DNA of 64,000 nucleotides, taken from positions 186,001-250,000 of the forward strand of contig JAUICL010000003.1 of NCBI GenBank assembly GCA_030427905.1. The letters run 5' to 3'. The position numbers were made by a program, and so were the translations under genes. The notes beneath the pieces are model-generated. The model did no database searches. It worked only from the letters and a program-made list of their open reading frames with translations, and was not told where the DNA came from. The DNA comes from Bacteroidia bacterium. GTDB lineage: Bacteria > Bacteroidota > Bacteroidia > Flavobacteriales_D > Cryomorphaceae. Each line of letters begins with the position of its first letter. Positions within the stretch are counted from its first letter, which is position 1. Positions 1-64,000 of the stretch are shown piece after piece.

Positions 1-65
1 TGAAAATGAAAGGCCGCGTGCTCGGAATTGTCAATAAAGGCCAGTACAAGGCTTCTACCCTTTAG
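1..65 (+). CDS. C-terminal tail of an unidentified protein (partial, cut by window edge)
   Basis: From base 3 an open frame reads about 20 codons to a TAG at 63-65; its start lies outside the window. The tail ends in KASTL and matches no family I recognise. The call rests mainly on context: its stop overlaps the stop of the convergent hydrolase gene by four bases, an arrangement repeated at four other convergent pairs here. It could still be chance open frame. Confidence 0.45.
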   Translation, partial: KMKGRVLGIVNKGQYKASTL

Positions 66-835
66 GAAAAACCAACTTCAAGCCCATCTTCAGCGAGAAA
101 AACCCCATCGGGCAGTTCCCGTGCTACATCCGCATGCTTTCCCATCAGGTGCGAAATATGCGTCAAGTAAGCTCTCTTCGGCTTTAATTTCTCTATCACT
201 TCAATAGCTTCATCCAGCGTGAAATGCGATATGTGCTTTTCCTTGCGCAGAGCATTCAAAACCAAAACGTCCAAACCTTCAAGTTTCTCCATCTCCTCTG
301 GCGCAATGTAGTTTGCATCGGTAATGTAAGCCATATCTGACACTCGAAAACCGAGTACTGGCAACTTGTAATGCATCACCTCAATGGGAATGAAGCCCAC
401 ACCATTCACATCAAACGGACTATCCTTGTTTATGGACTGGAGATTGAGCTGGGGAATACCTGGATATTTAAAATCGCTAAATACGTAGTGAAACTCCCGT
501 TTCAGCGCATCCTGCACATCGGGTGTAGCGTAGATGTCCATGGCTCGTTTATTGAGAAAGTTAAAAGCACGCACATCATCTAATCCGGCAATGTGATCTT
601 TATGTGCATGGGTGAATACGACCCCTTGCAAATCTCGAATACCAGTTCTGAGCATTTGCTGACGAAAATCTGGTCCGGTATCGATTACAATATGCTTATC
701 ACCAACCGAAATCAAGGCCGATGTACGCAACCGATTATCCCTCGGATCTACCGACTTACAAACCGCACATTGACAACCAATAACGGGCACACCTTGTGAT
801 GTTCCCGTTCCTAAAAATGTCAGTTTTTTCTCCAT
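62..835 (-). CDS. MBL-fold metallo-hydrolase, PhnP-like
   Basis: A 257-residue cytosolic metallo-beta-lactamase-fold hydrolase with no signal peptide. The N-terminal strand-turn with GTGTSQG is typical of the PhnP/RNase Z-like branch, followed by a Cys-rich CQCAVC segment, as in PhnP where such cysteines bind structural zinc. The metal motif THAHKDH near residue 77 supplies the HxHxDH ligands, with further histidines near residues 154, 201 and 226. Family members are phosphodiesterases, for example acting on cyclic ribose phosphate or nucleotides; the substrate cannot be read from sequence. No phn genes are nearby, so a phosphonate role is not supported. It stands alone and reads away from the next gene. 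Confidence 0.85.
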   Translation of the reverse strand: MEKKLTFLGTGTSQGVPVIGCQCAVCKSVDPRDNRLRTSALISVGDKHIVIDTGPDFRQQMLRTGIRDLQGVVFTHAHKDHIAGLDDVRAFNFLNKRAMDIYATPDVQDALKREFHYVFSDFKYPGIPQLNLQSINKDSPFDVNGVGFIPIEVMHYKLPVLGFRVSDMAYITDANYIAPEEMEKLEGLDVLVLNALRKEKHISHFTLDEAIEVIEKLKPKRAYLTHISHLMGKHADVARELPDGVFLAEDGLEVGFS

Positions 836-935
836 GTATAAGTCCTTCGGAAAAGCTTCGAAAAAGGTCTGTAAAATCTATGTTCTTTTATCGAAACACC
901 CTAATATTGTACCGGATTAAAGTTAGAAAGAACTA

Positions 936-2387
936 TTGGAACGGGTCATTCTCACAGCCAAACAAAAAGCGCTAAGATTAAACTTAGATCCTAGCATTTA
1001 CGGAACCTTCTCGGAGATTGGCGCCGGACAAGAAGTTGTGCGTCACTTTTTTAGGGCTGGTGGTGCTTCCGGGACCATTGCGAAAACCATGTCGGCATAC
1101 GACAAGGATGTAAGCGATGCGATCTATGGAAAGGAAGAAAAGAATAGATATGTCTGCGAGCCGAGGCTTCGGAAGATGATAAACCACGAGTATGGCTTGA
1201 CGGAAGAGCGTCTGAATCGCGATGTACATCCATCTAAAAAGTTCTTTTCTTATGCCAATACGGTAGCCACCATCGACTTTAAGAAGCGATACAAGGGCCA
1301 CGGCTGGATGGGAATCAAATTCCAAACGAGTCCTGAGAAAGCGCCAAATGAAGTAATCTGCCACGTGCATTTGCATGAGAACGACGCGGCGCTTCAACAA
1401 GAAACGATCGGGGTGATCGGGGTAAACATGCTTTATGGCTGTTACTTCTACTACCAGAATCCCACTGAGTTTTTGAAGTCGCTCTACGACAACTTAGATC
1501 GTGACCAGATCGAAATCGATATGATTTCGATGGAAGGACCCGACTTTGAGCAAGTAGACAACCGACTACTTAGCCTTCAGCTCGTTAAGAATGGAATGAC
1601 CGATGCGGTTATTTTCAGCCCTGATGGCAAAAACTTACAGCCCGCCGATCTACTTTACAAGAAAAACATCTTAGCAATTCGCGGAAGCTTCCGCCCGGTA
1701 ACCAAGGTCAATATTGACATGATTATCAATGGGTACAATGCCTTCGTGAAAGAAAACCGCGTAGACCCGGACGATCTGAAAGTCTTATTTGAAATAACGC
1801 TCAGCAACTTGAAGGCCGATGGGAGCATTGATGAGCAAGATTTCCTCGACCGTGCAGATATTCTTTGCTCTTTGGGGCAGACGGTAATGATTTCGAACTA
1901 CTCGGAATATTACAAACTCATTCAGTACTTCTCTACGTTTACCAAGAAACGTATGGGCTTGATTATGGGTGTGAATCACATGATCGAACTTTTCAACGAG
2001 AAGTATTACCGCGATTTGAACGGGGGTATCCTAGAAGCTTTCGGTGTCTTGTTTACGCGAGACCTCAAAGTATACCTCTATCCATCTCAAGGCGAAAAAG
2101 AGAACGAATTGCTCACGAGCTCCAACATTGTCGTTCACCCACGTCTGCGTCCGCTCTACGATTACCTGATAAACAACGGTCGCGTAGTAGATCTACAAGA
2201 TTTCGATCCGGAGGTGTTGTGGATTCAGAGTCGTGAAGCCCTACAGATGATTAAAAACGGGGTATCGGGATGGGAGAAAATGGTTCCGAACTACGTCGAT
2301 GTGATGATCAAAAAGGATCGGCTTTTCGGATTTGACCCCGAATTATTTGAACAAAAAAACAAAGCCGAGAGCCCCAAGGAGAGCTAG
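936..2387 (+). CDS. Conserved cytosolic protein of unknown function (483 aa, TTG start)
   Basis: A 483-residue soluble protein with no signal peptide, membrane segment or catalytic motif that I can name. The N-terminal block FSEIGAGQEVVRHFF followed by a GGASGT stretch looks strongly conserved and resembles a family I recall from many Flavobacteriia. It begins at a TTG codon; the next in-frame ATG (near 1090) would delete this block, so TTG is the better start. The protein has a long charged C-terminal half and a polar tail (ESPKES). It is monocistronic and ends just before a strong bidirectional terminator. I do not assign a function; automatic labels transferred to such proteins should be treated with caution. 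Confidence 0.85.
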   Translation: MERVILTAKQKALRLNLDPSIYGTFSEIGAGQEVVRHFFRAGGASGTIAKTMSAYDKDVSDAIYGKEEKNRYVCEPRLRKMINHEYGLTEERLNRDVHPSKKFFSYANTVATIDFKKRYKGHGWMGIKFQTSPEKAPNEVICHVHLHENDAALQQETIGVIGVNMLYGCYFYYQNPTEFLKSLYDNLDRDQIEIDMISMEGPDFEQVDNRLLSLQLVKNGMTDAVIFSPDGKNLQPADLLYKKNILAIRGSFRPVTKVNIDMIINGYNAFVKENRVDPDDLKVLFEITLSNLKADGSIDEQDFLDRADILCSLGQTVMISNYSEYYKLIQYFSTFTKKRMGLIMGVNHMIELFNEKYYRDLNGGILEAFGVLFTRDLKVYLYPSQGEKENELLTSSNIVVHPRLRPLYDYLINNGRVVDLQDFDPEVLWIQSREALQMIKNGVSGWEKMVPNYVDVMIKKDRLFGFDPELFEQKNKAESPKES

Positions 2388-2403
2388 GCTGACATAAGAA
2401 CAT

Positions 2404-2440
2404 AAAAAAAGCGATCGGCATGGCTGATCGCTTTTCTTTT
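2404..2440. terminator. Bidirectional intrinsic terminator
   Basis: The inverted repeat GCGATC (2411-2416) / GATCGC (2426-2431) extends inward with a G-U pair and two G-C pairs around a 3-base loop. It is preceded by seven A and followed by CTTTTCTTTT. It lies between convergent genes and should act in both directions. Confidence 0.85.
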
Positions 2441-2453
2441 GGTTTCAAATCCC

Positions 2454-3596
2454 CTAAGCTATTTCTTCTTCGAGAATCATGTGGTGCGATAAGCGCTCCA
2501 CTGCGTAATCGATCTCTTCCTTGGTGGTGTATCGACTGAATGAGAACCGGATACTCGGTGAAAGCGAATCCACTTCGAGTGCTTCGAGTACATGCGACAC
2601 TTTGCTGCTCCCACTCGAGCAAGCGCTACCACTCGAACAAGCTATTCCATCAATATCAAGCAAGAAAAGAAGCATTCCCGCATTTTGTGTTTTTGGAAGT
2701 TTGACGTTGAGTACGGTGTACAGACTTCGCACCGGACAGCCATTTACTTCCACTCCAGGAATACTCAACTGGAGCTTGGACTTCATATAATCTTTCAACC
2801 CTTGTACATGAGCGATATGTCCATCCATATCCTCGTAGCAGAGCTCTAGAGCCTTTGCCATTCCTACGATTCCATACAAGTTCTCCGTACCAGCACGCAC
2901 GCTGCGCTCCTGGGCACCACCGTGTATCAGTCCGTCTACGTGGATGCCTTTGCGCACAAACAAAAAGCCAATACCCTTAGGCCCGTGGAATTTATGAGCC
3001 GCCCCGGTGATAAAATCAACCGGCATTTCGGCCAAATCCATGGTGTAATGCCCCATGGTCTGCACAGTATCTGAATGGAAATAGGCTCCGTTATCTTTAC
3101 AAATTCGGCCAATTTCATGGATATCGATCATGGTACCAACTTCGTTGTTGGCGTGCATAAGCGATACCAAAGTCTTCTCTTCAGTAGAGTTAATGAGCTC
3201 TTTAAGATGATCCAGATCTACATGCCCCATGTGATCTAATCTCACCTTGCTCACCTTTACTCCATATTGCTTCTCGCAAAAATCGAGTGAATGCAACACA
3301 GCGTGGTGCTCCATCTCCGATGAAATGATATGCTTTACCCCAAGCTGTAAAATGGCACCTGTAATGGCCATATTATCTGCTTCTGTACCACCAGAAGTGA
3401 AGAAAATCTCCATCGGCGAACAGTTGAGCAGCTTGGCAATCGTCTTTCGTGATGTTTCGATTGCCGACTTGGTCTTACGTCCATAATGATGTGTACTACT
3501 TGGATTTCCAAAATGACTTTTCAAGAAAGGCATCATGGCATCAACCACTTCTGGGGCTATGGGTGTAGTAGCCGCATTATCTAAGTATACTTCCAT
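2454..3596 (-). CDS. Cysteine desulfurase (NifS/IscS class)
   Basis: A 380-residue PLP-dependent enzyme that takes sulfur from cysteine as an enzyme-bound persulfide for Fe-S clusters or thiolated tRNA. The N-terminus YLDNAATTP is diagnostic. HKFHGPKG carries the PLP lysine (K202), and the catalytic loop SSGSACSSG places the nucleophile at C326. The short loop with a GSACSSG motif matches the NifS/IscS group rather than SufS. No iscU, sufE or thiI lies beside it, so the acceptor is unknown. It starts 27 bases after the glmM stop on the same strand and is probably co-transcribed with it. Confidence 0.93.
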   Translation of the reverse strand: MEVYLDNAATTPIAPEVVDAMMPFLKSHFGNPSSTHHYGRKTKSAIETSRKTIAKLLNCSPMEIFFTSGGTEADNMAITGAILQLGVKHIISSEMEHHAVLHSLDFCEKQYGVKVSKVRLDHMGHVDLDHLKELINSTEEKTLVSLMHANNEVGTMIDIHEIGRICKDNGAYFHSDTVQTMGHYTMDLAEMPVDFITGAAHKFHGPKGIGFLFVRKGIHVDGLIHGGAQERSVRAGTENLYGIVGMAKALELCYEDMDGHIAHVQGLKDYMKSKLQLSIPGVEVNGCPVRSLYTVLNVKLPKTQNAGMLLFLLDIDGIACSSGSACSSGSSKVSHVLEALEVDSLSPSIRFSFSRYTTKEEIDYAVERLSHHMILEEEIA

Positions 3597-3623
3597 GCAG
3601 AATGATTTTTCGAGCGCGCTAAA

Positions 3624-5012
3624 TTAAGAAATAAGGCTCTTAATGTCACTTTTTATTGACTCTGCTAATTGGATTGCTGACTCTTCAGAATTGCTCTCCG
3701 CATAAACTCTGATGATGGGTTCGGTATTTGATTTGCGCAGGTGAACCCACTCCTTATCAAACTCTATTTTCACCCCATCTATCGTATTCACAGGCTTATC
3801 GCTATACTTGGCTTCCACCTTCATCAATACTTCATCGACGTTCAATTCTGGGGTAAGCTCAATTTTATTCTTAGAAATATGGTAATTCGGATATGAAGCT
3901 CTCAATTCTGATGCAGTAAGCCCACTTTTAGCCAAATGCGTGAGAAACAACCCAATTCCGATCAAAGCATCTCTTCCGTAGTGAAAGTCGGGTACGATGA
4001 TTCCACCGTTTCCTTCGCCACCTATTACGGCATTGATATCCTTCATCTTCGCTACCACATTGACTTCTCCAACTGCCGATGCCTGGTACTCGCACCCATG
4101 CTTCTCACAAACATCGCGCAAAGCTCGAGTGCTCGACAGATTGGATACGGCTCCCCCCTTTCTCTGAGAAAGAACGTAATCGGCCACAGCTACAAGAGTG
4201 TACTCTTCGCCAAACACGTTTCCATTGTCAGACACGAAAGCCAAACGATCTACGTCGGGGTCGACTGTGATTCCAAGGTGACAGCCCTTTTCAACTACAG
4301 CAGATGTCAAATCAGTCAAGTGCTCGGGAAGTGGCTCTGGATTGTGCGGGAAATTCCCTGTTGGCTCACAGTACATGAGCTCTTGCTGGTCAACTCCCAA
4401 GGCTTTTAGCAAGACTGGCACAAAGATACCCCCTGTACTATTCACAGCATCGACGGCAATCTTGAATTTAGCCTGTTTTATGGCTTCGACATCTACTAAA
4501 GGATAGTCCAAAACGGCCTGTATATGCTTTTCCAGATAAGTATCATTGGCAGTGATCGAGCCCAACTCAGTAACGTCGGCAAAATCGAAATCGGCTTGTT
4601 CGGCCATTTCAATAACCTCTTGCCCTGCTTCGCCAGAAATAAACTCTCCGAGATGATTGAGTAGCTTCAAGGCGTTCCATTGAGCTGGATTGTGACTGGC
4701 AGTAAGAATGATACCACCCTGCGCTTTTTCCATTGGCACGGCAAGCTCTACTGTAGGTGTGGTACTCAAGCCCAGGTCTACCACATCTATACCCAAGCCC
4801 ACGAGGCTCGAAGAAACCAGATTGCTGACCATTTCACCACTCATCCGTGCATCGCGACCAATAACCACTTTCACGCGGGTTTCGGGGTGAGCGTTTTTGA
4901 GCATCTGACCATAAGCCGATGCAAACTTCACTATATCTAAAGGAGTAAGGTTATCGCCTGATTTTCCACCGATGGTTCCGCGAATACCTGAAATTGATTT
5001 GATTAAAGTCAC
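3624..5012 (-). CDS. glmM: Phosphoglucosamine mutase family (alpha-D-phosphohexomutase)
   Basis: A 462-residue phosphohexomutase, probably converting glucosamine-6-phosphate to glucosamine-1-phosphate for peptidoglycan and LPS. The protein shows the phosphoserine loop TASHNP (S106), the metal loop DPDVDR (251-256), the sugar-binding loop GEGNGG (332-337) and the C-terminal phosphate site around RKSNTEP. The sugar loop differs from the usual bacterial GlmM form and resembles archaeal-type and Bacteroidota members, so phosphomannomutase activity is possible. The open frame runs 51 codons further upstream. I chose GTG at 5012 because the family N-terminus (LIKSISGIRGT) starts there and a candidate promoter box lies at 5029-5036, inside the longer frame. 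Confidence 0.88.
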   Translation of the reverse strand: MTLIKSISGIRGTIGGKSGDNLTPLDIVKFASAYGQMLKNAHPETRVKVVIGRDARMSGEMVSNLVSSSLVGLGIDVVDLGLSTTPTVELAVPMEKAQGGIILTASHNPAQWNALKLLNHLGEFISGEAGQEVIEMAEQADFDFADVTELGSITANDTYLEKHIQAVLDYPLVDVEAIKQAKFKIAVDAVNSTGGIFVPVLLKALGVDQQELMYCEPTGNFPHNPEPLPEHLTDLTSAVVEKGCHLGITVDPDVDRLAFVSDNGNVFGEEYTLVAVADYVLSQRKGGAVSNLSSTRALRDVCEKHGCEYQASAVGEVNVVAKMKDINAVIGGEGNGGIIVPDFHYGRDALIGIGLFLTHLAKSGLTASELRASYPNYHISKNKIELTPELNVDEVLMKVEAKYSDKPVNTIDGVKIEFDKEWVHLRKSNTEPIIRVYAESNSEESAIQLAESIKSDIKSLIS

Positions 5013-5028
5013 GAATTCATATTTTTTG

Positions 5029-5036
5029 CAAAGGTA
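5029..5036 (-). promoter_or_regulatory. Candidate Bacteroidota -7 box for glmM
   Basis: TACCTTTG on the minus strand matches the Bacteroidota sigma-A -7 consensus TAnnTTTG. A TTG lies 24 bases further upstream, slightly beyond the usual 17-23 spacing. The predicted transcript start near 5024 excludes the upstream in-frame starts and supports GTG at 5012. Confidence 0.5.
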
Positions 5037-5229
5037 GAATTCCATCGAGGAAGACTCGTCCAATATTGGCCATTTTTTCAACGATGGCCCTCTGGATTCC
5101 GATTCGAAAAAGCGTACCTTTGTAGCACTAGTTGCGGAAGAGCAATAGATTAAGTAGAAGGTCAAATTCGGGAAAACAAGTTGTTAAAAACAATATTTGG
5201 AACCTAATGACATAGGGGTTCAACTTTCC

Positions 5230-5237
5230 TAAATTTG
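5230..5237 (+). promoter_or_regulatory. Candidate -7 box for the TPR-comA operon
   Basis: TAAATTTG matches TAnnTTTG and ends 27 bases before the ATG at 5265. No TTG sits at the expected distance. It overlaps the alternative TTG start at 5235, which favours the ATG. A second match, TACCTTTG at 5115-5122, lies further upstream. Confidence 0.35.
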
Positions 5238-5264
5238 AAATGGATCGCACTAGACAAGTTAACT

Positions 5265-6695
5265 ATGACAGGACATTCGAACAGTTTTTTTCAGGAATCA
5301 AACCCAGTTTTGATTGAGAAGTTTGAGGACATGTTGAAGTTGAAAACCCGTTTTTTCTTCGATGTGGACGAGATAGAATTACTAGCAGATCACTTCCTGG
5401 AAAACGGCGATCATACCAGAGCAAATTTAGCCATCCAGCACGGACTGGAGCTACACCCGGCAAGCTCGGGAATCAAATTAAAGCAAGCACACGTACTCCT
5501 TCAGCTCAATGAGCCAAAGGCGGCGCTCAGAATTTTAAATGTATTAGAAGCTTCTGAGCCGACCAATACAGAGCTTCTGCTTTTCAAAGCAGTGGTGCAC
5601 CGAAACCTGAGCGATCACGAAGGCACGAAAGCTTGTTTGCTCAAGGCGCTTAAAGCAACGCCCGACAACAAAGAAGAGATTTACTTGGATCTAGCTTTTG
5701 AGCAAGAATTGGTAGAAGATTACAAAGGCGCCATTACCAGCCTAAAGCAATCGTTGGAAATAAATCCAGATCACGACGCCAGCCTTTTTGAGCTGGGATA
5801 TTGCTACGATATGGCTCAAGATTTGGAAAACGGAGCCGACTTTTTCATCTCCTATCTCGACAATTACCCGTACAACTTTGTAGCCTGGTACAATTTGGCC
5901 TTGTGCTACGAGAAACTCGGTCTTTTTGAAAAGGCCATTGAAACGGTAGGTTTTGCCATTGCTATCAAACCAGATTTCACCAACGCATACATCCTTAAAG
6001 GTAACATGTTCACTGCATGTGACATGGATGCTCTGGCGATAGAAGCTTATAGCGAAACCTTTGCCTACGATGCCGACAATCCCATGGTGCACACAGCTAT
6101 CGGTGAGTGTTTTGAGCGGATGTCAGACCACGTTTCGGCAGAGTACCACTACAAGCACGCTTTGTCTATCGACGAGCACTACGTAGACGCCCTGATGGGG
6201 TTAGGTGCCCTTCGCGAGTTTGAAGAGCGCAATACCGAAGCCATCGCCTACTACCGCGACGCTATCCAGTATGACAAAACCAACATGGACAATTGGCACA
6301 TTTATGCCGAACTCCTGGTTAAGGTGAATAATCTGGAAGAAGCCGAGAAGGCCTATATGCACATGACCATTGCCTTTCCCGATGATCCCGAGTCGTGGAT
6401 CGGTTTTGGAAAGGTAAAAGATGAGCTCTACGGCCCTGGTGAAGCCTTATTGACAGTAGAAGAAGGTTTGAAGATATTCGTTACCGAACGAGACCTGGAA
6501 CTCAACAGAATCATGTATCTCATTAAGGATGGACGAATGATGGAAGGGACTAATCTCTTGGCCCAATCCCTCTCTTCAGACCCATCTGGTGGTAAATATT
6601 TTGAGTCAATCTTTCCTAATGCCCTGCAAATTGCGAATATTGCAGGCTTGATTGACCTTTTTACCCAAGAGAACCCAAACGAAAATGAATTTTAA
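5265..6695 (+). CDS. Tetratricopeptide-repeat protein
   Basis: A roughly 476-residue protein made almost wholly of TPR helices, about eleven repeats, with recognisable units such as ELGYCYDMAQDLENGADFF and ALMGLGALREFEERNTEAI. It has no signal peptide, so it is probably a cytosolic scaffold. Start: the open frame reaches a TTG at 5235, but the ATG at 5265 fits better with the -7 box at 5230-5237. It opens a forward set of five genes and overlaps comA by 11 bases, which implies translational coupling. Its partner cannot be deduced from sequence; a role in organising the downstream enzymes is only a guess. Confidence 0.88.
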   Translation: MTGHSNSFFQESNPVLIEKFEDMLKLKTRFFFDVDEIELLADHFLENGDHTRANLAIQHGLELHPASSGIKLKQAHVLLQLNEPKAALRILNVLEASEPTNTELLLFKAVVHRNLSDHEGTKACLLKALKATPDNKEEIYLDLAFEQELVEDYKGAITSLKQSLEINPDHDASLFELGYCYDMAQDLENGADFFISYLDNYPYNFVAWYNLALCYEKLGLFEKAIETVGFAIAIKPDFTNAYILKGNMFTACDMDALAIEAYSETFAYDADNPMVHTAIGECFERMSDHVSAEYHYKHALSIDEHYVDALMGLGALREFEERNTEAIAYYRDAIQYDKTNMDNWHIYAELLVKVNNLEEAEKAYMHMTIAFPDDPESWIGFGKVKDELYGPGEALLTVEEGLKIFVTERDLELNRIMYLIKDGRMMEGTNLLAQSLSSDPSGGKYFESIFPNALQIANIAGLIDLFTQENPNENEF

Positions 6696-7470
6696 TCTCC
6701 CCTTTATTCCGGAGAGAACGGAACAACCGCGATCAAACGGATTGACTATGGTCATGGATAAGGGACTGAGCATGAACGGTGCTCGAAACCTTGTGGAAAC
6801 CAGTGGCCACCTGACCGACCTTATCAAACTCGGTTTTGGAACATCATACGTTTCGAGAAGTCTGAAAGAAAAAATCGACTTTTACCACTCGCAAAATTTG
6901 ATGGTATATCTGGGGGGAACCCTTTTTGAAGCCTTCATTGCTCGTGATATGTTCGATGAGTACCGCAAGCTACTCCGAGATCTAAATCTCGAAACGGTGG
7001 AAGTTTCGGACGGATCGATCCACATCCCACACGACAAGAAGTTAGAATACATCTCAGAACTGGCTAAGGACTTCCGCGTTCTATCAGAAGTAGGTTCGAA
7101 AGAAGAAGGAATCCTAATCGCTCCTGGAAAGTGGGTGAAAATGATGGAAACAGAGCTGGCTGCCGGTTCTTGGAAAGTCATAGCAGAAGCTCGCGAGAGT
7201 GGTAACGTGGGGATATACAGACCCAATGGAACGGCTCACGTTGTTTTGGTCAATAAGATCTTGGCGAAAGTAGCTGCCGAAAACATTCTTTGGGAAGCTC
7301 CACAAAAAGCCCAACAAGTTTGGTTTATCAAGCTTATCGGAGCCAATGTAAATCTTGGAAATATCGCACCGCATGATGTCATCCCTTGCGAAACCTTGAG
7401 AATAGGTTTAAGAGGTGACACGTTCTTCGAGCACCTTCCAAAGGAAATCGCAGACCAGATAAAACCGTAA
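6685..7470 (+). CDS. comA: Phosphosulfolactate synthase (ComA family)
   Basis: A 261-residue TIM-barrel protein of the ComA family, which adds sulfite to phosphoenolpyruvate to give (R)-2-phospho-3-sulfolactate, the first step of coenzyme M synthesis in methanogens. Recognisable blocks are the N-terminal GLTMVMDKGLS, the strand LMVYLGGTLFEAF, and the late segments GANVNLGNIAP and ETLRIGLRGDTF. The open frame allows a start at 6652, but the ATG at 6685 fits the family N-terminus. Bacteroidota do not make coenzyme M, so the product is more likely sulfolactate; a ComB-family phosphatase gene lies at 21817-22539. A rhodanese gene follows after 12 bases. Family assignment is confident, the physiological product is inferred. 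Confidence 0.88.
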   Translation: MNFNLPFIPERTEQPRSNGLTMVMDKGLSMNGARNLVETSGHLTDLIKLGFGTSYVSRSLKEKIDFYHSQNLMVYLGGTLFEAFIARDMFDEYRKLLRDLNLETVEVSDGSIHIPHDKKLEYISELAKDFRVLSEVGSKEEGILIAPGKWVKMMETELAAGSWKVIAEARESGNVGIYRPNGTAHVVLVNKILAKVAAENILWEAPQKAQQVWFIKLIGANVNLGNIAPHDVIPCETLRIGLRGDTFFEHLPKEIADQIKP

Positions 7471-7482
7471 TTACCCCCAGAG

Positions 7483-7800
7483 ATGAAATCTATGACCCCG
7501 AAAGAACTCAAGGAGAGACTGGACCGTGGAGAAGATATTCAAGTGATCGACATTCGTGAAGATCACGAAGTGGAATCGGGAAATATTGGCGGCTTGCACA
7601 TCCCTATGGCCGAAGTTATGAGCCGACTAGACGAAGTGAGAAAGGATTGTACCGTAGTGGTTCATTGCAAAAGCGGAAAACGCGCAACTGCAATGGTTTA
7701 CGCACTCGAAACCCAGTTTCAATTGACCAACGTTTTCAACCTAGAAGGTGGAATAGAAGCTTGGGCATCGGATATCGATCCTGAAATCGAAGTGTATTAA
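7483..7800 (+). CDS. Single-domain rhodanese-like protein
   Basis: A 105-residue rhodanese domain with the active-site loop HCKSGKRA, giving a catalytic cysteine near residue 64, and the N-terminal VIDIREDHEVESG typical of GlpE-like proteins. Such proteins carry sulfane sulfur as a cysteine persulfide. Its gene starts 12 bases after comA, and its stop shares one base with the start of the DUF368 gene, so it belongs to the operon. Delivery of sulfur for the ComA reaction is plausible but not shown; ComA uses sulfite, not a persulfide. Confidence 0.9.
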   Translation: MKSMTPKELKERLDRGEDIQVIDIREDHEVESGNIGGLHIPMAEVMSRLDEVRKDCTVVVHCKSGKRATAMVYALETQFQLTNVFNLEGGIEAWASDIDPEIEVY

Positions 7801-8741
7801 TGCGAAGTATTAAGGACTACGTCCTTCTTTACCTGAAGGGAATGGGCATGGGCGCAGCCGACGTTGTCCCTGGCGTTTCTGGCGGAACCATTGCTTTTAT
7901 TTCAGGGATTTACGAAGAGCTTATTGAATCGATAAACGCCTTCAATCTAAATAATCTCAAAAGACTATTTAGTGAAGGCTTTGGGTCATTTTGGAAGTCG
8001 ATAAACGGGAACTTTTTGGCCGTTCTGTTCGCAGGCGTATTTACCAGCATCCTTTCGCTTGCGAAGCTTATATCTATCTGCTTGGAGCATTACGGTATTG
8101 CCACCTGGTCGTTCTTTTTTGGGTTAGTCGTAGCGAGTATCCCACTGGTTTGGAAGCAAATCAAAGTCAAAACCTACTTCAATTTCCTTTTTGCGATTCT
8201 GGGAGCCCTAATCGCTTATTGGGTGATCAATATCCCGCCCACTCAAGATCCGGGATCGCTGTGGTATTTGGCACTTTCTGGAATGATTGCCATTTGCGCC
8301 ATGATTCTTCCGGGAATTTCGGGAAGCTTCCTACTAATCATTCTTGGATCGTACATTACCGTGCTCCAAGCCGTCAACGATCGCGATATAATCAAGGTCA
8401 TCACTTTTCTCTGTGGTGCTGGAGTAGGCCTGCTCTCATTTAGTCGACTTTTGAAGTGGCTTTTCGCCAAATACCACGACTTAACCGTTGCTACCCTTAC
8501 CGGTTTTCTGGTAGGTTCTCTGGCCAAAATTTGGCCTTGGAAGCACGTTTCTGAGTGGTTTATCAAACACGAAGGAGAAGTAGATGAAGAAAAAATTGCC
8601 CTTGTCACCGACAACGTGAGCCCATTCAGCTTCGCTGAGCTAACCGGACAAGAGTCCTTTTTGGGTATAGCATTGGCTATGGCGCTTATTGGATTTGCCG
8701 TGATTTGGGGCCTAGAACGAACGGCCAAACGCAAAGCATAA
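7800..8741 (+). CDS. DUF368 membrane protein, probable undecaprenyl-phosphate translocase (PopT-like)
   Basis: A 313-residue polytopic inner-membrane protein with about eight to ten membrane segments. It carries the duplicated DUF368 signatures GVSGGTIAFISGIYEEL near the N-terminus and LPGISGSFLLIILGSY in the second half. Members of this family have been shown to recycle undecaprenyl phosphate across the membrane for envelope polymer synthesis. It starts one base inside the rhodanese stop (TAATG) and ends directly against aroE, so all are read together. The operon partners give no direct envelope link, though polysaccharide genes lie elsewhere in the window. Confidence 0.88.
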   Translation: MRSIKDYVLLYLKGMGMGAADVVPGVSGGTIAFISGIYEELIESINAFNLNNLKRLFSEGFGSFWKSINGNFLAVLFAGVFTSILSLAKLISICLEHYGIATWSFFFGLVVASIPLVWKQIKVKTYFNFLFAILGALIAYWVINIPPTQDPGSLWYLALSGMIAICAMILPGISGSFLLIILGSYITVLQAVNDRDIIKVITFLCGAGVGLLSFSRLLKWLFAKYHDLTVATLTGFLVGSLAKIWPWKHVSEWFIKHEGEVDEEKIALVTDNVSPFSFAELTGQESFLGIALAMALIGFAVIWGLERTAKRKA

Positions 8742-9473
8742 ATGAAATCCTATGGACTCATAGGGACCAATCTCGCCCACTCCTTCTCGGTAGGCTACTT
8801 TGCAGATAAGTTTGAACGGCTTGACATTGATGCTAAGTATCAAAATCTAGACATTTCGACCCCAGCTGATGTGTCGCAACTCTTTGAGCGCGATTCAAGC
8901 TTAGTAGGCATCAATGTCACCATGCCCTTCAAGGAAACGGTCATTCCCTGCATCGACAAGCTGAGCAGTGACGCTCGAGCCATCGGCGCAGTGAATACCA
9001 TCAAACGCGAGGGGAAGGAACTTGTAGGCTACAATACCGACTGGATCGGATTTGGTCAAAGCATCAAGCCATTCCTCGCACACGGCATGGAAAAAGCTTT
9101 GATTTTGGGAACCGGTGGTAGCAGCAAAGCGGTAGCATACGCCTTGACGCGGCTGGGAATCGATGTGGTCTTCGCTACGAGGAATCCCGAGAAGGAAAAC
9201 CATTTGGCCTACTCGAGTATCAACGAATTTGCGATTGGGGTATTCAAACTCGTCGTAAACACTACACCACTAGGATCCCTAGCCCAGATTGACCAAGCAC
9301 CACCTATTCCTTATGAAGCCTTCACGGTAAATCACTTAGCCTTTGATTTGGTCTACAATCCTTCGGAGACTAAATTCTTGAAACTGGCCAAGGAACAAGG
9401 TGCAATTGCTGTGAACGGGCTGAGCATGCTGAAATTGCAAGCCGAAGCGAGTTGGAAAATCTGGAATAGCTAG
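8742..9473 (+). CDS. aroE: Shikimate dehydrogenase
   Basis: A 243-residue NADP-dependent enzyme that reduces 3-dehydroshikimate to shikimate in aromatic amino acid synthesis. Visible features are the substrate site AHSFS, the catalytic lysine in NVTMPFKE (K64), the catalytic aspartate in NTDWIGF (D100), and the dinucleotide loop LGTGGSSKA near 122-130. It is slightly short of the usual 270 residues but complete. It follows the DUF368 gene with no gap, and its TAG stop overlaps the TAG of the convergent SAM-hydrolase gene in a shared CTAG. Confidence 0.93.
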   Translation: MKSYGLIGTNLAHSFSVGYFADKFERLDIDAKYQNLDISTPADVSQLFERDSSLVGINVTMPFKETVIPCIDKLSSDARAIGAVNTIKREGKELVGYNTDWIGFGQSIKPFLAHGMEKALILGTGGSSKAVAYALTRLGIDVVFATRNPEKENHLAYSSINEFAIGVFKLVVNTTPLGSLAQIDQAPPIPYEAFTVNHLAFDLVYNPSETKFLKLAKEQGAIAVNGLSMLKLQAEASWKIWNS

Positions 9474-10270
9474 TAGCCCAGCTCCACTCTGATCATATCC
9501 TGGAGCTTGATTCCCAGGAGCCCAGCTGCTCCACCACCACTACCTTCTACCCCTCTATTGATGGCGATTTCAAGAAATCCTTCGCTGGTAAATAACGCTA
9601 CTACCTCGCCTTGTGGCACTTCCGAATACGTGCGCGAAATAGTGCTTAACACCGCGTCTGTTCTGTTCACCACTATTTGAAAATCTCGACCAGCAACGAA
9701 AGCATCAAACTGGTCTCTCGTGATATTTGTCACGACATTGCCGTAAGCATCGATGTATATGGCGATGCCTTTTAGTGCGTTGTGCTCGACAACAGGAATA
9801 AAAGTCGATCTGGTTTTAAAATGCTCTTCGCGATCGGCGAATGATTCCAAGTCTTCTCCCGCAAAAATGCGCGCCGCAAGTGGAATGAAAATGGTCTTGG
9901 TAGGAAAACTCAGGTCTTCATCACCGCGCATATTGACCCGATAAACACCATCTACTTTCGTTTCGCCAAAAAGCAGAGAGAAAAACCCATTATCGGTACC
10001 GATGAAATAGTGGCCCATGTGTTGGATCACCACATAAGGCGTGTCGTGGCCCCAGTCGGTCTCAACCCCTACTAGATGGATGGTACCTTCGGGAAATTCC
10101 TTCCAAACATTTTTCAACACAAAGGCAGCCTTTGCCATATCAAATGGTGGAATGTGATGCGAAATATCAACCCAGTTTAATTCTGGAACCGCCTTTAAAG
10201 CGGCGGCCTTCACCGCAGCGAGATAGTAGTCTCTCGTGCCGAGATCAGATGTTAGTGTCAGAATATTCAT
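9470..10270 (-). CDS. SAM hydrolase / SAM hydroxide adenosyltransferase (DUF62 family)
   Basis: A 266-residue member of the DUF62 family, which uses hydroxide to cleave S-adenosylmethionine to adenosine and methionine and is related to fluorinase and chlorinase. The N-terminus LTLTSDLGTRDYY carries the conserved aspartate; GTDNGFFSLL and the C-terminal domain (VVTNITRDQF) also fit. I see no halogenase-type loop insertion, so hydrolysis is the likely activity. The open frame extends to 10333, but the candidate promoter box at 10331-10338 and the family N-terminus favour the ATG at 10270. Confidence 0.87.
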   Translation of the reverse strand: MNILTLTSDLGTRDYYLAAVKAAALKAVPELNWVDISHHIPPFDMAKAAFVLKNVWKEFPEGTIHLVGVETDWGHDTPYVVIQHMGHYFIGTDNGFFSLLFGETKVDGVYRVNMRGDEDLSFPTKTIFIPLAARIFAGEDLESFADREEHFKTRSTFIPVVEHNALKGIAIYIDAYGNVVTNITRDQFDAFVAGRDFQIVVNRTDAVLSTISRTYSEVPQGEVVALFTSEGFLEIAINRGVEGSGGGAAGLLGIKLQDMIRVELGY

Positions 10271-10330
10271 CTTGGAAATCTCCCGTCTGTGGTGCGATAA
10301 AATCGAAGAAATATTGATTATTTTCGGCTT

Positions 10331-10338
10331 CAAAAGTA
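10331..10338 (-). promoter_or_regulatory. Candidate -7 box for the SAM hydrolase gene
   Basis: TACTTTTG on the minus strand matches TAnnTTTG about 60 bases before the ATG at 10270. It overlaps the longest possible start (10333), which argues for the shorter protein. No -33 TTG is seen at the expected distance. Confidence 0.4.
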
Positions 10339-10400
10339 AGTAAATTTCACCATCGGAAACCGAGCATTAAAATTCCCTTTACCCGAACAGAATTATCGTA

Positions 10401-11363
10401 TTGAGCGAACGAATTATCCCAATAGAATCAATTGATCCGAGAGAACTACTCGGTGTCAACAATGAGAAGTTTCACTTTATCTCTAAACACTTTCCCAAGC
10501 TGAAGCTCATTGCTCGTGGCAATATGGTGAAAGCCATTGGCGATGAAGACGAACTAGATATTTTTGAAGGAAAGATTCAGCTTTTTCTCGAACACCTCGA
10601 CAAGTACAACCGCCTGACGGAAGGAAACATCGAGCGTCTGCTAGTGAGCGATGCCAATGATGTACTAAAGGACAGCAAAGGTGGTGATGTGCTCGTGCAC
10701 GGTAATAGCGGGTTGCAAGTGAAGGCGCGCACAGCCAACCAGCGCAAGATGGTGGCCCTTTGCGATAAAAACGATATGGTTTTTGCCATTGGGCCAGCAG
10801 GTACAGGAAAAACCTACACAGCCGTGGCCTTGGCGGTAAGAGCATTGAAGCGGAAAGAAGTTCGGAAGATCATCTTGACACGCCCGGCGGTGGAAGCTGG
10901 CGAAAATCTCGGTTTTTTGCCCGGTGACTTGAAAGACAAACTCGATCCATATCTCCAACCCCTTTACGATGCGCTCCGCGATATGATTCCACCAGAGCGA
11001 CTGAGGGATTTTCTGGAAAGCGGAACGATACAAATTGCACCTTTGGCCTACATGCGTGGGCGCACGCTCGACAATGCATTTGTGATTCTCGACGAAGCGC
11101 AAAACGCTACCCACTCGCAGCTCAAGATGTTTTTGACCCGGATGGGGCAATCGGCTCGCTTTGTGATTACGGGCGATATGACGCAGATCGACCTACCGCG
11201 AAAGCAGCAAAGTGGTTTGGCTCGTGCTCTGAGTTACCTAGAAAAAATCAAGGGAATTGGGGTGATACACCTCAACGAGAAGGACGTGATCAGACACCGA
11301 CTCGTAAAGCAAATTATTCAAGCATTCGAAAAAGAGAAAGATAACCATGACAGTAATGAATGA
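10401..11363 (+). CDS. PhoH-like ATPase
   Basis: A 320-residue PhoH family P-loop ATPase, cytosolic and probably RNA-associated. An N-terminal KH-like region precedes the Walker A motif GPAGTGKT (131-138), and Walker B is VILDEAQ (228-234). GDMTQIDLP fits sensor I, and the C-terminal [12 protein letters not shown] is typical. It starts at TTG, which I recall as common for this family in Flavobacteriia; no ATG lies nearby in frame. Its end overlaps purC by 17 bases. Family members are linked to phosphate stress and rRNA processing; there is no local evidence for either. Confidence 0.92.
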
Positions 11364-12297
11364 GAAGGGAGAATTTAATTTCCCAGGCGTAGAGAACGTA
11401 TACCACGGTAAAGTCCGCGATGTCTACACCCTTCCCAACGATGTATTGGTCATGGTTGCGAGCGATCGCATCTCTGCTTTTGATGTAATTCTCCCGCGTA
11501 CTATTCCATTTAAGGGAGCCATTTTAAATCAGATTGCCGCCAAGTTTCTGAAAGCTACTGAAGACATCTGCCCCAACTGGTTGGTTGACACTCCAGCCCC
11601 TCAAGTGGCTATTGGCCACCGTTGCGAGCCTTTTAAGGTAGAGATGGTCATACGCGGATACCTGACAGGTCACGCATGGCGTACTTATAAATCTGGCGAG
11701 CGAATTCTTTGTGGTGTGGCTTTACCCGAAGGGATGAAGGAACACGATAAGTTTCCAGAGCCCATCATCACCCCGGCTACCAAGGCCGACGAAGGGCACG
11801 ATGAAGACATTTCGCGTGAAGATATCTTGGCTCAGGGAATCGTACCACAAGAACACTACGAAACCATGGAGCGATACACCCGCGAACTTTTTCAGCGCGG
11901 TACCGAAATGGCAGCCCAGAAGGGATTGATTCTAGTGGATACGAAGTATGAGTTTGGTCTGCGCGATGGCGAAGTGGTATTGATGGATGAAATCCACACA
12001 CCCGATTCTTCGCGGTATTTCTACGCCGATGGCTATGCCGAGCGACAAGCAAATGGCGAAAGCCAAAAACAGCTCTCAAAGGAGTTTGTAAGAGAGTGGT
12101 TGATCGAGAATGGTTTTCAAGGTAAAGATGGGCAGGAAGTCCCAGCGATGAGCGATGCGTGGGTAAATGAGATCACCCAGCGTTACATCGAGCTTTACGA
12201 GAATATAGTAGGTGAGCCCTTTGACAAGGGGGCATCCAGCGCCACACCCGAAGAGAGCATTGAAGCCACTCTTCAGGCATTGGCTAAGCTAGATTAA
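11347..12297 (+). CDS. purC: SAICAR synthetase (phosphoribosylaminoimidazole-succinocarboxamide synthase)
   Basis: A 316-residue enzyme that ligates aspartate to CAIR in purine synthesis, using [13 protein letters not shown] near the N-terminus is the family signature, followed by [11 protein letters not shown], the [14 protein letters not shown] block and [24 protein letters not shown] near 200-225. The length matches the long yeast-like and Bacteroidota form rather than the 240-residue E. coli enzyme. Start could be ATG 11347 or 11356. The 17-base overlap with phoH suggests coupled translation. Confidence 0.95.
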
Positions 12298-12303
12298 ATT
12301 CAT

Positions 12304-12603
12304 TTAGTGTGATCGTTGTTTTTCCTTCTCCTTGGTGAGTATCACCTTGAGACGGTCGAACGCTTGTTGAGCAGCAGAGATAAAACTCTCGGCAGCCTGA
12401 TCTACAAACACGTCTTTTCCAGGTAGGAAAATGCGCACTTCTACAGATTTATCTCCAGTAGGAGTTTCGCGAAGAGATTTGAGGTAAATATCGGCCTTAA
12501 CTATACGGTCGTTGTACTTCGTCAGCTTATCGAAGATCTCCCCTACATGGTTTATCAAATCTTGGCTCGCGTTGAAGTTTACAGGTTCTATTGTCTTGTC
12601 CAT
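12304..12603 (-). CDS. HPF/RaiA-family ribosome hibernation factor (short form)
   Basis: A 99-residue basic and acidic protein with the beta-alpha-beta-beta-beta-alpha pattern of the HPF/YfiA family: a first strand, a helix LINHVGEIFDKLTKYNDRI, strands containing KADIYLKSL and VEVRIFLPG, and a last helix SFISAAQQAFDRL. It ends in a lysine-rich tail. Short forms lack the C-terminal dimerisation domain of long HPF and bind idle 70S or 100S ribosomes. It is monocistronic and converges on purC with a 6-base gap. Confidence 0.82.
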   Translation of the reverse strand: MDKTIEPVNFNASQDLINHVGEIFDKLTKYNDRIVKADIYLKSLRETPTGDKSVEVRIFLPGKDVFVDQAAESFISAAQQAFDRLKVILTKEKEKQRSH

Positions 12604-12806
12604 ATGTTGGAATATGTTTTACTGGTTTCTACTCGTTAAGGTACGGATAAAAGGGGGAATTGGTTTGAGAAATAATAGGAAACTTGCATTTGAAATATCT
12701 CAGAAAAGCCATGCAAATTTCGCCGTCAAATCAATTTTTAGTAGATTGAATTTTAGATAGAATCGAGTGGGCTATCGAGATGATCGCTTGCATCAAAATT
12801 TAAGAT

Positions 12807-13184
12807 ATGGGACTATTCAACAAGATTTTAGGCAATGCTAGCCAGGTTTCTGGTGAGAAACTAGAAGAAAAGTACGGACGACTGCTGATGGATGAAGAAC
12901 AGGTAGAACTGGGATTTGAGTTGCTGAGAGACACTTTTATGTTTACGAATAAAAGATTAATTCTAATAGACGTTCAGGGGTTTACGGGCAGCAAGCGTGA
13001 ATACAAGTCTTTACCTTATAAGAGTATTTCGCGCTTTTCTCTCGAAACAGCCGGAACTTTTGATTTAGATGCAGAACTCAAAATATGGGTGTCTAGCGAA
13101 GAAACTCCATCCATCAGTAAGAAGTTCAATAAAAGTATTGATGTTTATGAAGTTCAGAAGTATCTGGCTGGAAAAGTCTCCTAG
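12807..13184 (+). CDS. Bacterial pleckstrin-homology (bPH) domain protein
   Basis: A 125-residue cytosolic protein that fits the bacterial PH-like domain (PF08000-type): an N-terminal helix MGLFNKILGNAS, an acidic stretch, then strands including LLRDTFMFTNKRLILIDVQG, SKREYKSLPYKSISRFS and a C-terminal helix. The TNKRLILID segment is the most characteristic part. Function of these domains is largely unknown. It opens a small set of three forward genes with no recognised function, in sequence that looks more AT-rich than its surroundings. Confidence 0.78.
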   Translation: MGLFNKILGNASQVSGEKLEEKYGRLLMDEEQVELGFELLRDTFMFTNKRLILIDVQGFTGSKREYKSLPYKSISRFSLETAGTFDLDAELKIWVSSEETPSISKKFNKSIDVYEVQKYLAGKVS

Positions 13185-13219
13185 CGACATAGTATCAAGC
13201 ATTTTATTTTCAGCGAGAC

Positions 13220-13600
13220 GTGTTAAGAAAAACAAAAGCATTGAACATACTTTATATGATATTCAGACTAGTCTTGCTGAATGTCGTTCTTTTCTCTGGA
13301 TGTTTTCTTTTCGGAATCATCCATGGTCAAATAGCTAGTGATGAACTGCCTTTCTACAATTTTCCTATTAAACTTTATACAATTACTGCTTTTCTCAGCA
13401 ATGCCGTGTACATTCTTGGGGTAGTATTCGAAACTATCTATATCCGTATCTGGAAACTGGAAATGAACTTCTTAGCTGAGGAAAAGAAGATCTTTTTAGG
13501 AGCTTTGGTGATCGCATCAATTGTGATCGTCACAGCTATAGCCGTTTTTTTAATATCTCTGCTCCAAGAAAATCCAAGTTCCCCTATCTTAGTCCAATAG
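13220..13600 (+). CDS. Small membrane protein of unknown function
   Basis: A 126-residue protein with about three hydrophobic segments: roughly 10-32 (VLLNVVLFSGCFLFGII), 48-72 and 96-118 (IVIVTAIAVFLISLL). It starts at GTG 13220; the internal ATG at about 13256 (MIFRLVLLN) is an alternative. No motif or homologue is recognised. It lies 35 bases after the bPH gene on the same strand. Codon use is AT-rich. Confidence 0.55.
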   Translation: MLRKTKALNILYMIFRLVLLNVVLFSGCFLFGIIHGQIASDELPFYNFPIKLYTITAFLSNAVYILGVVFETIYIRIWKLEMNFLAEEKKIFLGALVIASIVIVTAIAVFLISLLQENPSSPILVQ

Positions 13601-13657
13601 TCATGGACGGTATCGAGACTATAATTATGTTATCATCAGAAACGCTTTTCGTAAACC

Positions 13658-14098
13658 TTGAATGGAGTAGAGAAAAATATTGACCTATTAACTTCAAGTG
13701 ACCCAGTTATTCAACATCTCATTTCAGAGAAGAAAAAAGGTCGCTCTTCATCTGAGCTAAAGCAGGAGCTGAGGAAGAAGGGGTTGACGGCAGAAGAAAT
13801 TTCTAAACTGATAAAAGAAGCCGATGGGCAATTTCTCGAGTACCTTACCGAGAGCCGAAGTAAGCCGAAAGAATTTAAAATTCACCCTAGGATCAAAGGG
13901 TATGCTCTGATCATTTTAGGGTTAGGTGTGACATTTCTCACCTACTCTGGAATTATCGACTTAGGAAACTATTTCATACTTTTCTATGGACCAATCTTAG
14001 CAGGATTCGCGATGCTTGGAAAACGAAAAACAAGCCGCCTGGATTTCCAAAAGAACATTTTTGAGCGACCCTTTGATAAATTGAGAGAACGGAAATAA
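13658..14098 (+). CDS. Small protein with C-terminal membrane hairpin, unknown function
   Basis: A 146-residue protein starting at TTG. The N-terminal half is charged and helical, with a RecX-like three-helix look around LKQELRKKGLTAEEISKLI; the C-terminal half has two membrane segments (GYALIILGLGVTFLTYSGII and the next) followed by a basic tail. It may tether a small cytosolic helical domain to the inner membrane. No family is recognised. It follows the preceding membrane-protein gene by 57 bases. Confidence 0.55.
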   Translation: MNGVEKNIDLLTSSDPVIQHLISEKKKGRSSSELKQELRKKGLTAEEISKLIKEADGQFLEYLTESRSKPKEFKIHPRIKGYALIILGLGVTFLTYSGIIDLGNYFILFYGPILAGFAMLGKRKTSRLDFQKNIFERPFDKLRERK

Positions 14099-14189
14099 AT
14101 AGAGCCCCCTTTCGGCTTCAAATCCACCCCATGCATCTCACCCCAATATTCCGTATCTTTACAAGTCACGGCTATCAAATCGCGGGTTT

Positions 14190-14966
14190 ATGAAAAACGT
14201 ATTACTCCTATTCTCCTTATTCATTGGTGTCAGCGGATTTGCGCAGCTCAGCGATGGTCTCACAGCACCAGATTTCACCTTGACCGACTACTACGGAACG
14301 GAGCATACGCTCTACGATTACCTCGCTGAAGGGAAGACCGTCTTTGTCGAAATATTCGCCGCTCATTGCCCTGGGTGCTGGAGCTATCACCAGACCAATA
14401 AATTGAAGAATCTATACAATGCCTACGGTCCGGAAGGAACTAATGAAATTATGGTACTGGCGCTTGAGCACGACCAGTGGAACCATCACAACGCCTTTAT
14501 CGGAGATGGCCCCCCATGGACCACACAAGGAAACTGGCTGGAAGAAACGCCCTACCCCATCTTCGATGTAGAAGATCCTGATCGTGGCGTCTTTGTCGAT
14601 TACAATGTCAATTTCTACCCAGCCATCTACAAAATATGTCCCAACCGTATTTTGGAACGCATCATGACCAACGAATCGGAAGCGGAACTCTACGAAAAGG
14701 TGGGCGATTGCCAGGCTCTGTTACCGGTAGAAGAAGTCTTAGACCTTGGTAACGTCTATTTCAACAGCGCAACAAACAGCCTCGTTGTCGACAGATTTCA
14801 GAAAGTGAAATCAGTGCAAGTGATGAATATTGTTGGTGAAGTGGTTCAAACCATTGATGGGATCACTTCTCCAAAAATTGCTGTTCAGGAAATGAAAAGC
14901 GGCGTATACCTGTTCAGGTTCGAAACAGACTACGGCGTAGTTGTAAAACGCTTCTATGTAAACTAA
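14190..14966 (+). CDS. Secreted thioredoxin-fold protein with T9SS type A sorting domain
   Basis: A 258-residue protein with a signal peptide (cleavage after GVSGFAQ) and a redoxin domain at about 20-180. The motif AAHCPGCWSYH provides a CPGC redox pair. The last 75 residues form a T9SS type A sorting domain: DLGNVYFNSATNSLVV, MNIVGEVVQ, MKSGVYLFRF and a basic end KRFYVN. The mature enzyme should therefore be exported through the outer membrane. A disulfide or peroxide role at the surface is likely but unproven. A near-match to the -7 box (TATCTTTA at 14154) lies 30 bases upstream. Confidence 0.85.
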   Translation: MKNVLLLFSLFIGVSGFAQLSDGLTAPDFTLTDYYGTEHTLYDYLAEGKTVFVEIFAAHCPGCWSYHQTNKLKNLYNAYGPEGTNEIMVLALEHDQWNHHNAFIGDGPPWTTQGNWLEETPYPIFDVEDPDRGVFVDYNVNFYPAIYKICPNRILERIMTNESEAELYEKVGDCQALLPVEEVLDLGNVYFNSATNSLVVDRFQKVKSVQVMNIVGEVVQTIDGITSPKIAVQEMKSGVYLFRFETDYGVVVKRFYVN

Positions 14967-15014
14967 ACCCAAGTAATCCGCTTACATCACCTGAATTCAT
15001 AAGATTACGCATAC

Positions 15015-15650
15015 ATGACCTATTCCGAGTCGTCGTACTTTTTCGACTTTGATTCAGACGCTATACAGGCCCTTATCGAGCCATATCGAGATGCCCGCCT
15101 TTCTGACAAAGAGCGCGCTATTGCACTCTATGAGCGAGTGCGTGATGGATGGATTTACAACCCTTACCACATCAGCTTTTCAAAAGAGAATTACAGAGCC
15201 AGCAACTTGGTGAAAAGTGAAAGTGGAAACTGTGTCGAAAAATCGATCATATTGATTGCTGCCCTTCGCGGCTTGGGGATTCCCGCGCGCATCCATTTAG
15301 GAAAAGTGAAAAATCACATTGCCGTGGAGCGTTTGACCGAAAAGTTCGGGTCTAACGAGCTCACCCCACACGGTATGGTCAATGTATTTTTGAATGGGAA
15401 ATGGCTAAAGTGTTCACCAGCGTTTAACAGCACGCTTTGCGAGAAACTACACGTCGAACCGCTCGACTTCGATGGTGAAAACAACTCCTTTCTTCAAGCC
15501 TACAATAGTGATGGGAACCAATTTATGGAGTACACAGACGACTACGGTTTCTTCGATGATGTGCCTTTAGACTTTATGATCGAAAAGCTCGTTGAACACT
15601 ATCCCCACATCTTTGATACCGAAGAGAAAAAACCGGAATACAATCTCTAG
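15015..15650 (+). CDS. Transglutaminase-like domain protein
   Basis: A 211-residue cytosolic protein with a transglutaminase-like core. The nucleophile is in SGNCVEKS (C73), followed by the helix ILIAALRGLGIPARI and the histidine in THGMV-like TPHGMVNVF (H119). The third triad position, normally Asp in a W-x-x-x-D-P context, is occupied by Ser in GKWLKCSPAFN (S134). The SPAFN ending seems characteristic of a subfamily rather than damage. It could be a peptidase or acyltransferase on small substrates. It stands alone, 48 bases after the redoxin gene. Confidence 0.8.
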   Translation: MTYSESSYFFDFDSDAIQALIEPYRDARLSDKERAIALYERVRDGWIYNPYHISFSKENYRASNLVKSESGNCVEKSIILIAALRGLGIPARIHLGKVKNHIAVERLTEKFGSNELTPHGMVNVFLNGKWLKCSPAFNSTLCEKLHVEPLDFDGENNSFLQAYNSDGNQFMEYTDDYGFFDDVPLDFMIEKLVEHYPHIFDTEEKKPEYNL

Positions 15651-15973
15651 CCCGAATGAAGATTTCGTATGCCAGCGAGAAGAGGGGTGAAACCCTTGAA
15701 GGAAATGTGATCAAGCGGATTTCAGGGAGCACATTCATTTGAAATAGGCTAGAAGTAGCTACCGCTGGGGTTTTAATATCTGGTACCGTGATATCGGCAT
15801 TCCATGCAGTGTTCATAAGTAGAGTCACTTCCGTGTTGGCGCCCGTTTGAAATCAACCGCACCAGAATAACACCCTTCCCCCACCCTGTTTTTCAACCCA
15901 TTACCCCTTCAAAGGGGTGTCCCACACTTAATTTTTTAGTATTTTAATCACCGACCAACCAAACCCCGTGATT
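15651..15973. other. 323-base gap without a convincing gene
   Basis: No supported open frame. A minus-strand frame covering 15574-15828 has no recognisable product and overlaps the transglutaminase gene. The gap holds a short palindrome (ACCCCT-TCAA-AGGGGT at 15923-15938) and the string AACCCTTGAAGG at 15691-15702, both reminiscent of the REP-like palindromes at 18391 and 19204. Near 15942-15957 the sequence is AT-rich and probably holds the promoter of the lipoprotein gene. Confidence 0.4.
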
Positions 15974-16555
15974 ATGAAAAACATTTTGCTGTGTTTAATT
16001 TTAATGTCTTGTTGTTCCAATAAATCAGGCAATGGACAATTTGGCGGCTCCTTCCCACTCACGTACTACACCAGCCAAACTTTGACTGAAATCCTTGACC
16101 TTGAAAAGTGCAAAGGCATCAGAATCTATCCAGTCATTGACAAAGGAGGGAACCCTTCAACGATGATCGTCGGTATTGACGCCTCAGGGGCAGAATTGCC
16201 ATTCACTTTGGATCGGTCTGGTCCATACCAAATGTACACGGGCCTCCAAGACGTGAAACCTACAAGTACTGGATTAAACAAAAATCAAGCAAAAGAGCGG
16301 TGCGCGGCCTACACCCAATTGCGGGATGGGTTTGTTGTCGATTTCAGCGACGACATTATAAAATCTATGTTGGGAAATATTCCTGACGGAGGGATTGTGT
16401 TTTCCTATCTGGCTGAACAGAGCGGCAACTTTGAAGCACAAGCCTATAAGGTATCGAATGACAGACTAGAGGGCATGGGAGCTAAAAAACGGGGAGAGCC
16501 CTGCCCCACAGCCTGTGGTGTAGAATCCAACTATCTTTGCTTTCCAGGACGATAG
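15974..16555 (+). CDS. Small lipoprotein of unknown function
   Basis: A 193-residue protein with a short lipoprotein signal (lipobox LMSC), so it is probably anchored to a membrane facing the periplasm. The mature part is beta-rich, with phrases such as KGIRIYPVIDKGG and MIVGIDASGAELPF, and ends in a Cys-rich patch (GEPCPTACGVESNYLC) that may form disulfides. The GTG at 15968 is an alternative start. The gene ends 12 bases before the receptor cyclase, so the two are probably co-transcribed. No family is recognised; a sensory partnership with the cyclase is an inference. Confidence 0.72.
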   Translation: MKNILLCLILMSCCSNKSGNGQFGGSFPLTYYTSQTLTEILDLEKCKGIRIYPVIDKGGNPSTMIVGIDASGAELPFTLDRSGPYQMYTGLQDVKPTSTGLNKNQAKERCAAYTQLRDGFVVDFSDDIIKSMLGNIPDGGIVFSYLAEQSGNFEAQAYKVSNDRLEGMGAKKRGEPCPTACGVESNYLCFPGR

Positions 16556-16567
16556 TTTCTCATTGAA

Positions 16568-18403
16568 ATGAAAACTGAAGGCTATCTTCGACAATCGAGC
16601 CGGTTCAGAAATAATGTCCGTCTTCGGGGCATATTCCTGCTATTCTTTGTCACCGCACTCAGCCTGCGATGTCAGGTAAAGTCAGCACCGGAGCGATCGT
16701 GCTTAAACGTAGACTTGGAGCATAGCATTAGCCAGGGCGAAGATTTCCTTGATGCAAATAAACTAGACTCCGCCAGAGTGTGGCTCAAGCAGGCAGTAAG
16801 GTGCTCAAAGCAGGCAGGCGATGAAAAATCTGAAGCCAAATCTCTCCTTCTATTGGGAAAAGTAGAGTTTCGCGAACTCAGTCCTCGAGATACACCTACC
16901 AAACTTTTTCTCGAAAGCCTTTCCATCTATTCTGCCTTAGAAGATTCCATTGGCATGGCTATGGTAAACTTGCAGCTCGGGCTCGTAAACTACGAGATTC
17001 ACAATTTTCAAGGTGCCATCCCGTATTTCCAGTCTGTTTTAAATTCAAACCAAACGGAAGAGCACCTGCATGGATTGGCTCAATACCTTCTTGCCATTTC
17101 ATATTCTGAGCTCGGCTATTTTGGCGAAGCCAAAGAGATGTTTGAAATGGCTTCCAATGAAGTTCCTAGAGCAGACAGTCTATTCCACCTTCAGGTTTTG
17201 ACATTCAAAGGCAAGATGTACTCCAATAAAGGAGAACCAGAAGAAGCAATAAGGCTCTTTGAAGAAGCTTTTCGAGAATACTCCGCTTTAATTCATCAGG
17301 AAAAATTCACGCCAATCTACGCCTTCTTGGCCAAAGCCCATTTGCAGATGGGAAACCATCAGGCCGCTATTGAGTATGCCCGATATGCCTACCAGCACTC
17401 TCTGGGGCGAGGGGCTACGGCCTTATATCTGCGAGATGCAGAAGAAACACTCCACGAAGCATTCTATGCCCAAGAAAAGATCGACAGCGCCTACTTCTAC
17501 CTGAAGGCACTCAATGCTTTGGTGGAATCTACCATGAATGACAGGGTCCTGCAACGGCTCACAGAAATGAGCGGGCAATTCGAATATCAACAAAAGCTCA
17601 AAGCACAAGAGTCGAAAAGACAAATGGAAATGGCCTTGAATGAGAAAAAGTTAGAGCAAGAGCGTTTGCAACGAAACATATTGCTCGGTGGCTTTCTACT
17701 CGTCTTGGTATTTGCTGCGGTATTCTATCAACAACGCAAAAAAATAGCCCGTGAGCGTAATCGGTCTGAGTCCCTTCTACTCAATATTCTGCCCAAGAAC
17801 ATCGCCGCCGAACTTAAAGAACATGGCCGCGCAGAAGCCAAAGAGTACGAAAACGTGAGCATTCTTTTTACCGATTTTGTTGCATTCACTCAAGAGTCTG
17901 CGAGACTCAATGCCAAAGAACTCGTTGAAGAAATAAACGCTTGCTTCGAAGCATTTGACCAGATTACTACGCATCGTGGAATTGAGAAAATCAAAACGAT
18001 TGGTGACGCATATATGGCTGCAGGAGGGCTTGCCGGAACGAATGGTGACTCAGCAAAAAATACCGTTCTAGCCGCCATCGACATGCAGGACTACATGCGA
18101 AAGCGCGCTGAAGAAAAACGCTTCAAAAAAGAGCCCTTTTTCGAAATGCGCCTAGGAATACACACCGGTCCTGTAGTAGCCGGAATAGTCGGGGTAAAAA
18201 AGTTTCAATACGACGTGTGGGGTGATACGGTGAATACAGCCAACCGTTTGGAAAACACTGGACAAAAAGGTAAGGTTAACATCAGTAAAGCGACATACGA
18301 CCTCGTTAAAAACGAGCCAGAATTCAGCTTTGAAAACCGGGGCAAGGTCGTGGTAAAAGGCAAAGGTGAAATGGAGATGTGGTTTGTGAGTCATACCCTT
18401 TAA
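16568..18403 (+). CDS. TPR-containing class III adenylate cyclase (membrane receptor type)
   Basis: A 611-residue protein. A hydrophobic N-terminal segment (20-34) exports a TPR domain (about 45-330); a coiled coil (340-370) leads to a membrane segment (371-387) and a cytosolic cyclase domain (425-611). Metal aspartates are D436 (FTDF) and D480 (IGDAY). The substrate pair K476 (KIKTIGD) and D549 (QYDVWGD) indicates ATP, and the transition-state residues N556 and R560 are present. It should make cAMP in response to a periplasmic signal. Its final residues and TAA stop lie inside an imperfect palindrome shared with the RAYT gene, so its C-terminus may have been reshaped by that element. Confidence 0.9.
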   Translation: MKTEGYLRQSSRFRNNVRLRGIFLLFFVTALSLRCQVKSAPERSCLNVDLEHSISQGEDFLDANKLDSARVWLKQAVRCSKQAGDEKSEAKSLLLLGKVEFRELSPRDTPTKLFLESLSIYSALEDSIGMAMVNLQLGLVNYEIHNFQGAIPYFQSVLNSNQTEEHLHGLAQYLLAISYSELGYFGEAKEMFEMASNEVPRADSLFHLQVLTFKGKMYSNKGEPEEAIRLFEEAFREYSALIHQEKFTPIYAFLAKAHLQMGNHQAAIEYARYAYQHSLGRGATALYLRDAEETLHEAFYAQEKIDSAYFYLKALNALVESTMNDRVLQRLTEMSGQFEYQQKLKAQESKRQMEMALNEKKLEQERLQRNILLGGFLLVLVFAAVFYQQRKKIARERNRSESLLLNILPKNIAAELKEHGRAEAKEYENVSILFTDFVAFTQESARLNAKELVEEINACFEAFDQITTHRGIEKIKTIGDAYMAAGGLAGTNGDSAKNTVLAAIDMQDYMRKRAEEKRFKKEPFFEMRLGIHTGPVVAGIVGVKKFQYDVWGDTVNTANRLENTGQKGKVNISKATYDLVKNEPEFSFENRGKVVVKGKGEMEMWFVSHTL

Positions 18404-18429
18404 GGGTTCCAAACCCTTGATGGGTATGA
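18391..18429. repeat. REP-like imperfect palindrome at the 3' end of the RAYT gene
   Basis: Arms 18391-18408 and 18412-18429 pair at 16 of 18 positions around a CCA centre. The core TACCCnTnAAGGGTT is shared with the palindrome at 19204-19246. It contains the end of the cyclase gene and encodes the last nine residues of the transposase. Confidence 0.75.
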
Positions 18430-19038
18430 TTCATGACAATTTATAAAGTTGGACTCCCCACCAAAAGCTTCGATCACTGCTTCCTTTCGTACAGTAAAAG
18501 GCTCGTTTGATGTAAAAGCTCTGTACGAACTAAACTTCCAGTCGTGAAGATTATTTACAAGATGGGCTTCCACTGGATTTCGATGGATATAAACAATAAG
18601 ATTGCGCAAGTAGTTAATATCATTTACTCTTTTTCGCTTGTAAGGGTGCATCAATAAACTCCCCTTTCTTCCGTGCTGCTTGTTGAAAGCCTGAACATAA
18701 GAATTAAACAAATGAGAGAATTGCCTAGATAAATACGCTGATCTCTGAGCCTGCTTCTCAATTCCTTCAAGTTTTTTAAATCCTTGGATGCTTCGAGAAT
18801 TGGATAAATCAATAACTTCATCTACTTCCTTGACATCCTTTATTCTGATCAAAAAGTGAAAATGATTCGGCATGAGACAATAACAGAACGTTTCAGTAAA
18901 AGGAGTGATATATTTCTGGTACTTTTCTAAAAAGAAAGCATAGTTTCCTTTATTCAAGAAAACCTGTTCGCTCCCATTTGCCCTGTTGTAAACATGGTAC
19001 ACACCTCCGGGAATTAAAATGGCCTTTTTATCCTCCAT
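18400..19038 (-). CDS. REP-associated tyrosine transposase (RAYT, IS200-like Y1 family)
   Basis: A 212-residue Y1 HUH nuclease. With numbering from the longer frame (TTG at 19068), GGVYHVYNRA opens the domain, the HUH motif is H69-F-H71 within MPNHFHFLI, and the likely catalytic tyrosine is Y124 in FNSYVQAFNK, followed by HGRKGSLL. The ATG at 19038 is the natural start. RAYTs are domesticated single-copy relatives of IS200 that mobilise REP palindromes. Palindromes lie at both ends of this gene (18391-18429 and 19204-19246), and the C-terminus SYPSRVWNP is encoded by one of them. It reads antisense to the cyclase with a 4-base stop overlap. The gene looks intact. Confidence 0.9.
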   Translation of the reverse strand: MEDKKAILIPGGVYHVYNRANGSEQVFLNKGNYAFFLEKYQKYITPFTETFCYCLMPNHFHFLIRIKDVKEVDEVIDLSNSRSIQGFKKLEGIEKQAQRSAYLSRQFSHLFNSYVQAFNKQHGRKGSLLMHPYKRKRVNDINYLRNLIVYIHRNPVEAHLVNNLHDWKFSSYRAFTSNEPFTVRKEAVIEAFGGESNFINCHESYPSRVWNP

Positions 19039-19203
19039 GACAACTGAATTGAAGTGCTCCTCGCTCAATCCATCGCATTATAAAGCTTGAATATCAAATA
19101 CATCGATACACTCGAACATATCGATTTGAAGAGTTTAACTTCTAAAGCTATGAAATCCTGAGCCTTCTATTCACGAGTTGCGAGCATTCCCGTGAAAAAA
19201 CGG

Positions 19204-19246
19204 TGTCTTACCCTTCAAGGGTTCGGAACCCTTGAAGGGTAAGACA
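19204..19246. repeat. REP-like perfect palindrome upstream of the RAYT gene
   Basis: Two 21-base arms (19204-19224 and 19226-19246) are perfect complements around a single G. The right arm reads GAACCCTTGAAGGGTAAGAC from 19226. It lies 165 bases upstream of the RAYT start and shares its core with the palindrome at 18391-18429. Confidence 0.85.
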
Positions 19247-19315
19247 TATCCATTGTTATCAGCATCACGTAACTTCTAGAGCAAAAAATCCGTAAGGAAC
19301 TGAAAACTATGAAAC

Positions 19316-19636
19316 ATGCTACCAATCTACGACCAAAACAGATCATGGGATGCTTCAAAGCTTCTCTCCTTAGCCAAGCAAATTGAAGAAGGAATGGCGT
19401 GGGGCACAATTCTCTCGATGCATACCCCCGAAAGAATTCAGCTTGAAACAGCTAGCACCGAACTAGAACAAGCCATTTTGCTCGCTTCCTTCGGTAGTGA
19501 AAAAGCCAGGGAAGTCTGCCATATTGCAGAACAAAAGCTCCTAGAAAGCATCAAGCGGCTTCACGATTTTGTGTTAGCATGCTGCGATGGCGACACGAAA
19601 ATATTGCGAGACGCGGGTTTCCACTTTTCAAACTAG
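19316..19636 (+). CDS. Small helical protein of unknown function
   Basis: A 106-residue soluble protein, mostly alpha-helical with heptad-like helices (LSLAKQIEEG, ELEQAILLASFGSEKAREV, AEQKLLESIKRLHDFVLACC). No motif is recognised. It starts at ATG and is followed after 22 bases by a clear intrinsic terminator, which supports it as a real transcribed gene. It is bounded by the RAYT palindrome upstream and the reverse gcvT operon downstream. Confidence 0.6.
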   Translation: MLPIYDQNRSWDASKLLSLAKQIEEGMAWGTILSMHTPERIQLETASTELEQAILLASFGSEKAREVCHIAEQKLLESIKRLHDFVLACCDGDTKILRDAGFHFSN

Positions 19637-19658
19637 AAAACCCGCCCTTAGAAAATTG

Positions 19659-19687
19659 AAAACCCCGACATAAGCCGGGGTTTTCGT
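19659..19687 (+). terminator. Intrinsic terminator
   Basis: AAAACCCCG (19659-19667) and CGGGGTTTT (19676-19684) form a stem with an 8-base loop; the T-run follows. It ends transcription of the 106-residue gene and could also work in reverse for the DUF3298 operon, which ends about 150 bases away. Confidence 0.85.
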
Positions 19688-19836
19688 GTTCTTTGCTAAG
19701 CATGTAGACCTCACATACTCAACGATCTAAATGTTTAACCCAAATCCTTCTCTCTCCTCAAACTAACCAATAACCAATCAAAACAACCTCTCCTACCTCG
19801 TTGATTTGGGACCGCAAAGGTACGCAATACTAAGTG

Positions 19837-20625
19837 TTATTTTGACATTTTTTCGTCGAGGGAATCATAAGGCAAGACGAACACCGTTGGTCCTTCGGCA
19901 TACGATGCTACCTCATAGGAATTATAGAAGAAAAAGACGCCTTCTTTTGTAAGTGTCAAATTCTCAGGCAGAACGAATTGCCCATCAGGAAACATATACC
20001 CGCTATCATTGAGACTAGTGGTGTCTGAGATTCCGTGGAAATTTCGAAAATACCGCTCTCCTAATGATAGCAAGCCATCCCGATCATAGATATCTTCAAC
20101 CCTGATCTCCTCCCCATCTTTGAGACTCAAGGTTCGCGCGATCACAAACTGATTTGGATGCGCTCCCCCTGTATAAGAATCAGTGGTGATAATAAGCGCT
20201 ATAAAATCCTTTCCGAGCTCAGTCGATACCGAGTTTAGCTTGTAATACCAATATCCCTCACTATCCGGAAATTCCATCAAGAATAAATCGTGACCTTCAA
20301 TAAACGAAGCGCAAAGCGCCTGGTAATTCATGGTATCGATCTCCACATTCACTTCGCCCATGATCAATTCGTAGCAAAGTCTGTCGATGTAGTTGTTTAC
20401 CTCATCACGCACTTGGGCGTCTCCACCACGCAGCTTGGGCACATCAAGGGATATATACGTGCACTCATTTACGCAGTCTTCATCTGCTAAGTAGAAGGTG
20501 TCGCGCTCTAGCGTATATGGTTCTAATGGCTTCGACTGACTACGACTAGATTGATCTGAAGTACAACTAACTTGTACAACTGCGATTCCAGTTACTGCGA
20601 GCAAAAAGAGAATTTGTTTAATCAT
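19837..20625 (-). CDS. DUF3298 (RsiV-like) lipoprotein
   Basis: A 262-residue lipoprotein with signal MIKQILFLLAVTGIAV and lipobox VSC. The mature part fits the DUF4163-DUF3298 pair also found in RsiV: an N-terminal beta-domain (YISLDVPKLRGG, then a helix with RDEVNNYIDRL), the conserved TDSYTGGAHPN motif and the C-terminal EEIRVEDIYD and FFYNSYEVASYAEGP segments. RsiV-type domains bind lysozyme in some bacteria, but this protein has no anti-sigma domain. It overlaps the HEAT-repeat gene by 8 bases and is the last gene of the gcvT operon. Confidence 0.82.
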   Translation of the reverse strand: MIKQILFLLAVTGIAVVQVSCTSDQSSRSQSKPLEPYTLERDTFYLADEDCVNECTYISLDVPKLRGGDAQVRDEVNNYIDRLCYELIMGEVNVEIDTMNYQALCASFIEGHDLFLMEFPDSEGYWYYKLNSVSTELGKDFIALIITTDSYTGGAHPNQFVIARTLSLKDGEEIRVEDIYDRDGLLSLGERYFRNFHGISDTTSLNDSGYMFPDGQFVLPENLTLTKEGVFFFYNSYEVASYAEGPTVFVLPYDSLDEKMSK

Positions 20626-21151
20626 GGAGTCTGGATGAAATTACTTGTTTGAGTTCGTATACAAGGTCGGCGTGGGGTTCATCGCCGTGCTCATTGAGAA
20701 AATAATCGAGGTCGTCTGATGCATTCTGCCAGATTTCCTGATCGATCTGTGCTTCGATGTTCTCGATCACGGTCAGTGCCTCGAGCGAAACGAGGTAATC
20801 TCCTTTCATAGCTTGCTTGATCAAAACCGGGATATGATTGACCGGAAAAAGCCCTGCGTTCCAAAAAATGGAAAGGATGAGACCGCGTTCCTGCTCAAAC
20901 TCAACATCTTCGAGAGCAGTGATCAACTCAGGAATGGCCTTCTCGTCTTTCATCTCCTTTAGCACCTGCTCAATATCTGCTTGTAAGCCCTTATCCTGAG
21001 CCCACGCTTTATGCGCTCTGAGCATCGGCACTACCATCTGGGCATTTCCTTCCTTGGGAATGACCTTGATCGCCGACTGGACCACTTCGTGTTTTGACGA
21101 AAACAAATCGCCAATTAGCTTCTCGATTTTCTTATCCGCTGCTGTTCCCAT
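20618..21151 (-). CDS. HEAT-repeat-like protein
   Basis: A 177-residue soluble helical protein with HEAT-like units, for example MKDEKAIPELITALEDVEFEQERGL-type helices and FPVNHIPVLIKQAMKGDYLVSLEAL. It has no signal peptide and is probably a cytosolic adaptor. The ATG at 21151 follows the yggS stop by three bases; a GTG at 21157 would overlap that stop as GTGA. It overlaps the DUF3298 gene by 8 bases. Partner unknown. Confidence 0.78.
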   Translation of the reverse strand: MGTAADKKIEKLIGDLFSSKHEVVQSAIKVIPKEGNAQMVVPMLRAHKAWAQDKGLQADIEQVLKEMKDEKAIPELITALEDVEFEQERGLILSIFWNAGLFPVNHIPVLIKQAMKGDYLVSLEALTVIENIEAQIDQEIWQNASDDLDYFLNEHGDEPHADLVYELKQVISSRLHD

Positions 21152-21153
21152 AT

Positions 21154-21813
21154 TCACGATTTAAAAATTGCCGATCCGATTCGGATCATATTTGCTCCTT
21201 GACTTAGAGCAATTTTATAGTCTTGTGTCATTCCCATACTCAAGGTTCGAACTTCAAAATTCGCACCAGTGGAATGCTCCTTAAGCCAATCAAACACTTC
21301 TTTGGCTATAGCAAACTCATGGGCTACTTGCTCATTATCAGAAGTATTGGTAGCCATAGCCATCACACCTTCCACCTTCACAAATGGCCAGTTAGCAAAA
21401 CTACCTGACTCCACCATAGCTTTTAAATCAGAAGGGAGAAGTCCAAACTTGCTCTCTTCTTGCGCTATCCTGACCTGAAGCAAGCAAGGTATCTGTCGAT
21501 TTACCTTTGCCCCTTGCTTATTGATTTCAGCGAGCAGGCGCTCACTATCGCAGGCCTGTATCAAACTCACAAATGGAGCAATATACTTCACCTTATTGCG
21601 CTGTAGGTGACCTAAAAACTGCCATTCTATATCTTTGGGCATGGCTCCATATTTGGCTGTCAAGTCCTGAACTTTGTTTTCCCCAAAAACGCGATGACCA
21701 GCTTCGTAAGCCTCCATAATCTCTTCTTGTTCGCTGTATTTGGTAACGGCTACAAGTGTGGCTCCCTCGGGCAATGAGCCCTTGATATCTCTGAGGTTAC
21801 TGGCTATGGACAT
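21154..21813 (-). CDS. YggS/PLPBP family pyridoxal-phosphate homeostasis protein
   Basis: A 219-residue fold-type III PLP-binding protein with no catalytic activity known for the family. The N-terminal strand LVAVTKYSE carries the PLP lysine, followed by FGENKVQDL, WQFLGHLQRNK and the C-terminal phosphate-binding LSMGMTQDYKIAL and GANMIRIGSAIF. It controls intracellular PLP balance and amino and keto acid pools. It is encoded three bases after comB and tightly joined to the HEAT gene, with a PLP-linked context (glycine cleavage upstream). Confidence 0.93.
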   Translation of the reverse strand: MSIASNLRDIKGSLPEGATLVAVTKYSEQEEIMEAYEAGHRVFGENKVQDLTAKYGAMPKDIEWQFLGHLQRNKVKYIAPFVSLIQACDSERLLAEINKQGAKVNRQIPCLLQVRIAQEESKFGLLPSDLKAMVESGSFANWPFVKVEGVMAMATNTSDNEQVAHEFAIAKEVFDWLKEHSTGANFEVRTLSMGMTQDYKIALSQGANMIRIGSAIFKS

Positions 21814-21816
21814 AGA

Positions 21817-22539
21817 TTACATTTTGACCAGTGCACCATCGCGATACACCGGGATGACATCGGTCTGATTTGGCGTAAGACAGTACTTTATGTCTTCATT
21901 CAAATTCAGGTTTCGCAACCTTCTGCGATGCGATGATGCCTTCAAAAAGCCAAAGTAATTGTCCTTTGCCTTCTTGTACAAAAACATCGCGGCAATAGTC
22001 GAGTCTTCATCGCTGATAAACTCTCCGCTCTCCAAAAGCGCTTCGGTAATGGCACCTGCGCAGATGCTGTCTTCCAAATTGAACTTTCCTTGCCAGCCAG
22101 ATGCAAGAAGCAAGGTATCTTCCTTCAGCTCCTTCAAGTAAGCAATCACCGCATCGAGATTGATCAAGGAACCCACGATAACCTGATGCGTCTTGGCCGC
22201 CAGATTAATGGCCTTCGTTCCATTGGTTGTTGAAAGCACGAGTGTCTGCCCTTTGATGGAATCGTTCATATAGCTGTAGGGCGAATTTCCAAAATCAAAC
22301 CCTTCTACTATTTTTCCTTGGCGCTCTGCTCCCACCATGTAGCCTTTGTTACGGTACTCTTCGGCTTCTTCTATGGTCGACACGGGAATGAGTTTCTCGG
22401 CGCCATGTTCAAAGGCCGCACAGATGGCCGTGGTAGCTCTGAGCACATCAATTGCCACCACCACTTTATATTCTTGTTTGTAGAGGTCGAAGCTCTCAGG
22501 CGAGAAACACACTTCTACTCTTTTCTTTTCTTCCGACAT
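21817..22539 (-). CDS. comB: 2-phosphosulfolactate phosphatase (ComB family)
   Basis: A 240-residue ComB-family phosphatase. Recognisable blocks are VVAIDVLRATTAICAAF near the N-terminus, GAERQGKIVEGFDFGNSP, LVLSTTNGTKAI, ASGWQGKFNLEDSICAG and the C-terminal DVIPVYRDG. In methanogens it hydrolyses phosphosulfolactate made by ComA. A comA gene is present at 6685-7470, so both steps to sulfolactate are encoded here although unlinked. The ATG at 22539 follows the gcvT stop closely; a GTG at 22545 would overlap it as GTGA. No ComC-type dehydrogenase is seen in the window. Confidence 0.9.
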   Translation of the reverse strand: MSEEKKRVEVCFSPESFDLYKQEYKVVVAIDVLRATTAICAAFEHGAEKLIPVSTIEEAEEYRNKGYMVGAERQGKIVEGFDFGNSPYSYMNDSIKGQTLVLSTTNGTKAINLAAKTHQVIVGSLINLDAVIAYLKELKEDTLLLASGWQGKFNLEDSICAGAITEALLESGEFISDEDSTIAAMFLYKKAKDNYFGFLKASSHRRRLRNLNLNEDIKYCLTPNQTDVIPVYRDGALVKM

Positions 22540-22541
22540 AA

Positions 22542-23627
22542 TCACTTCTTGTAGAACGGCAATTTAACAACTTCTGCCTCGAGTGACTTGTTTCTTACCT
22601 GAATGAAAATAGATGTTCCGGGATCTTTGTGTGCTACGGTAACGTATCCAAGTCCGATGGCTTTGTCGAGAGAGGGGCTTTGGGTACCTGATGTTACTTC
22701 ACCAATCACTTCACCATTGGCATCTGCTATGGCGTATCCTTTTCGTGGAATCCCGCGATCTTTTAGCTCAAAGGCAACGAGCCTTCTTTTCAAACCATCG
22801 GCTTTTTGAGCTTCTAACGCAGCCTTATCGATGAAATCATCTTTGGCAAATTTGGTGATCCACCCCAGCCCAGCTTCAAGCGGCGATGTGGTATCGTCAA
22901 TATCGTTCCCATACAAGCAGAAACCCATCTCGAGGCGAAGTGTATCGCGAGCAGCCAAACCTATTGGTTTGATTCCCTCTCCAGCTCCAGCATTCATAAT
23001 GGCATCAAAGACGCGCTCCGCCGATTCATTCGGGACGTAAATTTCGAATCCGCCTGCACCGGTATACCCAGTAGCCGAAACAATGACATCGGGCTCTCCA
23101 GCAAAAGTTCCTTTATCGAAGGTGTAGTACGTCATCTCCTTCAAACTGATCTCGGTGAGCGACTGTAGCGCTTCGGAAGCTTTTGGCCCCTGAACTGCAA
23201 AAAGCGAATAAGCATCGCTCGAATTGATCATCTCAACCCCTTCGGTATTGTGCTGAGAAATCCAGTTCCAGTCCTTTTCAATATTGGAAGCATTTACAAC
23301 CAATAGGTACTCACTTTCTGAAAGACAGTAGATCAAAAGATCATCGACAATCCCCAGTTTTCCGTTTGGCATACAGGTGTACTGCACCTTGCCTGGCGTG
23401 AGTTTGGAGACATCGTTGGTCGTGACTTTCTGAAGAAGCGCTAAGGCACCATCACCCTTCACAAAAAATTCACCCATGTGCGAAACGTCAAAAACGCCTA
23501 CGGCTTCTCGAACACAAACGTGCTCTTCTTTGACTCCGGTGTATTGTACGGGCATTTCATATCCTGCAAAAGGAACCATTTTGGCTCCGAGTTCGATGTG
23601 TTTATCGTGGAGGGCTATTCTTTTCAT
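22542..23627 (-). CDS. gcvT: Glycine cleavage system T protein (aminomethyltransferase)
   Basis: A 361-residue folate enzyme that moves the methylene group from aminomethyl-lipoyl GcvH to tetrahydrofolate. The N-terminal [20 protein letters not shown], the [11 protein letters not shown] block, the folate region with [10 protein letters not shown] and the late [19 protein letters not shown] are all typical. The frame extends 33 codons upstream, but the ATG at 23627 gives the standard N-terminus. gcvH and gcvP are not nearby. A -7 box (23646-23653) lies 18 bases before the ATG. It heads the operon gcvT-comB-yggS-HEAT-DUF3298. Confidence 0.95.
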
Positions 23628-23645
23628 AATCCTGTTTTGGGCTTG

Positions 23646-23653
23646 CAAAAGTA
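23646..23653 (-). promoter_or_regulatory. Candidate -7 box for gcvT operon
   Basis: TACTTTTG on the minus strand matches TAnnTTTG and would start transcription about 14 bases before the gcvT ATG. No glycine riboswitch could fit in such a leader. No TTG at the usual -33 distance. Confidence 0.42.
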
Positions 23654-23703
23654 ACATTATATCTCGTGACTTAAGCTGCGAAATTACGGGAAGGTAAATA
23701 TTG

Positions 23704-23711
23704 TATATTTG
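23704..23711 (+). promoter_or_regulatory. Candidate -7 box for pglF-like gene
   Basis: TATATTTG matches TAnnTTTG 19 bases before the ATG at 23731. It lies inside the longest open frame (TTG at 23701) and so supports the ATG. It is divergent from the gcvT box 50 bases away. Confidence 0.42.
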
Positions 23712-23730
23712 GCCAATCTTGCCCAATTAT

Positions 23731-25599
23731 ATGGTGTTTCCGAACCAAAACGTACCTCGCTGGATCATCTTTCTGATTGACACTTTCCTGGTTGTCTTTT
23801 CGCTCTTTGCATCCTATATGCTTCGGTTCGAATTTACCATTCCCGATGTGGAAGTAGGACCGCTTATTTTTGCCTTCCCCATTTACATGCTCATTCGGGT
23901 TTCTTCCTTTCTGATTTGGAAAACCTACGCGGGCATTATCCGGTATTCGGGCACCGAAGACTCCATTAGGGTGATCAGAGCCATGTTGGCAGGCTCTCTA
24001 ATTATGGGCTTTTTAAACCCGATTAAATACTTGCTTTGGGATGGCGCCTACTTTCTCCCCACGTCTATCATCATTATCGATTCCATCCTTTCTTGTGCCT
24101 TGCTTATCATCTTTAGGCTCGGTGTAAAAATGGCCTATATCGAAATCAAAAACCCCCGATCAGACCGCAAAAGTGTGGTGATATATGGTGCCGGTGAAGC
24201 TGGAGCGATTACAAAAAGAACCATAGAAGGCGACCTAAACAGCCAAAGTAAAGTGGTAGCATACATCGATGATAATCCAGTTAAAAAAGGAAAGCGACTG
24301 GAAGGCGCTAAGGTCTATCACACTTCTGAGTATACCCGGTTAATCGAAAAAATGCCGCATGAAGAATTGATCGTCTCCATGCAAAATCCAGATCCCGACA
24401 AGCGAAGAAAGGTAATAGACATGGCCTTGAAGGGAAAGGTGAATGTGCTTAATGTGCCACCTGTTACCACGTGGATCAATGGAGAGCTCAGCGTCAAACA
24501 GTTGAAGCAGGTTAAGATTGAAGACTTGCTAGGCCGTAATATCATCACTTTAGATGATGGTAATGTCGGCAGACAGCTTGAGGGGAAGACCGTCTTGGTT
24601 ACTGGAGCTGCCGGATCAATAGGTAGTGGCCTGATGCGCCGCATAGCAAATTACAACCCCGGCCTTCTCATCGCTCTTGATCAAGCCGAGTCGCCGCTTT
24701 ACGAGCTGGAAATTGAGCTGCGACGCGAGTACCCCGACTTGAAACTCGATGTGGTCATTGGCGATATCCGCCAAAAAGAGCGCATGAAAAATATTTTCAA
24801 CCATTTTCACCCGCAAGTTGTGTTTCACGCAGCCGCCTACAAGCATGTTCCTATGATGGAGCTCAACCCCACAGAAGCGGTTCTGACGAATGTGCTCGGG
24901 TCCAAGAATATGGTTGATCTAAGCATCGAGTTTAATGTGGATACCTTTGTATTGATCTCCACCGATAAGGCAGTGAACCCCACCAACGTAATGGGAAGCA
25001 CAAAGCGAGTAGCCGAGATTTATGCACAGGCCAATGACTCCAAGTCGAGCACTAAGTTTATCACCACGCGTTTTGGGAATGTATTGGGCTCTAATGGAAG
25101 TGTCATCCCCCTATTCAAGAGGCAGATTGAAGAAGGTGGCCCTATTACGGTAACACATGAGAAGGTGACTCGCTACTTTATGACCATTCCCGAAGCCTGC
25201 CAACTGGTACTCGAAGCTGGGGCCATGGGCAATGGTGGTGAAATCTATGTTTTTGACATGGGCGAATCGGTTAAGATATTAGATCTGGCTAAGCAGATGA
25301 TCAAACTGAGTGGGCTGGAGCTTGGCAAAGACATCAGCATAGAAGTGACTGGCCTGCGCCCGGGAGAAAAGCTCTACGAAGAACTGCTCAACAGTGCTGA
25401 AAACACCATCAAGACGCACCATCCACAGATAATGATCGCCAAGGTTCGCAGCCAGGATCTGGACCGTGTCAACACCGACGTAGATGAACTAATCTCACTG
25501 TTTAAGGCTCAGGATAACAATGCGGTGGTAAAAAAGATTAAGTCAATTGTACCCGAATTCAAGAGTAAAAACTCAGAGTTCAGTAAATTTGACACTTAA
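23731..25599 (+). CDS. Membrane-bound nucleotide-sugar 4,6-dehydratase (PglF/WbpM/CapD family)
   Basis: A 622-residue protein with four N-terminal membrane segments (about 10-130), a first Rossmann domain with GAGEAG (153-158), and a C-terminal SDR domain with TGAAGSIG (291-298). The SDR catalytic tyrosine is replaced by methionine: M421-x-x-x-K425 in NVMGSTKR, as in PglF/WbpM-type UDP-GlcNAc 4,6-dehydratases. The product, a 4-keto-6-deoxy sugar nucleotide, feeds polysaccharide or glycoprotein synthesis. The main polysaccharide genes here lie 25 kb away. Confidence 0.92.
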   Translation: MVFPNQNVPRWIIFLIDTFLVVFSLFASYMLRFEFTIPDVEVGPLIFAFPIYMLIRVSSFLIWKTYAGIIRYSGTEDSIRVIRAMLAGSLIMGFLNPIKYLLWDGAYFLPTSIIIIDSILSCALLIIFRLGVKMAYIEIKNPRSDRKSVVIYGAGEAGAITKRTIEGDLNSQSKVVAYIDDNPVKKGKRLEGAKVYHTSEYTRLIEKMPHEELIVSMQNPDPDKRRKVIDMALKGKVNVLNVPPVTTWINGELSVKQLKQVKIEDLLGRNIITLDDGNVGRQLEGKTVLVTGAAGSIGSGLMRRIANYNPGLLIALDQAESPLYELEIELRREYPDLKLDVVIGDIRQKERMKNIFNHFHPQVVFHAAAYKHVPMMELNPTEAVLTNVLGSKNMVDLSIEFNVDTFVLISTDKAVNPTNVMGSTKRVAEIYAQANDSKSSTKFITTRFGNVLGSNGSVIPLFKRQIEEGGPITVTHEKVTRYFMTIPEACQLVLEAGAMGNGGEIYVFDMGESVKILDLAKQMIKLSGLELGKDISIEVTGLRPGEKLYEELLNSAENTIKTHHPQIMIAKVRSQDLDRVNTDVDELISLFKAQDNNAVVKKIKSIVPEFKSKNSEFSKFDT

Positions 25600-25668
25600 A
25601 ATTCTCCAGAGAACCGCGGAAACTTTTATTGATTTCGCGCATCGTTTAATCCGATACAATTATTAAAA

Positions 25669-26079
25669 ATGGCAAAAGGCGGAAAGTATCCACTCCACGT
25701 ACGATTTAGAGACTTAGACTCCTACGGACACGTCAATAACGCGGTATACCTGACTTACCTCGAAGAAGGACGAATGATGTTATTCAAAGAGCTGGTAGGT
25801 GGCAACTGGGACTGGGATAGACATGGGATACTTCTGGTAAAGCACGAAATAAACTATCAACTGCCTATTCTATTGCACGACGAAGTACAGATAGAGCTGA
25901 TCTTGGGCAATGTGGGCACCAAAAGTTTCGATGTCAATTTTGAGATCACCAAAAAGCGGTATGATGGAGAGTGGGTGCGCTGCACCTATGGTAAAACAGT
26001 AGCCGTATGCTTTGACCACAAAAACCAAACGACAACGCCTGTACCTGACGAGTGGCGAGCTATTTTCGACGCTGACTAA
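25669..26079 (+). CDS. Acyl-CoA thioesterase, hot-dog fold (YbgC/4HBT-like)
   Basis: A 136-residue single hot-dog domain. RFRDLDSYGHVNNAVYL carries the conserved aspartate and the GHVNN turn of 4-hydroxybenzoyl-CoA thioesterase-like enzymes; LVKHEINYQLPI and TKSFDVNFEI complete the fold. The natural acyl-CoA is unknown. Its TAA stop overlaps the TAG of the convergent miaE by four bases (CTAA). Confidence 0.9.
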   Translation: MAKGGKYPLHVRFRDLDSYGHVNNAVYLTYLEEGRMMLFKELVGGNWDWDRHGILLVKHEINYQLPILLHDEVQIELILGNVGTKSFDVNFEITKKRYDGEWVRCTYGKTVAVCFDHKNQTTTPVPDEWRAIFDAD

Positions 26080-26657
26080 CCGTGTACTGTGGCTTCGTTT
26101 CCGTACGATTCCATAACCGTAGCCTCGTATTCAAGGAATTCTTTCCACCTTGCGTCTACGTCTATTCCTTGGCCTAGCCTGCGGGCGTGATTGAGAAAAA
26201 GGGTGTAGTGGCGAGCTTCACTTGCCATAAGTCCGCGGTAGAACTTGCGAAGGCCTTCGTCGGCAATTTCTTCAGACAATACGCGAAATCTTTCACAGCT
26301 GCGAGCTTCAATCAAAGCTGCCATCAAAAGAGCTTCAACCAACTGGAAGGTGCGGCTCCCGCCCTTTTTGACAAATTTAAGCAAGTCGTGTACGTATGGA
26401 TCCTTGCGCTCATACCCCAATTGGAGATCGCGTTTCTTAAGCTCTTCGTGTACCAAAGCAAAATGTTCCATCTCTTCCCTAGCCAAGGCGGTCATATCCT
26501 TCACCAAGGTTTCATCTTCGGGAAAGCGCACGATAATGCTAATCGCTGAGCTGGCAGCCTTTTGCTCGCACCAAGCATGATCAGTGAGTATCTCGCCAAT
26601 ATTCTTTTCTACAATATTCACCCAACGCGGGTCCGTCTTCAACTTCAGTCCTAACAT
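26076..26657 (-). CDS. miaE: tRNA-(ms2io6A)-hydroxylase
   Basis: A 193-residue ferritin-like di-iron monooxygenase that hydroxylates the isopentenyl side chain of 2-methylthio-isopentenyladenosine at tRNA position 37. Four-helix-bundle ligands are visible: DHAWCEQKAA, the ExxH in REEMEHF, the Glu in LIEARSCERF and the ExxH in SEARHYTLF. The frame extends to 26717, but the ATG at 26657 (MLGLKLKTDP) is the family start. No miaA or miaB nearby. Confidence 0.92.
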   Translation of the reverse strand: MLGLKLKTDPRWVNIVEKNIGEILTDHAWCEQKAASSAISIIVRFPEDETLVKDMTALAREEMEHFALVHEELKKRDLQLGYERKDPYVHDLLKFVKKGGSRTFQLVEALLMAALIEARSCERFRVLSEEIADEGLRKFYRGLMASEARHYTLFLNHARRLGQGIDVDARWKEFLEYEATVMESYGNEATVHG

Positions 26658-26781
26658 GAAATGGAATTTGCTGCAAAAATCTCTATTTGATGCCAACTGA
26701 CCAAACCACGCAGCCAATTAGATTTGGAAATCAATTTTTGATTGCAGTATTTTAAGGCAATCAACCTCAATAAATTCGACC

Positions 26782-27162
26782 ATGGTAATTGCCCTCGGAG
26801 GGGTATTCCTCTACTCAGAAAATCCCAAAGTGCTCGCAGAGTGGTACGAGTCCCTACTCGGCCTGAAATACGAGTACACAGAGCAGTACAAAGCTTACTA
26901 CGTATCTTTTCCTTATAAAGATGCCGACTCAGACGAAGATCGATACACCGTATTCTCGATCCTTCACAACAAAAACCGGCCGATAGTAGATGGCAAAATC
27001 TTCACCATCAATTTACGCGTTAGTAGCATGGACGAAACCCTTGCCAACCTCGCCAAAGAAGGTGTGAAAGTAAAGGGGCCGGAAAAACACGATGAAGGCA
27101 TCTTTGCCTGGGTGAACGACCCAGAAGGAAACTACATCGAACTCTGGGAAGATATTACCTAA
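26782..27162 (+). CDS. VOC-family (glyoxalase-like) protein
   Basis: A 126-residue vicinal-oxygen-chelate domain with two beta-alpha-beta-beta-beta halves: GVFLYSENPKVLAEWYESLLGLKY in the first and the C-terminal WVNDPEGNYIELWED, which provides the last metal glutamate. Members include glyoxalases, dioxygenases and resistance proteins; the substrate is unknown. Its TAA overlaps the stop of the convergent secreted protein gene by four bases. Confidence 0.9.
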   Translation: MVIALGGVFLYSENPKVLAEWYESLLGLKYEYTEQYKAYYVSFPYKDADSDEDRYTVFSILHNKNRPIVDGKIFTINLRVSSMDETLANLAKEGVKVKGPEKHDEGIFAWVNDPEGNYIELWEDIT

Positions 27163-29180
27163 TTCACAAGGAGTTTTCCGAGCGTCATCCCGTTTTGCGA
27201 CTGCAAGACATATAACCCGTGTGGTAGATCACCCACGTCAAAGCTTTGGATTTCATTGCCAGCCATAGTCGGCAGCGATTTCACCACACGTCCTTGCAAA
27301 TCGATGATAGCAATTTCTGTAATCCCATCCCAGTTTACGCCCGCAATATTCACTTGATCTGTGGTGGGATTTGGATAAATCTCTGCGAAATATGCTTTGC
27401 TACCCCCATCATCCGTACTACTCACAAAATCGATATGGAATAGTGACGAAGGACTGATTAAGTCATCGCCACAGGCTGTGGGTTTCACAATTCTCCAGTG
27501 GTAGGTCGTTTGCTGATAAGGCATCCAGAAACTAAAACTCGTTCCCTCTCCGAAAAGCTCTCTTTCAAAAACAATCTCTTCGAACTCAAAGTCGAGAGCG
27601 ACTTGCAAAATACCGTATCCAGGAAGTGGGTCTTCAATGACAAAATCAACAAATTGAGAAGGTAATATATCGTTGGTAGGTTGAACCAAACCAGGCCCTG
27701 TAAGCCCATCTCCACCTTCAATGATTAGAACAAACGGCAATCTGACTTCGCCTAAATTGTAGTTGATAACAACTTGGCCAGAATAGTACCCGGCGGGTAT
27801 CCCAATGAGTCCTGCCCACGAAACCTGATTGACCAACGGCGCTCCATCGGTTTGTACAAAGTCAAAGTCACCTGAAATATTGACGTCTTCATCATCCATC
27901 TCGATCGCAAAGGTGATCTCTCCTTCAATTCGTTTATTGATGATCACATCCAGCGAAGCTTCGTCGGCGTTGCAGACCGGCACTTCCTTTTGAGACAATT
28001 CGAAGAACTTCGGCTCCAAAATGTGCAAGCCCCGGTACATATTGGTGGTCGGTACGACTCCACTTTCGAAGTAGGGATAGTTGCTCCACGTACCAGTAAA
28101 GAAAGGCTCATTGGTAGAAGGCTCTACATCGAAGTAACCGAAATACTCCAAATCACCATCAGCCACATCTAGCAGGTCTAAAATTCGAAGACCTGAAGTG
28201 TAATTGGACATGTACACCATATCATCGCGCACGTAGAGATTGTGATCTATGCCGGGCGTATCATGGGTGTAATAATTGAGTACTTGTGGATTGTCCAGAT
28301 CTGAAAAATCCCAAACAAGTGTTCGGGTATTGATCCCATAGTCTAACTCATCAGTCTCATCATTACTGATCACGTAGCGCTGGTCTTCCGTAAACCAACC
28401 TTGGTGCACATACCCAACATTTTGGTATGGAGTAGATGAAATGACTTCCACATCGGTTTTGTCTTCCAAATTATACACAATCACTCGTTCTTCATTGAAA
28501 CCAATTCCAATCTGGATCCCTTGATAATCTTCATCAGGCCCTGTATAGGTGAGCATTTGCGCATCGTGGCAGTATCCTGCTGCTTCGTCGCTTCCGGCGT
28601 AGTTTGGGTTGAGCGGGTCGCTCACATCGATGATATGTAGCCCCCCACCAAAAGTGGATGATCCAACCGCATAGACAAACTCATTCTCTTCATCTGCCAC
28701 AATATTATGCGCATTGCCAAAGCTCGGATAGTATGCATCGGCGTCAAAAACCACCGGAGTATTACTCGCACTCAGGTACTCGAGTCGCTCCATGTCAAAG
28801 ACTTGCATACCGTGATTTTCTGCTTCGGCAACTATAAAGGCATACTGCCCCACCATTTTCACATCACGCCATAGGCTTGGTCCGCTCGCGGTGGGCAAAT
28901 ACCCAAGATATAACGGATAGTCGGGAGATGTGACATCGATAAAGGCCGTCTTATTGTGCAACCCAGCGGCAACATATTCTCTTCCTGTAGTTGGACTAGT
29001 CCAACCCCAGATATCGTTAAAGTTTTCAGAGTTGAATTCGGAAAGAGGCAAATAGCCTCGCTGATCAACATGTTCGCAAGGATATGGTCCCGCAAACCCA
29101 TCAATACAGGGTTGGGCAAACACGTTAGAAATAGACAATAGGAATACTAGGGATAAGGCAGGCTTAATCTTTACAATCAT
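27159..29180 (-). CDS. Choice-of-anchor B family secreted protein with T9SS type A sorting domain
   Basis: A 673-residue exported protein with signal peptide ending FAQ. The N-terminal 380 residues form a beta-propeller of LVIvD-like repeats (FIDVTSPDYPLYLGYL, HIIDVSDPLNPNYAGS, YDVEP-type turns, with NAHNIVADEENEF), typical of choice-of-anchor B proteins. A 250-residue middle region of beta-sandwich type follows, then a T9SS type A sorting domain (AEIYPNPTTDQVNI, IIDLQGRVVKS, LPHGLYVLQS, ending LGKLLVN). The ATG at 29180 gives the correct signal peptide; the frame runs 15 codons further. Ligand unknown. Confidence 0.9.
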   Translation of the reverse strand: MIVKIKPALSLVFLLSISNVFAQPCIDGFAGPYPCEHVDQRGYLPLSEFNSENFNDIWGWTSPTTGREYVAAGLHNKTAFIDVTSPDYPLYLGYLPTASGPSLWRDVKMVGQYAFIVAEAENHGMQVFDMERLEYLSASNTPVVFDADAYYPSFGNAHNIVADEENEFVYAVGSSTFGGGLHIIDVSDPLNPNYAGSDEAAGYCHDAQMLTYTGPDEDYQGIQIGIGFNEERVIVYNLEDKTDVEVISSTPYQNVGYVHQGWFTEDQRYVISNDETDELDYGINTRTLVWDFSDLDNPQVLNYYTHDTPGIDHNLYVRDDMVYMSNYTSGLRILDLLDVADGDLEYFGYFDVEPSTNEPFFTGTWSNYPYFESGVVPTTNMYRGLHILEPKFFELSQKEVPVCNADEASLDVIINKRIEGEITFAIEMDDEDVNISGDFDFVQTDGAPLVNQVSWAGLIGIPAGYYSGQVVINYNLGEVRLPFVLIIEGGDGLTGPGLVQPTNDILPSQFVDFVIEDPLPGYGILQVALDFEFEEIVFERELFGEGTSFSFWMPYQQTTYHWRIVKPTACGDDLISPSSLFHIDFVSSTDDGGSKAYFAEIYPNPTTDQVNIAGVNWDGITEIAIIDLQGRVVKSLPTMAGNEIQSFDVGDLPHGLYVLQSQNGMTLGKLLVN

Positions 29181-29260
29181 AGTGGTGGTTTCAAAACACT
29201 GCAGAAGCTTGGAAAAAGCATCCACAATTCGACGTCTAAAAGTAGAGACTTATCTCCACC

Positions 29261-29288
29261 TTGTCCACATCATTTTAGGGTATTTTTG
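29261..29288 (+). promoter_or_regulatory. Candidate Bacteroidota promoter (TTG-N17-TATTTTTG)
   Basis: TTG at 29261-29263 and TATTTTTG at 29281-29288 are separated by 17 bases, matching the Bacteroidota -33/-7 arrangement. The expected transcript start near 29294 precedes the ATG at 29304. This is the best complete promoter match noted here and rules out the TTG start at 29286. Confidence 0.6.
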
Positions 29289-29303
29289 AAAAGCCAAATC
29301 GAA

Positions 29304-29618
29304 ATGCAAGGAACAATGACAAATCAGTCGGATTGGATATCAGTAGACGACCAACTTCCAGATGATGGGCAGCGAGTACTGGCCTTTTTGCCCAATAATC
29401 GAATTTACCTTCCGGGCAAATCGGGTCAGGTTCGCTTCTTACCAGTCATTTTTCTGCGATTTGCGAAAGACTTCTTTAAGGAAACAAACCCGAAGCGCGA
29501 AAATTTTGGAGCGCACTTTTGGCTCGGTGAAGGTCAGAGTAATCATTACTTCAACGATGTGACCCACTGGTTACCCGTTCCAGAAGGCCCTGGTGGAGAA
29601 GTGGAGTATTTGGAGTGA
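29304..29618 (+). CDS. DUF551-like small protein
   Basis: A 104-residue soluble protein containing the DUF551 pattern: the opening DWISVDDQLPDDGQRVLAF and the closing VTHWLPVPEGP, separated by a divergent middle with FGAHFWLGEG. DUF551 domains are common in phage and bacterial proteins without assigned function. An ATG at 29316 is an equally possible start. Monocistronic, with its own promoter; it sits between a reverse secreted-protein gene and alkB-like. Confidence 0.8.
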   Translation: MQGTMTNQSDWISVDDQLPDDGQRVLAFLPNNRIYLPGKSGQVRFLPVIFLRFAKDFFKETNPKRENFGAHFWLGEGQSNHYFNDVTHWLPVPEGPGGEVEYLE

Positions 29619-29661
29619 CTTTCTCGTTGAGATTTTCTAATTTCATTGCAAACGAAAGACA

Positions 29662-30702
29662 ATGAGCCTACGCGCGCTGAAGTACTCCATGGTTTTTTCA
29701 GTACCCTTATCATTTGTACTGGCCGTTTACCTTCAAGGGTGGTGGTTGTACTTACCAATTGGCTATGCCTTCCTACTGGTGCCGTTACTCGACTTTCTCT
29801 GGGCACCCGATTCTAGCAATATGGACAAAAAAATTGCGGAACTTGCCCTTCATACACCGATGTACACCTGGCTGCTTCGCTTTGTTCTGATAGCTGTTTA
29901 TGGATGTGTTTGTCTAGCAGTTCTACTTCTATTAAATTCGAATCTCGAGACCTATGAATTGATTGGCATGATCCTTTCACTCGGACTAGTTCTGGGCGGC
30001 GTTGGAATTAATGTGGCCCATGAACTCGGCCATAGACCCAATAAATTCGATCAGACACTTTCCAAACTATTGTTACTTCCTTCCATCTACATGCATTTTT
30101 TTGTAGAACACAATCAAGGGCATCACAAAAACGTGGGTACAGAAGGTGATGCTGCAACGGCCCGCAGAAATGAATGGCTTTATCAGTTTTGGCTACGCTC
30201 CGTAGTGACTGGGTACATATCGGCTTGGCAAATTGAAAACAAAAGGTGCCAAAGAAAGTTTGGGACAGCCTTCACCACCAAGAACCAACTTATCCAATTC
30301 ACACTAGTCGAGGTTGTCTACTTTGGGGCGATAGCTCTATTGTTTGGGATTCAGATTATGGTGATCATGGTGCTCTCGGGGATTGTTGGTCTCTTGTTGC
30401 TCGAAACGGTTAATTATATCGAACACTACGGGCTGGAAAGAAAAAAAGTGAATGAACACAGGTATGAAAAAGTAGAACCACACCACTCTTGGAATTCCAA
30501 CCACTTGGTAGGCCGATTGCTACTCTTTGAGCTCTCAAGGCACAGCGATCATCACTACCAGCCTACAAAACCCTATCAGGTCTTGAATCACCACGACCAA
30601 AGCCCACAGCTTCCTGCGGGATACCCGGGTATGATGCTTTTGAGTCTGTTTCCGCCAATCTGGTTCAGCGTAATGAATCGCCGAATTCCAAACCAAGATT
30701 AA
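29662..30702 (+). CDS. AlkB-type integral-membrane di-iron monooxygenase
   Basis: A 346-residue membrane protein with about six membrane segments and the histidine boxes of alkane 1-monooxygenase: HELGH (120-124), HNQGHH (150-155), and HSDHHYQP near 303-310, plus the AlkB-specific NYIEHYG. It should hydroxylate a terminal methyl group of an alkane or related lipid chain with electrons from rubredoxin. No rubredoxin, rubredoxin reductase or regulator lies nearby. It is followed by the channel gene after 29 bases. Confidence 0.9.
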   Translation: MSLRALKYSMVFSVPLSFVLAVYLQGWWLYLPIGYAFLLVPLLDFLWAPDSSNMDKKIAELALHTPMYTWLLRFVLIAVYGCVCLAVLLLLNSNLETYELIGMILSLGLVLGGVGINVAHELGHRPNKFDQTLSKLLLLPSIYMHFFVEHNQGHHKNVGTEGDAATARRNEWLYQFWLRSVVTGYISAWQIENKRCQRKFGTAFTTKNQLIQFTLVEVVYFGAIALLFGIQIMVIMVLSGIVGLLLLETVNYIEHYGLERKKVNEHRYEKVEPHHSWNSNHLVGRLLLFELSRHSDHHYQPTKPYQVLNHHDQSPQLPAGYPGMMLLSLFPPIWFSVMNRRIPNQD

Positions 30703-30731
30703 TTTTCTAGCTTCGCTCTACACGAAACCAA

Positions 30732-31598
30732 TTGACTGGCATCGATAAAAAGAACATACGCGGAACACATGAGCCTCACGACCGCTCGGTAAGGCAAGAG
30801 CTTTTTATAGTCGTTTTTGGAACTCATACACGAGCAGGAAAATTGTTCGATTTAGCTTTGCTGTGGCTAATTATTCTCAGTGTGCTCATCGTACTCTTGG
30901 AGAGTATTCCAAATTTAACCTACAATATCACACACGCCCTGCGAATTGCCGAATGGGTCGTAACCATCCTTTTCACAATCGAATACGTTCTTCGAATTTG
31001 GATTGTTAAGTCGCCCCAGAAGTATATTTTGAGCTGGTACGGTATCATCGACTTACTCTCCATCCTGCCTACCTATCTCAGCATTTTTCTCGTTGGGTCG
31101 CAAGGCTTGGCCGTAATCCGCGCATTGAGATTGCTCCGGGTGTTCCGAATCCTAAAGCTCATGCAGTTCGTTTCAGAAGCCCGAACGCTTGGTAGGGCAT
31201 TGCGTGCGAGCCGGCATAAAATCACCGTTTTCTTTTTGTTTCTCATTGTTCTAGTGTTCATCCTAGGCAGTATCATGTACTTGGTGGAAGGGGGTGAAAG
31301 TGGTTTTCACAGCATCCCACAGAGTATCTATTGGGCTATCGTGACACTTACCACGGTGGGTTACGGCGATGTCACCCCAGTAACCGTGGTCGGTAAAATG
31401 ATATCGAGCCTAGTCATGCTCATAGGTTATTCCATCATCGCCATCCCAACCGGAATAGTTGGGGCTGAAATTTATCGCGAAGTGGATGATGTCAGAAAAC
31501 GCGGAAACCGTATCTGCGAAAACTGTGGTGCTGAAGGACATGAACGAAACGCCTCGTTCTGTAAGAACTGTGGAAACCGGCTAACAGAGCAAGATTAA
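30732..31598 (+). CDS. Six-TM voltage-gated-type potassium channel with C-terminal zinc ribbon
   Basis: A 288-residue channel subunit with S1-S4 (about 38-145), a voltage-sensor-like S4 with arginines at 130, 133, 136 and 139, a pore helix, and the K+ selectivity filter TVGYG (208-212) before S6. The C-terminus has a zinc ribbon with paired cysteines at C262/C265 and C277/C280 and H270 between them. It starts at TTG 30732; no ATG occurs before the membrane domain. It lies 29 bases after the alkB-like gene. I recall similar ribbons on related Bacteroidota channels. Confidence 0.88.
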   Translation: MTGIDKKNIRGTHEPHDRSVRQELFIVVFGTHTRAGKLFDLALLWLIILSVLIVLLESIPNLTYNITHALRIAEWVVTILFTIEYVLRIWIVKSPQKYILSWYGIIDLLSILPTYLSIFLVGSQGLAVIRALRLLRVFRILKLMQFVSEARTLGRALRASRHKITVFFLFLIVLVFILGSIMYLVEGGESGFHSIPQSIYWAIVTLTTVGYGDVTPVTVVGKMISSLVMLIGYSIIAIPTGIVGAEIYREVDDVRKRGNRICENCGAEGHERNASFCKNCGNRLTEQD

Positions 31599-31682
31599 TC
31601 GATTTTTCTCAACCTTGATTTGTTCAACAATTGGGTATGGAGATTTTTTCTCAGGAGCCATACCGAAGGAACCCCATTCCCA

Positions 31683-31690
31683 TATCTTTG
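31683..31690 (+). promoter_or_regulatory. Candidate -7 box for the HYR surface protein operon
   Basis: TATCTTTG matches TAnnTTTG 28 bases before the ATG at 31719. No TTG at the usual -33 distance is visible. Confidence 0.4.
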
Positions 31691-31718
31691 GTTTTAAGGA
31701 AGCAAAATCTTCTACTTC

Positions 31719-34700
31719 ATGCGATACTCTATGCCAAGATGGTTTTTCAGGCAATTTCTGCCTTTAATCTGTTTGATAGGTTTAACACCATCCGTCACCA
31801 ACGCTCAAGTTTCTATTTCTTGTCCTGCAGATATTACTGTTGCGAACGATCCTACTGTTTGCGATGCGGTAGTGACTTATACCGAACCAGTTGGAACCGG
31901 ATCAGGAACCAATATTACCACAACGCTTAGTGCTGGACTCCCAAGTGGGTCTGCTTTTCCTGTGGGAAACACGTTGGTGGAATACACGGTCACAAATGAC
32001 GAAGGCGACTCTGATGTTTGCTCGTTTAACGTATTAGTTGAAGATCAGGAAGACCCCGTATTCTCCTGCCCTCCCGACATCGTAGTTACTGAAGATCCAG
32101 GTACCTGTGAGGCTATCGTCGTTTTTTCGGATCCGAGCGCGACCGACAATTGTATTATAAACTCCATTACACAAATCGGTGGGCTTCCAAGTGGTTCCGT
32201 GTTTCCAGTCGGAGAAACTAACATAGACTTTCAAGCAGCTGATCAAGCAGGGAACATGGCTTTCTGTCGGTTTAAAGTGATTGTAGAAGATGTCACAGAT
32301 CCAACAATCACATGCCCCGCCGATATCGTGGTGGATGTTTACAATTCTTGCGACTCGGTAATCAACTACATAGCACCTGTTGGTGTAGATGCATGCGGAC
32401 CATCGCTCACTACCCAGACTGGTGGATTGGGCCCTGGCTCAAGCTTCCCCGTTGGTACTACAGTTGAAACCTACACTGTGACCGATATTGCTGGCAACAC
32501 GGCTTCTTGCAGCTTCAACATCACCCTTGTAGACGCCGCTCCGCCAGAAATCACCTGTCCGGCTGATGTGAATGCCGTCGCAGACCCGAGCACTTGCGAA
32601 ACGACAGTTACATTTCCAGATGCTACTGCTACCGACAACTGCGCTCTCGCAAGCATCACGCAGTCCCAAGGGCTACCTTCAGGCTCTGCTTTTGAAGTGG
32701 GTGTGCACATTATTGAGTACACAGCCATAGATGATGCTGGCAATTCGGCGACATGTACCTTCACGGTAACTGTTACCGAAAATGAAGCACCAACCATCTC
32801 CTGCCCTGCCGATATTGTGGTGGACGCTGATGCGAGTGCCTGCGGTGCAACTGTAACCTACACAGCACCAGAAGGTGTTGACAACTGTGACGGAGCGAGC
32901 ACATCGCTCACAAGTGGTCTCGGATCAGGTAGCTTCTTTCCGGTAGGAGTCACCACAGAAGAATATACCGTTACAGATGGATCTGGCAACACGGCTTCAT
33001 GCTCGTTTACGGTGACCGTAGTAGATGCTGAAGACCCTACGATTGTTTGCCCTTCTGACATCGCCGTAGATGTGGACCCAGCTACATGTGAAGCCATCGT
33101 AAACTTTGTAAGTCCGACAGGTGCTGACAACTGTCCGGGTGTGACAGTCACACAAACGGCTGGCCCAGCTAGCGGAAGCGCCTTCCCTATCGGTAATACG
33201 GTGATCGAATTTACCGCTGAAGATGCCGCTGGAAACACGGCAGTCTGCTCGTTTAATATCGATGTGACCGACAATGAAGATCCACAAATCATTTGCCCTG
33301 CCGACCAAACTGTTGATCTACTCGGTGGTGAATGTCAAGGTGTGGTGACATACCCAGACCCAACTGTAACGGACAATTGTCCTGGAGCCACGTTTACGGT
33401 GGTTTCTGGCCCTGCATCAGGCGATGTGGTTCCTGCTGGCGTGTACACCATAGAGCTTCAAGCCATTGATGCCGCGGGCAATACAGCCGATTGCTCATTC
33501 CAGCTAACTGTTACTGAAGATTCTGACCCTGTTTTTGACTGCCCAAGTGACATCACCGCAGCCAATGATGCTGGGGAATGCGATGCCGTTGTAAACTTTT
33601 CGGCCCCTACGGCAGTTGACTCATGCTCGGCGGTGACGGTAACCCAGACAGGCGGACCGGCTAGTGGTTCTGCTTTTCCAGTCGGATCCACAGCCATCGA
33701 GTTCACAGCAGAAGACGCCTTCGGAAATACATCGACCTGTACCTTTAATGTCATTGTAGAAGATCAAGAAGATCCGACCATCACCTGTCCTGCTGACATC
33801 GCTGTAGACGTTGACCCGGCAACATGTGAAGCCATCGTAAACTTTGTAAGTCCAACAGGTGCTGACAACTGCCCGGGAGTGGTAGTCACACAAACTGCTG
33901 GCCCCGTTAGCGGAAGCGCCTTCCCTATCGGTAATACGGTGATCGAATTTACCGCTGAAGATGCCGCTGGAAACACGGCTGTCTGTTCGTTTAATATCGA
34001 CGTGACTGACAATGAAGATCCGCAAATCACTTGCCCTGCCGACCAAACCGTAGATCTATTAGGAGGTGAATGTCAAGGTGTGGTGACTTACCCAGACCCA
34101 ACTGTAACGGATAATTGTCCGGGAGCGACGTTTACCTTAGTTTCTGGCCCTGCATCAGGCGATGTGGTTCCTGCTGGAGTGTACACTGTAGAGCTTCAAG
34201 CCATCGATGCCGCGGGCAATACAGCCGATTGTTCATTCCAACTTACCGTTACTGAAGATTCTGACCCTGTTTTTGACTGCCCAAGTGACATAACCGCAGC
34301 CAATGATGCTGGGGAATGCGACGCCGTTGTAAACTTTTCTGCTCCTACGGCTGCCGACTCATGTTCGGCAGTGACGGTAACCCAGACAGGCGGACCGGCT
34401 AGTGGTTCAACTTTCCCTGTCGGATCTACAGCCATCGAGTACACTGCAGAAGACGCCTTCGGAAATACATCGACCTGTACCTTTAATGTTATCGTAGAAG
34501 ATCAGGAAGATCCGACCATCACCTGTCCTGCTGACATCGCTGTAAACGTTGACCCGGCAACATGTGAAGCCATCGTAAACTTTGTAAGTCCAACGGGTGC
34601 TGACAACTGCCCTGGTGTGGTAGTCACGCAAACGGCTGGCCCGGTAAGCGGAAGTGCCTTCCCTATCGGTAATACGGTGATCGAATTTACCGCTGAAGAT

Positions 34701-37700
34701 GCCGCTGGTAATACGGCTGTCTGTTCGTTTAATATCGACGTGACCGACAATGAAGATCCACAAATCACTTGCCCTGCCGACCAAACTGTTGATCTACTCG
34801 GTGGTGAATGTCAAGGTGTGGTGACTTACCCAGACCCAACTGTAACGGACAATTGTCCGGGAGCCACGTTTACCGTAGTTTCTGGCCCTGCATCAGGCGA
34901 TGTGGTTCCTGCTGGCGTGTACACCGTAGAGCTTCAAGCCATCGATGCCGCAGGCAATACAGCCGATTGCTCATTCCAGCTAACTGTAACTGAAAACTCA
35001 GATCCGGTATTTGATTGTCCTGCTGATCTAGAAGTACCTGCTGACCCAGGATCTTGTGAAGCCATCGTGAATTTCACCCTTCCGACGGCCGTTGATTCAT
35101 GCTCGAGTGTAACTGTAACACAAATCGCTGGGCCTTTGAGTGGTGCCACATTCCCTGCTGGACCTACCACACTGGAATTTATTGCAGAAGACGAGTTTGG
35201 AAATACGAGCACTTGCTCATACGTGATTACCGTAGTCGACGATACTGACCCGACGATCACATGCGAAAGTGATATCAACTTATCCGTAGACCCCGGAACA
35301 TGTGGAGCTCTTGTAAACTACAATGCTCCAGTCGTGAATGACAATTGCGGGATTGCCACCGTTGTACAGACCGAAGGTTTGGGTTCTGGAAGTACATTCC
35401 CCGTAGGGACAACAACAGAAACATATGTGGTTACTGATGTTTCTGGAAACACTGCCACTTGTAGTTTTGATATTACAGTGGTAGATGATGAGCTGCCAAC
35501 GATCACTTGCGATAGCGATATAAACATCGTACTGCCAGATGGCGACTGCGACGGTGTAGTAAACTATGCCCTACCCACTGTAGATGACAACTGCGGAATT
35601 GCTTCCACAACGCTGATAGCAGGTTTAGCATCAGGTGAAACTTTCCCAGTAGGTGTAACCACGGTAACGTATGAGACCGAAGATTTGAGCGGCAATACAG
35701 CGCAATGCTCATTTACGGTTACGTTGATTGAAAATGTTGTACCAACGATTGATTGTCCCGGTGACATCACTGTTTCAAACGACCCAGGTCAATGTGGAGC
35801 CGTAGTGACATACATCCCTCCAGTAGGCCTTGATAACTGTCCCGGTGCTCAAACCAATTTGACATCAGGATTAGGATCGGGAGCTAGTTTCCCTGTAGGG
35901 ACTACCATCGAAGAATACACCGTAACAGATGCAAGCGGCAACACAGCTACTTGCTCGTTTACCGTAACAGTTACTGATGGTGAAGATCCGGTTCTATCCT
36001 GCCCAGCCGATATGACTGTACCAAATGATGCCGGGCTTTGTGAAGCCACTGTGAATTACAACCTTCCGACGGTGACCGACAACTGTACTGTCGGAATTGC
36101 CCCGGTTCTCATAAGTGGACAAGCTTCAGGAACTGCTTTTGCAGTAGGTACACACACCATCACCTACGAGGCAACTGACGCTGCTGGAAACTCAAGCCAA
36201 TGTTCATTTACGATCACTGTGGAAGACCAAGAAGACCCGATGATCACGTGTCCTGCTGACATTGTAGTAGATGCTGGTTCGGGCAATTGCAGCACGGTAG
36301 TGAATTACGCAGACCCTGTCGCTACTGACAATTGCACTAATGTAACGCTGACTTTGATTGACGGCCTTACTTCTGGAAGTGACTTTCCTGTAGGGGTAAA
36401 TACGATAACCTACGAAGCAACTGATGACGCTGGGAATTCGGTTGAATGCTCATTCACTATCACCGTTACCGAAGACGTGCCACCAACCATCTCCTGCCCT
36501 ACCGATATCGTGGTATCAACCGATGTGGATGCCTGTAGTGCAATTGTAAACTACACAGCACCAGTAGGCGATGACAATTGTGGTGGAGCCGTTACCGAAC
36601 TCATCAGTGGCCTCGCGCCAGGTAGTGAATTTCCGATTGGCAGTACGACTGTGACTTATGAAGTGACCGACATTTCTGGTAATACGGCTCAATGCTCTTT
36701 CAATGTGACCGTACAAGATGACCAGCCACCTACCTTTAATTGCCCTGGAAATATCGTGATGTCGGCAAATGAAAACTGTGAAGGGATATACACTTTTGTC
36801 CTTCCAACCGCTACCGACAACTGCTCAAACAATTTGATCGTAACGCAAACTGCAGGACCACCGAGTGGTTCGGCATTGCCGCTCGATAATACATTCTTCA
36901 CGTTTATAACCACTGATGACGCCGGCAATACAGCTGAGTGTTCATACACTGTGACAGTGATAGACGATATATCGCCGGTGTTTACGGTATGCCCAGGTGA
37001 TATTACCATTCCGGTTGACCAAGGCGAGTGTACTTCGGTAGTGACTTTCGACACGCCAGAAGCGACAGACAACTGCTCTGTTTCAATAACTCAGACAAGT
37101 GGCCCCGCCAATGGCAGCGACTTGGCTCCAGGCGAGTACGACTACACATTTGTTGCCGAAGATCAAGCAGGGAATGAAACATCTTGTTCTTTCACCATAA
37201 ATGTGGTGGATGATCAGAATCCTGAGATTGACTGTATAGACTCATTTGAAACCTGTGATGTGATGCCGATTTTTGATCCGCCAACGGCTGCCGACAACTG
37301 TGGAGTAGCGCAAATAGTCCAAACAGCAGGGCCTGCGAGCGGAACCATGTTTCCACTTGGTGAGAGTGTGATCACATTCGAAGCAACTGATGTAAACGGA
37401 AATGTATCGGCTTGCTCTTTCACAATCGAAGTCTTGTACAATGCGCCGAGACCCGAAGCCGGTGCCGATCAAAATACTTGCGAAGAAACGAGCACAACAC
37501 TCTTCGGTAATAATCCAGAAGACGCTACCGGAATGTGGTTCTTACTCGAAGGACAGGGCGATATTCAGGATGAAAACAGTCCAATGACTGATGTGACGAA
37601 TCTGGGAGAAGGCGAAAACGTGTTTATGTGGCAGCTCGATCCAGAGAACGGATGTGAGATTAAAACAGATACGGTAGTAGTTTATGTGGAGCCAGGTGTA

Positions 37701-38192
37701 TTTGTTGAAGCCGGATCGGATCTGCTCCTTGAGAATACCGGATCGGGAATGCTAAACTCGATCACCGAACCACCAGGTGGCGATATTTTCTGGTCGCCAC
37801 AAGAAGGGTTGAATTGTGTGGACTGCAATAACCCTATAGCCAGTCCAGACGAAACCACACAGTACTTTATCACCTACACCACGGCATTGGGGTGTGAAAA
37901 AACGGACTCAGTAATGGTTCGTGTATTCCAAGAGTTCCCAAACACCATTACACCTGATGGCGATGGAACCAACGACGTTTGGAACATACCGGGCATTCAA
38001 GACTATCCCGATGTGCATGTCACCATCTTCAATAGGTGGGGTAATATGGTCTTTGAATCGGTTGGCTATCACGAGCCATGGAATGGTAATAAAAATGGGG
38101 AAGAACTTCCGACAGGATCGTACTTCTTCATCATCGACTACAAAGTCGAAGGGAAGGAAGTATTAAATGGAACTGTCAACATTATTCGATAA
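31719..38192 (+). CDS. Giant HYR-repeat surface protein with T9SS type B (gliding-associated) C-terminal domain
   Basis: A 2157-residue secreted protein. The signal peptide ends near TNAQ (30). From C35 to about 1910 come 23 HYR (hyalin-repeat) modules of roughly 82 residues, each with CPxDI at the start, DNC in the middle, PxGSxFPVG and the closing GNTAxCSF; the last is degenerate. A PKD-like linker region (about 1910-2065) precedes the type B domain (PNTITPDGDGTNDVW, IFNRWGNMVFES, LPTGSYFFII), as in SprB-like cargo that depends on SprF for secretion. Many conserved cysteine pairs and acidic residues suggest disulfides and calcium binding. It is probably an adhesin or gliding-related filament. 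porP/sprF and an OmpA-PD40 gene follow directly. Confidence 0.93.
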   Translation: MRYSMPRWFFRQFLPLICLIGLTPSVTNAQVSISCPADITVANDPTVCDAVVTYTEPVGTGSGTNITTTLSAGLPSGSAFPVGNTLVEYTVTNDEGDSDVCSFNVLVEDQEDPVFSCPPDIVVTEDPGTCEAIVVFSDPSATDNCIINSITQIGGLPSGSVFPVGETNIDFQAADQAGNMAFCRFKVIVEDVTDPTITCPADIVVDVYNSCDSVINYIAPVGVDACGPSLTTQTGGLGPGSSFPVGTTVETYTVTDIAGNTASCSFNITLVDAAPPEITCPADVNAVADPSTCETTVTFPDATATDNCALASITQSQGLPSGSAFEVGVHIIEYTAIDDAGNSATCTFTVTVTENEAPTISCPADIVVDADASACGATVTYTAPEGVDNCDGASTSLTSGLGSGSFFPVGVTTEEYTVTDGSGNTASCSFTVTVVDAEDPTIVCPSDIAVDVDPATCEAIVNFVSPTGADNCPGVTVTQTAGPASGSAFPIGNTVIEFTAEDAAGNTAVCSFNIDVTDNEDPQIICPADQTVDLLGGECQGVVTYPDPTVTDNCPGATFTVVSGPASGDVVPAGVYTIELQAIDAAGNTADCSFQLTVTEDSDPVFDCPSDITAANDAGECDAVVNFSAPTAVDSCSAVTVTQTGGPASGSAFPVGSTAIEFTAEDAFGNTSTCTFNVIVEDQEDPTITCPADIAVDVDPATCEAIVNFVSPTGADNCPGVVVTQTAGPVSGSAFPIGNTVIEFTAEDAAGNTAVCSFNIDVTDNEDPQITCPADQTVDLLGGECQGVVTYPDPTVTDNCPGATFTLVSGPASGDVVPAGVYTVELQAIDAAGNTADCSFQLTVTEDSDPVFDCPSDITAANDAGECDAVVNFSAPTAADSCSAVTVTQTGGPASGSTFPVGSTAIEYTAEDAFGNTSTCTFNVIVEDQEDPTITCPADIAVNVDPATCEAIVNFVSPTGADNCPGVVVTQTAGPVSGSAFPIGNTVIEFTAEDAAGNTAVCSFNIDVTDNEDPQITCPADQTVDLLGGECQGVVTYPDPTVTDNCPGATFTVVSGPASGDVVPAGVYTVELQAIDAAGNTADCSFQLTVTENSDPVFDCPADLEVPADPGSCEAIVNFTLPTAVDSCSSVTVTQIAGPLSGATFPAGPTTLEFIAEDEFGNTSTCSYVITVVDDTDPTITCESDINLSVDPGTCGALVNYNAPVVNDNCGIATVVQTEGLGSGSTFPVGTTTETYVVTDVSGNTATCSFDITVVDDELPTITCDSDINIVLPDGDCDGVVNYALPTVDDNCGIASTTLIAGLASGETFPVGVTTVTYETEDLSGNTAQCSFTVTLIENVVPTIDCPGDITVSNDPGQCGAVVTYIPPVGLDNCPGAQTNLTSGLGSGASFPVGTTIEEYTVTDASGNTATCSFTVTVTDGEDPVLSCPADMTVPNDAGLCEATVNYNLPTVTDNCTVGIAPVLISGQASGTAFAVGTHTITYEATDAAGNSSQCSFTITVEDQEDPMITCPADIVVDAGSGNCSTVVNYADPVATDNCTNVTLTLIDGLTSGSDFPVGVNTITYEATDDAGNSVECSFTITVTEDVPPTISCPTDIVVSTDVDACSAIVNYTAPVGDDNCGGAVTELISGLAPGSEFPIGSTTVTYEVTDISGNTAQCSFNVTVQDDQPPTFNCPGNIVMSANENCEGIYTFVLPTATDNCSNNLIVTQTAGPPSGSALPLDNTFFTFITTDDAGNTAECSYTVTVIDDISPVFTVCPGDITIPVDQGECTSVVTFDTPEATDNCSVSITQTSGPANGSDLAPGEYDYTFVAEDQAGNETSCSFTINVVDDQNPEIDCIDSFETCDVMPIFDPPTAADNCGVAQIVQTAGPASGTMFPLGESVITFEATDVNGNVSACSFTIEVLYNAPRPEAGADQNTCEETSTTLFGNNPEDATGMWFLLEGQGDIQDENSPMTDVTNLGEGENVFMWQLDPENGCEIKTDTVVVYVEPGVFVEAGSDLLLENTGSGMLNSITEPPGGDIFWSPQEGLNCVDCNNPIASPDETTQYFITYTTALGCEKTDSVMVRVFQEFPNTITPDGDGTNDVWNIPGIQDYPDVHVTIFNRWGNMVFESVGYHEPWNGNKNGEELPTGSYFFIIDYKVEGKEVLNGTVNIIR
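31821..37440 (+). repeat. Array of 23 HYR modules (about 246 bp each)
   Basis: Tandem modules of about 82 codons run from the cysteine codon at 31821 to about 37440. Most are well diverged from each other at the DNA level; modules 6-13 are an exception with near-identical sequence (see next entry). Confidence 0.9.
33048..35015 (+). repeat. Higher-order tandem repeat: three copies of a 738-bp three-module unit
   Basis: Units start at 33048, 33786 and 34524, exactly 738 bp (246 codons) apart. Each has modules A, B and C of 246 bp; the third unit keeps A and B while its C (from 35016) has diverged. Copies differ at only a few percent of bases, much less than other modules, so the expansion is recent or has been homogenised. 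In module A copies 2 and 3 are closest, in module B copies 1 and 3 are closest. Confidence 0.9.
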
Positions 38193-38196
38193 GGGC

Positions 38197-39207
38197 ATGA
38201 CTAGAATGAACAAAAGCATAATCTCCGCCATTGCAATTTGCTTCGCAGTCTCGAGCTACGCTCAGCAATTGCCACAGTTTAGCCAGTACATGCAGAATAT
38301 GTATGTAATAAATCCTGCCGCTTCGAGTCTTTATAAGGATGTAGATATGAATCTAGGCTTTAGGCAGCAATGGGCGGGGTTTGATGGTGCACCGCAAACC
38401 TATTACGCCAGTGGGACAGTAAATTTGGGCAGGAAGCCACAAGCCACATACAGCACTTACTCAATACCTATCAGCCATCGGCAGCTCTTGAAAACAGAGT
38501 CGTCTGAGCGCTTTGGTAAGCATGTAGTCGGGGGAATGGTTGCACAAGATGAATACGGCGTTTTCCAACGCACTTCACTTATGGCGAGTTATTCGTACCA
38601 CCACCCTATCGGCGACAAATACTATCTGGCCGTAGGTACGAGTCTTGGATGGTATGGAATGAATTTTGGCTCAAACGATATCATTCTCGAAAACCCAACT
38701 GACGCGACCTACAACGACTTTATCACAAATGGAAACCGGAGTAATCTATTCGATATCAACGCTGGAGTATTTTTCTATGGCGACAGGATTTTTGGAGGGT
38801 ATTCGATCTACCAATTGGCTCAAAACGAAATAGAGCTTGGAAATGAAACCACCGCCGACAATTTGAGTGATGCTAAACTAGCTATTCACCATTTTGCTAC
38901 CGTGGGTTACCGGTTTACAATCAATCAAAACTTTGATCTGACGCCGAGCATCATGTTTAAAGCATTGAAGCCAGCACCTTGGTCTTACGACATAAACTTG
39001 AAGGCCGATTTGTATCAAAAGTTTTGGGTGGGTGCATCTTGGAGAAATGAAGATGCCGTATCCATTTTAGCAGGTATTCACGCCACCGAATGGCTTGGGG
39101 TTGGCTACGCCTACGATTACGTAACATCAGATATCAACGACATGAGTAGCGGTAGTCACGAAATTGTCCTCAGCTTCCAGTTCAACCGCAAACAGAAAGC
39201 AGAATGA
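38197..39207 (+). CDS. PorP/SprF family T9SS outer-membrane protein
   Basis: A 336-residue outer-membrane protein with signal peptide ending SYAQ and the family opening QLPQFSQYMQNMYVINPAASSLYKDVDM, then FRQQWAGFDGAPQT and alternating beta-strands to a C-terminal VLSFQF. PorP/SprF proteins bind or anchor type B sorting-domain cargo during T9SS export. Its gene begins five bases after the HYR gene, so it is almost certainly the dedicated partner. The ATG at 38206 is an alternative start. Confidence 0.93.
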   Translation: MTRMNKSIISAIAICFAVSSYAQQLPQFSQYMQNMYVINPAASSLYKDVDMNLGFRQQWAGFDGAPQTYYASGTVNLGRKPQATYSTYSIPISHRQLLKTESSERFGKHVVGGMVAQDEYGVFQRTSLMASYSYHHPIGDKYYLAVGTSLGWYGMNFGSNDIILENPTDATYNDFITNGNRSNLFDINAGVFFYGDRIFGGYSIYQLAQNEIELGNETTADNLSDAKLAIHHFATVGYRFTINQNFDLTPSIMFKALKPAPWSYDINLKADLYQKFWVGASWRNEDAVSILAGIHATEWLGVGYAYDYVTSDINDMSSGSHEIVLSFQFNRKQKAE

Positions 39208-40562
39208 AGAAATTAATACACATATCGCTCCTGCTTGGAGGAATGATCCCCGCGGTGAGCTTTGCTCAAAATGACACCATTTCATTTGCAGAGCCCGAAA
39301 AGCTAGGAGAAACGGTGAACAGCAAAGCTGAAGAAAGCTTACCTATTTTGAGTGCAGATGGAAAGTCGTTGTACTTTGCCCGTACTTTTCACCATGGAAA
39401 TAAGGGTGGAAAGCAGTCGGGTCAAGATATTTGGATGAGCACCAAAGATGGATCTGATTACAGTGATGCTGAAAACGTAGAAGTACTAAACGACAAGCGT
39501 AGCAATGTTGTTATTGGGATTTCGAAAGATGGAAAGCGCTTGTATCAGTTGAATCAGTTTCCAGATGAAAAGGAGACTGTTCCCGGGATTTCCGTTTCAG
39601 AAAAAACGACAGATTCATGGGCGACTCCCACTCCGGTGGCTATCCCAGAACTGGATGTGAAAAGCACATTCTACAGTGCCTTCGTGAGTCCGTATGAAGA
39701 CTTTATTCTATGGTCGCTACCCGCAAGTGACTCTACGGGAAATGATCTCTACGTATCGATTTCAGGTGATCGCGGACAATCTTGGTCAGCGCCTTTCGCT
39801 ATGGGGAATGTCAATTCGGAGTTTGATGAAATCAGCCCCTATTTCGATGCAAAGAACGATCTACTCTTCTACTCGGTGAATAATAATGGTGATCCTTTCA
39901 ACTACGATATCTATTACTCAAAAAAGCTTGATGAGTCTTGGACGAATTGGAGTAGCCCTGTAAAAGCCGGAAATGGGATTAACTCATCTGGATTTGAAGC
40001 ATACTTCTTTGTGAATGAAGATGGACTGGCTTATTTCAGCAGCAATCGTGTCGATTCGCTGTCCAATATCTACACTTCAGAATTGATCATCACAGAGATT
40101 GAAGAAGAAGTAGAAGACACTGTAGAAGTGGAAGACGATCCCGTTTTGATTATCGAAACTGCGGCTGGAACAGCCACCAACAGAGAGTTGGGAAGTATGA
40201 CAAAGGAAGAGCTCACGGCAGCTACAACTAAAATCCGATTTGTTTACTTCGATTTTGATCACTTCGACATTTCTAGAAAATACATTGAAGTTTTGGATGA
40301 TGCCGCTGAAATTCTCGACAAGTATCCCGAATTAACTTTAGTAATTGAAGGACATACCGACGCTGTTGGTACCGACGCTTACAACAAGCAATTGAGTGTA
40401 AACCGTGCCAACTCAGCTAAAGAGTTTATGCTGATAAATGGTGTGGAGCCGAGCCGAATAGAAGTAGAAGGATATGGTGAATCGAAGCCCTACGCTTCAA
40501 ATTACACAGCTGAAGGAAGAGCAAAAAACCGACGTGTAGAACTTCGGTTCAAAGAAGACTAG
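39204..40562 (+). CDS. PD40 beta-propeller plus OmpA-family peptidoglycan-binding protein
   Basis: A 452-residue exported protein: signal peptide ending VSFAQ, a PD40/WD40-like propeller (about 30-300, with LPILSADGKSLYFAR and ISPYFDAKNDLLFYS), an acidic linker (EEEVEDTVEVEDD) and a C-terminal OmpA domain (335-452) with FDFDHFDIS, EGHTDAVGTDAYN and RAKNRRVELRF. The OmpA domain should bind peptidoglycan. The ATG overlaps the porP stop (ATGA), giving a three-gene unit with the HYR protein. It resembles the PorE/SprF-associated anchoring components of T9SS, but without an N-terminal TPR. Acts in the periplasm. Confidence 0.9.
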   Translation: MKKLIHISLLLGGMIPAVSFAQNDTISFAEPEKLGETVNSKAEESLPILSADGKSLYFARTFHHGNKGGKQSGQDIWMSTKDGSDYSDAENVEVLNDKRSNVVIGISKDGKRLYQLNQFPDEKETVPGISVSEKTTDSWATPTPVAIPELDVKSTFYSAFVSPYEDFILWSLPASDSTGNDLYVSISGDRGQSWSAPFAMGNVNSEFDEISPYFDAKNDLLFYSVNNNGDPFNYDIYYSKKLDESWTNWSSPVKAGNGINSSGFEAYFFVNEDGLAYFSSNRVDSLSNIYTSELIITEIEEEVEDTVEVEDDPVLIIETAAGTATNRELGSMTKEELTAATTKIRFVYFDFDHFDISRKYIEVLDDAAEILDKYPELTLVIEGHTDAVGTDAYNKQLSVNRANSAKEFMLINGVEPSRIEVEGYGESKPYASNYTAEGRAKNRRVELRFKED

Positions 40563-41867
40563 TTAGCGCCTTCGACCTTTACTCTTTGAAGAACGAGAAG
40601 CTTTTGGAGATCCCTTTCCAGGAGCTTTTCTCTTTTTCTCGTGAAATGCTCCCTTAAAAGTTGGATCGGCTATTCTTTTTTGTCGATCGAGCTCACGGTC
40701 GATCTCCTTCTTTTCACCAGCTAGAAATTCGCCTTTGGCCACTTCTTCAGGCCACTCCACTCTTGCGATGTGGCTATCGATGCGTTTCTCGATACGCTCG
40801 AGCAAGATCACTTCTGCCCTGTTGGCAAAGGACACAGCCACACCATCGCGGTTGATTCTAGCCGTTCGACCGATCCGGTGTAGGTAGTCTTCGGACGATT
40901 TAGGGATCTCAAAATTTACAACGTGACTTACATTTTCTACATCGATACCGCGGCTCGTGACATCCGTTGTGATCAGCAAGCGTACTTCACCTTTCCGGAA
41001 ATCATCTAAGGCGTTGATCCGCGCATTCTGGCCCTTATTGCTGTGGAGCACTCTCACTTCGTCTTTAAGCGTTCGATCCAGATATCGCGATGTGCGCTCC
41101 GCTTCGTCTTTTGTCCGGCAGAATACGATAACCCTATTCCACTCTGGGTTCTCCATAAAGTGGAGAAGTAAATTCAACTTCGACTTGAAGTTTGGAACGG
41201 GATACCACTGCTGGGTAACTTCTTTTACTGCTTTCTCTTTCCCTTCGCTCTCCACTCGCGTTGGAAACTCGAGAAATTCGGCTGCCAATTCTTCAACTCT
41301 TTGCGGAAAGGTAGCTGAGAAGAGTAGATTCTGTCTTTTGACTGGAATGACTTCAAGGATTTGGCGAAGCTGCGGCATAAAGCCCATTTCCATCATCCGA
41401 TCGGCTTCATCGAGCACAAGGGTTTTCAATCCTCGGGTATGAATATGGCCAAAGCTGTAGATGTCTATAAACCGGCCAGGCGTGCTTACCAAAATATCAA
41501 CACCAGCTTCAATTTCGGCTACCTGCGTTTTCTTCCCTATTCCACCGTAAAGACAGACCACTCTCAAGTCGGTGTAGGTGATCAAAGACTCTAAAACGCG
41601 GGTAATTTGAATAACCAGCTCTTTGGACGGGGCCAAAATCAGGGCTCGCGGATGCATGCCTTCAGCAAATTTCACCTTCATGACTAGTGGAAGTAGGTAG
41701 GCCAAAGTCTTTCCACTACCCGTTTGAGCTATTCCCAACACGTCTTGGCCATTTCTGGCGGGTCCAATTGCTTTCGACTGAATATCAGTTGGATTCTCCA
41801 ATCCCAAATCATCCAGTGCATTCAGAAACTGCCTTGTAATATTCAGATCTTCGAATCGCGTACTCAT
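40563..41867 (-). CDS. DEAD-box RNA helicase (RhlE-like)
   Basis: A 434-residue superfamily 2 RNA helicase. Visible motifs are the Q-motif region with TDIQSKAIGP, Walker A AQTGSGKT, DEAD replaced in form DEADRMMEMGF, SAT in FSATFPQ, VTSRGIDV and HRIGRTAR. The lysine- and arginine-rich C-terminus (KRKAPGKGSPKASRSSKSKGRRR-type) probably binds RNA. It likely acts in ribosome assembly or mRNA decay, as RhlE relatives do. Its stop directly abuts the OmpA-gene stop. A -7 box at 41873-41880 would give an almost leaderless transcript. Confidence 0.93.
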   Translation of the reverse strand: MSTRFEDLNITRQFLNALDDLGLENPTDIQSKAIGPARNGQDVLGIAQTGSGKTLAYLLPLVMKVKFAEGMHPRALILAPSKELVIQITRVLESLITYTDLRVVCLYGGIGKKTQVAEIEAGVDILVSTPGRFIDIYSFGHIHTRGLKTLVLDEADRMMEMGFMPQLRQILEVIPVKRQNLLFSATFPQRVEELAAEFLEFPTRVESEGKEKAVKEVTQQWYPVPNFKSKLNLLLHFMENPEWNRVIVFCRTKDEAERTSRYLDRTLKDEVRVLHSNKGQNARINALDDFRKGEVRLLITTDVTSRGIDVENVSHVVNFEIPKSSEDYLHRIGRTARINRDGVAVSFANRAEVILLERIEKRIDSHIARVEWPEEVAKGEFLAGEKKEIDRELDRQKRIADPTFKGAFHEKKRKAPGKGSPKASRSSKSKGRRR

Positions 41868-41872
41868 GAAGC

Positions 41873-41899
41873 CAAAGTTAAGTTTTCATCAATTACCAA
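41873..41899 (-). promoter_or_regulatory. Candidate promoter giving a near-leaderless helicase mRNA
   Basis: On the minus strand TTG (41899-41897) and TAACTTTG (41880-41873) are 16 bases apart. The -7 box ends only five bases before the helicase ATG at 41867, so transcription would begin at or next to the start codon. Confidence 0.42.
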
Positions 41900-41986
41900 T
41901 AGCCTTCACTCGATAATTCTTACATCCCCAAGAAATATGTACATTCGCCTAGCCCAAAAATCTCAGTACTGCAAGGGTTCCCCCCA

Positions 41987-43135
41987 ATGGGATACAAGAA
42001 AGAATTTGACGAAATACGTCCTTACCACGATAAGGAAGTACCGATGGTAATTGAGCGACTCAAATCTGAGCCAGCCTTTTACACTATGATGAATTTTGTT
42101 CATCCCGACTGGAATGCAGAGCGGGTTAACGAGTTGATTTCGTCTATTTCTTCGATTCAAGAGTTTCAGAGTAAGGTGGCTTACCCTACCATGAAACAGC
42201 TTATTGAGAAAACGGTGCGCAACCTGACCATTAGTGGGCTAGAGCACATCGATAAGGGTGAATCTTACCTGTTCATTTCGAACCATCGCGACATCATTCT
42301 CGATTCTGCAATTTTGAATATCGTTTTGTTCGAAGCTGGACACGGTACAATTCAAACGGCTATTGGAAACAATTTGCTCTCGAGCGACTTGATAACCGAC
42401 CTGACCAAGCTCAACAAAAACTTTGTAGTAAAACGAAATACGACGGCTCGGGAATTCTACGAAAATTCCATTCTGTTATCGTCGTATATCAATTACACGA
42501 TAAACGAAGCCAAGGAGAGTATATGGATAGCCCAGCGCGAAGGGAGAACCAAAGATGGATTGGATAAAACGCAGCCCGGCTTGTTAAAAATGCTGAGCAT
42601 CAATTGCGAAAAGCCTTTTGAAGAGTGCTTCAAGGAATTGAAAATTACACCCGTTGCCATTTCTTACGAGCACGATCCTTGTGATGTTTTGAAAATTCCT
42701 GAGCTAAAAGCTATCTCGCGAGATGACAAGTACCAGAAGGCGAAGGACGAAGATTTCAATAGCATCATTACTGGGTTGACGGGCTCAAAGGGAAGGGTAC
42801 ACATTAGCATTGGCGAGCCAATCGAAAGTGAACTCGATCAACTTGTAGAGTACTCCAATACCAACGATAAAATCAAGGCCTTGGGCGACATTATCGACAG
42901 CCACATTTATCAAGAATACAAGCTTTGGCCGTCGAATCATCTAGCCTACGACATTCTCGAAAATCAAGTTGAAACGGGAAAGGAAACGTATGAGGGAATA
43001 GATCCAACCGTTTTTCAAGAAGAACTCTCTGCTCGATTGAAGCGCGCGGGATTGAATTCAGAAGAAGACCGTAACTGGCTTCTAAAAATGTATGCCAACC
43101 CCGTTAAGAATCATCTTAACGAGGTCAGCACTTAA
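41987..43135 (+). CDS. Glycerol-3-phosphate acyltransferase-like protein (PlsC/PlsB superfamily)
   Basis: A 382-residue acyltransferase of phospholipid or ornithine-lipid type. The catalytic HxxxxD motif is in SNHRDIILDSA (about 97-104), followed by NNLLSSDL, NFVVKRNTTAREFY and the IWIAQREGRTKDG block, which corresponds to the PEGTR-like motif III. No clear membrane span is visible, so it is probably peripheral. Length and HRDIILDS resemble the PlsB-like group more than the short PlsC. Substrate unknown. Monocistronic. Confidence 0.85.
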   Translation: MGYKKEFDEIRPYHDKEVPMVIERLKSEPAFYTMMNFVHPDWNAERVNELISSISSIQEFQSKVAYPTMKQLIEKTVRNLTISGLEHIDKGESYLFISNHRDIILDSAILNIVLFEAGHGTIQTAIGNNLLSSDLITDLTKLNKNFVVKRNTTAREFYENSILLSSYINYTINEAKESIWIAQREGRTKDGLDKTQPGLLKMLSINCEKPFEECFKELKITPVAISYEHDPCDVLKIPELKAISRDDKYQKAKDEDFNSIITGLTGSKGRVHISIGEPIESELDQLVEYSNTNDKIKALGDIIDSHIYQEYKLWPSNHLAYDILENQVETGKETYEGIDPTVFQEELSARLKRAGLNSEEDRNWLLKMYANPVKNHLNEVST

Positions 43136-43144
43136 TTCTAAGCA

Positions 43145-45037
43145 TTACCCTTCTTCAGAGTAATTCAGTATTTGATCGATAGTCTCAACCGAGACTGCGT
43201 GGTACCCAGATCTCGCTTTTGCATAAACTCCTTGGGCCCATGCTAAGTCATCAGGATTTGTAGCAAGTGCTTCGTAAAGCGGCTTCAAAAATTTGCGTCG
43301 CCCTACTTCTAAGAGAAAAGCTTCTAACTGTGGGTAGGCATCCTTGTAGCCCTTGTCAATTGACTGCTGGAACCATGCAGCAGCAATTTCGCTGTTTCCG
43401 GTTTGAGTCAATTCAAAGGCCGTATCGAGCTCCTTCATTTGGTTAACATCGACATCCGCTGACAAACCGCGTACAAAGTGAAGCCATTCATGCGTAGTCC
43501 ACTCTTCCGACTCAATTTTATCGGCGTTCATGTCACCCGATTCCCAAGCCATACGCGCTTGATCTACTTTTTCAAACCTATCAGACACAGGCACGGGATG
43601 TCCTTCAGGTAAGCCTGGCTTATAAATCCAAGCCTCCACATCTGGTCTTTCATCCATTTTATTAAGAAGATTCTCATCGAGGTAAACAATAAACTCTTCA
43701 GTAGTCATCGTTTCAAAAGCGTGAGAGTTGAAGTACGTTTTCAAGAACTCATCGAAGGTTGGTCTTCCAACCATTTCTTCGAGCCATCTGAGAAATAGGT
43801 AGCCCTTTTCGTAAGCTACATCGGTCATTCCATCATCCGGATTTCTTCCATCTAGCTCTAGTTTCAGGTGCGTGTCTTTGCTATCTCTTCCGAGCTCTTC
43901 CATGGTATTCTCAAGGTCTTGGCTTCCAAGCACGTTGAGCATTTCAGCATATTCTCTACCGTACAAGGCTTCCATGATCCGCTTCTCGAAGTAGACTGTA
44001 AACCCTTCGTTGAGCCAAAAGTCATCCCAAGTGGCATTCGTGACCAAGTTGCCACTCCATGAATGCGCCAACTCGTGCGCGATCAATGAAGTCAACGATC
44101 TATCGCCAGCGATAATGGTGGGCGTCGCAAAAGTCAAACGGGGATTTTCCATTCCACCAAAAGGAAAACTTGGTGGAAGAACAATAATATCGTACTGCCC
44201 CCAACGGTAAGGTCCATAGAGCTCTTCTGCAGCTGTGGTCATCTCTTCTACATCGGCAAATTCATAGCTCGCCTTGTCGATCATAGCAGGCTCAGCATAT
44301 ACACCGCTGCGCTCACCAAGTGAAGCAAATGTTAGATCTCCAACGGCCAAAGCCATCAGATATGGAGGAATGGGCTGGTCCATTTTGAACGAGTACACAC
44401 CTTCATCATTCTTTTCTGTTGGATTTTCGGCACTCATCAAAGCCATCAATCCCGATGGCACTTTTACCTGGGCTGTATAGGTTATTCGGATTGAAGGACT
44501 ATCCTGAATTGGAATCCACGAGCGGGTCAGAATAGCCTGTCCTTGGGTAAACATGAACGGGGCGGTCTTCCCTAGGGTTTGTTCAGGGTTCATCCAGAGA
44601 AGCGCGGTTGCTCCTTTTCCCGTGGCATATGCTACTTCTACGCTTTTCGTATCATCCAATAGTTTGATGTGAAGTGCATCTCCGTATTCATCGCCTTTCT
44701 TCACTTCAAAGTCGAGGGTTCGCCCTTGATCGTCCTTTACAGATTGAATATCTAGATCATCGACATCCAGAATGAGCTCATTTCCCGATGCCCGATCTAA
44801 TTGATGGGTAACCGTTCCAGAAATGATTTTTTCATCAAAATTCACATCCAGATCAAGGTGAAGTGAACTAACCGCTACCTTTTCGGGTTGGCCAAAGCTG
44901 TGGGTGTCGTGGGCAAAATGCGCATGCCCTTCAAGACTCGTTTCTGACATAGTTTCAGTCTTCTTTTCTTCTGTACTGCAAGATAAGAGTACTGCGGCTC
45001 CTATAATTGCACCTATTTTCCTGCTGATCATTCTCAT
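43145..45037 (-). CDS. M1 family aminopeptidase, lipoprotein (LTA4H-like architecture)
   Basis: A 630-residue zinc aminopeptidase anchored by a lipoprotein signal (lipobox LLSC). The exopeptidase loop GGMEN and the zinc site HELAHSW with the downstream glutamate in NEGFTVYFE are present, as is the YEKGYLFLRWLE segment with the transition-state tyrosine. The C-terminal helical domain (from about 480) resembles leukotriene-A4-hydrolase and aminopeptidase B. It should trim peptides at the periplasmic or outer face. Its start shares one base with the stop of the other M1 gene (TAATG), so the two are co-translated. An ATG at 45031 is possible. Confidence 0.93.
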   Translation of the reverse strand: MRMISRKIGAIIGAAVLLSCSTEEKKTETMSETSLEGHAHFAHDTHSFGQPEKVAVSSLHLDLDVNFDEKIISGTVTHQLDRASGNELILDVDDLDIQSVKDDQGRTLDFEVKKGDEYGDALHIKLLDDTKSVEVAYATGKGATALLWMNPEQTLGKTAPFMFTQGQAILTRSWIPIQDSPSIRITYTAQVKVPSGLMALMSAENPTEKNDEGVYSFKMDQPIPPYLMALAVGDLTFASLGERSGVYAEPAMIDKASYEFADVEEMTTAAEELYGPYRWGQYDIIVLPPSFPFGGMENPRLTFATPTIIAGDRSLTSLIAHELAHSWSGNLVTNATWDDFWLNEGFTVYFEKRIMEALYGREYAEMLNVLGSQDLENTMEELGRDSKDTHLKLELDGRNPDDGMTDVAYEKGYLFLRWLEEMVGRPTFDEFLKTYFNSHAFETMTTEEFIVYLDENLLNKMDERPDVEAWIYKPGLPEGHPVPVSDRFEKVDQARMAWESGDMNADKIESEEWTTHEWLHFVRGLSADVDVNQMKELDTAFELTQTGNSEIAAAWFQQSIDKGYKDAYPQLEAFLLEVGRRKFLKPLYEALATNPDDLAWAQGVYAKARSGYHAVSVETIDQILNYSEEG

Positions 45038-46869
45038 TATTCCGATTCGGTGTAGTCTATAAAATTGTTCTCCTGATTTACGTCAGCCATTCTTCCAGTT
45101 GGGTCAATGACAATAACGGCGATGTCTTCCAGCTTCCGGTCTATTTTGAGCTGATAGGTCTCATTAGTCCAAGGCCAATCTACAGCCACGCTGTATGGCA
45201 AATCATTCTCTGGGGCCTTGCTTCCACGCATTATCCTCAAGGGGATGTTTACGATTTCGGCGCTACCATCCTTGTAAGAAATGAACAAGTCAATCGGCAT
45301 CGGAAAAGTCCCTTCATTCTTCAGGTTAATGGTCGTTCCACCTTCTGAAGCTTCGGCGCTTTCAATGGCATAGTCAATCTGGGCCGTTGTATTCAGCATG
45401 TAGTGTAAATACCATTTTAGGTGGATTCCACTCTCTTTTTCCATGACGCGAATCACATCATTGGGTCCGGGGTGCTTCATTTTCCAGTCTTCAAAATACT
45501 GCTTCAGACCGGCTTGCATTTCATCGTTTCCGATCACGTAGCCAAGCTGAGCCATAAACACAGCACCCTTTCCGTACACTGCTGCACCATAACCAAAGAA
45601 GGTACGGTAGTGATCGGCCATTTGAGACATTGGTTCTTCCTTCCCACTGGCCGCAAGGCGATAATACGAATCGTAGTACCGACCAATGCGCGAATCTTCT
45701 TCCGTATCAAATAGGTAATTCATCACCTGATTTGAACTAAACTGAGTGAACCCTTCATCCATCCACGAGTACAGTCCTTCGTTGTTAGCCAAGGCGCCTT
45801 GATACCACGAGTGCATCACTTCATGGACAGTGACTCCAACTAAAGAACCGAATTTTCGCTGGCCCGTGATGAGCGTAGCCATAGGGTATTCCATTCCACC
45901 ATCGCCACCCTGAATAACCGAGTACACAGGCCATGGATACACACCGTAGTGCTCACTCGCATACTCGAAAATACGAGCCGTATATGCCGGCAAAGCTTCC
46001 CAGTTCTCCTTGAGCCCTTCTTCATTCTTGTAGAGAAAATGGAGCTCAGGGCTGCTTTCTGTTTTGAAGGTAGTATGAACGTAGTCCTTATCAGCAGCCC
46101 AAACAAAATCGTGAACGTTTTCGGCTTGAAAATTCCAAGAGAGCTTACTTCCTTCGGGACGTTTCAATTTTTCGCCTGCAGCTAGGTAACCGTGACCTAT
46201 TTCCTTCGGGTTTTGCAGGACTCCTGTAGCTCCTATGGTGTAGGCCGAATCGATATGGATGGTAACATCAAAATCGCCCCAAACACCGTGAAACTCCCTA
46301 CCAATGTATGGATCGGCATGCCAACCCATGTGGTCGTATTCCGACATCTTAGGATACCATTGAGCCATGGAATAAGCTACACCTTCTTTGTTATCCCGAC
46401 CTGATCTTCTAATTTGAACCGGAACCTGACCATAAAAGTCCATCGAGATTTTGGCCTTTTTTCCTGGTTTGATTGGATTTGCGAGCTTCACTTCCAAAAT
46501 GGTTCCTTCTTCTGTAATCTCCGCCGCAGCTCCATTACAAATCAATCTAGAAACGTGAAGATGGCCTTCTTCTTCAGGGCTAAGTTTCGAAATGCGGTCT
46601 TCCACTCTCGGATCGGGATCTTCTACTCTCAAAGACCAGGTATCCATCATGCTCCCTGGTTGGAAAGCATTAAAGTAAAGGTGGAAATACAAGTGCGAGA
46701 GCTCGTCGGGCGAATTGTTGATGTATACCAAGTCCTGGGTTCCGGTAAACTGATGATTCGAATCATCAAGGTCAAATTCCATTTTGTAGGAAATTTCCTG
46801 TTGCCAATTTGGTTGAGCGAATGATAAAATGGGAAATAGAATGATAGCTACGATCGAAGCTCTTGTCAT
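45037..46869 (-). CDS. Secreted M1 family metallopeptidase
   Basis: A 610-residue exported zinc peptidase with signal peptide ending LSFAQ. The zinc site is HEVMHSW with the third ligand in WMDEGFTQF, 20 or so residues later; GGMEYP replaces the GGMEN exopeptidase loop. An N-terminal beta-domain and a catalytic domain are followed by a shorter C-terminal part with SAEASEGGTTINLKNEG, unlike the LTA4H-type neighbour. It may act as aminopeptidase or have altered specificity given the Asn to Tyr change. Starts at 46881 or 46905 are possible; I chose 46869 for the distance from the -7 box. Confidence 0.88.
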   Translation of the reverse strand: MTRASIVAIILFPILSFAQPNWQQEISYKMEFDLDDSNHQFTGTQDLVYINNSPDELSHLYFHLYFNAFQPGSMMDTWSLRVEDPDPRVEDRISKLSPEEEGHLHVSRLICNGAAAEITEEGTILEVKLANPIKPGKKAKISMDFYGQVPVQIRRSGRDNKEGVAYSMAQWYPKMSEYDHMGWHADPYIGREFHGVWGDFDVTIHIDSAYTIGATGVLQNPKEIGHGYLAAGEKLKRPEGSKLSWNFQAENVHDFVWAADKDYVHTTFKTESSPELHFLYKNEEGLKENWEALPAYTARIFEYASEHYGVYPWPVYSVIQGGDGGMEYPMATLITGQRKFGSLVGVTVHEVMHSWYQGALANNEGLYSWMDEGFTQFSSNQVMNYLFDTEEDSRIGRYYDSYYRLAASGKEEPMSQMADHYRTFFGYGAAVYGKGAVFMAQLGYVIGNDEMQAGLKQYFEDWKMKHPGPNDVIRVMEKESGIHLKWYLHYMLNTTAQIDYAIESAEASEGGTTINLKNEGTFPMPIDLFISYKDGSAEIVNIPLRIMRGSKAPENDLPYSVAVDWPWTNETYQLKIDRKLEDIAVIVIDPTGRMADVNQENNFIDYTESE

Positions 46870-46888
46870 ATTTTTTTGCATTAGTGGG

Positions 46889-46896
46889 CAAAGATA
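46889..46896 (-). promoter_or_regulatory. Candidate -7 box for the M1 peptidase pair
   Basis: TATCTTTG on the minus strand matches TAnnTTTG 19 bases before the ATG at 46869. The longest start (46905) would lie upstream of the transcript start. No good -33 TTG. Confidence 0.42.
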
Positions 46897-47024
46897 AATT
46901 TTCAAATTATCTCCGCCCTGTTCGGTTGGATAACAAGTGTTATATGCAATTATTCCTAAAACGGATGGTCGCTGGTTCGGTTAATTAGAGAAAATTGCGG
47001 TAATTCGAATTAGAAACCTGGAAA

Positions 47025-47972
47025 ATGAAACTACCCCGATCGTATCGTTTGGATGAAATTTGTGAACTAGTCTCTTGCAAGTATGTGGGAGCTGCTGATC
47101 ACGAAGTGACTGGAATCAATGAGATTCACATGGTTGTGCCTGGAGACATTGTGTTTGTGGACCATCCGAAATACTACGACAAAGCTTTGAACAGCGCTGC
47201 TACAACCATCATCATCAACAAAGATGTGGAAGTACCTGCGGGAAAGGCTCTGATTCTATCGGATGAACCATTCACCGTTTTCAACGCCTTAACGCTTCAT
47301 TTCAGTCCAAAACAAAAATGGATCGAAAATGGTGAACCCGATATTCACCCTTCGGCACAAATCGCACCAGGGGTTACCATCGGTAGGAACGTGAGCATCG
47401 GGGCGAATACGGTCATTCACCCAAATGTGGTGATCTACGACAATGCTCGAATTGGTGAGCACGTTGAAATTCACGCCAATACCTGCATCGGAGGCCACGC
47501 TTTTTACTACAAGAAGACAGATGCCTACACCAAAATGCACAGTTGTGGCGAAGTGATCATTGAAGACCGCGTGGAAATTGGTTGTGGATGCACTATTGAC
47601 AAAGGAGTAAGTGGAGCTACCGTGATAGGCCAGGGTACCAAAATAGACAATCAGGTACACGTAGGCCACGACACCGTAATCGGTAAAAACTGCCTGCTGG
47701 CGGCTCAAGTAGGTGTAGCTGGTTGTGTAGTGATTGAGGATAGTGTGACACTCTGGGGGCAAGTTGGAGTTCGCAGCGATATCACGATAGGTTCAGGGGC
47801 TATCGTCATGGCTCAAACCGGTATATCGAAAGGATTGGAAGGCGGCAAGACTTACTTCGGGAGCCCAGTTGCCGAGTCTAGGGAAAAGCTCAAAGAGATG
47901 GCAAACGTTCGAAAAATACCGGGAATATTAGAAGATATCAAGTCGATCAAAAGCTCTTTGAATGAAAATTGA
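47025..47972 (+). CDS. LpxD-like left-handed beta-helix acyltransferase paralogue
   Basis: A 315-residue protein with an LpxD-type N-terminal domain (DEICELVSCKYVG, VPGDIVFVDHPKYYDKAL) and a hexapeptide left-handed beta-helix (about 105-280), then a C-terminal helix. LpxD adds a 3-hydroxyacyl chain to UDP-acyl-glucosamine in lipid A synthesis. Here the stretch WGQVGVRSDITIG aligns with the LpxD segment GQVGIxGHxxIx, so the catalytic histidine appears to be replaced (SD for GH). I recall a second LpxD-like family like this in Flavobacteriia. No lpxC, fabZ or lpxA lies nearby. It overlaps the phosphatase gene by 11 bases. Confidence 0.82.
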   Translation: MKLPRSYRLDEICELVSCKYVGAADHEVTGINEIHMVVPGDIVFVDHPKYYDKALNSAATTIIINKDVEVPAGKALILSDEPFTVFNALTLHFSPKQKWIENGEPDIHPSAQIAPGVTIGRNVSIGANTVIHPNVVIYDNARIGEHVEIHANTCIGGHAFYYKKTDAYTKMHSCGEVIIEDRVEIGCGCTIDKGVSGATVIGQGTKIDNQVHVGHDTVIGKNCLLAAQVGVAGCVVIEDSVTLWGQVGVRSDITIGSGAIVMAQTGISKGLEGGKTYFGSPVAESREKLKEMANVRKIPGILEDIKSIKSSLNEN

Positions 47973-49194
47973 AAGGCTTAAAGAACGAGTAAAGCTCAGA
48001 GATCTTAAGCTAAAAACACTGCTGGAGATCACCGAAGCGATCAATGACAATCTCTCGACCAAAGAGCTGATTGCGCGCTATCGGGATATCGTAGAAAATG
48101 ATCTTCAAATCACCAAACTCGTTTTGTTCACAAACACGGATGGAGTTTGGCAAAAGGCACTCGCCTACGGTTCTGATGTTTCACTTGAATGGAAAGATGT
48201 CGCTCCGCAACTCGGCAAAATTGAAGGAGTAGAACTAACTCAATCTCTTGAAACCAAAGTCTTCGAAGGATTCGACTTTGTGTTTCCAATCATCCACAAA
48301 GAAAAGCCACAAGCCTATCTCTGTATTGGTGATCAGGATGAAGAAATCCAGCAAGTAAGCCCCATTATAAAACATATGCGTTTTATTCAAACGCTGACCA
48401 ATCTCATTGCCGTTGCCATCGAGAACAAAACCCTTGTTGAGAAAAACATCGAGCAAGAACGGATCAAGACTGAGCTAGACCTTGCAGCCGAGATGCAATC
48501 ACTACTTGTAGGAAGCGGCCAAACCGATTACGATGCATTTCAAGTAGCTACTTACTATAGACCGCACCAACAAGTGGGTGGAGATTTCTATGACTTCATT
48601 GAGCTCAATCAAAATGAAGCATTCTTTTGTGTAGCAGATGTTTCTGGAAAAGGAGTTAGCGCAGCCTTTTTGATGGCCAATCTACAAGCTCACTTAAAAG
48701 CCATACTTCAATACACTGATTGGAGTTTGGAGTCACTAGCTCAAGAACTGAACACCAAGGTAAACAACACCGTTCGCGGAGACCGATTTGTGACCTTCTT
48801 CATGGCACATTTCGACCGAACTACACGCACGTTAAAGTACCTCAACGCTGGTCACAACCCACCAATTGTTTACAATGATGGTAAGATCTCCTTCTTGGAT
48901 AGCGGCACGGTAGGTATTGGCATGTTGGAGACATTACCCTTTATTGAAACTGGGGAAATGAAACTCTCACCAGGTGCCGTAGTTGTGGCCTATACCGATG
49001 GTGTTGTGGAAATAGAAAATGACGAGCAAGATGAGTTCGGCTATGAAAGACTCGGACAAATCCTTATTGACAAAACACCGGATATCAACCACGTTGATGA
49101 TCTCATCGCTCAGATCATTCACGCCATAGACATATTCAGAGGAGACAATGCCTACTTTGATGATACGGCTCTAATTTGCAGCCGGTTCTTCTAG
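47962..49194 (+). CDS. GAF-domain PP2C-type (SpoIIE) serine phosphatase
   Basis: A 410-residue cytosolic signalling protein. A coiled coil (1-30) and GAF-like domain (about 30-160) precede a SpoIIE/RsbU-like phosphatase (about 180-410). Metal-binding motifs are VGGDFYDF, VADVSGKGVSAAFLMA, LNAGHNPP and the C-terminal AYFDDTALIC. The usual partner would be an anti-anti-sigma or STAS protein, none of which is nearby. The gene overlaps the LpxD-like gene by 11 bases and its 3' end overlaps the convergent ligase gene by 24 bases. Confidence 0.9.
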   Translation: MKIERLKERVKLRDLKLKTLLEITEAINDNLSTKELIARYRDIVENDLQITKLVLFTNTDGVWQKALAYGSDVSLEWKDVAPQLGKIEGVELTQSLETKVFEGFDFVFPIIHKEKPQAYLCIGDQDEEIQQVSPIIKHMRFIQTLTNLIAVAIENKTLVEKNIEQERIKTELDLAAEMQSLLVGSGQTDYDAFQVATYYRPHQQVGGDFYDFIELNQNEAFFCVADVSGKGVSAAFLMANLQAHLKAILQYTDWSLESLAQELNTKVNNTVRGDRFVTFFMAHFDRTTRTLKYLNAGHNPPIVYNDGKISFLDSGTVGIGMLETLPFIETGEMKLSPGAVVVAYTDGVVEIENDEQDEFGYERLGQILIDKTPDINHVDDLIAQIIHAIDIFRGDNAYFDDTALICSRFF

Positions 49195-50631
49195 ATTTTC
49201 CCCATTGCTTTTCAAGTGATAGAGCTGAATGGCTACCAACATACTCATGAAGCCCCAGATGGGCACCGATGCCTTATCGGTATCGAGATAATTATTGAGT
49301 ATACCATGGAGGTAGTAGGTCACCAACCCTAACACAATACTCATGACAACTCCTTTTAGATAAGTATTGTGACCAAGCTTGGTGTAGAGTCTCATCCCTG
49401 TAGCCAAGCTAGTAACAAACAATACGAGAATTAAGAGCGCTCCCACAACACCTTGCTCTGAAAGTGGCCCGAGATACTCGCTATGGGCGTTTCCACCATC
49501 GCCCGAGTTAGTTGATATTATAGTACGATCAGAACTTTTCTGATACTTGGCGTATTGAAACATATACGTTCCAGGGCCGTGTCCGAAGAATGGCTTTTCT
49601 TCAAACATTCTAAGCGCACTATTCCATCGGTTTAACCGCTCAAGATTTGATGCATCGCTCGAGATGTTGGTAATGGATTGAATGTGTTCAACTAAGTCAC
49701 CGCTCGAATCTTGGCGATTTGACTCCAACTTGTGAATGATTTGGTCTTCGAACCCAAGGTAAAATCCACCGAGCATCAACACGCCGGCTACAACCACTTT
49801 GAAATCGATTCGGAGCTTCATCAGCGCCCAGACACCTGCAGCACCAACCAAGCTCACCCAAGCTGCTCGGGTATACGAGAGAATGATTCCGATCACAAAT
49901 ATCGCCAGCACAATCATCCATAGCACTTTAATAACCGACCCTTTCTTCTCGTTGTAAAAGTGGAAGAGAACCATTGGAAACATCAGAGCCAGAATAGCCC
50001 CATATGAAGTGTGGTCTTTAAAAAAAGGCCACATCACCCAGTGTCCCGCTTCTTCGTCGAATCCATGGGTGGAATGTACGACCACGGTATAGCATATGGC
50101 GATGACCATACCCGCAATAAACGCCCAATTGAAGTGCTTGATGTAATTCTCAGATTTGAAAAAGTGGTTCATCATAAAATAGAGAACCGAAATAAACCAA
50201 AGCCGTGAAAGGAGAAATTTGAGAGAAACCACCGGCATGACCGATGTGAATGTGGTAACGACAATCCAGATCAACATTAGGCCGATGGCCATGGTAATAG
50301 GATGACGCATGAGCCCTTCACTCTCCTTATACCCAAATGCCACCTTGATGAGATACAAGACCATAATGGCGAAAAACAAAGGCTCTGTAGGGAAGTAAAA
50401 GCCAATGCCCCCAAAAGCCGAAATGTCTTCAAAATTAAAAGACAGGGGTGTGGCAAATACTAAGAAAGTTAAAAGCGGCTTGGGATAATTGACTAAAAAG
50501 TAGGCCCCAATTGCTGCAATTGGAAGCGCGATCAGAAATGGAAAGTTGATGGTAAGAGCAAATAGGTGAAGCGCCATAAAAGCCACCACACCAGCTCCGA
50601 TTACCCAGGGATTTCTGATAAAGCTTAACAC
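49171..50631 (-). CDS. O-antigen ligase/polymerase family membrane protein (Wzy/WaaL-like)
   Basis: A 486-residue polytopic protein with about 12 membrane segments and the large periplasmic loop of the Wzy_C family, containing RLNRWNSALRMFEEKPFFGHGPGTYMFQY and, further on, NAHSEYLGPLSEQG, both typical. It either polymerises repeat units or ligates polysaccharide to an acceptor. It is the last gene of a minus-strand operon that also encodes Wzz- and Wzx-like proteins, which favours polymerase. Its last 24 bases overlap the phosphatase gene in antisense. Confidence 0.88.
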   Translation of the reverse strand: MLSFIRNPWVIGAGVVAFMALHLFALTINFPFLIALPIAAIGAYFLVNYPKPLLTFLVFATPLSFNFEDISAFGGIGFYFPTEPLFFAIMVLYLIKVAFGYKESEGLMRHPITMAIGLMLIWIVVTTFTSVMPVVSLKFLLSRLWFISVLYFMMNHFFKSENYIKHFNWAFIAGMVIAICYTVVVHSTHGFDEEAGHWVMWPFFKDHTSYGAILALMFPMVLFHFYNEKKGSVIKVLWMIVLAIFVIGIILSYTRAAWVSLVGAAGVWALMKLRIDFKVVVAGVLMLGGFYLGFEDQIIHKLESNRQDSSGDLVEHIQSITNISSDASNLERLNRWNSALRMFEEKPFFGHGPGTYMFQYAKYQKSSDRTIISTNSGDGGNAHSEYLGPLSEQGVVGALLILVLFVTSLATGMRLYTKLGHNTYLKGVVMSIVLGLVTYYLHGILNNYLDTDKASVPIWGFMSMLVAIQLYHLKSNGENLEEPAAN

Positions 50632-50632
50632 G

Positions 50633-51580
50633 CTACGACTTAGAGTACTTCGCGATTGCTAAAGCAAAAAGGGTAAGGATCATTGCCACAGCCAGCGATG
50701 AAGCTAGAATCAACCACCTAACAGGCCAGCTCTTTTTATCAGCAACTTCAGGCTCTACCACCACATCGAGGTAACTTACATCCTCATACCCAATAGCGCG
50801 CCAGTCTAAATATTTTTCGACGAGTATTCCATACTGTTCCGCTGAATACTCACTCACTTTTTGAAGTGTTTGAACAAGGCTTCCAGAGCTTTCAAGATCT
50901 TGGAGCCAAGCACGTAACTCTTTGGTTGTTTCCGAGTTCTTGTTTCGCGAAAGCTCGAGCACATAAGCTCTAATCAATTCGCGTGTTTGTGCTTCATAGT
51001 TTAGCACCATTTTATCTTCACTGATGAGCTGAATTCTCTTTTCAAGGCTATCAATAAGGGTAAGATGATAATCCATCTGAGTTTTGAAGGATTGAGATTT
51101 AGAAAGCCCCCTCTCATTTCTAAAAGATCTAATTCCTTCATTCAGGAAAACTAGAATATCATCAGCCATTGCTTTAGCGATTTCCGGGTCTTCATCAAAT
51201 ACTTCGAGCAGTACAGACTCGTATTGAGTTTTGCTCGTAATAACCCGATCCGCGTATTCTAAATACAGGTAGTATTTAGAGTTGGGTTGATTTGGTTCAA
51301 TCTCGTATCGTTTATAGAGGTCGTATTTCTCAACTATTCTGTCGCGAATTTGACTCGACTCAAACATTTGTAAAAGCTGCTCAGTCTCAGATTCGTCGCT
51401 ATAGGTATTGATATTAACTGGATAAACAACAGCAACAGATTTAAACTTGGGAGCCATGAATGTTGGTCCGCTGAAAATAATAGCCAGTATCCCGACACAA
51501 ATACCTACAAGAAGAAAGACTTTAATATTCTCTCTTATGATTCTGAAAATAAATACGAAGTCAAATTTGTTAGATTCCAT
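50633..51580 (-). CDS. Wzz-like polysaccharide chain-length regulator (no kinase domain)
   Basis: A 315-residue inner-membrane protein with one N-terminal membrane segment (about 17-38), a long periplasmic domain with coiled-coil helices (SFKTQMDYHLTLIDSLEKRIQLI) and a second membrane segment (about 287-310). This is the Wzz architecture that sets polymer length. It has no Walker motifs, so it is not a fused tyrosine kinase (BY-kinase). The proline-rich GPTFMAPKFKS segment near the first membrane segment is shorter than usual. It is translated one base before the Wzy-like gene. Confidence 0.82.
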   Translation of the reverse strand: MESNKFDFVFIFRIIRENIKVFLLVGICVGILAIIFSGPTFMAPKFKSVAVVYPVNINTYSDESETEQLLQMFESSQIRDRIVEKYDLYKRYEIEPNQPNSKYYLYLEYADRVITSKTQYESVLLEVFDEDPEIAKAMADDILVFLNEGIRSFRNERGLSKSQSFKTQMDYHLTLIDSLEKRIQLISEDKMVLNYEAQTRELIRAYVLELSRNKNSETTKELRAWLQDLESSGSLVQTLQKVSEYSAEQYGILVEKYLDWRAIGYEDVSYLDVVVEPEVADKKSWPVRWLILASSLAVAMILTLFALAIAKYSKS

Positions 51581-51634
51581 CTAGACTGTTTCAGTTAAAA
51601 CGCGACAAATTTAATAATATTAGTACCCGCCGTC

Positions 51635-53077
51635 TTATTCTTTCGACTTGATTAGCTCTACCAGCTTTTTGGGCCGAATAGCACCCGACAAACCAAACAA
51701 AACAAGTCCGCATAAAGCTGCCACCAAGGCACCTATGGTAGTAGATTCTAGAAAGCTCTTTGCCCCCCATGCCAGAAATGGAAAGCCTAGGGCAAAAAGG
51801 ACGATCTGGCGCCAAAGCACTTTATCAAGCTGTAGTTGAAACTTGCGGTGCGCAACCACCCATTGGGCAATTCCAGCTGTGAGCTGGGTGACGAGGGTAG
51901 CCAGCGCTGCTCCGAATGCACCATACATGGGAATGAGTACAAAGTTAAAGACCACGTTTACCCCCAAACTAATTCCAGCGATGGTATTCAGGACCTTTAG
52001 ATTGGCATTGGCCGTCAACAAAGTGCCGTAAGTGTAAAACATGGTGAGTCCAACAAAACCAAACATCATAGCCGAAAAGGACCGAGCAGACGACTCAGAA
52101 ACGCTCACATATATCCAAGAAAGGACTTCATGAGAGAAAAAGAGAAAGTAAACCGCCAAGAGAATGCTTCCCCCAACCAAGAGTCTGGTAGCCATTCGAA
52201 GAATAGGTGTGAAATCTTCCTTCTCTTTCAGCATGCGGGCAAAAATAGGCATGAGCATAACTGGAAAAAGATGTGCAAACATCCCTGCCGCCTCGTAGTA
52301 GCGAAATCCTTGTGCATATATGCCTGCTTCAAAAGTTCCGTTCGGCAGCAAATTCTCTAACATAACGCCATCTAGTCGGTTGTAAAGCGAACCCATTAAA
52401 ATGAACAACGCGTACGGTAAACTATTGAGTACGATAAGTCGGGCAAACCGCCTGTCAAACTCAAATCGTAGGCGCTTCGTTTTGGGAAACAAGAAGGCCA
52501 AAGCCAAAACTAAAGTGATAAAATAGGCGAGTGTTTGAACGTAGACAAACCACTCAATTTTGAACTCACCATTTGTCAACTGACCATACAACAATCCACC
52601 ACAGATGAGAATTAGTAGAGCACGGTCGAGCACCGAAACAATACTATCGCGAACGAAAAGCTGGGTGGCTGTGAGATTGGATCTTACAAATAGAATAAAT
52701 GAAACCATAACCTGGTTTGCCACGAGCAAGGCCAACATTTCGGGTGCCTTCTCAGCATACCCCAACGCGACACCAATCAACACGGTAAGCAAGGAATAGC
52801 CTATCGCAAATAAGGCTTTTAGACTTAACAACTTGGAAAAGTGACTCGACAACCGCCTTTCATCTCTTGAGATACTTCTATTGTTGAAGTGATTTATCCC
52901 GAGATCGATAAGAATATTGAATATAAAGCTAAGGTTTAGAATGGCGAAGTAGAGTCCGTACTCTTCCTCTCCTACTCTGTTCTGCACTTGAGCGTCAATT
53001 CCCAGAATATAAATGGGCTTGATAATCACATTCAGGAGAATGAGAAAACCCAGATTGGAAATAAACTTCTTGTGCAT
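51635..53077 (-). CDS. Wzx-like polysaccharide flippase (MOP superfamily)
   Basis: A 480-residue polytopic protein with about 12-14 membrane segments that fits the polysaccharide transporter (PST) branch of the MOP superfamily. Characteristic parts are the N-terminal NLGFLILLNVIIKPIYILG, the GEEYGLYFAILNLSFIF block and PMYGAFGAALATLVTQL. It should flip lipid-linked repeat units to the periplasm. It lies between the GT4 and Wzz-like genes in the same operon. Confidence 0.88.
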   Translation of the reverse strand: MHKKFISNLGFLILLNVIIKPIYILGIDAQVQNRVGEEEYGLYFAILNLSFIFNILIDLGINHFNNRSISRDERRLSSHFSKLLSLKALFAIGYSLLTVLIGVALGYAEKAPEMLALLVANQVMVSFILFVRSNLTATQLFVRDSIVSVLDRALLILICGGLLYGQLTNGEFKIEWFVYVQTLAYFITLVLALAFLFPKTKRLRFEFDRRFARLIVLNSLPYALFILMGSLYNRLDGVMLENLLPNGTFEAGIYAQGFRYYEAAGMFAHLFPVMLMPIFARMLKEKEDFTPILRMATRLLVGGSILLAVYFLFFSHEVLSWIYVSVSESSARSFSAMMFGFVGLTMFYTYGTLLTANANLKVLNTIAGISLGVNVVFNFVLIPMYGAFGAALATLVTQLTAGIAQWVVAHRKFQLQLDKVLWRQIVLFALGFPFLAWGAKSFLESTTIGALVAALCGLVLFGLSGAIRPKKLVELIKSKE

Positions 53078-53096
53078 GGCGCAACGTTACAAATAT

Positions 53097-54224
53097 TTAT
53101 TCGTTTGTCGTTGCCTCGATACTCGCCCAAAGCTTTTCTGCAGACTTGTCCCAGTCAAATTTGGTCTTTTGAATCTGTCCTTTTGCCACCAATTCCGCTC
53201 TAAGATCTGGTGACTCAGCCAATTTCTTCATACCTCCAGCTATTTCAGAAGTGGAGTAAGGGTCCACCACAATCCCCCCTTCACCACAAACTTCGGGCAT
53301 AGAGCTGGTCGAAGAAGTAATAACCGGCACTCCAGCATAAAAGGCTTCCAAAATCGGAATTCCAAAGCCTTCAAAAAAGCTCACATAGCTCAAAGCCAGT
53401 GCCGCTCCATACAATTGGTGTAACACATCCATGGGTTGGCGTCCCAAAAACAATACATCTCGACGCACAGGAGAATTGGTTTCAAAATCGGCTAGGCCTT
53501 TGCTCCACCAGTGCCTTGCTCCCACCACCACAAACTTAGCATCAGACCCTGTTTCTTGCTTGAATAGCTCGAATGCCTTTAGCTGATTCTCCAAGTTTTT
53601 GCGCGGATGGATTAATCCAACAAACAAGAAGAAAGGCTGACCACTTGTATATTTCTTACGTACTTGATCTGCTTCGGAAGCAGCCAGCGGTGTAAAACCA
53701 GAGTTAGCTCCGTTGTACACCACATCTATTTTGGCCAACCCTACACCATATCTTTTATTCAGATCAGACTTGGTAAATTCGCTCACCGTCGCTATTCGGC
53801 TTGCTTTGCGTGCAAATCGCGGAAAGAAGTAGTGGTAGTACTTCCCAATGTGCCAAGGCAGGAACTCAGGGTGAGCTTCAAAATTCAAATCGTGAATTAC
53901 AGCTAGGCTCTTGGTGGATGTTCTGAGTGACAACCATCCATCTGGAGAGAGAAAAACATCGGGTTTGTATTTTTTTAGAACACGAGTTATTCCATATTCA
54001 AAAAACAAGTACCAAAGAATGGGGTGCCTGGCCTGCGGATGCGCAACAACAGCCTTTACATTCTGCCCGAAAATGAACTCTTCACTGGGCGTTCTATCAA
54101 AAATAAAAATGAACTCGTGCTCGGGATGCGCTTTCACAATGCGCTTGAGGGTTTCGAAAGTAAACCACCCAATACCTTCGAGCTTATCTTTAAGAAGCAA
54201 CCGTGTGTTTACGGCAATTCTCAT
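53097..54224 (-). CDS. Family 4 glycosyltransferase
   Basis: A 375-residue GT-B fold enzyme. The nucleotide-sugar site is FFEGFGIPILEAFYAGVPVI with the EX7E pattern, followed by SSTSSMPEVCGEGG; the acceptor half has IRAVNTRLLLKDKLEGIGW-type N-terminus and KYKPDVFLSPDGWL. Retaining GT4 enzymes transfer mannose, glucose or related sugars; the donor is unknown. It is the only glycosyltransferase in this operon, and overlaps the methyltransferase gene by four bases. Confidence 0.9.
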   Translation of the reverse strand: MRIAVNTRLLLKDKLEGIGWFTFETLKRIVKAHPEHEFIFIFDRTPSEEFIFGQNVKAVVAHPQARHPILWYLFFEYGITRVLKKYKPDVFLSPDGWLSLRTSTKSLAVIHDLNFEAHPEFLPWHIGKYYHYFFPRFARKASRIATVSEFTKSDLNKRYGVGLAKIDVVYNGANSGFTPLAASEADQVRKKYTSGQPFFLFVGLIHPRKNLENQLKAFELFKQETGSDAKFVVVGARHWWSKGLADFETNSPVRRDVLFLGRQPMDVLHQLYGAALALSYVSFFEGFGIPILEAFYAGVPVITSSTSSMPEVCGEGGIVVDPYSTSEIAGGMKKLAESPDLRAELVAKGQIQKTKFDWDKSAEKLWASIEATTNE

Positions 54225-55036
54225 CCTTCTTTGATCAGGCTAAAGTTCATCCCGAAAAACATCAATTCCCGTTTCCAGGCGCTCTTCTGCCAGAGTTTGT
54301 GCTCTTTATCAATGATCTCTTGCGTATTCTCACCTGTGTACTTTCCTGGCATGTAGTACCTGATATAGTCTACACTCGACTCATCCATTTTGAACGGGCG
54401 GATAGAAAACTCCTCACGCCACTTCTTCAATGATCGCGTGTTTTCATCTCCAAACAGAATCTCCTTTTGAAGTTTCTCGTCGTAGTACTTTTTGATGCGC
54501 TTGAAGCCCCGCTCCCGAAAATGCTTGATGTTGCAAATAATGTTATTTCCATTCTCTTCGGTTACGATGATCTTCCCTTTCGGTGAAAGCGACTCGTAGA
54601 AAATCTCAACGGCCTTGTCAAAAGGTTCGAGATGGTGAAGGGTGTCTTGAGCTACAACAAAATCGAAACTACCGGGTTCCGGCCTATCGTCAAACATGTT
54701 CTTGTAAGCAAACTTGAGTTTCGACAAATCCCCAAATTGGCTCCAATATTTAACGCGTTCCTGCATTTCATCGAAATAGTACTCGAGCGTTGTCCCTTCT
54801 ACTTCGTAACCGTTTAAAGCCATCAAAATACTGGTCGTACCGTATCCACATCCGATATCCCACACTTTTGCACCAGGCTTGTCGAGCTGGCTCATCACAA
54901 ACTCCATACGCTGCTCCAAATATGACTTTCGGAAGTGATACAGCTTTGGGTCGTTGATAAAGCGGTGGTAGTTGGTAAGGTTTGGATTAGCTTTTAATTC
55001 ATTTTCAAAATGAACAAAAAACTCAGACACAGTCAT
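54221..55036 (-). CDS. Class I SAM-dependent methyltransferase
   Basis: A 271-residue methyltransferase with motif I VWDIGCGYGTTSILMA, then the acidic strand end in EGTTLEYYFDEM and motif IV FVVAQDTLHHLEPF; a C-terminal extension of about 100 residues carries aromatic and basic residues. It heads the polysaccharide operon and may methylate a sugar or cap a chain. Promoter evidence is weak (TACTTTCG near 55055-55062, one mismatch to the -7 box). Confidence 0.88.
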   Translation of the reverse strand: MTVSEFFVHFENELKANPNLTNYHRFINDPKLYHFRKSYLEQRMEFVMSQLDKPGAKVWDIGCGYGTTSILMALNGYEVEGTTLEYYFDEMQERVKYWSQFGDLSKLKFAYKNMFDDRPEPGSFDFVVAQDTLHHLEPFDKAVEIFYESLSPKGKIIVTEENGNNIICNIKHFRERGFKRIKKYYDEKLQKEILFGDENTRSLKKWREEFSIRPFKMDESSVDYIRYYMPGKYTGENTQEIIDKEHKLWQKSAWKRELMFFGMNFSLIKEG

Positions 55037-55182
55037 AGCGGAAATTTTCTAGGGTGCGAAAGTACGATATTTATCTACATCTGTATTGAGATGGAATGTC
55101 AGGTTCAGAGCCTTGGCATTACAAGGGGAAAACTCGGTATTTAGGCCCAGATTGATGAAAAAAAGTCGAAATTTGCCATCAC

Positions 55183-55371
55183 ATGAGCGACTCTTTTAGT
55201 GGATTTAATAGAAGAAAAGAACTCGAACCAGACGAGTTCTATATGAGTGAAGAAGGGTACATCGTTTTCACCGAAAAATACCTACTCAAAAGAGGATACT
55301 GCTGTCAGAATGGATGTAAACATTGTCCTTACGGCTTCAATGCCAAGAAGGGAAGAATTGTCAAAAAGTAA
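55183..55371 (+). CDS. DUF5522 Cys-rich small protein
   Basis: A 62-residue protein with the DUF5522 signature YMSEEGYIVFTEKYLLKRG and a four-cysteine cluster GYCCQNGCKHCPYGF, likely to bind zinc or iron. It ends with a basic tail (KKGRIVKK). Function is unknown. It is encoded one base before the start of hutU, and the hutU frame can be read through most of it, but the cysteine pattern shows this is the coding frame. Confidence 0.85.
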   Translation: MSDSFSGFNRRKELEPDEFYMSEEGYIVFTEKYLLKRGYCCQNGCKHCPYGFNAKKGRIVKK

Positions 55372-55372
55372 T

Positions 55373-57388
55373 ATGGAAACTGCTACCACTCCAAGTTTTA
55401 AAGAAGCTATTCAACAAGGAATTCCGCAAGAGCTGCCCGAGCATCCGGGATTAAACTCTGAATATAGTCATGCTCCCAAGCGAAAGGCAATTCTCAGTCC
55501 AGCTGAAGAAAAGCTAGCCATAGCAAATGCGCTGCGCTACTTTCCCAAACACCAACATGCCGAGCTGAGCAAAGAGTTTTACAAAGAGCTCAAAACCTAT
55601 GGTCGAATTTACATGTACCGGTACACCCCTACTTATGAGATGTATGGACGGCCAATAGAAGATTACCCGTGTAAAAGCCAACAAGCCGCGGCCATTATGG
55701 TTATGATCCAAAACAATTTGGATCCGCGAGTGGCACAGCACCCACAGGAGCTGATTACTTACGGCGGAAACGGGGCTGTTTTTCAAAACTGGGCACAGTA
55801 CCTGCTCACAATGAAGTATTTGTCGGAAATGACCGATGAGCAAACGTTAGTGATGTACAGCGGACACCCTATGGGACTTTTTCCTTCACATAAGGATGCG
55901 CCCCGGGTGGTAGTGACCAATGGAATGATGATTCCGAACTACTCCAAGCCCGACGATTGGGAGAAGTTTAATGCGCTTGGTGTGACGCAATACGGTCAGA
56001 TGACTGCCGGTTCGTATATGTACATAGGCCCACAGGGAATAGTGCACGGAACGACTATCACCGTTCTCAACGGCGGAAGGAAAATTGCGAAAGAAGGTGA
56101 AGGGCTCGCAGGAAAGATATTTCTTACCAGTGGATTGGGCGGCATGAGTGGAGCTCAGCCAAAAGCCGGTAATATCGCAGGTTGCATTACTGTGATTGGC
56201 GAAGTAAACCCGGCAGCCGCCTACAAACGACATGAGCAAGGTTGGGTAGATGAAGTAATCACCAATTTGGATGAACTAGTAACCCGAACGCGCAAAGCGC
56301 AGGAAGATAAAGAAGTTGTATCCCTCGCCTACCTTGGAAACGTAGTCGAAATTTGGGAGAAATTTTTAGAAGCTGGTATCTATGTAGATCTTGGTTCGGA
56401 CCAAACATCCCTCCACAATCCATGGGCCGGTGGTTATTACCCCGTTGGACTATCATTTGACGAAGCCAATAAAATGATGGCTGAAGATCCTGAGAGTTTC
56501 AAAAAAGCGGTTCACGAATCTCTGATCCGCCAAACCAATGCGATCAACGCACACACTGAGCGTGGCACATACTTCTTCGACTACGGAAATGCTTTCTTAC
56601 TAGAAGCCAGCCGGGCTGGAGCCGATATTATGGCCGAGAACGGGATAGACTTCAAGTATTCATCCTACGTGCAAGATATCATGGGGCCCATGTGTTTTGA
56701 CTATGGATTCGGTCCTTTCAGATGGGTTTGTGCTTCCGGTAAGCCCGAAGATCTCGCCATTACCGATGAACTAGCTTGTGATGTATTGGAAGAGATTAGA
56801 AAGGAATCGCCGGCTGAAATTCAGCAGCAGATGGCCGACAATATTCAGTGGATTCGTGGAGCTCAGGAAAACAAACTGGTGGTGGGGACCCAAGCCCGCA
56901 TTCTCTACGCCGATGCCGAAGGTCGAATGAAGATAGCGGCTCGATTCAATGAAGCCATCAAAGCTGGCAAAATTGGCCCTGTGGTTCTCGGGCGAGATCA
57001 CCACGACGTTTCGGGAACAGATTCGCCATATAGAGAAACAAGCAATATTTACGACGGCTCCCAATTCACTTCCGACATGGCCGTTCACAACTTTGTAGGT
57101 GACGGTTTTAGGGGTGCGACATGGATCAGCCTTCACAATGGTGGTGGCGTAGGCTGGGGAGAAGTAATTAATGGTGGATTCGGTATGCTGCTGGATGGAT
57201 CTGAAGATGCAGACCGACGATTAAAGTCGATGCTCCATTGGGACGTAAACAACGGAATAGCCCGAAGAAATTGGGCTCGAAATGAAGGTGCTACCTTTGC
57301 CATAAAGCGAGCCATGGAAGCTGAGCCAAATTTGAAGGTGACGATTCCCGAGCTCGTGGACGAAGACATCCTAAACAACCTTCGATAA
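55373..57388 (+). CDS. hutU: Urocanate hydratase
   Basis: A 671-residue NAD-dependent urocanase that converts urocanate to imidazolonepropionate in histidine breakdown. Key blocks are YGRIYMYRYTP, LITYGGNGAVFQNWAQYLL, VMYSGHPMGLFPS, LTSGLGGMSGAQPKAG and the GRDHHDVSGTDSPYRE and FVGDGFRGATWISLHNGGGVGWGE regions. The long form seen in Bacteroidota and animals. The frame runs 42 codons upstream over the DUF5522 gene, but ATG 55373 is the true start. hutH, hutI and ftcD are not in the window. Confidence 0.95.
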   Translation: METATTPSFKEAIQQGIPQELPEHPGLNSEYSHAPKRKAILSPAEEKLAIANALRYFPKHQHAELSKEFYKELKTYGRIYMYRYTPTYEMYGRPIEDYPCKSQQAAAIMVMIQNNLDPRVAQHPQELITYGGNGAVFQNWAQYLLTMKYLSEMTDEQTLVMYSGHPMGLFPSHKDAPRVVVTNGMMIPNYSKPDDWEKFNALGVTQYGQMTAGSYMYIGPQGIVHGTTITVLNGGRKIAKEGEGLAGKIFLTSGLGGMSGAQPKAGNIAGCITVIGEVNPAAAYKRHEQGWVDEVITNLDELVTRTRKAQEDKEVVSLAYLGNVVEIWEKFLEAGIYVDLGSDQTSLHNPWAGGYYPVGLSFDEANKMMAEDPESFKKAVHESLIRQTNAINAHTERGTYFFDYGNAFLLEASRAGADIMAENGIDFKYSSYVQDIMGPMCFDYGFGPFRWVCASGKPEDLAITDELACDVLEEIRKESPAEIQQQMADNIQWIRGAQENKLVVGTQARILYADAEGRMKIAARFNEAIKAGKIGPVVLGRDHHDVSGTDSPYRETSNIYDGSQFTSDMAVHNFVGDGFRGATWISLHNGGGVGWGEVINGGFGMLLDGSEDADRRLKSMLHWDVNNGIARRNWARNEGATFAIKRAMEAEPNLKVTIPELVDEDILNNLR

Positions 57389-57410
57389 ATCTGTCAAAAC
57401 AAAAAGACAA

Positions 57411-58163
57411 ATGAGATTGATGTACAAAGTCCTTTTCGTAGCAATGTTCTTGGCCTACGGAATGAAAAGTTATGCCCAAGAAATTGTAAATGGAAATACG
57501 AATACTTGGTTTTTGGTTTTAGCTAAAACCAAGTTTGCTGAAAAGTGGAGTAATACCACAGAAGTACACGAACGGACCGGTGACTTTCTCAAAGATCAGG
57601 CTACCTTTATTTTTCGCCCGTCTATCGACTATCACCTCAACAAAGATGTTGAATTCTCGGTAGGTTATTCACTCCTACTCAATGAGCCATATGAGCCTTA
57701 CGACCAACTGTATGCGAGTACCGAGCACAATATTTGGGAGCAGGCACTCCTTTTTCACCGGGTAGGTGGTGTAGTGATGCAACACCGTTTTAGAGAAGAG
57801 CACCGCTGGGTTGAAGGCTTTGCGGAAGAAGATGATGAAATTGTAGATCTGGGTTATCAATTCAACAACAGGTTTCGATACCGTTTCACTATCAGCTTTA
57901 ATCTTTTGAAGCTAGATGAAGAAAAAGGAAGCGCCATTTTCGCCAACCTATTTGATGAAATCTGGATTTTTCAGAACGATAATCTCATGTTTACCCAATT
58001 CGCAAGAAACTGGCTTTATATGGGGCTTGGCTACAAGTTCAATGATTCGGCAAACATCCAGTTAGCTTACATGAATCAGAATGACAATCGGATTACACAC
58101 CACATTAAATCCCCTATCATTCAGTTGAGCTTTTTCAAGAACTTCGATCTAACGAAAGACTAA
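57411..58163 (+). CDS. DUF2490 outer-membrane beta-barrel protein
   Basis: A 250-residue outer-membrane protein with signal peptide ending SYAQ and alternating hydrophobic strands, including NTWFLVLAKTKFAEKWSN, FRPSIDYHLNKDVEFSVGYS, HRFREEHRWVEGF and a C-terminal QLSFFKNFDL. It fits DUF2490, of unknown function. It follows hutU by 22 bases and ends before a strong terminator. An ATG four codons in is possible. The link with histidine use is by position only. Confidence 0.85.
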   Translation: MRLMYKVLFVAMFLAYGMKSYAQEIVNGNTNTWFLVLAKTKFAEKWSNTTEVHERTGDFLKDQATFIFRPSIDYHLNKDVEFSVGYSLLLNEPYEPYDQLYASTEHNIWEQALLFHRVGGVVMQHRFREEHRWVEGFAEEDDEIVDLGYQFNNRFRYRFTISFNLLKLDEEKGSAIFANLFDEIWIFQNDNLMFTQFARNWLYMGLGYKFNDSANIQLAYMNQNDNRITHHIKSPIIQLSFFKNFDLTKD

Positions 58164-58170
58164 TCCACAA

Positions 58171-58198
58171 AAAAAGCCTTGGAATCAAGGCCTTTTTT
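58171..58198. terminator. Bidirectional intrinsic terminator
   Basis: GCCTTG (58176-58181) and CAAGGC (58186-58191) form a stem with a GAAT loop, preceded by A-run and followed by CTTTTTT. It separates the DUF2490 gene from the convergent rhodanese. Confidence 0.88.
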
Positions 58199-58215
58199 AA
58201 CGAACTGGAAGTCTA

Positions 58216-58539
58216 TTATCGTCTTCCCCACGCCATGATACCGCCTTTCAAATTGAAGGCTTTGTACCCGAGCTTCGTTAAGTGGGAAACTGCTTTTCCG
58301 CTACGCATACCACTTCTGCAGTATACGTAGTAAGTGTTTTCTTTTGGCAGAGCTTCGAGGTTTGACTTAAAGCTTGAGTCAAAAAAATCGATGTGCTCAG
58401 CGTTTGGAAGAGTTCCTTGAGAAATCTCTCCATCAGAGCGAACGTCAATAACGCGCGCACCTTCTTGATTCATCCTTGCTTCAAACTCTGCCGGCGACAG
58501 ATCCGTTTCTGACGACTTTCCAAATGAGAAAAATGACAT
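58216..58539 (-). CDS. Single-domain rhodanese-like protein
   Basis: A 107-residue rhodanese with active loop YCRSGMRSG and N-terminal VIDVRSDGEIS; the catalytic cysteine is near residue 74. It is the last gene of the operon regulator-permease-persulfide dioxygenase-rhodanese, 17 bases after the dioxygenase. It probably forms or transfers persulfide, the substrate of the dioxygenase. Confidence 0.9.
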   Translation of the reverse strand: MSFFSFGKSSETDLSPAEFEARMNQEGARVIDVRSDGEISQGTLPNAEHIDFFDSSFKSNLEALPKENTYYVYCRSGMRSGKAVSHLTKLGYKAFNLKGGIMAWGRR

Positions 58540-58556
58540 ATCTCGATGTTTTAGGT

Positions 58557-59969
58557 TTAAATACTTTCTTTCATTCCCGCGGCATAAGCAGCTTGAGGAA
58601 TATTGGTATTTGCAATGGCACCAAAGCCACCTTCCACATTGACCAAATTCTCAAAACCTCGCGCCTTTAGGATAGATGCAGCAATCATAGAGCGGTACCC
58701 ACCAGCACAGTGTAAATAGTGCTTCGTGTCCTGGTTGAAAGCTGACATTTCATTATTCAGGTTGTCCAAAGAAATCAATCGAGCCTTATCAAGGTGGCTG
58801 ATCGCGTATTCGCTCGGTTTTCTGACATCCACTACGTCGATGTCAGTCGAGTTAAATCGCGATGCGAATTCATCTGGTGAAATGCTCTCGATAGTATCGA
58901 TTTCCTTTCCAGCTTCTTTCCACGCAGCGAAACCGCCGTTAAGGAATCCGATGGCATGGTCGTATCCCACTCGAGCCAATCGAGTTACTACTTCTTCTTC
59001 CCTTCCTGGATCAGCAACAATCAGGATAGGCTGCTTGATATCGAGAATCAAAGCTCCAACCCAAGGTGCAAAACCACCGTCAATTCCGATAAAGATGCTG
59101 TTTGGAATAAACCCTTCTGCGAAATCACCTGGCTTTCGCGTATCAAGGACAAGCGCCCCAGACTCATTGGCCGCAGCTTCAAACCCTTCTGGAGAAAGCG
59201 CTTGGAGCCCTCTTTCCAAAATGGAGTCAATACTGTCGTATCCTTCTTTGTTCATAGCCGCATTCTTTGGGAAGTAGAATGGTGGTGGAGCCAGTCCAGT
59301 CGTTACTTCCTTCACAAATTCTTCCTTGGTCATATCAGCGCGAAGCGCATAGTTTGTAGCTTTCTCTTCACCGATGGTTCCCATTGTTTCCTTTCGCATA
59401 TTCTTACCACATGCCGATCCTGCACCGTGCGCCGGATAGACGATCACATCGTCGGGAAGCGTCATGATCTTTGTACGCAAGGAGTCGAATAGGTATCCAG
59501 CCAACTGCTCCTCTGTCAAATCAGACTTCACAGCTAAATCAGGACGACCAACATCTCCAAGGAATAAGGTATCGCCAGAGAAAATTGCCGTTTCTTTTCC
59601 ATCTTCATCTAGTAAGAGGTAAGTGGTGCTTTCCATAGTGTGTCCAGGAGTGTGGAGCACTTTAATCTTCACGTCGCCAATATTCAGGATGTCTCCATCT
59701 GTGGCAATATGAGCATCAAACTTTGGATTTGCATTCGGTCCAAAAACGATTTGAGCACCTGTAGCCTTCGCTAGATCGATGTGACCAGAGACGAAGTCGG
59801 CGTGAAAGTGCGTTTCTAGTACGTACTTGATCTTAGCCTTGTTTTCTTCGGCTCTTTTCAAATACGGTTGTATTTCGCGCAATGGATCTATAATAGCTAC
59901 TTCGCCATTGCTCTCAATGTAATAGGCCCCTTGAGCGAGGCATCCGGTATATATCTGTTCTACTTTCAT
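58557..59969 (-). CDS. Persulfide dioxygenase-rhodanese fusion (ETHE1/PDO-like)
   Basis: A 470-residue protein with an N-terminal MBL domain (1-235) of the persulfide dioxygenase type and two C-terminal rhodanese domains. The metal motif is THFHADF rather than THxHADH; DTLFLGDVGRPDL and YPAHGAGSACG match the PDO subfamily. The first rhodanese lacks cysteine at the active loop (VADPGREE), the second keeps it (HCAGGYRS). PDO oxidises glutathione or other persulfides to sulfite. The ATG at 59969 gives the family start (MKVEQIYTGCLAQGAYYI); the frame extends to 60014. Confidence 0.93.
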   Translation of the reverse strand: MKVEQIYTGCLAQGAYYIESNGEVAIIDPLREIQPYLKRAEENKAKIKYVLETHFHADFVSGHIDLAKATGAQIVFGPNANPKFDAHIATDGDILNIGDVKIKVLHTPGHTMESTTYLLLDEDGKETAIFSGDTLFLGDVGRPDLAVKSDLTEEQLAGYLFDSLRTKIMTLPDDVIVYPAHGAGSACGKNMRKETMGTIGEEKATNYALRADMTKEEFVKEVTTGLAPPPFYFPKNAAMNKEGYDSIDSILERGLQALSPEGFEAAANESGALVLDTRKPGDFAEGFIPNSIFIGIDGGFAPWVGALILDIKQPILIVADPGREEEVVTRLARVGYDHAIGFLNGGFAAWKEAGKEIDTIESISPDEFASRFNSTDIDVVDVRKPSEYAISHLDKARLISLDNLNNEMSAFNQDTKHYLHCAGGYRSMIAASILKARGFENLVNVEGGFGAIANTNIPQAAYAAGMKESI

Positions 59970-60056
59970 AATCAATTTATCTGATACAAATTTCGTGAAT
60001 TCTGAGCCATTCAAAGTGACTCAGGTTACAATTTATCAATTGGGCCATCGATCCTG

Positions 60057-60848
60057 TCAATGAAGGAGAAGCTCCTTGATAAATATGAAAATCCCCATAA
60101 CGAGCACGAACCAGCCAAAGGACTTCTTCAGTTTCTCGCCTGGCACATACTTGGCCAGCCGCGTTCCCAAGAGTATTCCGACTACAGAAAGCCCTGTAAA
60201 GATGAGCAGAAACTGCCAGTCGATCTCGTAATTGGAAATATCGCCTGTAAAACCAATCAAGCTCTTTGCTGAGATGATAATAAGCGAAGTACCGACGGCC
60301 TTCTTCATAGGTAAGCCCGAGAAAAGCACCAAAGCTGGTACTATCAAAAAACCACCTCCTGCTCCTACCAGCCCTGTGAGCAACCCGACAACCGTTCCTT
60401 CAAGCAGAATCTTACCATAGGCCAGCTCCTCTGCATTTCCAGCCTTTATTTCTCTTTTCTCCCTAATCATTCCCAGTGATGCGACTACCATGAGAATAGC
60501 GAAAATGACCATGAGGAAGACATGTTTTGTCATAGTGAAGTCTGCAATTGAGAACACATTCTCAGGAATCGCAGGGATAATAAATTTCCGAGTCAGGTAA
60601 ACCATCACCACAGAAGGAAGACCGAATGTTATGGCCGTCTTGATGCTCACTAAGTTTTGCCTGTAGTAGGACACAACGCCTACCAGCGACGAGGCCCCAA
60701 CTATAAAAAGCGAGTAAGCCGTGGCAATCACAGGGTTCAACCCGATGAGATAAACCAAAACAGGGACGGTAAGAATGGATCCACCACCACCCATTAGGCC
60801 CAGTGTTAACCCGATAATCAATGCTGCTATATACCCTAGAATATCCAT
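60057..60848 (-). CDS. TauE/SafE family permease (sulfite/organosulfonate exporter-like)
   Basis: A 263-residue polytopic membrane protein with about eight membrane segments and two related halves. Family signatures are GLTLGLMGGGGSILTVPVLVYL in the first half and VGLLTGLVGAGGGFLIVPALVLFSGLPMKKAVGTSL in the second. Such permeases export sulfite or related anions. Located between the regulator and the dioxygenase genes, it probably removes sulfite made by PDO, but import of a sulfur anion is possible. ATG 60848 (MDILGYIAALIIGL) is preferred to 60863. Confidence 0.92.
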   Translation of the reverse strand: MDILGYIAALIIGLTLGLMGGGGSILTVPVLVYLIGLNPVIATAYSLFIVGASSLVGVVSYYRQNLVSIKTAITFGLPSVVMVYLTRKFIIPAIPENVFSIADFTMTKHVFLMVIFAILMVVASLGMIREKREIKAGNAEELAYGKILLEGTVVGLLTGLVGAGGGFLIVPALVLFSGLPMKKAVGTSLIIISAKSLIGFTGDISNYEIDWQFLLIFTGLSVVGILLGTRLAKYVPGEKLKKSFGWFVLVMGIFIFIKELLLH

Positions 60849-60892
60849 GCTAAACCTGAGCACAAAGGTGATAATGATATGGTAGAAACAAG

Positions 60893-60906
60893 GTGATCAA
60901 AGTCAC
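60893..60906 (-). promoter_or_regulatory. Candidate Crp/Fnr-type operator ahead of the permease gene
   Basis: GTGATCAAAGTCAC has half-sites GTGA and TCAC six bases apart, the Crp-type spacing. It sits between the stop of the Crp/Fnr gene and the permease start. The match covers eight fixed bases, so a chance occurrence somewhere in 64 kb is expected; position is the main support. Confidence 0.3.
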
Positions 60907-61550
60907 GAAAGTTCTTCCAGATTAATAACCTCGACTATATTGCGACCTAATTTGACAGCGCCTTTTTTTTCGAGCTTTTTGAGAAGTCTACTCACCACTT
61001 CGCGGGCAGAGTTTAAGTCTCTGGCGATTTCCTGATGAGAAATACTCAACACCGCTCCTTCGCGCTCCGTTCTATCTTTTAGGTAGTACACCAGTCGCTT
61101 GTCTAGAGATTGAAAAGCGATGTGGTCGATGGTTGACAGGGTTTCTTCAAACCGATTGCGGTAGTTGCGAATGACAAATTGATCCCAGCCCGGGTATTTT
61201 CCCATCCACTTTCTTACAAATTCGAAAGGAATTGTCAATGCAGTGGTATCTGAATCAGCTACGGCTGATATCTGGCTCTTGAGCCCACTCAGAGCGCACA
61301 TAATGCTGTATGCACAAGCATTTCCCGACTCTAAATAGTAGACCAGATATTCACTACCAGAATCGTCTTCTCGGTATATTTTGACGCGTCCATCCAACAC
61401 GAGGATAGTCGAAGTCATAATTTGACCTGCCTTCAGCAAGTAATCGCCATGGGCAAATTCTCTAATCTGACCAGCCGCCAAAATTTCTTGAACCAAATCG
61501 GGCTCAAACTCAGTGAAACGGGCTTTTAGGAGATCTTCAGTGGTAATCAT
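60903..61550 (-). CDS. Crp/Fnr family transcriptional regulator
   Basis: A 215-residue regulator with an N-terminal cyclic-nucleotide-type beta-roll (about 20-120) and a C-terminal winged helix-turn-helix (SISHQEIARDLNSAREVVSRLLKKLEKKG, about 170-200). The DLNSAREVVSR recognition helix is of the Fnr/Crp type. Cysteines at residues near 79 and 85 (NACAYSIMC) could sense sulfur or redox species, which fits the sulfur operon; no N-terminal four-cysteine Fe-S motif of FNR is present. It is encoded 54 bases upstream of the permease gene and probably controls it. Confidence 0.9.
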   Translation of the reverse strand: MITTEDLLKARFTEFEPDLVQEILAAGQIREFAHGDYLLKAGQIMTSTILVLDGRVKIYREDDSGSEYLVYYLESGNACAYSIMCALSGLKSQISAVADSDTTALTIPFEFVRKWMGKYPGWDQFVIRNYRNRFEETLSTIDHIAFQSLDKRLVYYLKDRTEREGAVLSISHQEIARDLNSAREVVSRLLKKLEKKGAVKLGRNIVEVINLEELS

Positions 61551-61677
61551 AAATTCTTAGGGCCGTTAAATATAGACCTTCCAATGAATTTTATCGGGCA
61601 GATCAGAACCAATAATGTATATTAGTTGGGTAACCACCTCGCGAAAAAAACGTAGTAGAACTAAAAACCCTAGACAC

Positions 61678-62091
61678 GTGATAAAACGCGCAGTAATTAT
61701 TGACGACGATCCTATTTCAATTTTGGTTTGTGAAACCATCCTCAAGAAATATGGTTTTGCAGAAGAAATTTTGACTTTCGACAGTGCTCAGAAAGGGCTG
61801 ACTTTTTTGGAAGACGTTTACAAAAATGGTGACGTAGTTCCTGAGTATATCTTTCTGGATGTAGTAATGCCTATGACGGATGGCTGGGGATTCCTTGAAG
61901 CCTATAAAAATCTTGGTAAGGAAAGTGAGCGCCCCGATCATATCGTGATGCTTTCTGCTACCTTTGATCCCGATGACAAGTCGCGTGCGGATGGATACAG
62001 TCAGGTAGCGGCCTTTTTGTCGAAACCCATTACCCACGAAGCGCTCGATGCGCTGCGCGCCAAAGAATCTGTAGAAACGAATGCCGAATGA
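61678..62091 (+). CDS. Stand-alone response regulator receiver protein
   Basis: A 137-residue CheY-like receiver domain with no output domain. Acidic pocket AVIIDDDP, phospho-acceptor aspartate in YIFLDVVMPMTDG, the Ser/Thr in VMLSATFD and the lysine in FLSKPITHE are all present. The start is GTG 61678 (frame to 61615 possible). The gene overlaps xseA by 11 bases; no kinase gene lies nearby. The link to the exonuclease genes is by co-transcription only. Confidence 0.9.
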   Translation: MIKRAVIIDDDPISILVCETILKKYGFAEEILTFDSAQKGLTFLEDVYKNGDVVPEYIFLDVVMPMTDGWGFLEAYKNLGKESERPDHIVMLSATFDPDDKSRADGYSQVAAFLSKPITHEALDALRAKESVETNAE

Positions 62092-63469
62092 GACCGAAAC
62101 CTTAAAAAAGACTTTTTCTCTCAGCCAGATCGCTGAGAACATTCAGGCACAAATCAACAAAATATACGCCCAGAACTATTGGATCAGGGCTGAGATTGGT
62201 AAACTCAATTTCTACCCACAGTCTGGGCATGCCTACCCCCAGCTCCTTGAAAAGAAATCGGGAGCTATAGTGGCCGATATTCGCGGGTTTATTCCCAAGC
62301 ACAAGTACCAGCAAATTCAATCGAATTTCAGAAAAGTACACGGTGATGAAATGAAGGACGGGATGCAAGTCCTTCTCCTGACCAAGGTGCAGTTTCACCC
62401 CGTATATGGACTCAGCCTACTCATCTCCGACGTTGATCCTTCATTTACACTCGGCGAGATGGCTCGGCTGCGAAAGGAAGCCATTCTCAGGCTTAAACGC
62501 GAAGGGCTTTTCGATCTCAATTCAAAATTAAATACCCCACTCCTATTCAAAAGGCTTGCTGTAATCTCGGTGGAGACTTCGAAAGGCTACCACGATTTTT
62601 GCGAAGTTTTGAATGCGAGCCTTTACCACAGCGGAATTGAACTCACGCTTTTTCCTGCTCTCCTACAGGGTGACCCAGCGGTTAAGAGCATATCAGATGC
62701 GCTGGACCGAATCAGGCCGTACGCTCACTCTTTTGATGCTGTAGCCATCATACGCGGCGGTGGTGGCGAAACCGGACTGGACTGCTACGACAGCTATCAT
62801 TTGGCCAAAGTTGTGGCGTCTTTCCCCGCTCCCGTTTTGACTGGAATTGGGCACGCCACCAATCTCACGGTAGTAGAGCAAGTAGGACACGCCCATTTTC
62901 TGACTCCAACACATCTGGCCCAATACATTCTCTCAGGTTTCGAAAAGGTGTCGGAGCGAATCAAAGAGAGCACCAAGGTCATAGCTGCGATCCGAAAAAA
63001 CCGTCTTTCCAAAGAATCAGACCTATTGAGGTCACTATCAAGAAGTTTGGGTCATGAGTTGGAAGTGGCTAACCTAAAGGAAAAGAATAAGCTGAGCTTG
63101 GCAGGAAGTCAGATAAAGCAATTGACGCGAAACGTATTTTTAGCCGCGAATAAAAGACAAGCAATCCAAAGCGAAGCCCTTTCTCAGGTCACGGAGAAAA
63201 GACTCCGAATCGAAAACGAAAAAGTGACTGAAATCAAAGTCAGTTTGCCCGAACTGGCAGAAGAACTGATCGAAGTGAAGCGATTGAGATTGGCATCTTT
63301 TGAAGAAAAAAGGCGGATATTAGACCCCATTGAAACCCTTAAGCGTGGGTATAGCATGACCGTGAAAGACGGAAAGCCGATCGGCAGTAATGCGGAGCTG
63401 AACGAAGGCGACGCGATTGTCACCAAAATGCGCGATGGGGAAGTAAAAAGTATTGTCACCAAGAAATGA
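62081..63469 (+). CDS. xseA: Exodeoxyribonuclease VII large subunit
   Basis: A 462-residue subunit with an N-terminal OB fold (FSLSQIAENIQAQI, YWIRAEIGKLNFYPQSGHAYPQLLEK), the catalytic region with AVISVETSKGYHDF, IIRGGGGETGLDCYDSY and ATNLTVVEQVGHAHFLTP, and a long coiled-coil C-terminal half. ExoVII degrades single-stranded DNA from both ends. Its stop is overlapped by the xseB ATG (ATGA). Confidence 0.94.
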   Translation: MPNETETLKKTFSLSQIAENIQAQINKIYAQNYWIRAEIGKLNFYPQSGHAYPQLLEKKSGAIVADIRGFIPKHKYQQIQSNFRKVHGDEMKDGMQVLLLTKVQFHPVYGLSLLISDVDPSFTLGEMARLRKEAILRLKREGLFDLNSKLNTPLLFKRLAVISVETSKGYHDFCEVLNASLYHSGIELTLFPALLQGDPAVKSISDALDRIRPYAHSFDAVAIIRGGGGETGLDCYDSYHLAKVVASFPAPVLTGIGHATNLTVVEQVGHAHFLTPTHLAQYILSGFEKVSERIKESTKVIAAIRKNRLSKESDLLRSLSRSLGHELEVANLKEKNKLSLAGSQIKQLTRNVFLAANKRQAIQSEALSQVTEKRLRIENEKVTEIKVSLPELAEELIEVKRLRLASFEEKRRILDPIETLKRGYSMTVKDGKPIGSNAELNEGDAIVTKMRDGEVKSIVTKK

Positions 63470-63675
63470 CCATGGCAAAGAAGAATTCATACGAAGCATA
63501 TATCGAAGAGTTGGAAGGCATTATCGCAGAGATCGAAAACGCCGAGATTCCAATCGATGAGCTAACGAACAAAGTGAAGCGAGCAGCCGAATTGATTAAA
63601 GTGTGTCAAGCTACGCTCCAAAAGACCGAAGACGAAGTGAATGAGATTATCGCTTCGCTTGATGGGAAGGGATAA
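63466..63675 (+). CDS. xseB: Exodeoxyribonuclease VII small subunit
   Basis: A 69-residue helical protein with the family pattern SYEAYIEELEGIIAEIENAEIPIDELTNKVKRAAELIKVCQ. Several copies bind each XseA in the holoenzyme. Start is ATG 63466, overlapping the xseA stop, or ATG 63472. Confidence 0.93.
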   Translation: MTMAKKNSYEAYIEELEGIIAEIENAEIPIDELTNKVKRAAELIKVCQATLQKTEDEVNEIIASLDGKG

Positions 63676-63677
63676 AA

Positions 63678-63713
63678 AAGCCGTCAACCCGAAGGTAGAC
63701 GGCTTCATTTTTA
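63678..63713 (+). terminator. Intrinsic terminator after xseB
   Basis: AAGCCGTC (63678-63685) pairs with GACGGCTT (63698-63705); three further pairs close a CGAA tetraloop. A T-rich run follows. It also faces the convergent S9 peptidase gene. Confidence 0.88.
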
Positions 63714-63726
63714 GCGTTCGAAAGGC

Positions 63727-64000
63727 CTAGCCTTCCACTTCTTCTGTACTCTCTTTTAAATGTTTAGCGAGGAAAGATTCCATAGCACGGTAGAATTCAA
63801 ATTTATTCTCTTCGTTTCTAAAGCCGTGACCTTCATTATCCTTCACAAGGTATTCTACTTCCACACCCCGCTCGCGCATTGCTTCTACCATCTGGTCGCT
63901 TTCATCTTTGTTTACACGTGGATCCATAGCTCCCTGGGCAATGTAAAGTGGTGCTTGAATTTTATCGACGTGGAAAACAGGAGATGCTTCACGAAGCATG
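63727..64000 (-). CDS. S9-family prolyl oligopeptidase/acylaminoacyl peptidase, C-terminal part (partial)
   Basis: The last 91 or so codons of a peptidase S9 family alpha/beta-hydrolase, cut by the window edge. Catalytic Asp lies in GAMDPRV and catalytic His in NEGHGFRNEENKFEFYRAMESFL, the typical end of S9C/dipeptidyl-peptidase-like enzymes. The serine and propeller lie outside the window. Confidence 0.88.
   Translation of the reverse strand, partial: MLREASPVFHVDKIQAPLYIAQGAMDPRVNKDESDQMVEAMRERGVEVEYLVKDNEGHGFRNEENKFEFYRAMESFLAKHLKESTEEVEG

Follow-up and report, generated by a model that had tools for sequence, protein, structure and literature searches.

Homologues of ComA and ComB, from the front end of the coenzyme M pathway of methanogens, are encoded within this DNA (the window, by which we mean the whole 64,000-nucleotide stretch that was analysed), and the question raised is what a bacterium that is not a methanogen makes with them. 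The original prediction was that the pair synthesises sulfolactate, either as a source of cysteate for capnine-type lipids or as an excreted osmolyte, and that the genes occupy separate loci, comA with a rhodanese and comB with gcvT and yggS. Both families are indeed present at full length and the loci are arranged as described, comB lying between gcvT and the YggS gene some 14 kb from comA and on the opposite strand:

5235-6695, plus strand: TPR-repeat protein, directly 5' of comA (TPR models), the most conserved comA neighbour
6685-7470, plus strand: comA, homologue of (2R)-phospho-3-sulfolactate synthase
7483-7800, plus strand: single-domain rhodanese, directly 3' of comA (PF00581, 58.7 bits)
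7800-8741, plus strand: PopT-type polyprenyl-phosphate transporter in the comA gene row (PF04018, 315.5 bits)
8742-9473, plus strand: aroE, shikimate dehydrogenase, last in the comA gene row (under equivalog cut-offs; full-length alignment to 2hk7)
21154-21813, minus strand: YggS-type PLP-binding protein, after comB (TIGR00044, 161.9 bits, cut-off 106.25)
21817-22539, minus strand: comB, homologue of 2-phosphosulfolactate phosphatase
22542-23627, minus strand: gcvT, aminomethyltransferase, upstream of comB (NF001567, 474 bits, cut-off 300)

The comA product (261 aa, from an ATG at 6685 within an open reading frame of 6652-7470) covers positions 1-243 of the 243 in PF02679 (E = 1.3e-84, 283.9 bits, cut-off 25.2) and scores 250.2 bits with the NCBIfam model arch_ComA (TIGR03849), which is named for archaea and has a cut-off of 280. 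Its closest solved relative is 1u83 (167.4 bits), which we take to be the structure of a Bacillus ComA. Residues 4-248 align to 1u83, with the stretches GGTLFE, SEVG, EARESG and ETLR-GLR-DTF kept, and residues 17-247 to 1qwg, with GGTLFE, EAPQK-QQV-FI and ETLR-GLRGDTF kept. ComB (240 aa, from an inner ATG at 22539 of the open reading frame 21817-22545) spans positions 3-225 of the 226 in PF04029 (8.8e-76, 254.4 bits, cut-off 26.4), and its residues 7-237 align to 1vr0, a probable 2-phosphosulfolactate phosphatase; it is under the NCBIfam equivalog cut-offs, with 155.1 bits for TIGR00298 (175.05) and 211 bits for the best model, NF002054 (330).

Gene order is kept beyond chance at both loci. 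In 81 of 97 ComA sources the gene immediately preceding comA, on the same strand, is a TPR gene of the window's family, and a rhodanese directly follows comA in 18 of the 97; by inference only, this rhodanese is a possible supplier of sulfite. The gcvT gene is found within 1.5 kb of comB at 29 of 30 ComB loci, these being the best-scoring 30 of 162 genomes. comB is missing from all of the 80 named ComA loci, which reach at most 10 kb to either side and in many cases less, and there was no hint of second ComA copies. AroE was considered as a disguised sulfolactate dehydrogenase and rejected, since the alignment to 2hk7 keeps the NVT-PFK and NTDW stretches, which presumably hold catalytic residues, and we judge it to be an ordinary AroE.

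A search of 296 genomes of the phylum, 73 of them in the same class and one of them the genome studied here (G000), identified ComA in 75. The presence of ComA in a non-methanogen holds as predicted, but outside methanogens the enzyme is ordinary rather than rare in this phylum, and Bacillus subtilis, the control of the search, also has the family. ComB is found in 162 of the 296, more than twice the ComA number, and must therefore do something else in many genomes. Within the class the two agree in 72 of 73 genomes (both in 29, ComB alone in 1, neither in 43). This co-occurrence and the family assignments support sulfolactate synthesis well as a predicted activity, although some equivalog cut-offs are missed.

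What would use the product is suggested by a gene elsewhere in the genome. G000 encodes a 415 aa protein that scores 579.9 bits against SulA (7u7h) and 579.1 bits against the cysteate-C-fatty acyltransferase 28eh, compared with 233.6 bits for serine palmitoyltransferase. A lysine, at the site of SulA Lys281, tells SulA from Spt, according to excerpts of PMC9304779. That lysine is present in G000 and in every CapB genome examined (65 of the 108 genomes with CapB at 1e-100, looked at as 50 + 15) and absent from 12 of 12 aligned paralogues. By these sequence criteria the protein is the cysteate-C-fatty acyltransferase CapB/SulA, predicted to commit cysteate to sulfonolipids, and the acyltransferase that the original prediction proposed to look for is thus present.

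The distribution of the possible cysteate sources was then compared among the 108 CapB genomes. ComA is present in 66 and CapA (NF053679, E 1e-150 or better) in 36, no genome has both, and six have neither (G064, G158, G162, G178, G254 and G261). Outside the class, the 35 ComA genomes of family f24 are exactly its 35 CapB genomes. Fisher values for gene co-occurrence ignore kinship, and in an RpoB tree built by a quick method from 57 of the 73 class genomes, 4 changes are enough to account for ComA and 2 for CapA, which means that the many genomes represent few events; in an independent-pairs test CapA goes opposite to ComA in 0.6 of 4 pairs on average, with too few events for the test to reach 0.05. 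In lineages with an apparent loss of ComA, either CapB is gone too (G002; family f12) or CapA is present (families f6 and f7, and G037); G261 and four f8 genomes depart from this pattern. The pathway genes are not joined in an operon at six Ldh_2 and two ComB loci (gene starts, by eye), nor is there a pathway operon around CapB in G000, G214, G261, G064, G158, G162 or G178 (also by eye); the exception is CapA, which adjoins CapB in CapA genomes.

From the gene families, the CapB lysine, the failure of G000 to match either known cysteate synthase and the distribution of the genes we infer the reactions that follow, including the dehydrogenase and aminotransferase steps, and their product. ComA, by its predicted activity, would join sulfite to phosphoenolpyruvate (PEP), and ComB would remove the phosphate to give (R)-sulfolactate. 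A dehydrogenase (Ldh_2/ComC-like in most ComA relatives of the class, presumably of another kind in G000) would oxidise sulfolactate to sulfopyruvate, a general aminotransferase would convert this to L-cysteate, and CapB/SulA would join cysteate and a fatty acyl chain in a condensation to 3-ketocapnine, with which sulfonolipid synthesis begins. In this proposal the front half of the methanogen coenzyme M pathway stands in for a cysteate synthase. We consider it likely that ComA and ComB make (R)-sulfolactate and that oxidation and transamination turn it into the cysteate used for sulfonolipids. Weighing against this reading are the small number of independent changes of ComA (four), the six CapB genomes with neither source, the ComA genomes in which no Ldh_2 or no CapB was found, the many genomes with ComB but not ComA, and the absence of a joint operon at the loci inspected. 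Of the two fates originally put forward for the product, the genome comparison favours this one over an excreted osmolyte.

A long Ldh_2 (PF02615, ComC-like; at least 391 bits) is found in 26 of the 29 ComA genomes of the class, compared with 0 of the 36 CapA genomes, and also in G031 and G096, which both lack ComA. The best curated model for the one long Ldh_2 tested is L-sulfolactate dehydrogenase (263.6 bits, cut-off 500). In f24 only 3 of 35 ComA genomes have an Ldh_2, of a shorter kind. The search for a ComC-like dehydrogenase that the original prediction called for found no PF02615 protein in G000, nor in G041 and G045, the other ComA genomes of its order, whereas every one of the 26 ComA genomes in the other orders of the class has one. 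An extra malate dehydrogenase as the oxidiser was rejected, as G000, G041 and G045 have one Ldh_1 malate dehydrogenase each. It could be argued from the outcome of these Ldh_2 and Ldh_1 searches in the order that sulfolactate is itself the end product, retained or excreted as an osmolyte or by overflow, with CapB obtaining cysteate in another way. Bacillus spores hold sulfolactate, and nine ComA genomes (five of f14, three of f36, and G200) have no CapB at 1e-100, the relatives that a looser threshold brought up there being without the diagnostic lysine as far as they were aligned. Such an end product would, however, leave unexplained both the mutual exclusion of ComA and CapA in genomes with CapB and the long Ldh_2 that accompanies ComA in most of the class and never CapA, and we regard it as unlikely.

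A second alternative is that cysteate comes from an enzyme of the cystathionine beta-synthase type or from cysteine oxidation, that ComA and ComB have an unrelated role with a sulfonate or a phospho-hydroxyacid, and that their common distribution with CapB is inherited history. The search for a cysteate synthase, also part of the original prediction, found neither CapA nor the archaeal type (TIGR03844, E 1e-40 or better) in G000, and thus no known type. The genome has only two PF00291 proteins, a relative of ACC deaminase and a full-length cystathionine beta-synthase. CapA is related to the latter enzyme, which is its best relative in G000 (478 bits against the CapA model, whose cut-off is 600) and might yield cysteate through a side reaction. 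The small number of independent events on the tree is also consistent with shared inheritance, as is the occurrence of ComB in many genomes without ComA, where it lies beside gcvT as well (7 of 7 such loci). Against this, the same kind of cystathionine beta-synthase, about 450 aa, is present in the CapA genomes G021 and G029 and so does not make CapA dispensable there, and family f24, outside the class, is a further case in which ComA and CapB go together. This origin of cysteate is in our judgement improbable. A third reading, in which the substrates of the two homologues are different ones and no sulfonate is formed, could draw on the missed archaeal and ComB equivalog cut-offs but is very unlikely in view of the near full-length alignments to solved synthases, the long stretches kept and the co-occurrence with a sulfonate-using enzyme, CapB.

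Other possible cysteate synthases were inspected among the ComA-loss exceptions. The extra PF00291 protein of G261 was rejected as a candidate because it is over the PRK08197 threonine synthase cut-off, and L232 and L240 in f8 because both match threonine synthase models best, L240 above the cut-off and L232 under it.

It is slightly more probable than not that, of the cysteate sources for the phylum's sulfonolipids, ComA-ComB is both the older and the more widespread, that CapA replaced it in the f6/f7 line and again in G037, and that many producers assumed to be of the CapA type use PEP and sulfite. Algoriphagus machipongonensis and Salinibacter are among the makers of sulfonolipids. Until now the cysteate of these lipids has been attributed to cysteate synthases of two kinds. 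The CapA-CapB-CapC capnine pathway is said to go back to Liu, 2022. As described in excerpts of PMC10191378, CapA makes cysteate from phosphoserine, and an archaeal-type cysteate synthase serves in Alistipes and Odoribacter, likewise as another cysteate source for SulA. G000 shares with the first of these pathways CapB/SulA and its diagnostic lysine, but not one of the 66 genomes in the sample with both ComA and CapB has CapA. A TIGR03844 match occurs in 5 of the 296 genomes; these five belong to family f30 and have neither ComA nor, at 1e-100, CapB. The proposed route has the ComA and ComB families in common with the methanogen pathway, and Ldh_2 in most of the class, but differs in its non-methanogen host, in the lack of Ldh_2 in G000 and in a proposed end in cysteate and lipid rather than coenzyme M; it differs from the Bacillus type in that sulfolactate itself is taken to be the product there, whereas here it would be a lipid precursor.

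If correct, PEP and sulfite would be a third cysteate source, in about 60% of sampled CapB genomes, and the annotation of the pathway would need correction. Sulfonolipids, which excerpts of PMC10191378 and PMC9304779 tie to gliding motility and host effects, would have a new supply route, and there would be a definite function for ComA homologues outside methanogens, with a knock-out phenotype that can be looked for. No link between ComA/ComB and sulfonolipids was found in the open-licence literature among the matches listed, although earlier mention elsewhere is possible; phosphosulfolactate and sulfonolipid occur together in no paper of the open-licence library searched, and a term search of PMC11631085 and PMC11334938 returned nothing on cysteate. 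In the excerpts seen of open-licence texts that name both sulfolactate and sulfonolipid, the latter is the plant lipid SQDG. Labilibaculum euxinus may merit re-examination for its cysteate source: according to parts of PMC12927429, it has abundant capnine lipids, and its CapA homologue has only 32% identity, compared with 61% for CapB.

The two genes lie at the positions, and belong to the families, that the original prediction had given:

6685-7470, forward strand: comA, encoding a PF02679 protein of 261 aa (phosphosulfolactate synthase homologue)
21817-22539, reverse strand: comB, encoding a PF04029 protein of 240 aa (2-phosphosulfolactate phosphatase homologue)

They had been described as unlinked, and indeed no physical connection between them was seen. 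The comA product aligns over nearly its whole length, with long stretches in common, with two phosphosulfolactate synthases of solved structure, 1u83 at 167.4 bits and 1qwg at 142.8 bits, and the alignment of the comB product with 1vr0 spans residues 7-237. Since ComA and ComB both score under the NCBIfam equivalog cut-offs, the substrate is formally open. The source is a member of the Bacteroidota close to Cryomorpha: among named organisms, the nearest ComA proteins are 78-81% identical to this one (79% for Cryomorpha ignava); a ComA of 60% identity is present in a record titled Flavobacterium sp. SUN052 (L064). A TPR gene stands immediately 5' of comA in 81 of 97 ComA sources and a rhodanese gene immediately 3' in 18 of them, while aroE is found anywhere in the comA locus in 53 of 80 named loci and a PopT-type polyprenyl-phosphate transporter gene in 18. 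gcvT lies within 1.5 kb of comB in 29 of the best-scoring 30 ComB loci (L101-L130), the exception being G041, from the window's own order. All seven ComA-free genomes among these 30 keep gcvT near comB, and the gcvT-comB link is therefore independent of ComA. In another genome, G266, a divergent second ComA copy adjoins a gene with a Pfam match to the MmgE/PrpD family; similar gene starts suggest the same layout in G282, G081 and G199 (the loci concerned being L397, L398, L408 and L396).

Sulfonolipids and the cysteate-C-fatty acyltransferase CapB/SulA are already known, and we asked whether the window's own genome is able to use cysteate by examining its PF00155 proteins (12 matches). One of these, L136:1435-2679 on the reverse strand, is CapB/SulA, the acyltransferase that the original prediction had proposed looking for; it scores 579.9 bits against SulA (7u7h), 579.1 against cysteate-C-fatty acyltransferase (28eh) and 233.6 against serine palmitoyltransferase (Spt). 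According to PMC9304779, SulA is told from Spt by Lys281, where Spt has alanine. The lysine is present in this CapB and in all 65 CapB genomes checked, of 108 found, and the 12 paralogues aligned from CapB-free genomes all have A, S or N at the site. PMC10191378 describes two ways to obtain cysteate: one is CapA, the other an archaeal cysteate synthase homologue that occurs in Alistipes and Odoribacter. The search for a cysteate synthase, likewise proposed, gave no match in the window's genome to CapA (NF053679) or to the archaeal type (TIGR03844). Only two PF00291 proteins occur in this genome, which is 99.77% complete: an ACC-deaminase relative and a cystathionine beta-synthase of 456 aa. 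TrpB, threonine synthase and CysK of this family were therefore not detected.

A phylum sample of 296 genomes was searched for ComA, ComB, the ComC-like family Ldh_2 (PF02615), CapB, CapA and TIGR03844. CapB, at a threshold of 1e-100, is present in 108 genomes, where it is accompanied by ComA in 66, by CapA in 36, by both in none and by neither in six. Among the 188 genomes without CapB, CapA is found in none and ComA in nine (five of family f14, three of f36, and G200, whose match is weak at 126.8 bits). Within the window's own class, 70 of 73 genomes have CapB (ComA in 29, CapA in 36, neither in five), and the other three have neither ComA nor CapA. By coordinates, CapA immediately adjoins CapB in G012, G029, G037, G053 and G103, among others. 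Outside the class, the identical 35 genomes of f24 carry ComA and CapB. In the class ComB occurs in all 29 ComA genomes and in G261. TIGR03844 is found in five genomes, all of f30 and without ComA; since they also lack CapB at the threshold, the sample does not show the Alistipes-type pairing of the two.

The case rests on the mutual exclusion of ComA and CapA, the ComA-CapB pairing repeated in f24, and the way ComB and Ldh_2 follow ComA. We conclude that sulfolactate made by ComA and ComB is probably the cysteate source for sulfonolipids. That this is also the older and more widespread source in the phylum, replaced by CapA in the f6/f7 line and in G037, is favoured by a slight margin. Confidence in both readings is lowered slightly because f14 and f36 paralogues, as far as they can be aligned, lack the lysine, and because the CapA pairs are weak after allowing for kinship. 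Kinship was assessed on an RpoB tree that covers 64 genomes (57 from the class) and was built by a quick method, with long-branch warnings; it requires four changes of ComA and two of CapA within the class. As the tree's genomes outside the class mostly have ComA, the four are read as losses: in G002, with CapB gone too; in G261, with CapB kept and no cysteate source found; in f8, with CapA in G037 and neither route in G064, G158, G162 and G178; and in the line of f12, f6 and f7, where f12 lacks CapB and f6 and f7 have CapA. With four independent pairs, for which significance is unreachable, ComB goes with ComA in three, Ldh_2 goes with ComA in three, and CapA is opposite to ComA in 0.6 on average.

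G261 retains gcvT-comB (L406, G261:C1:1240000-1250000) and also has CapB; profile searches of the 296-genome sample gave no hit in it for ComA, for CapA or for the archaeal cysteate synthase. Further observations on CapB come from loci L402:4285-8897, L403:2145-6768, L304 and L305. In G219, CapB is fused C-terminal to an AMP-ligase and an acyl carrier domain, and similarly long CapB frames occur in G179 and G254. A glyoxalase-fold protein adjoins CapB in G219 and G064 and, by similar start, in G158 and G254; three of these four lack both ComA and CapA.

In the proposed route ComA, judged by its family, would join phosphoenolpyruvate and sulfite to phosphosulfolactate, from which ComB would release sulfolactate, a compound known from Bacillus spores. 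Sulfolactate would be oxidised to sulfopyruvate, the candidate enzyme being the long Ldh_2 (PF02615 score of at least 391 bits) of relatives; an aminotransferase, of which the window's genome has several of class I/II, may then yield cysteate, and CapB, by homology and its lysine, would convert this to 3-ketocapnine. Long Ldh_2 is present in 26 of the class's 29 ComA genomes and in none of its 36 CapA genomes; G064, G158, G162 and G261, with CapB and neither route, have only shorter, weaker Ldh_2, and two genomes without ComA, G031 and G096, also have the long form. Among the class's ComA genomes it is missing from just three, which make up the window's own order: G041, G045 and the window's own genome (G000), where the proposed search for a ComC-like dehydrogenase came back empty. 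Long Ldh_2 is also absent from f24, where three of 35 genomes have the shorter kind, and sulfolactate oxidation in these two groups is the main gap of the proposal. The one long Ldh_2 tested, from L145, is nearest among solved structures to malate dehydrogenase (1v9n, 266.2 bits; L-sulfolactate dehydrogenase 2x06, 204.0), and its top NCBIfam model is L-sulfolactate dehydrogenase (263.6 bits against a cut-off of 500). In G017 and G214, which lack an Ldh_1 malate dehydrogenase, the long Ldh_2 may take on that function. No paper combining phosphosulfolactate with sulfonolipids, and no link of ComA/ComB to these lipids, was found in searches of an open-licence library.

Possible sulfite suppliers, both of them guesses, are the rhodanese 3' of comA and the protein encoded at 58557-60014. 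At 58557-60863 on the reverse strand, a metallo-beta-lactamase protein that also contains two rhodanese stretches adjoins a TauE/SafE-type sulfite exporter, near a putative Crp-type regulator recognised by eye (60903-61550). The pair is likely a sulfide/sulfite handling unit and possibly a sulfite source; the closest sulfur-dioxygenase model, Blh, scores far under its cut-off (65.4 against 625). Elsewhere in the window, 31719-38192 on the forward strand encodes a 2157-aa protein that carries 23 HYR repeats as well as a type IX secretion signal of the CHU_C kind.
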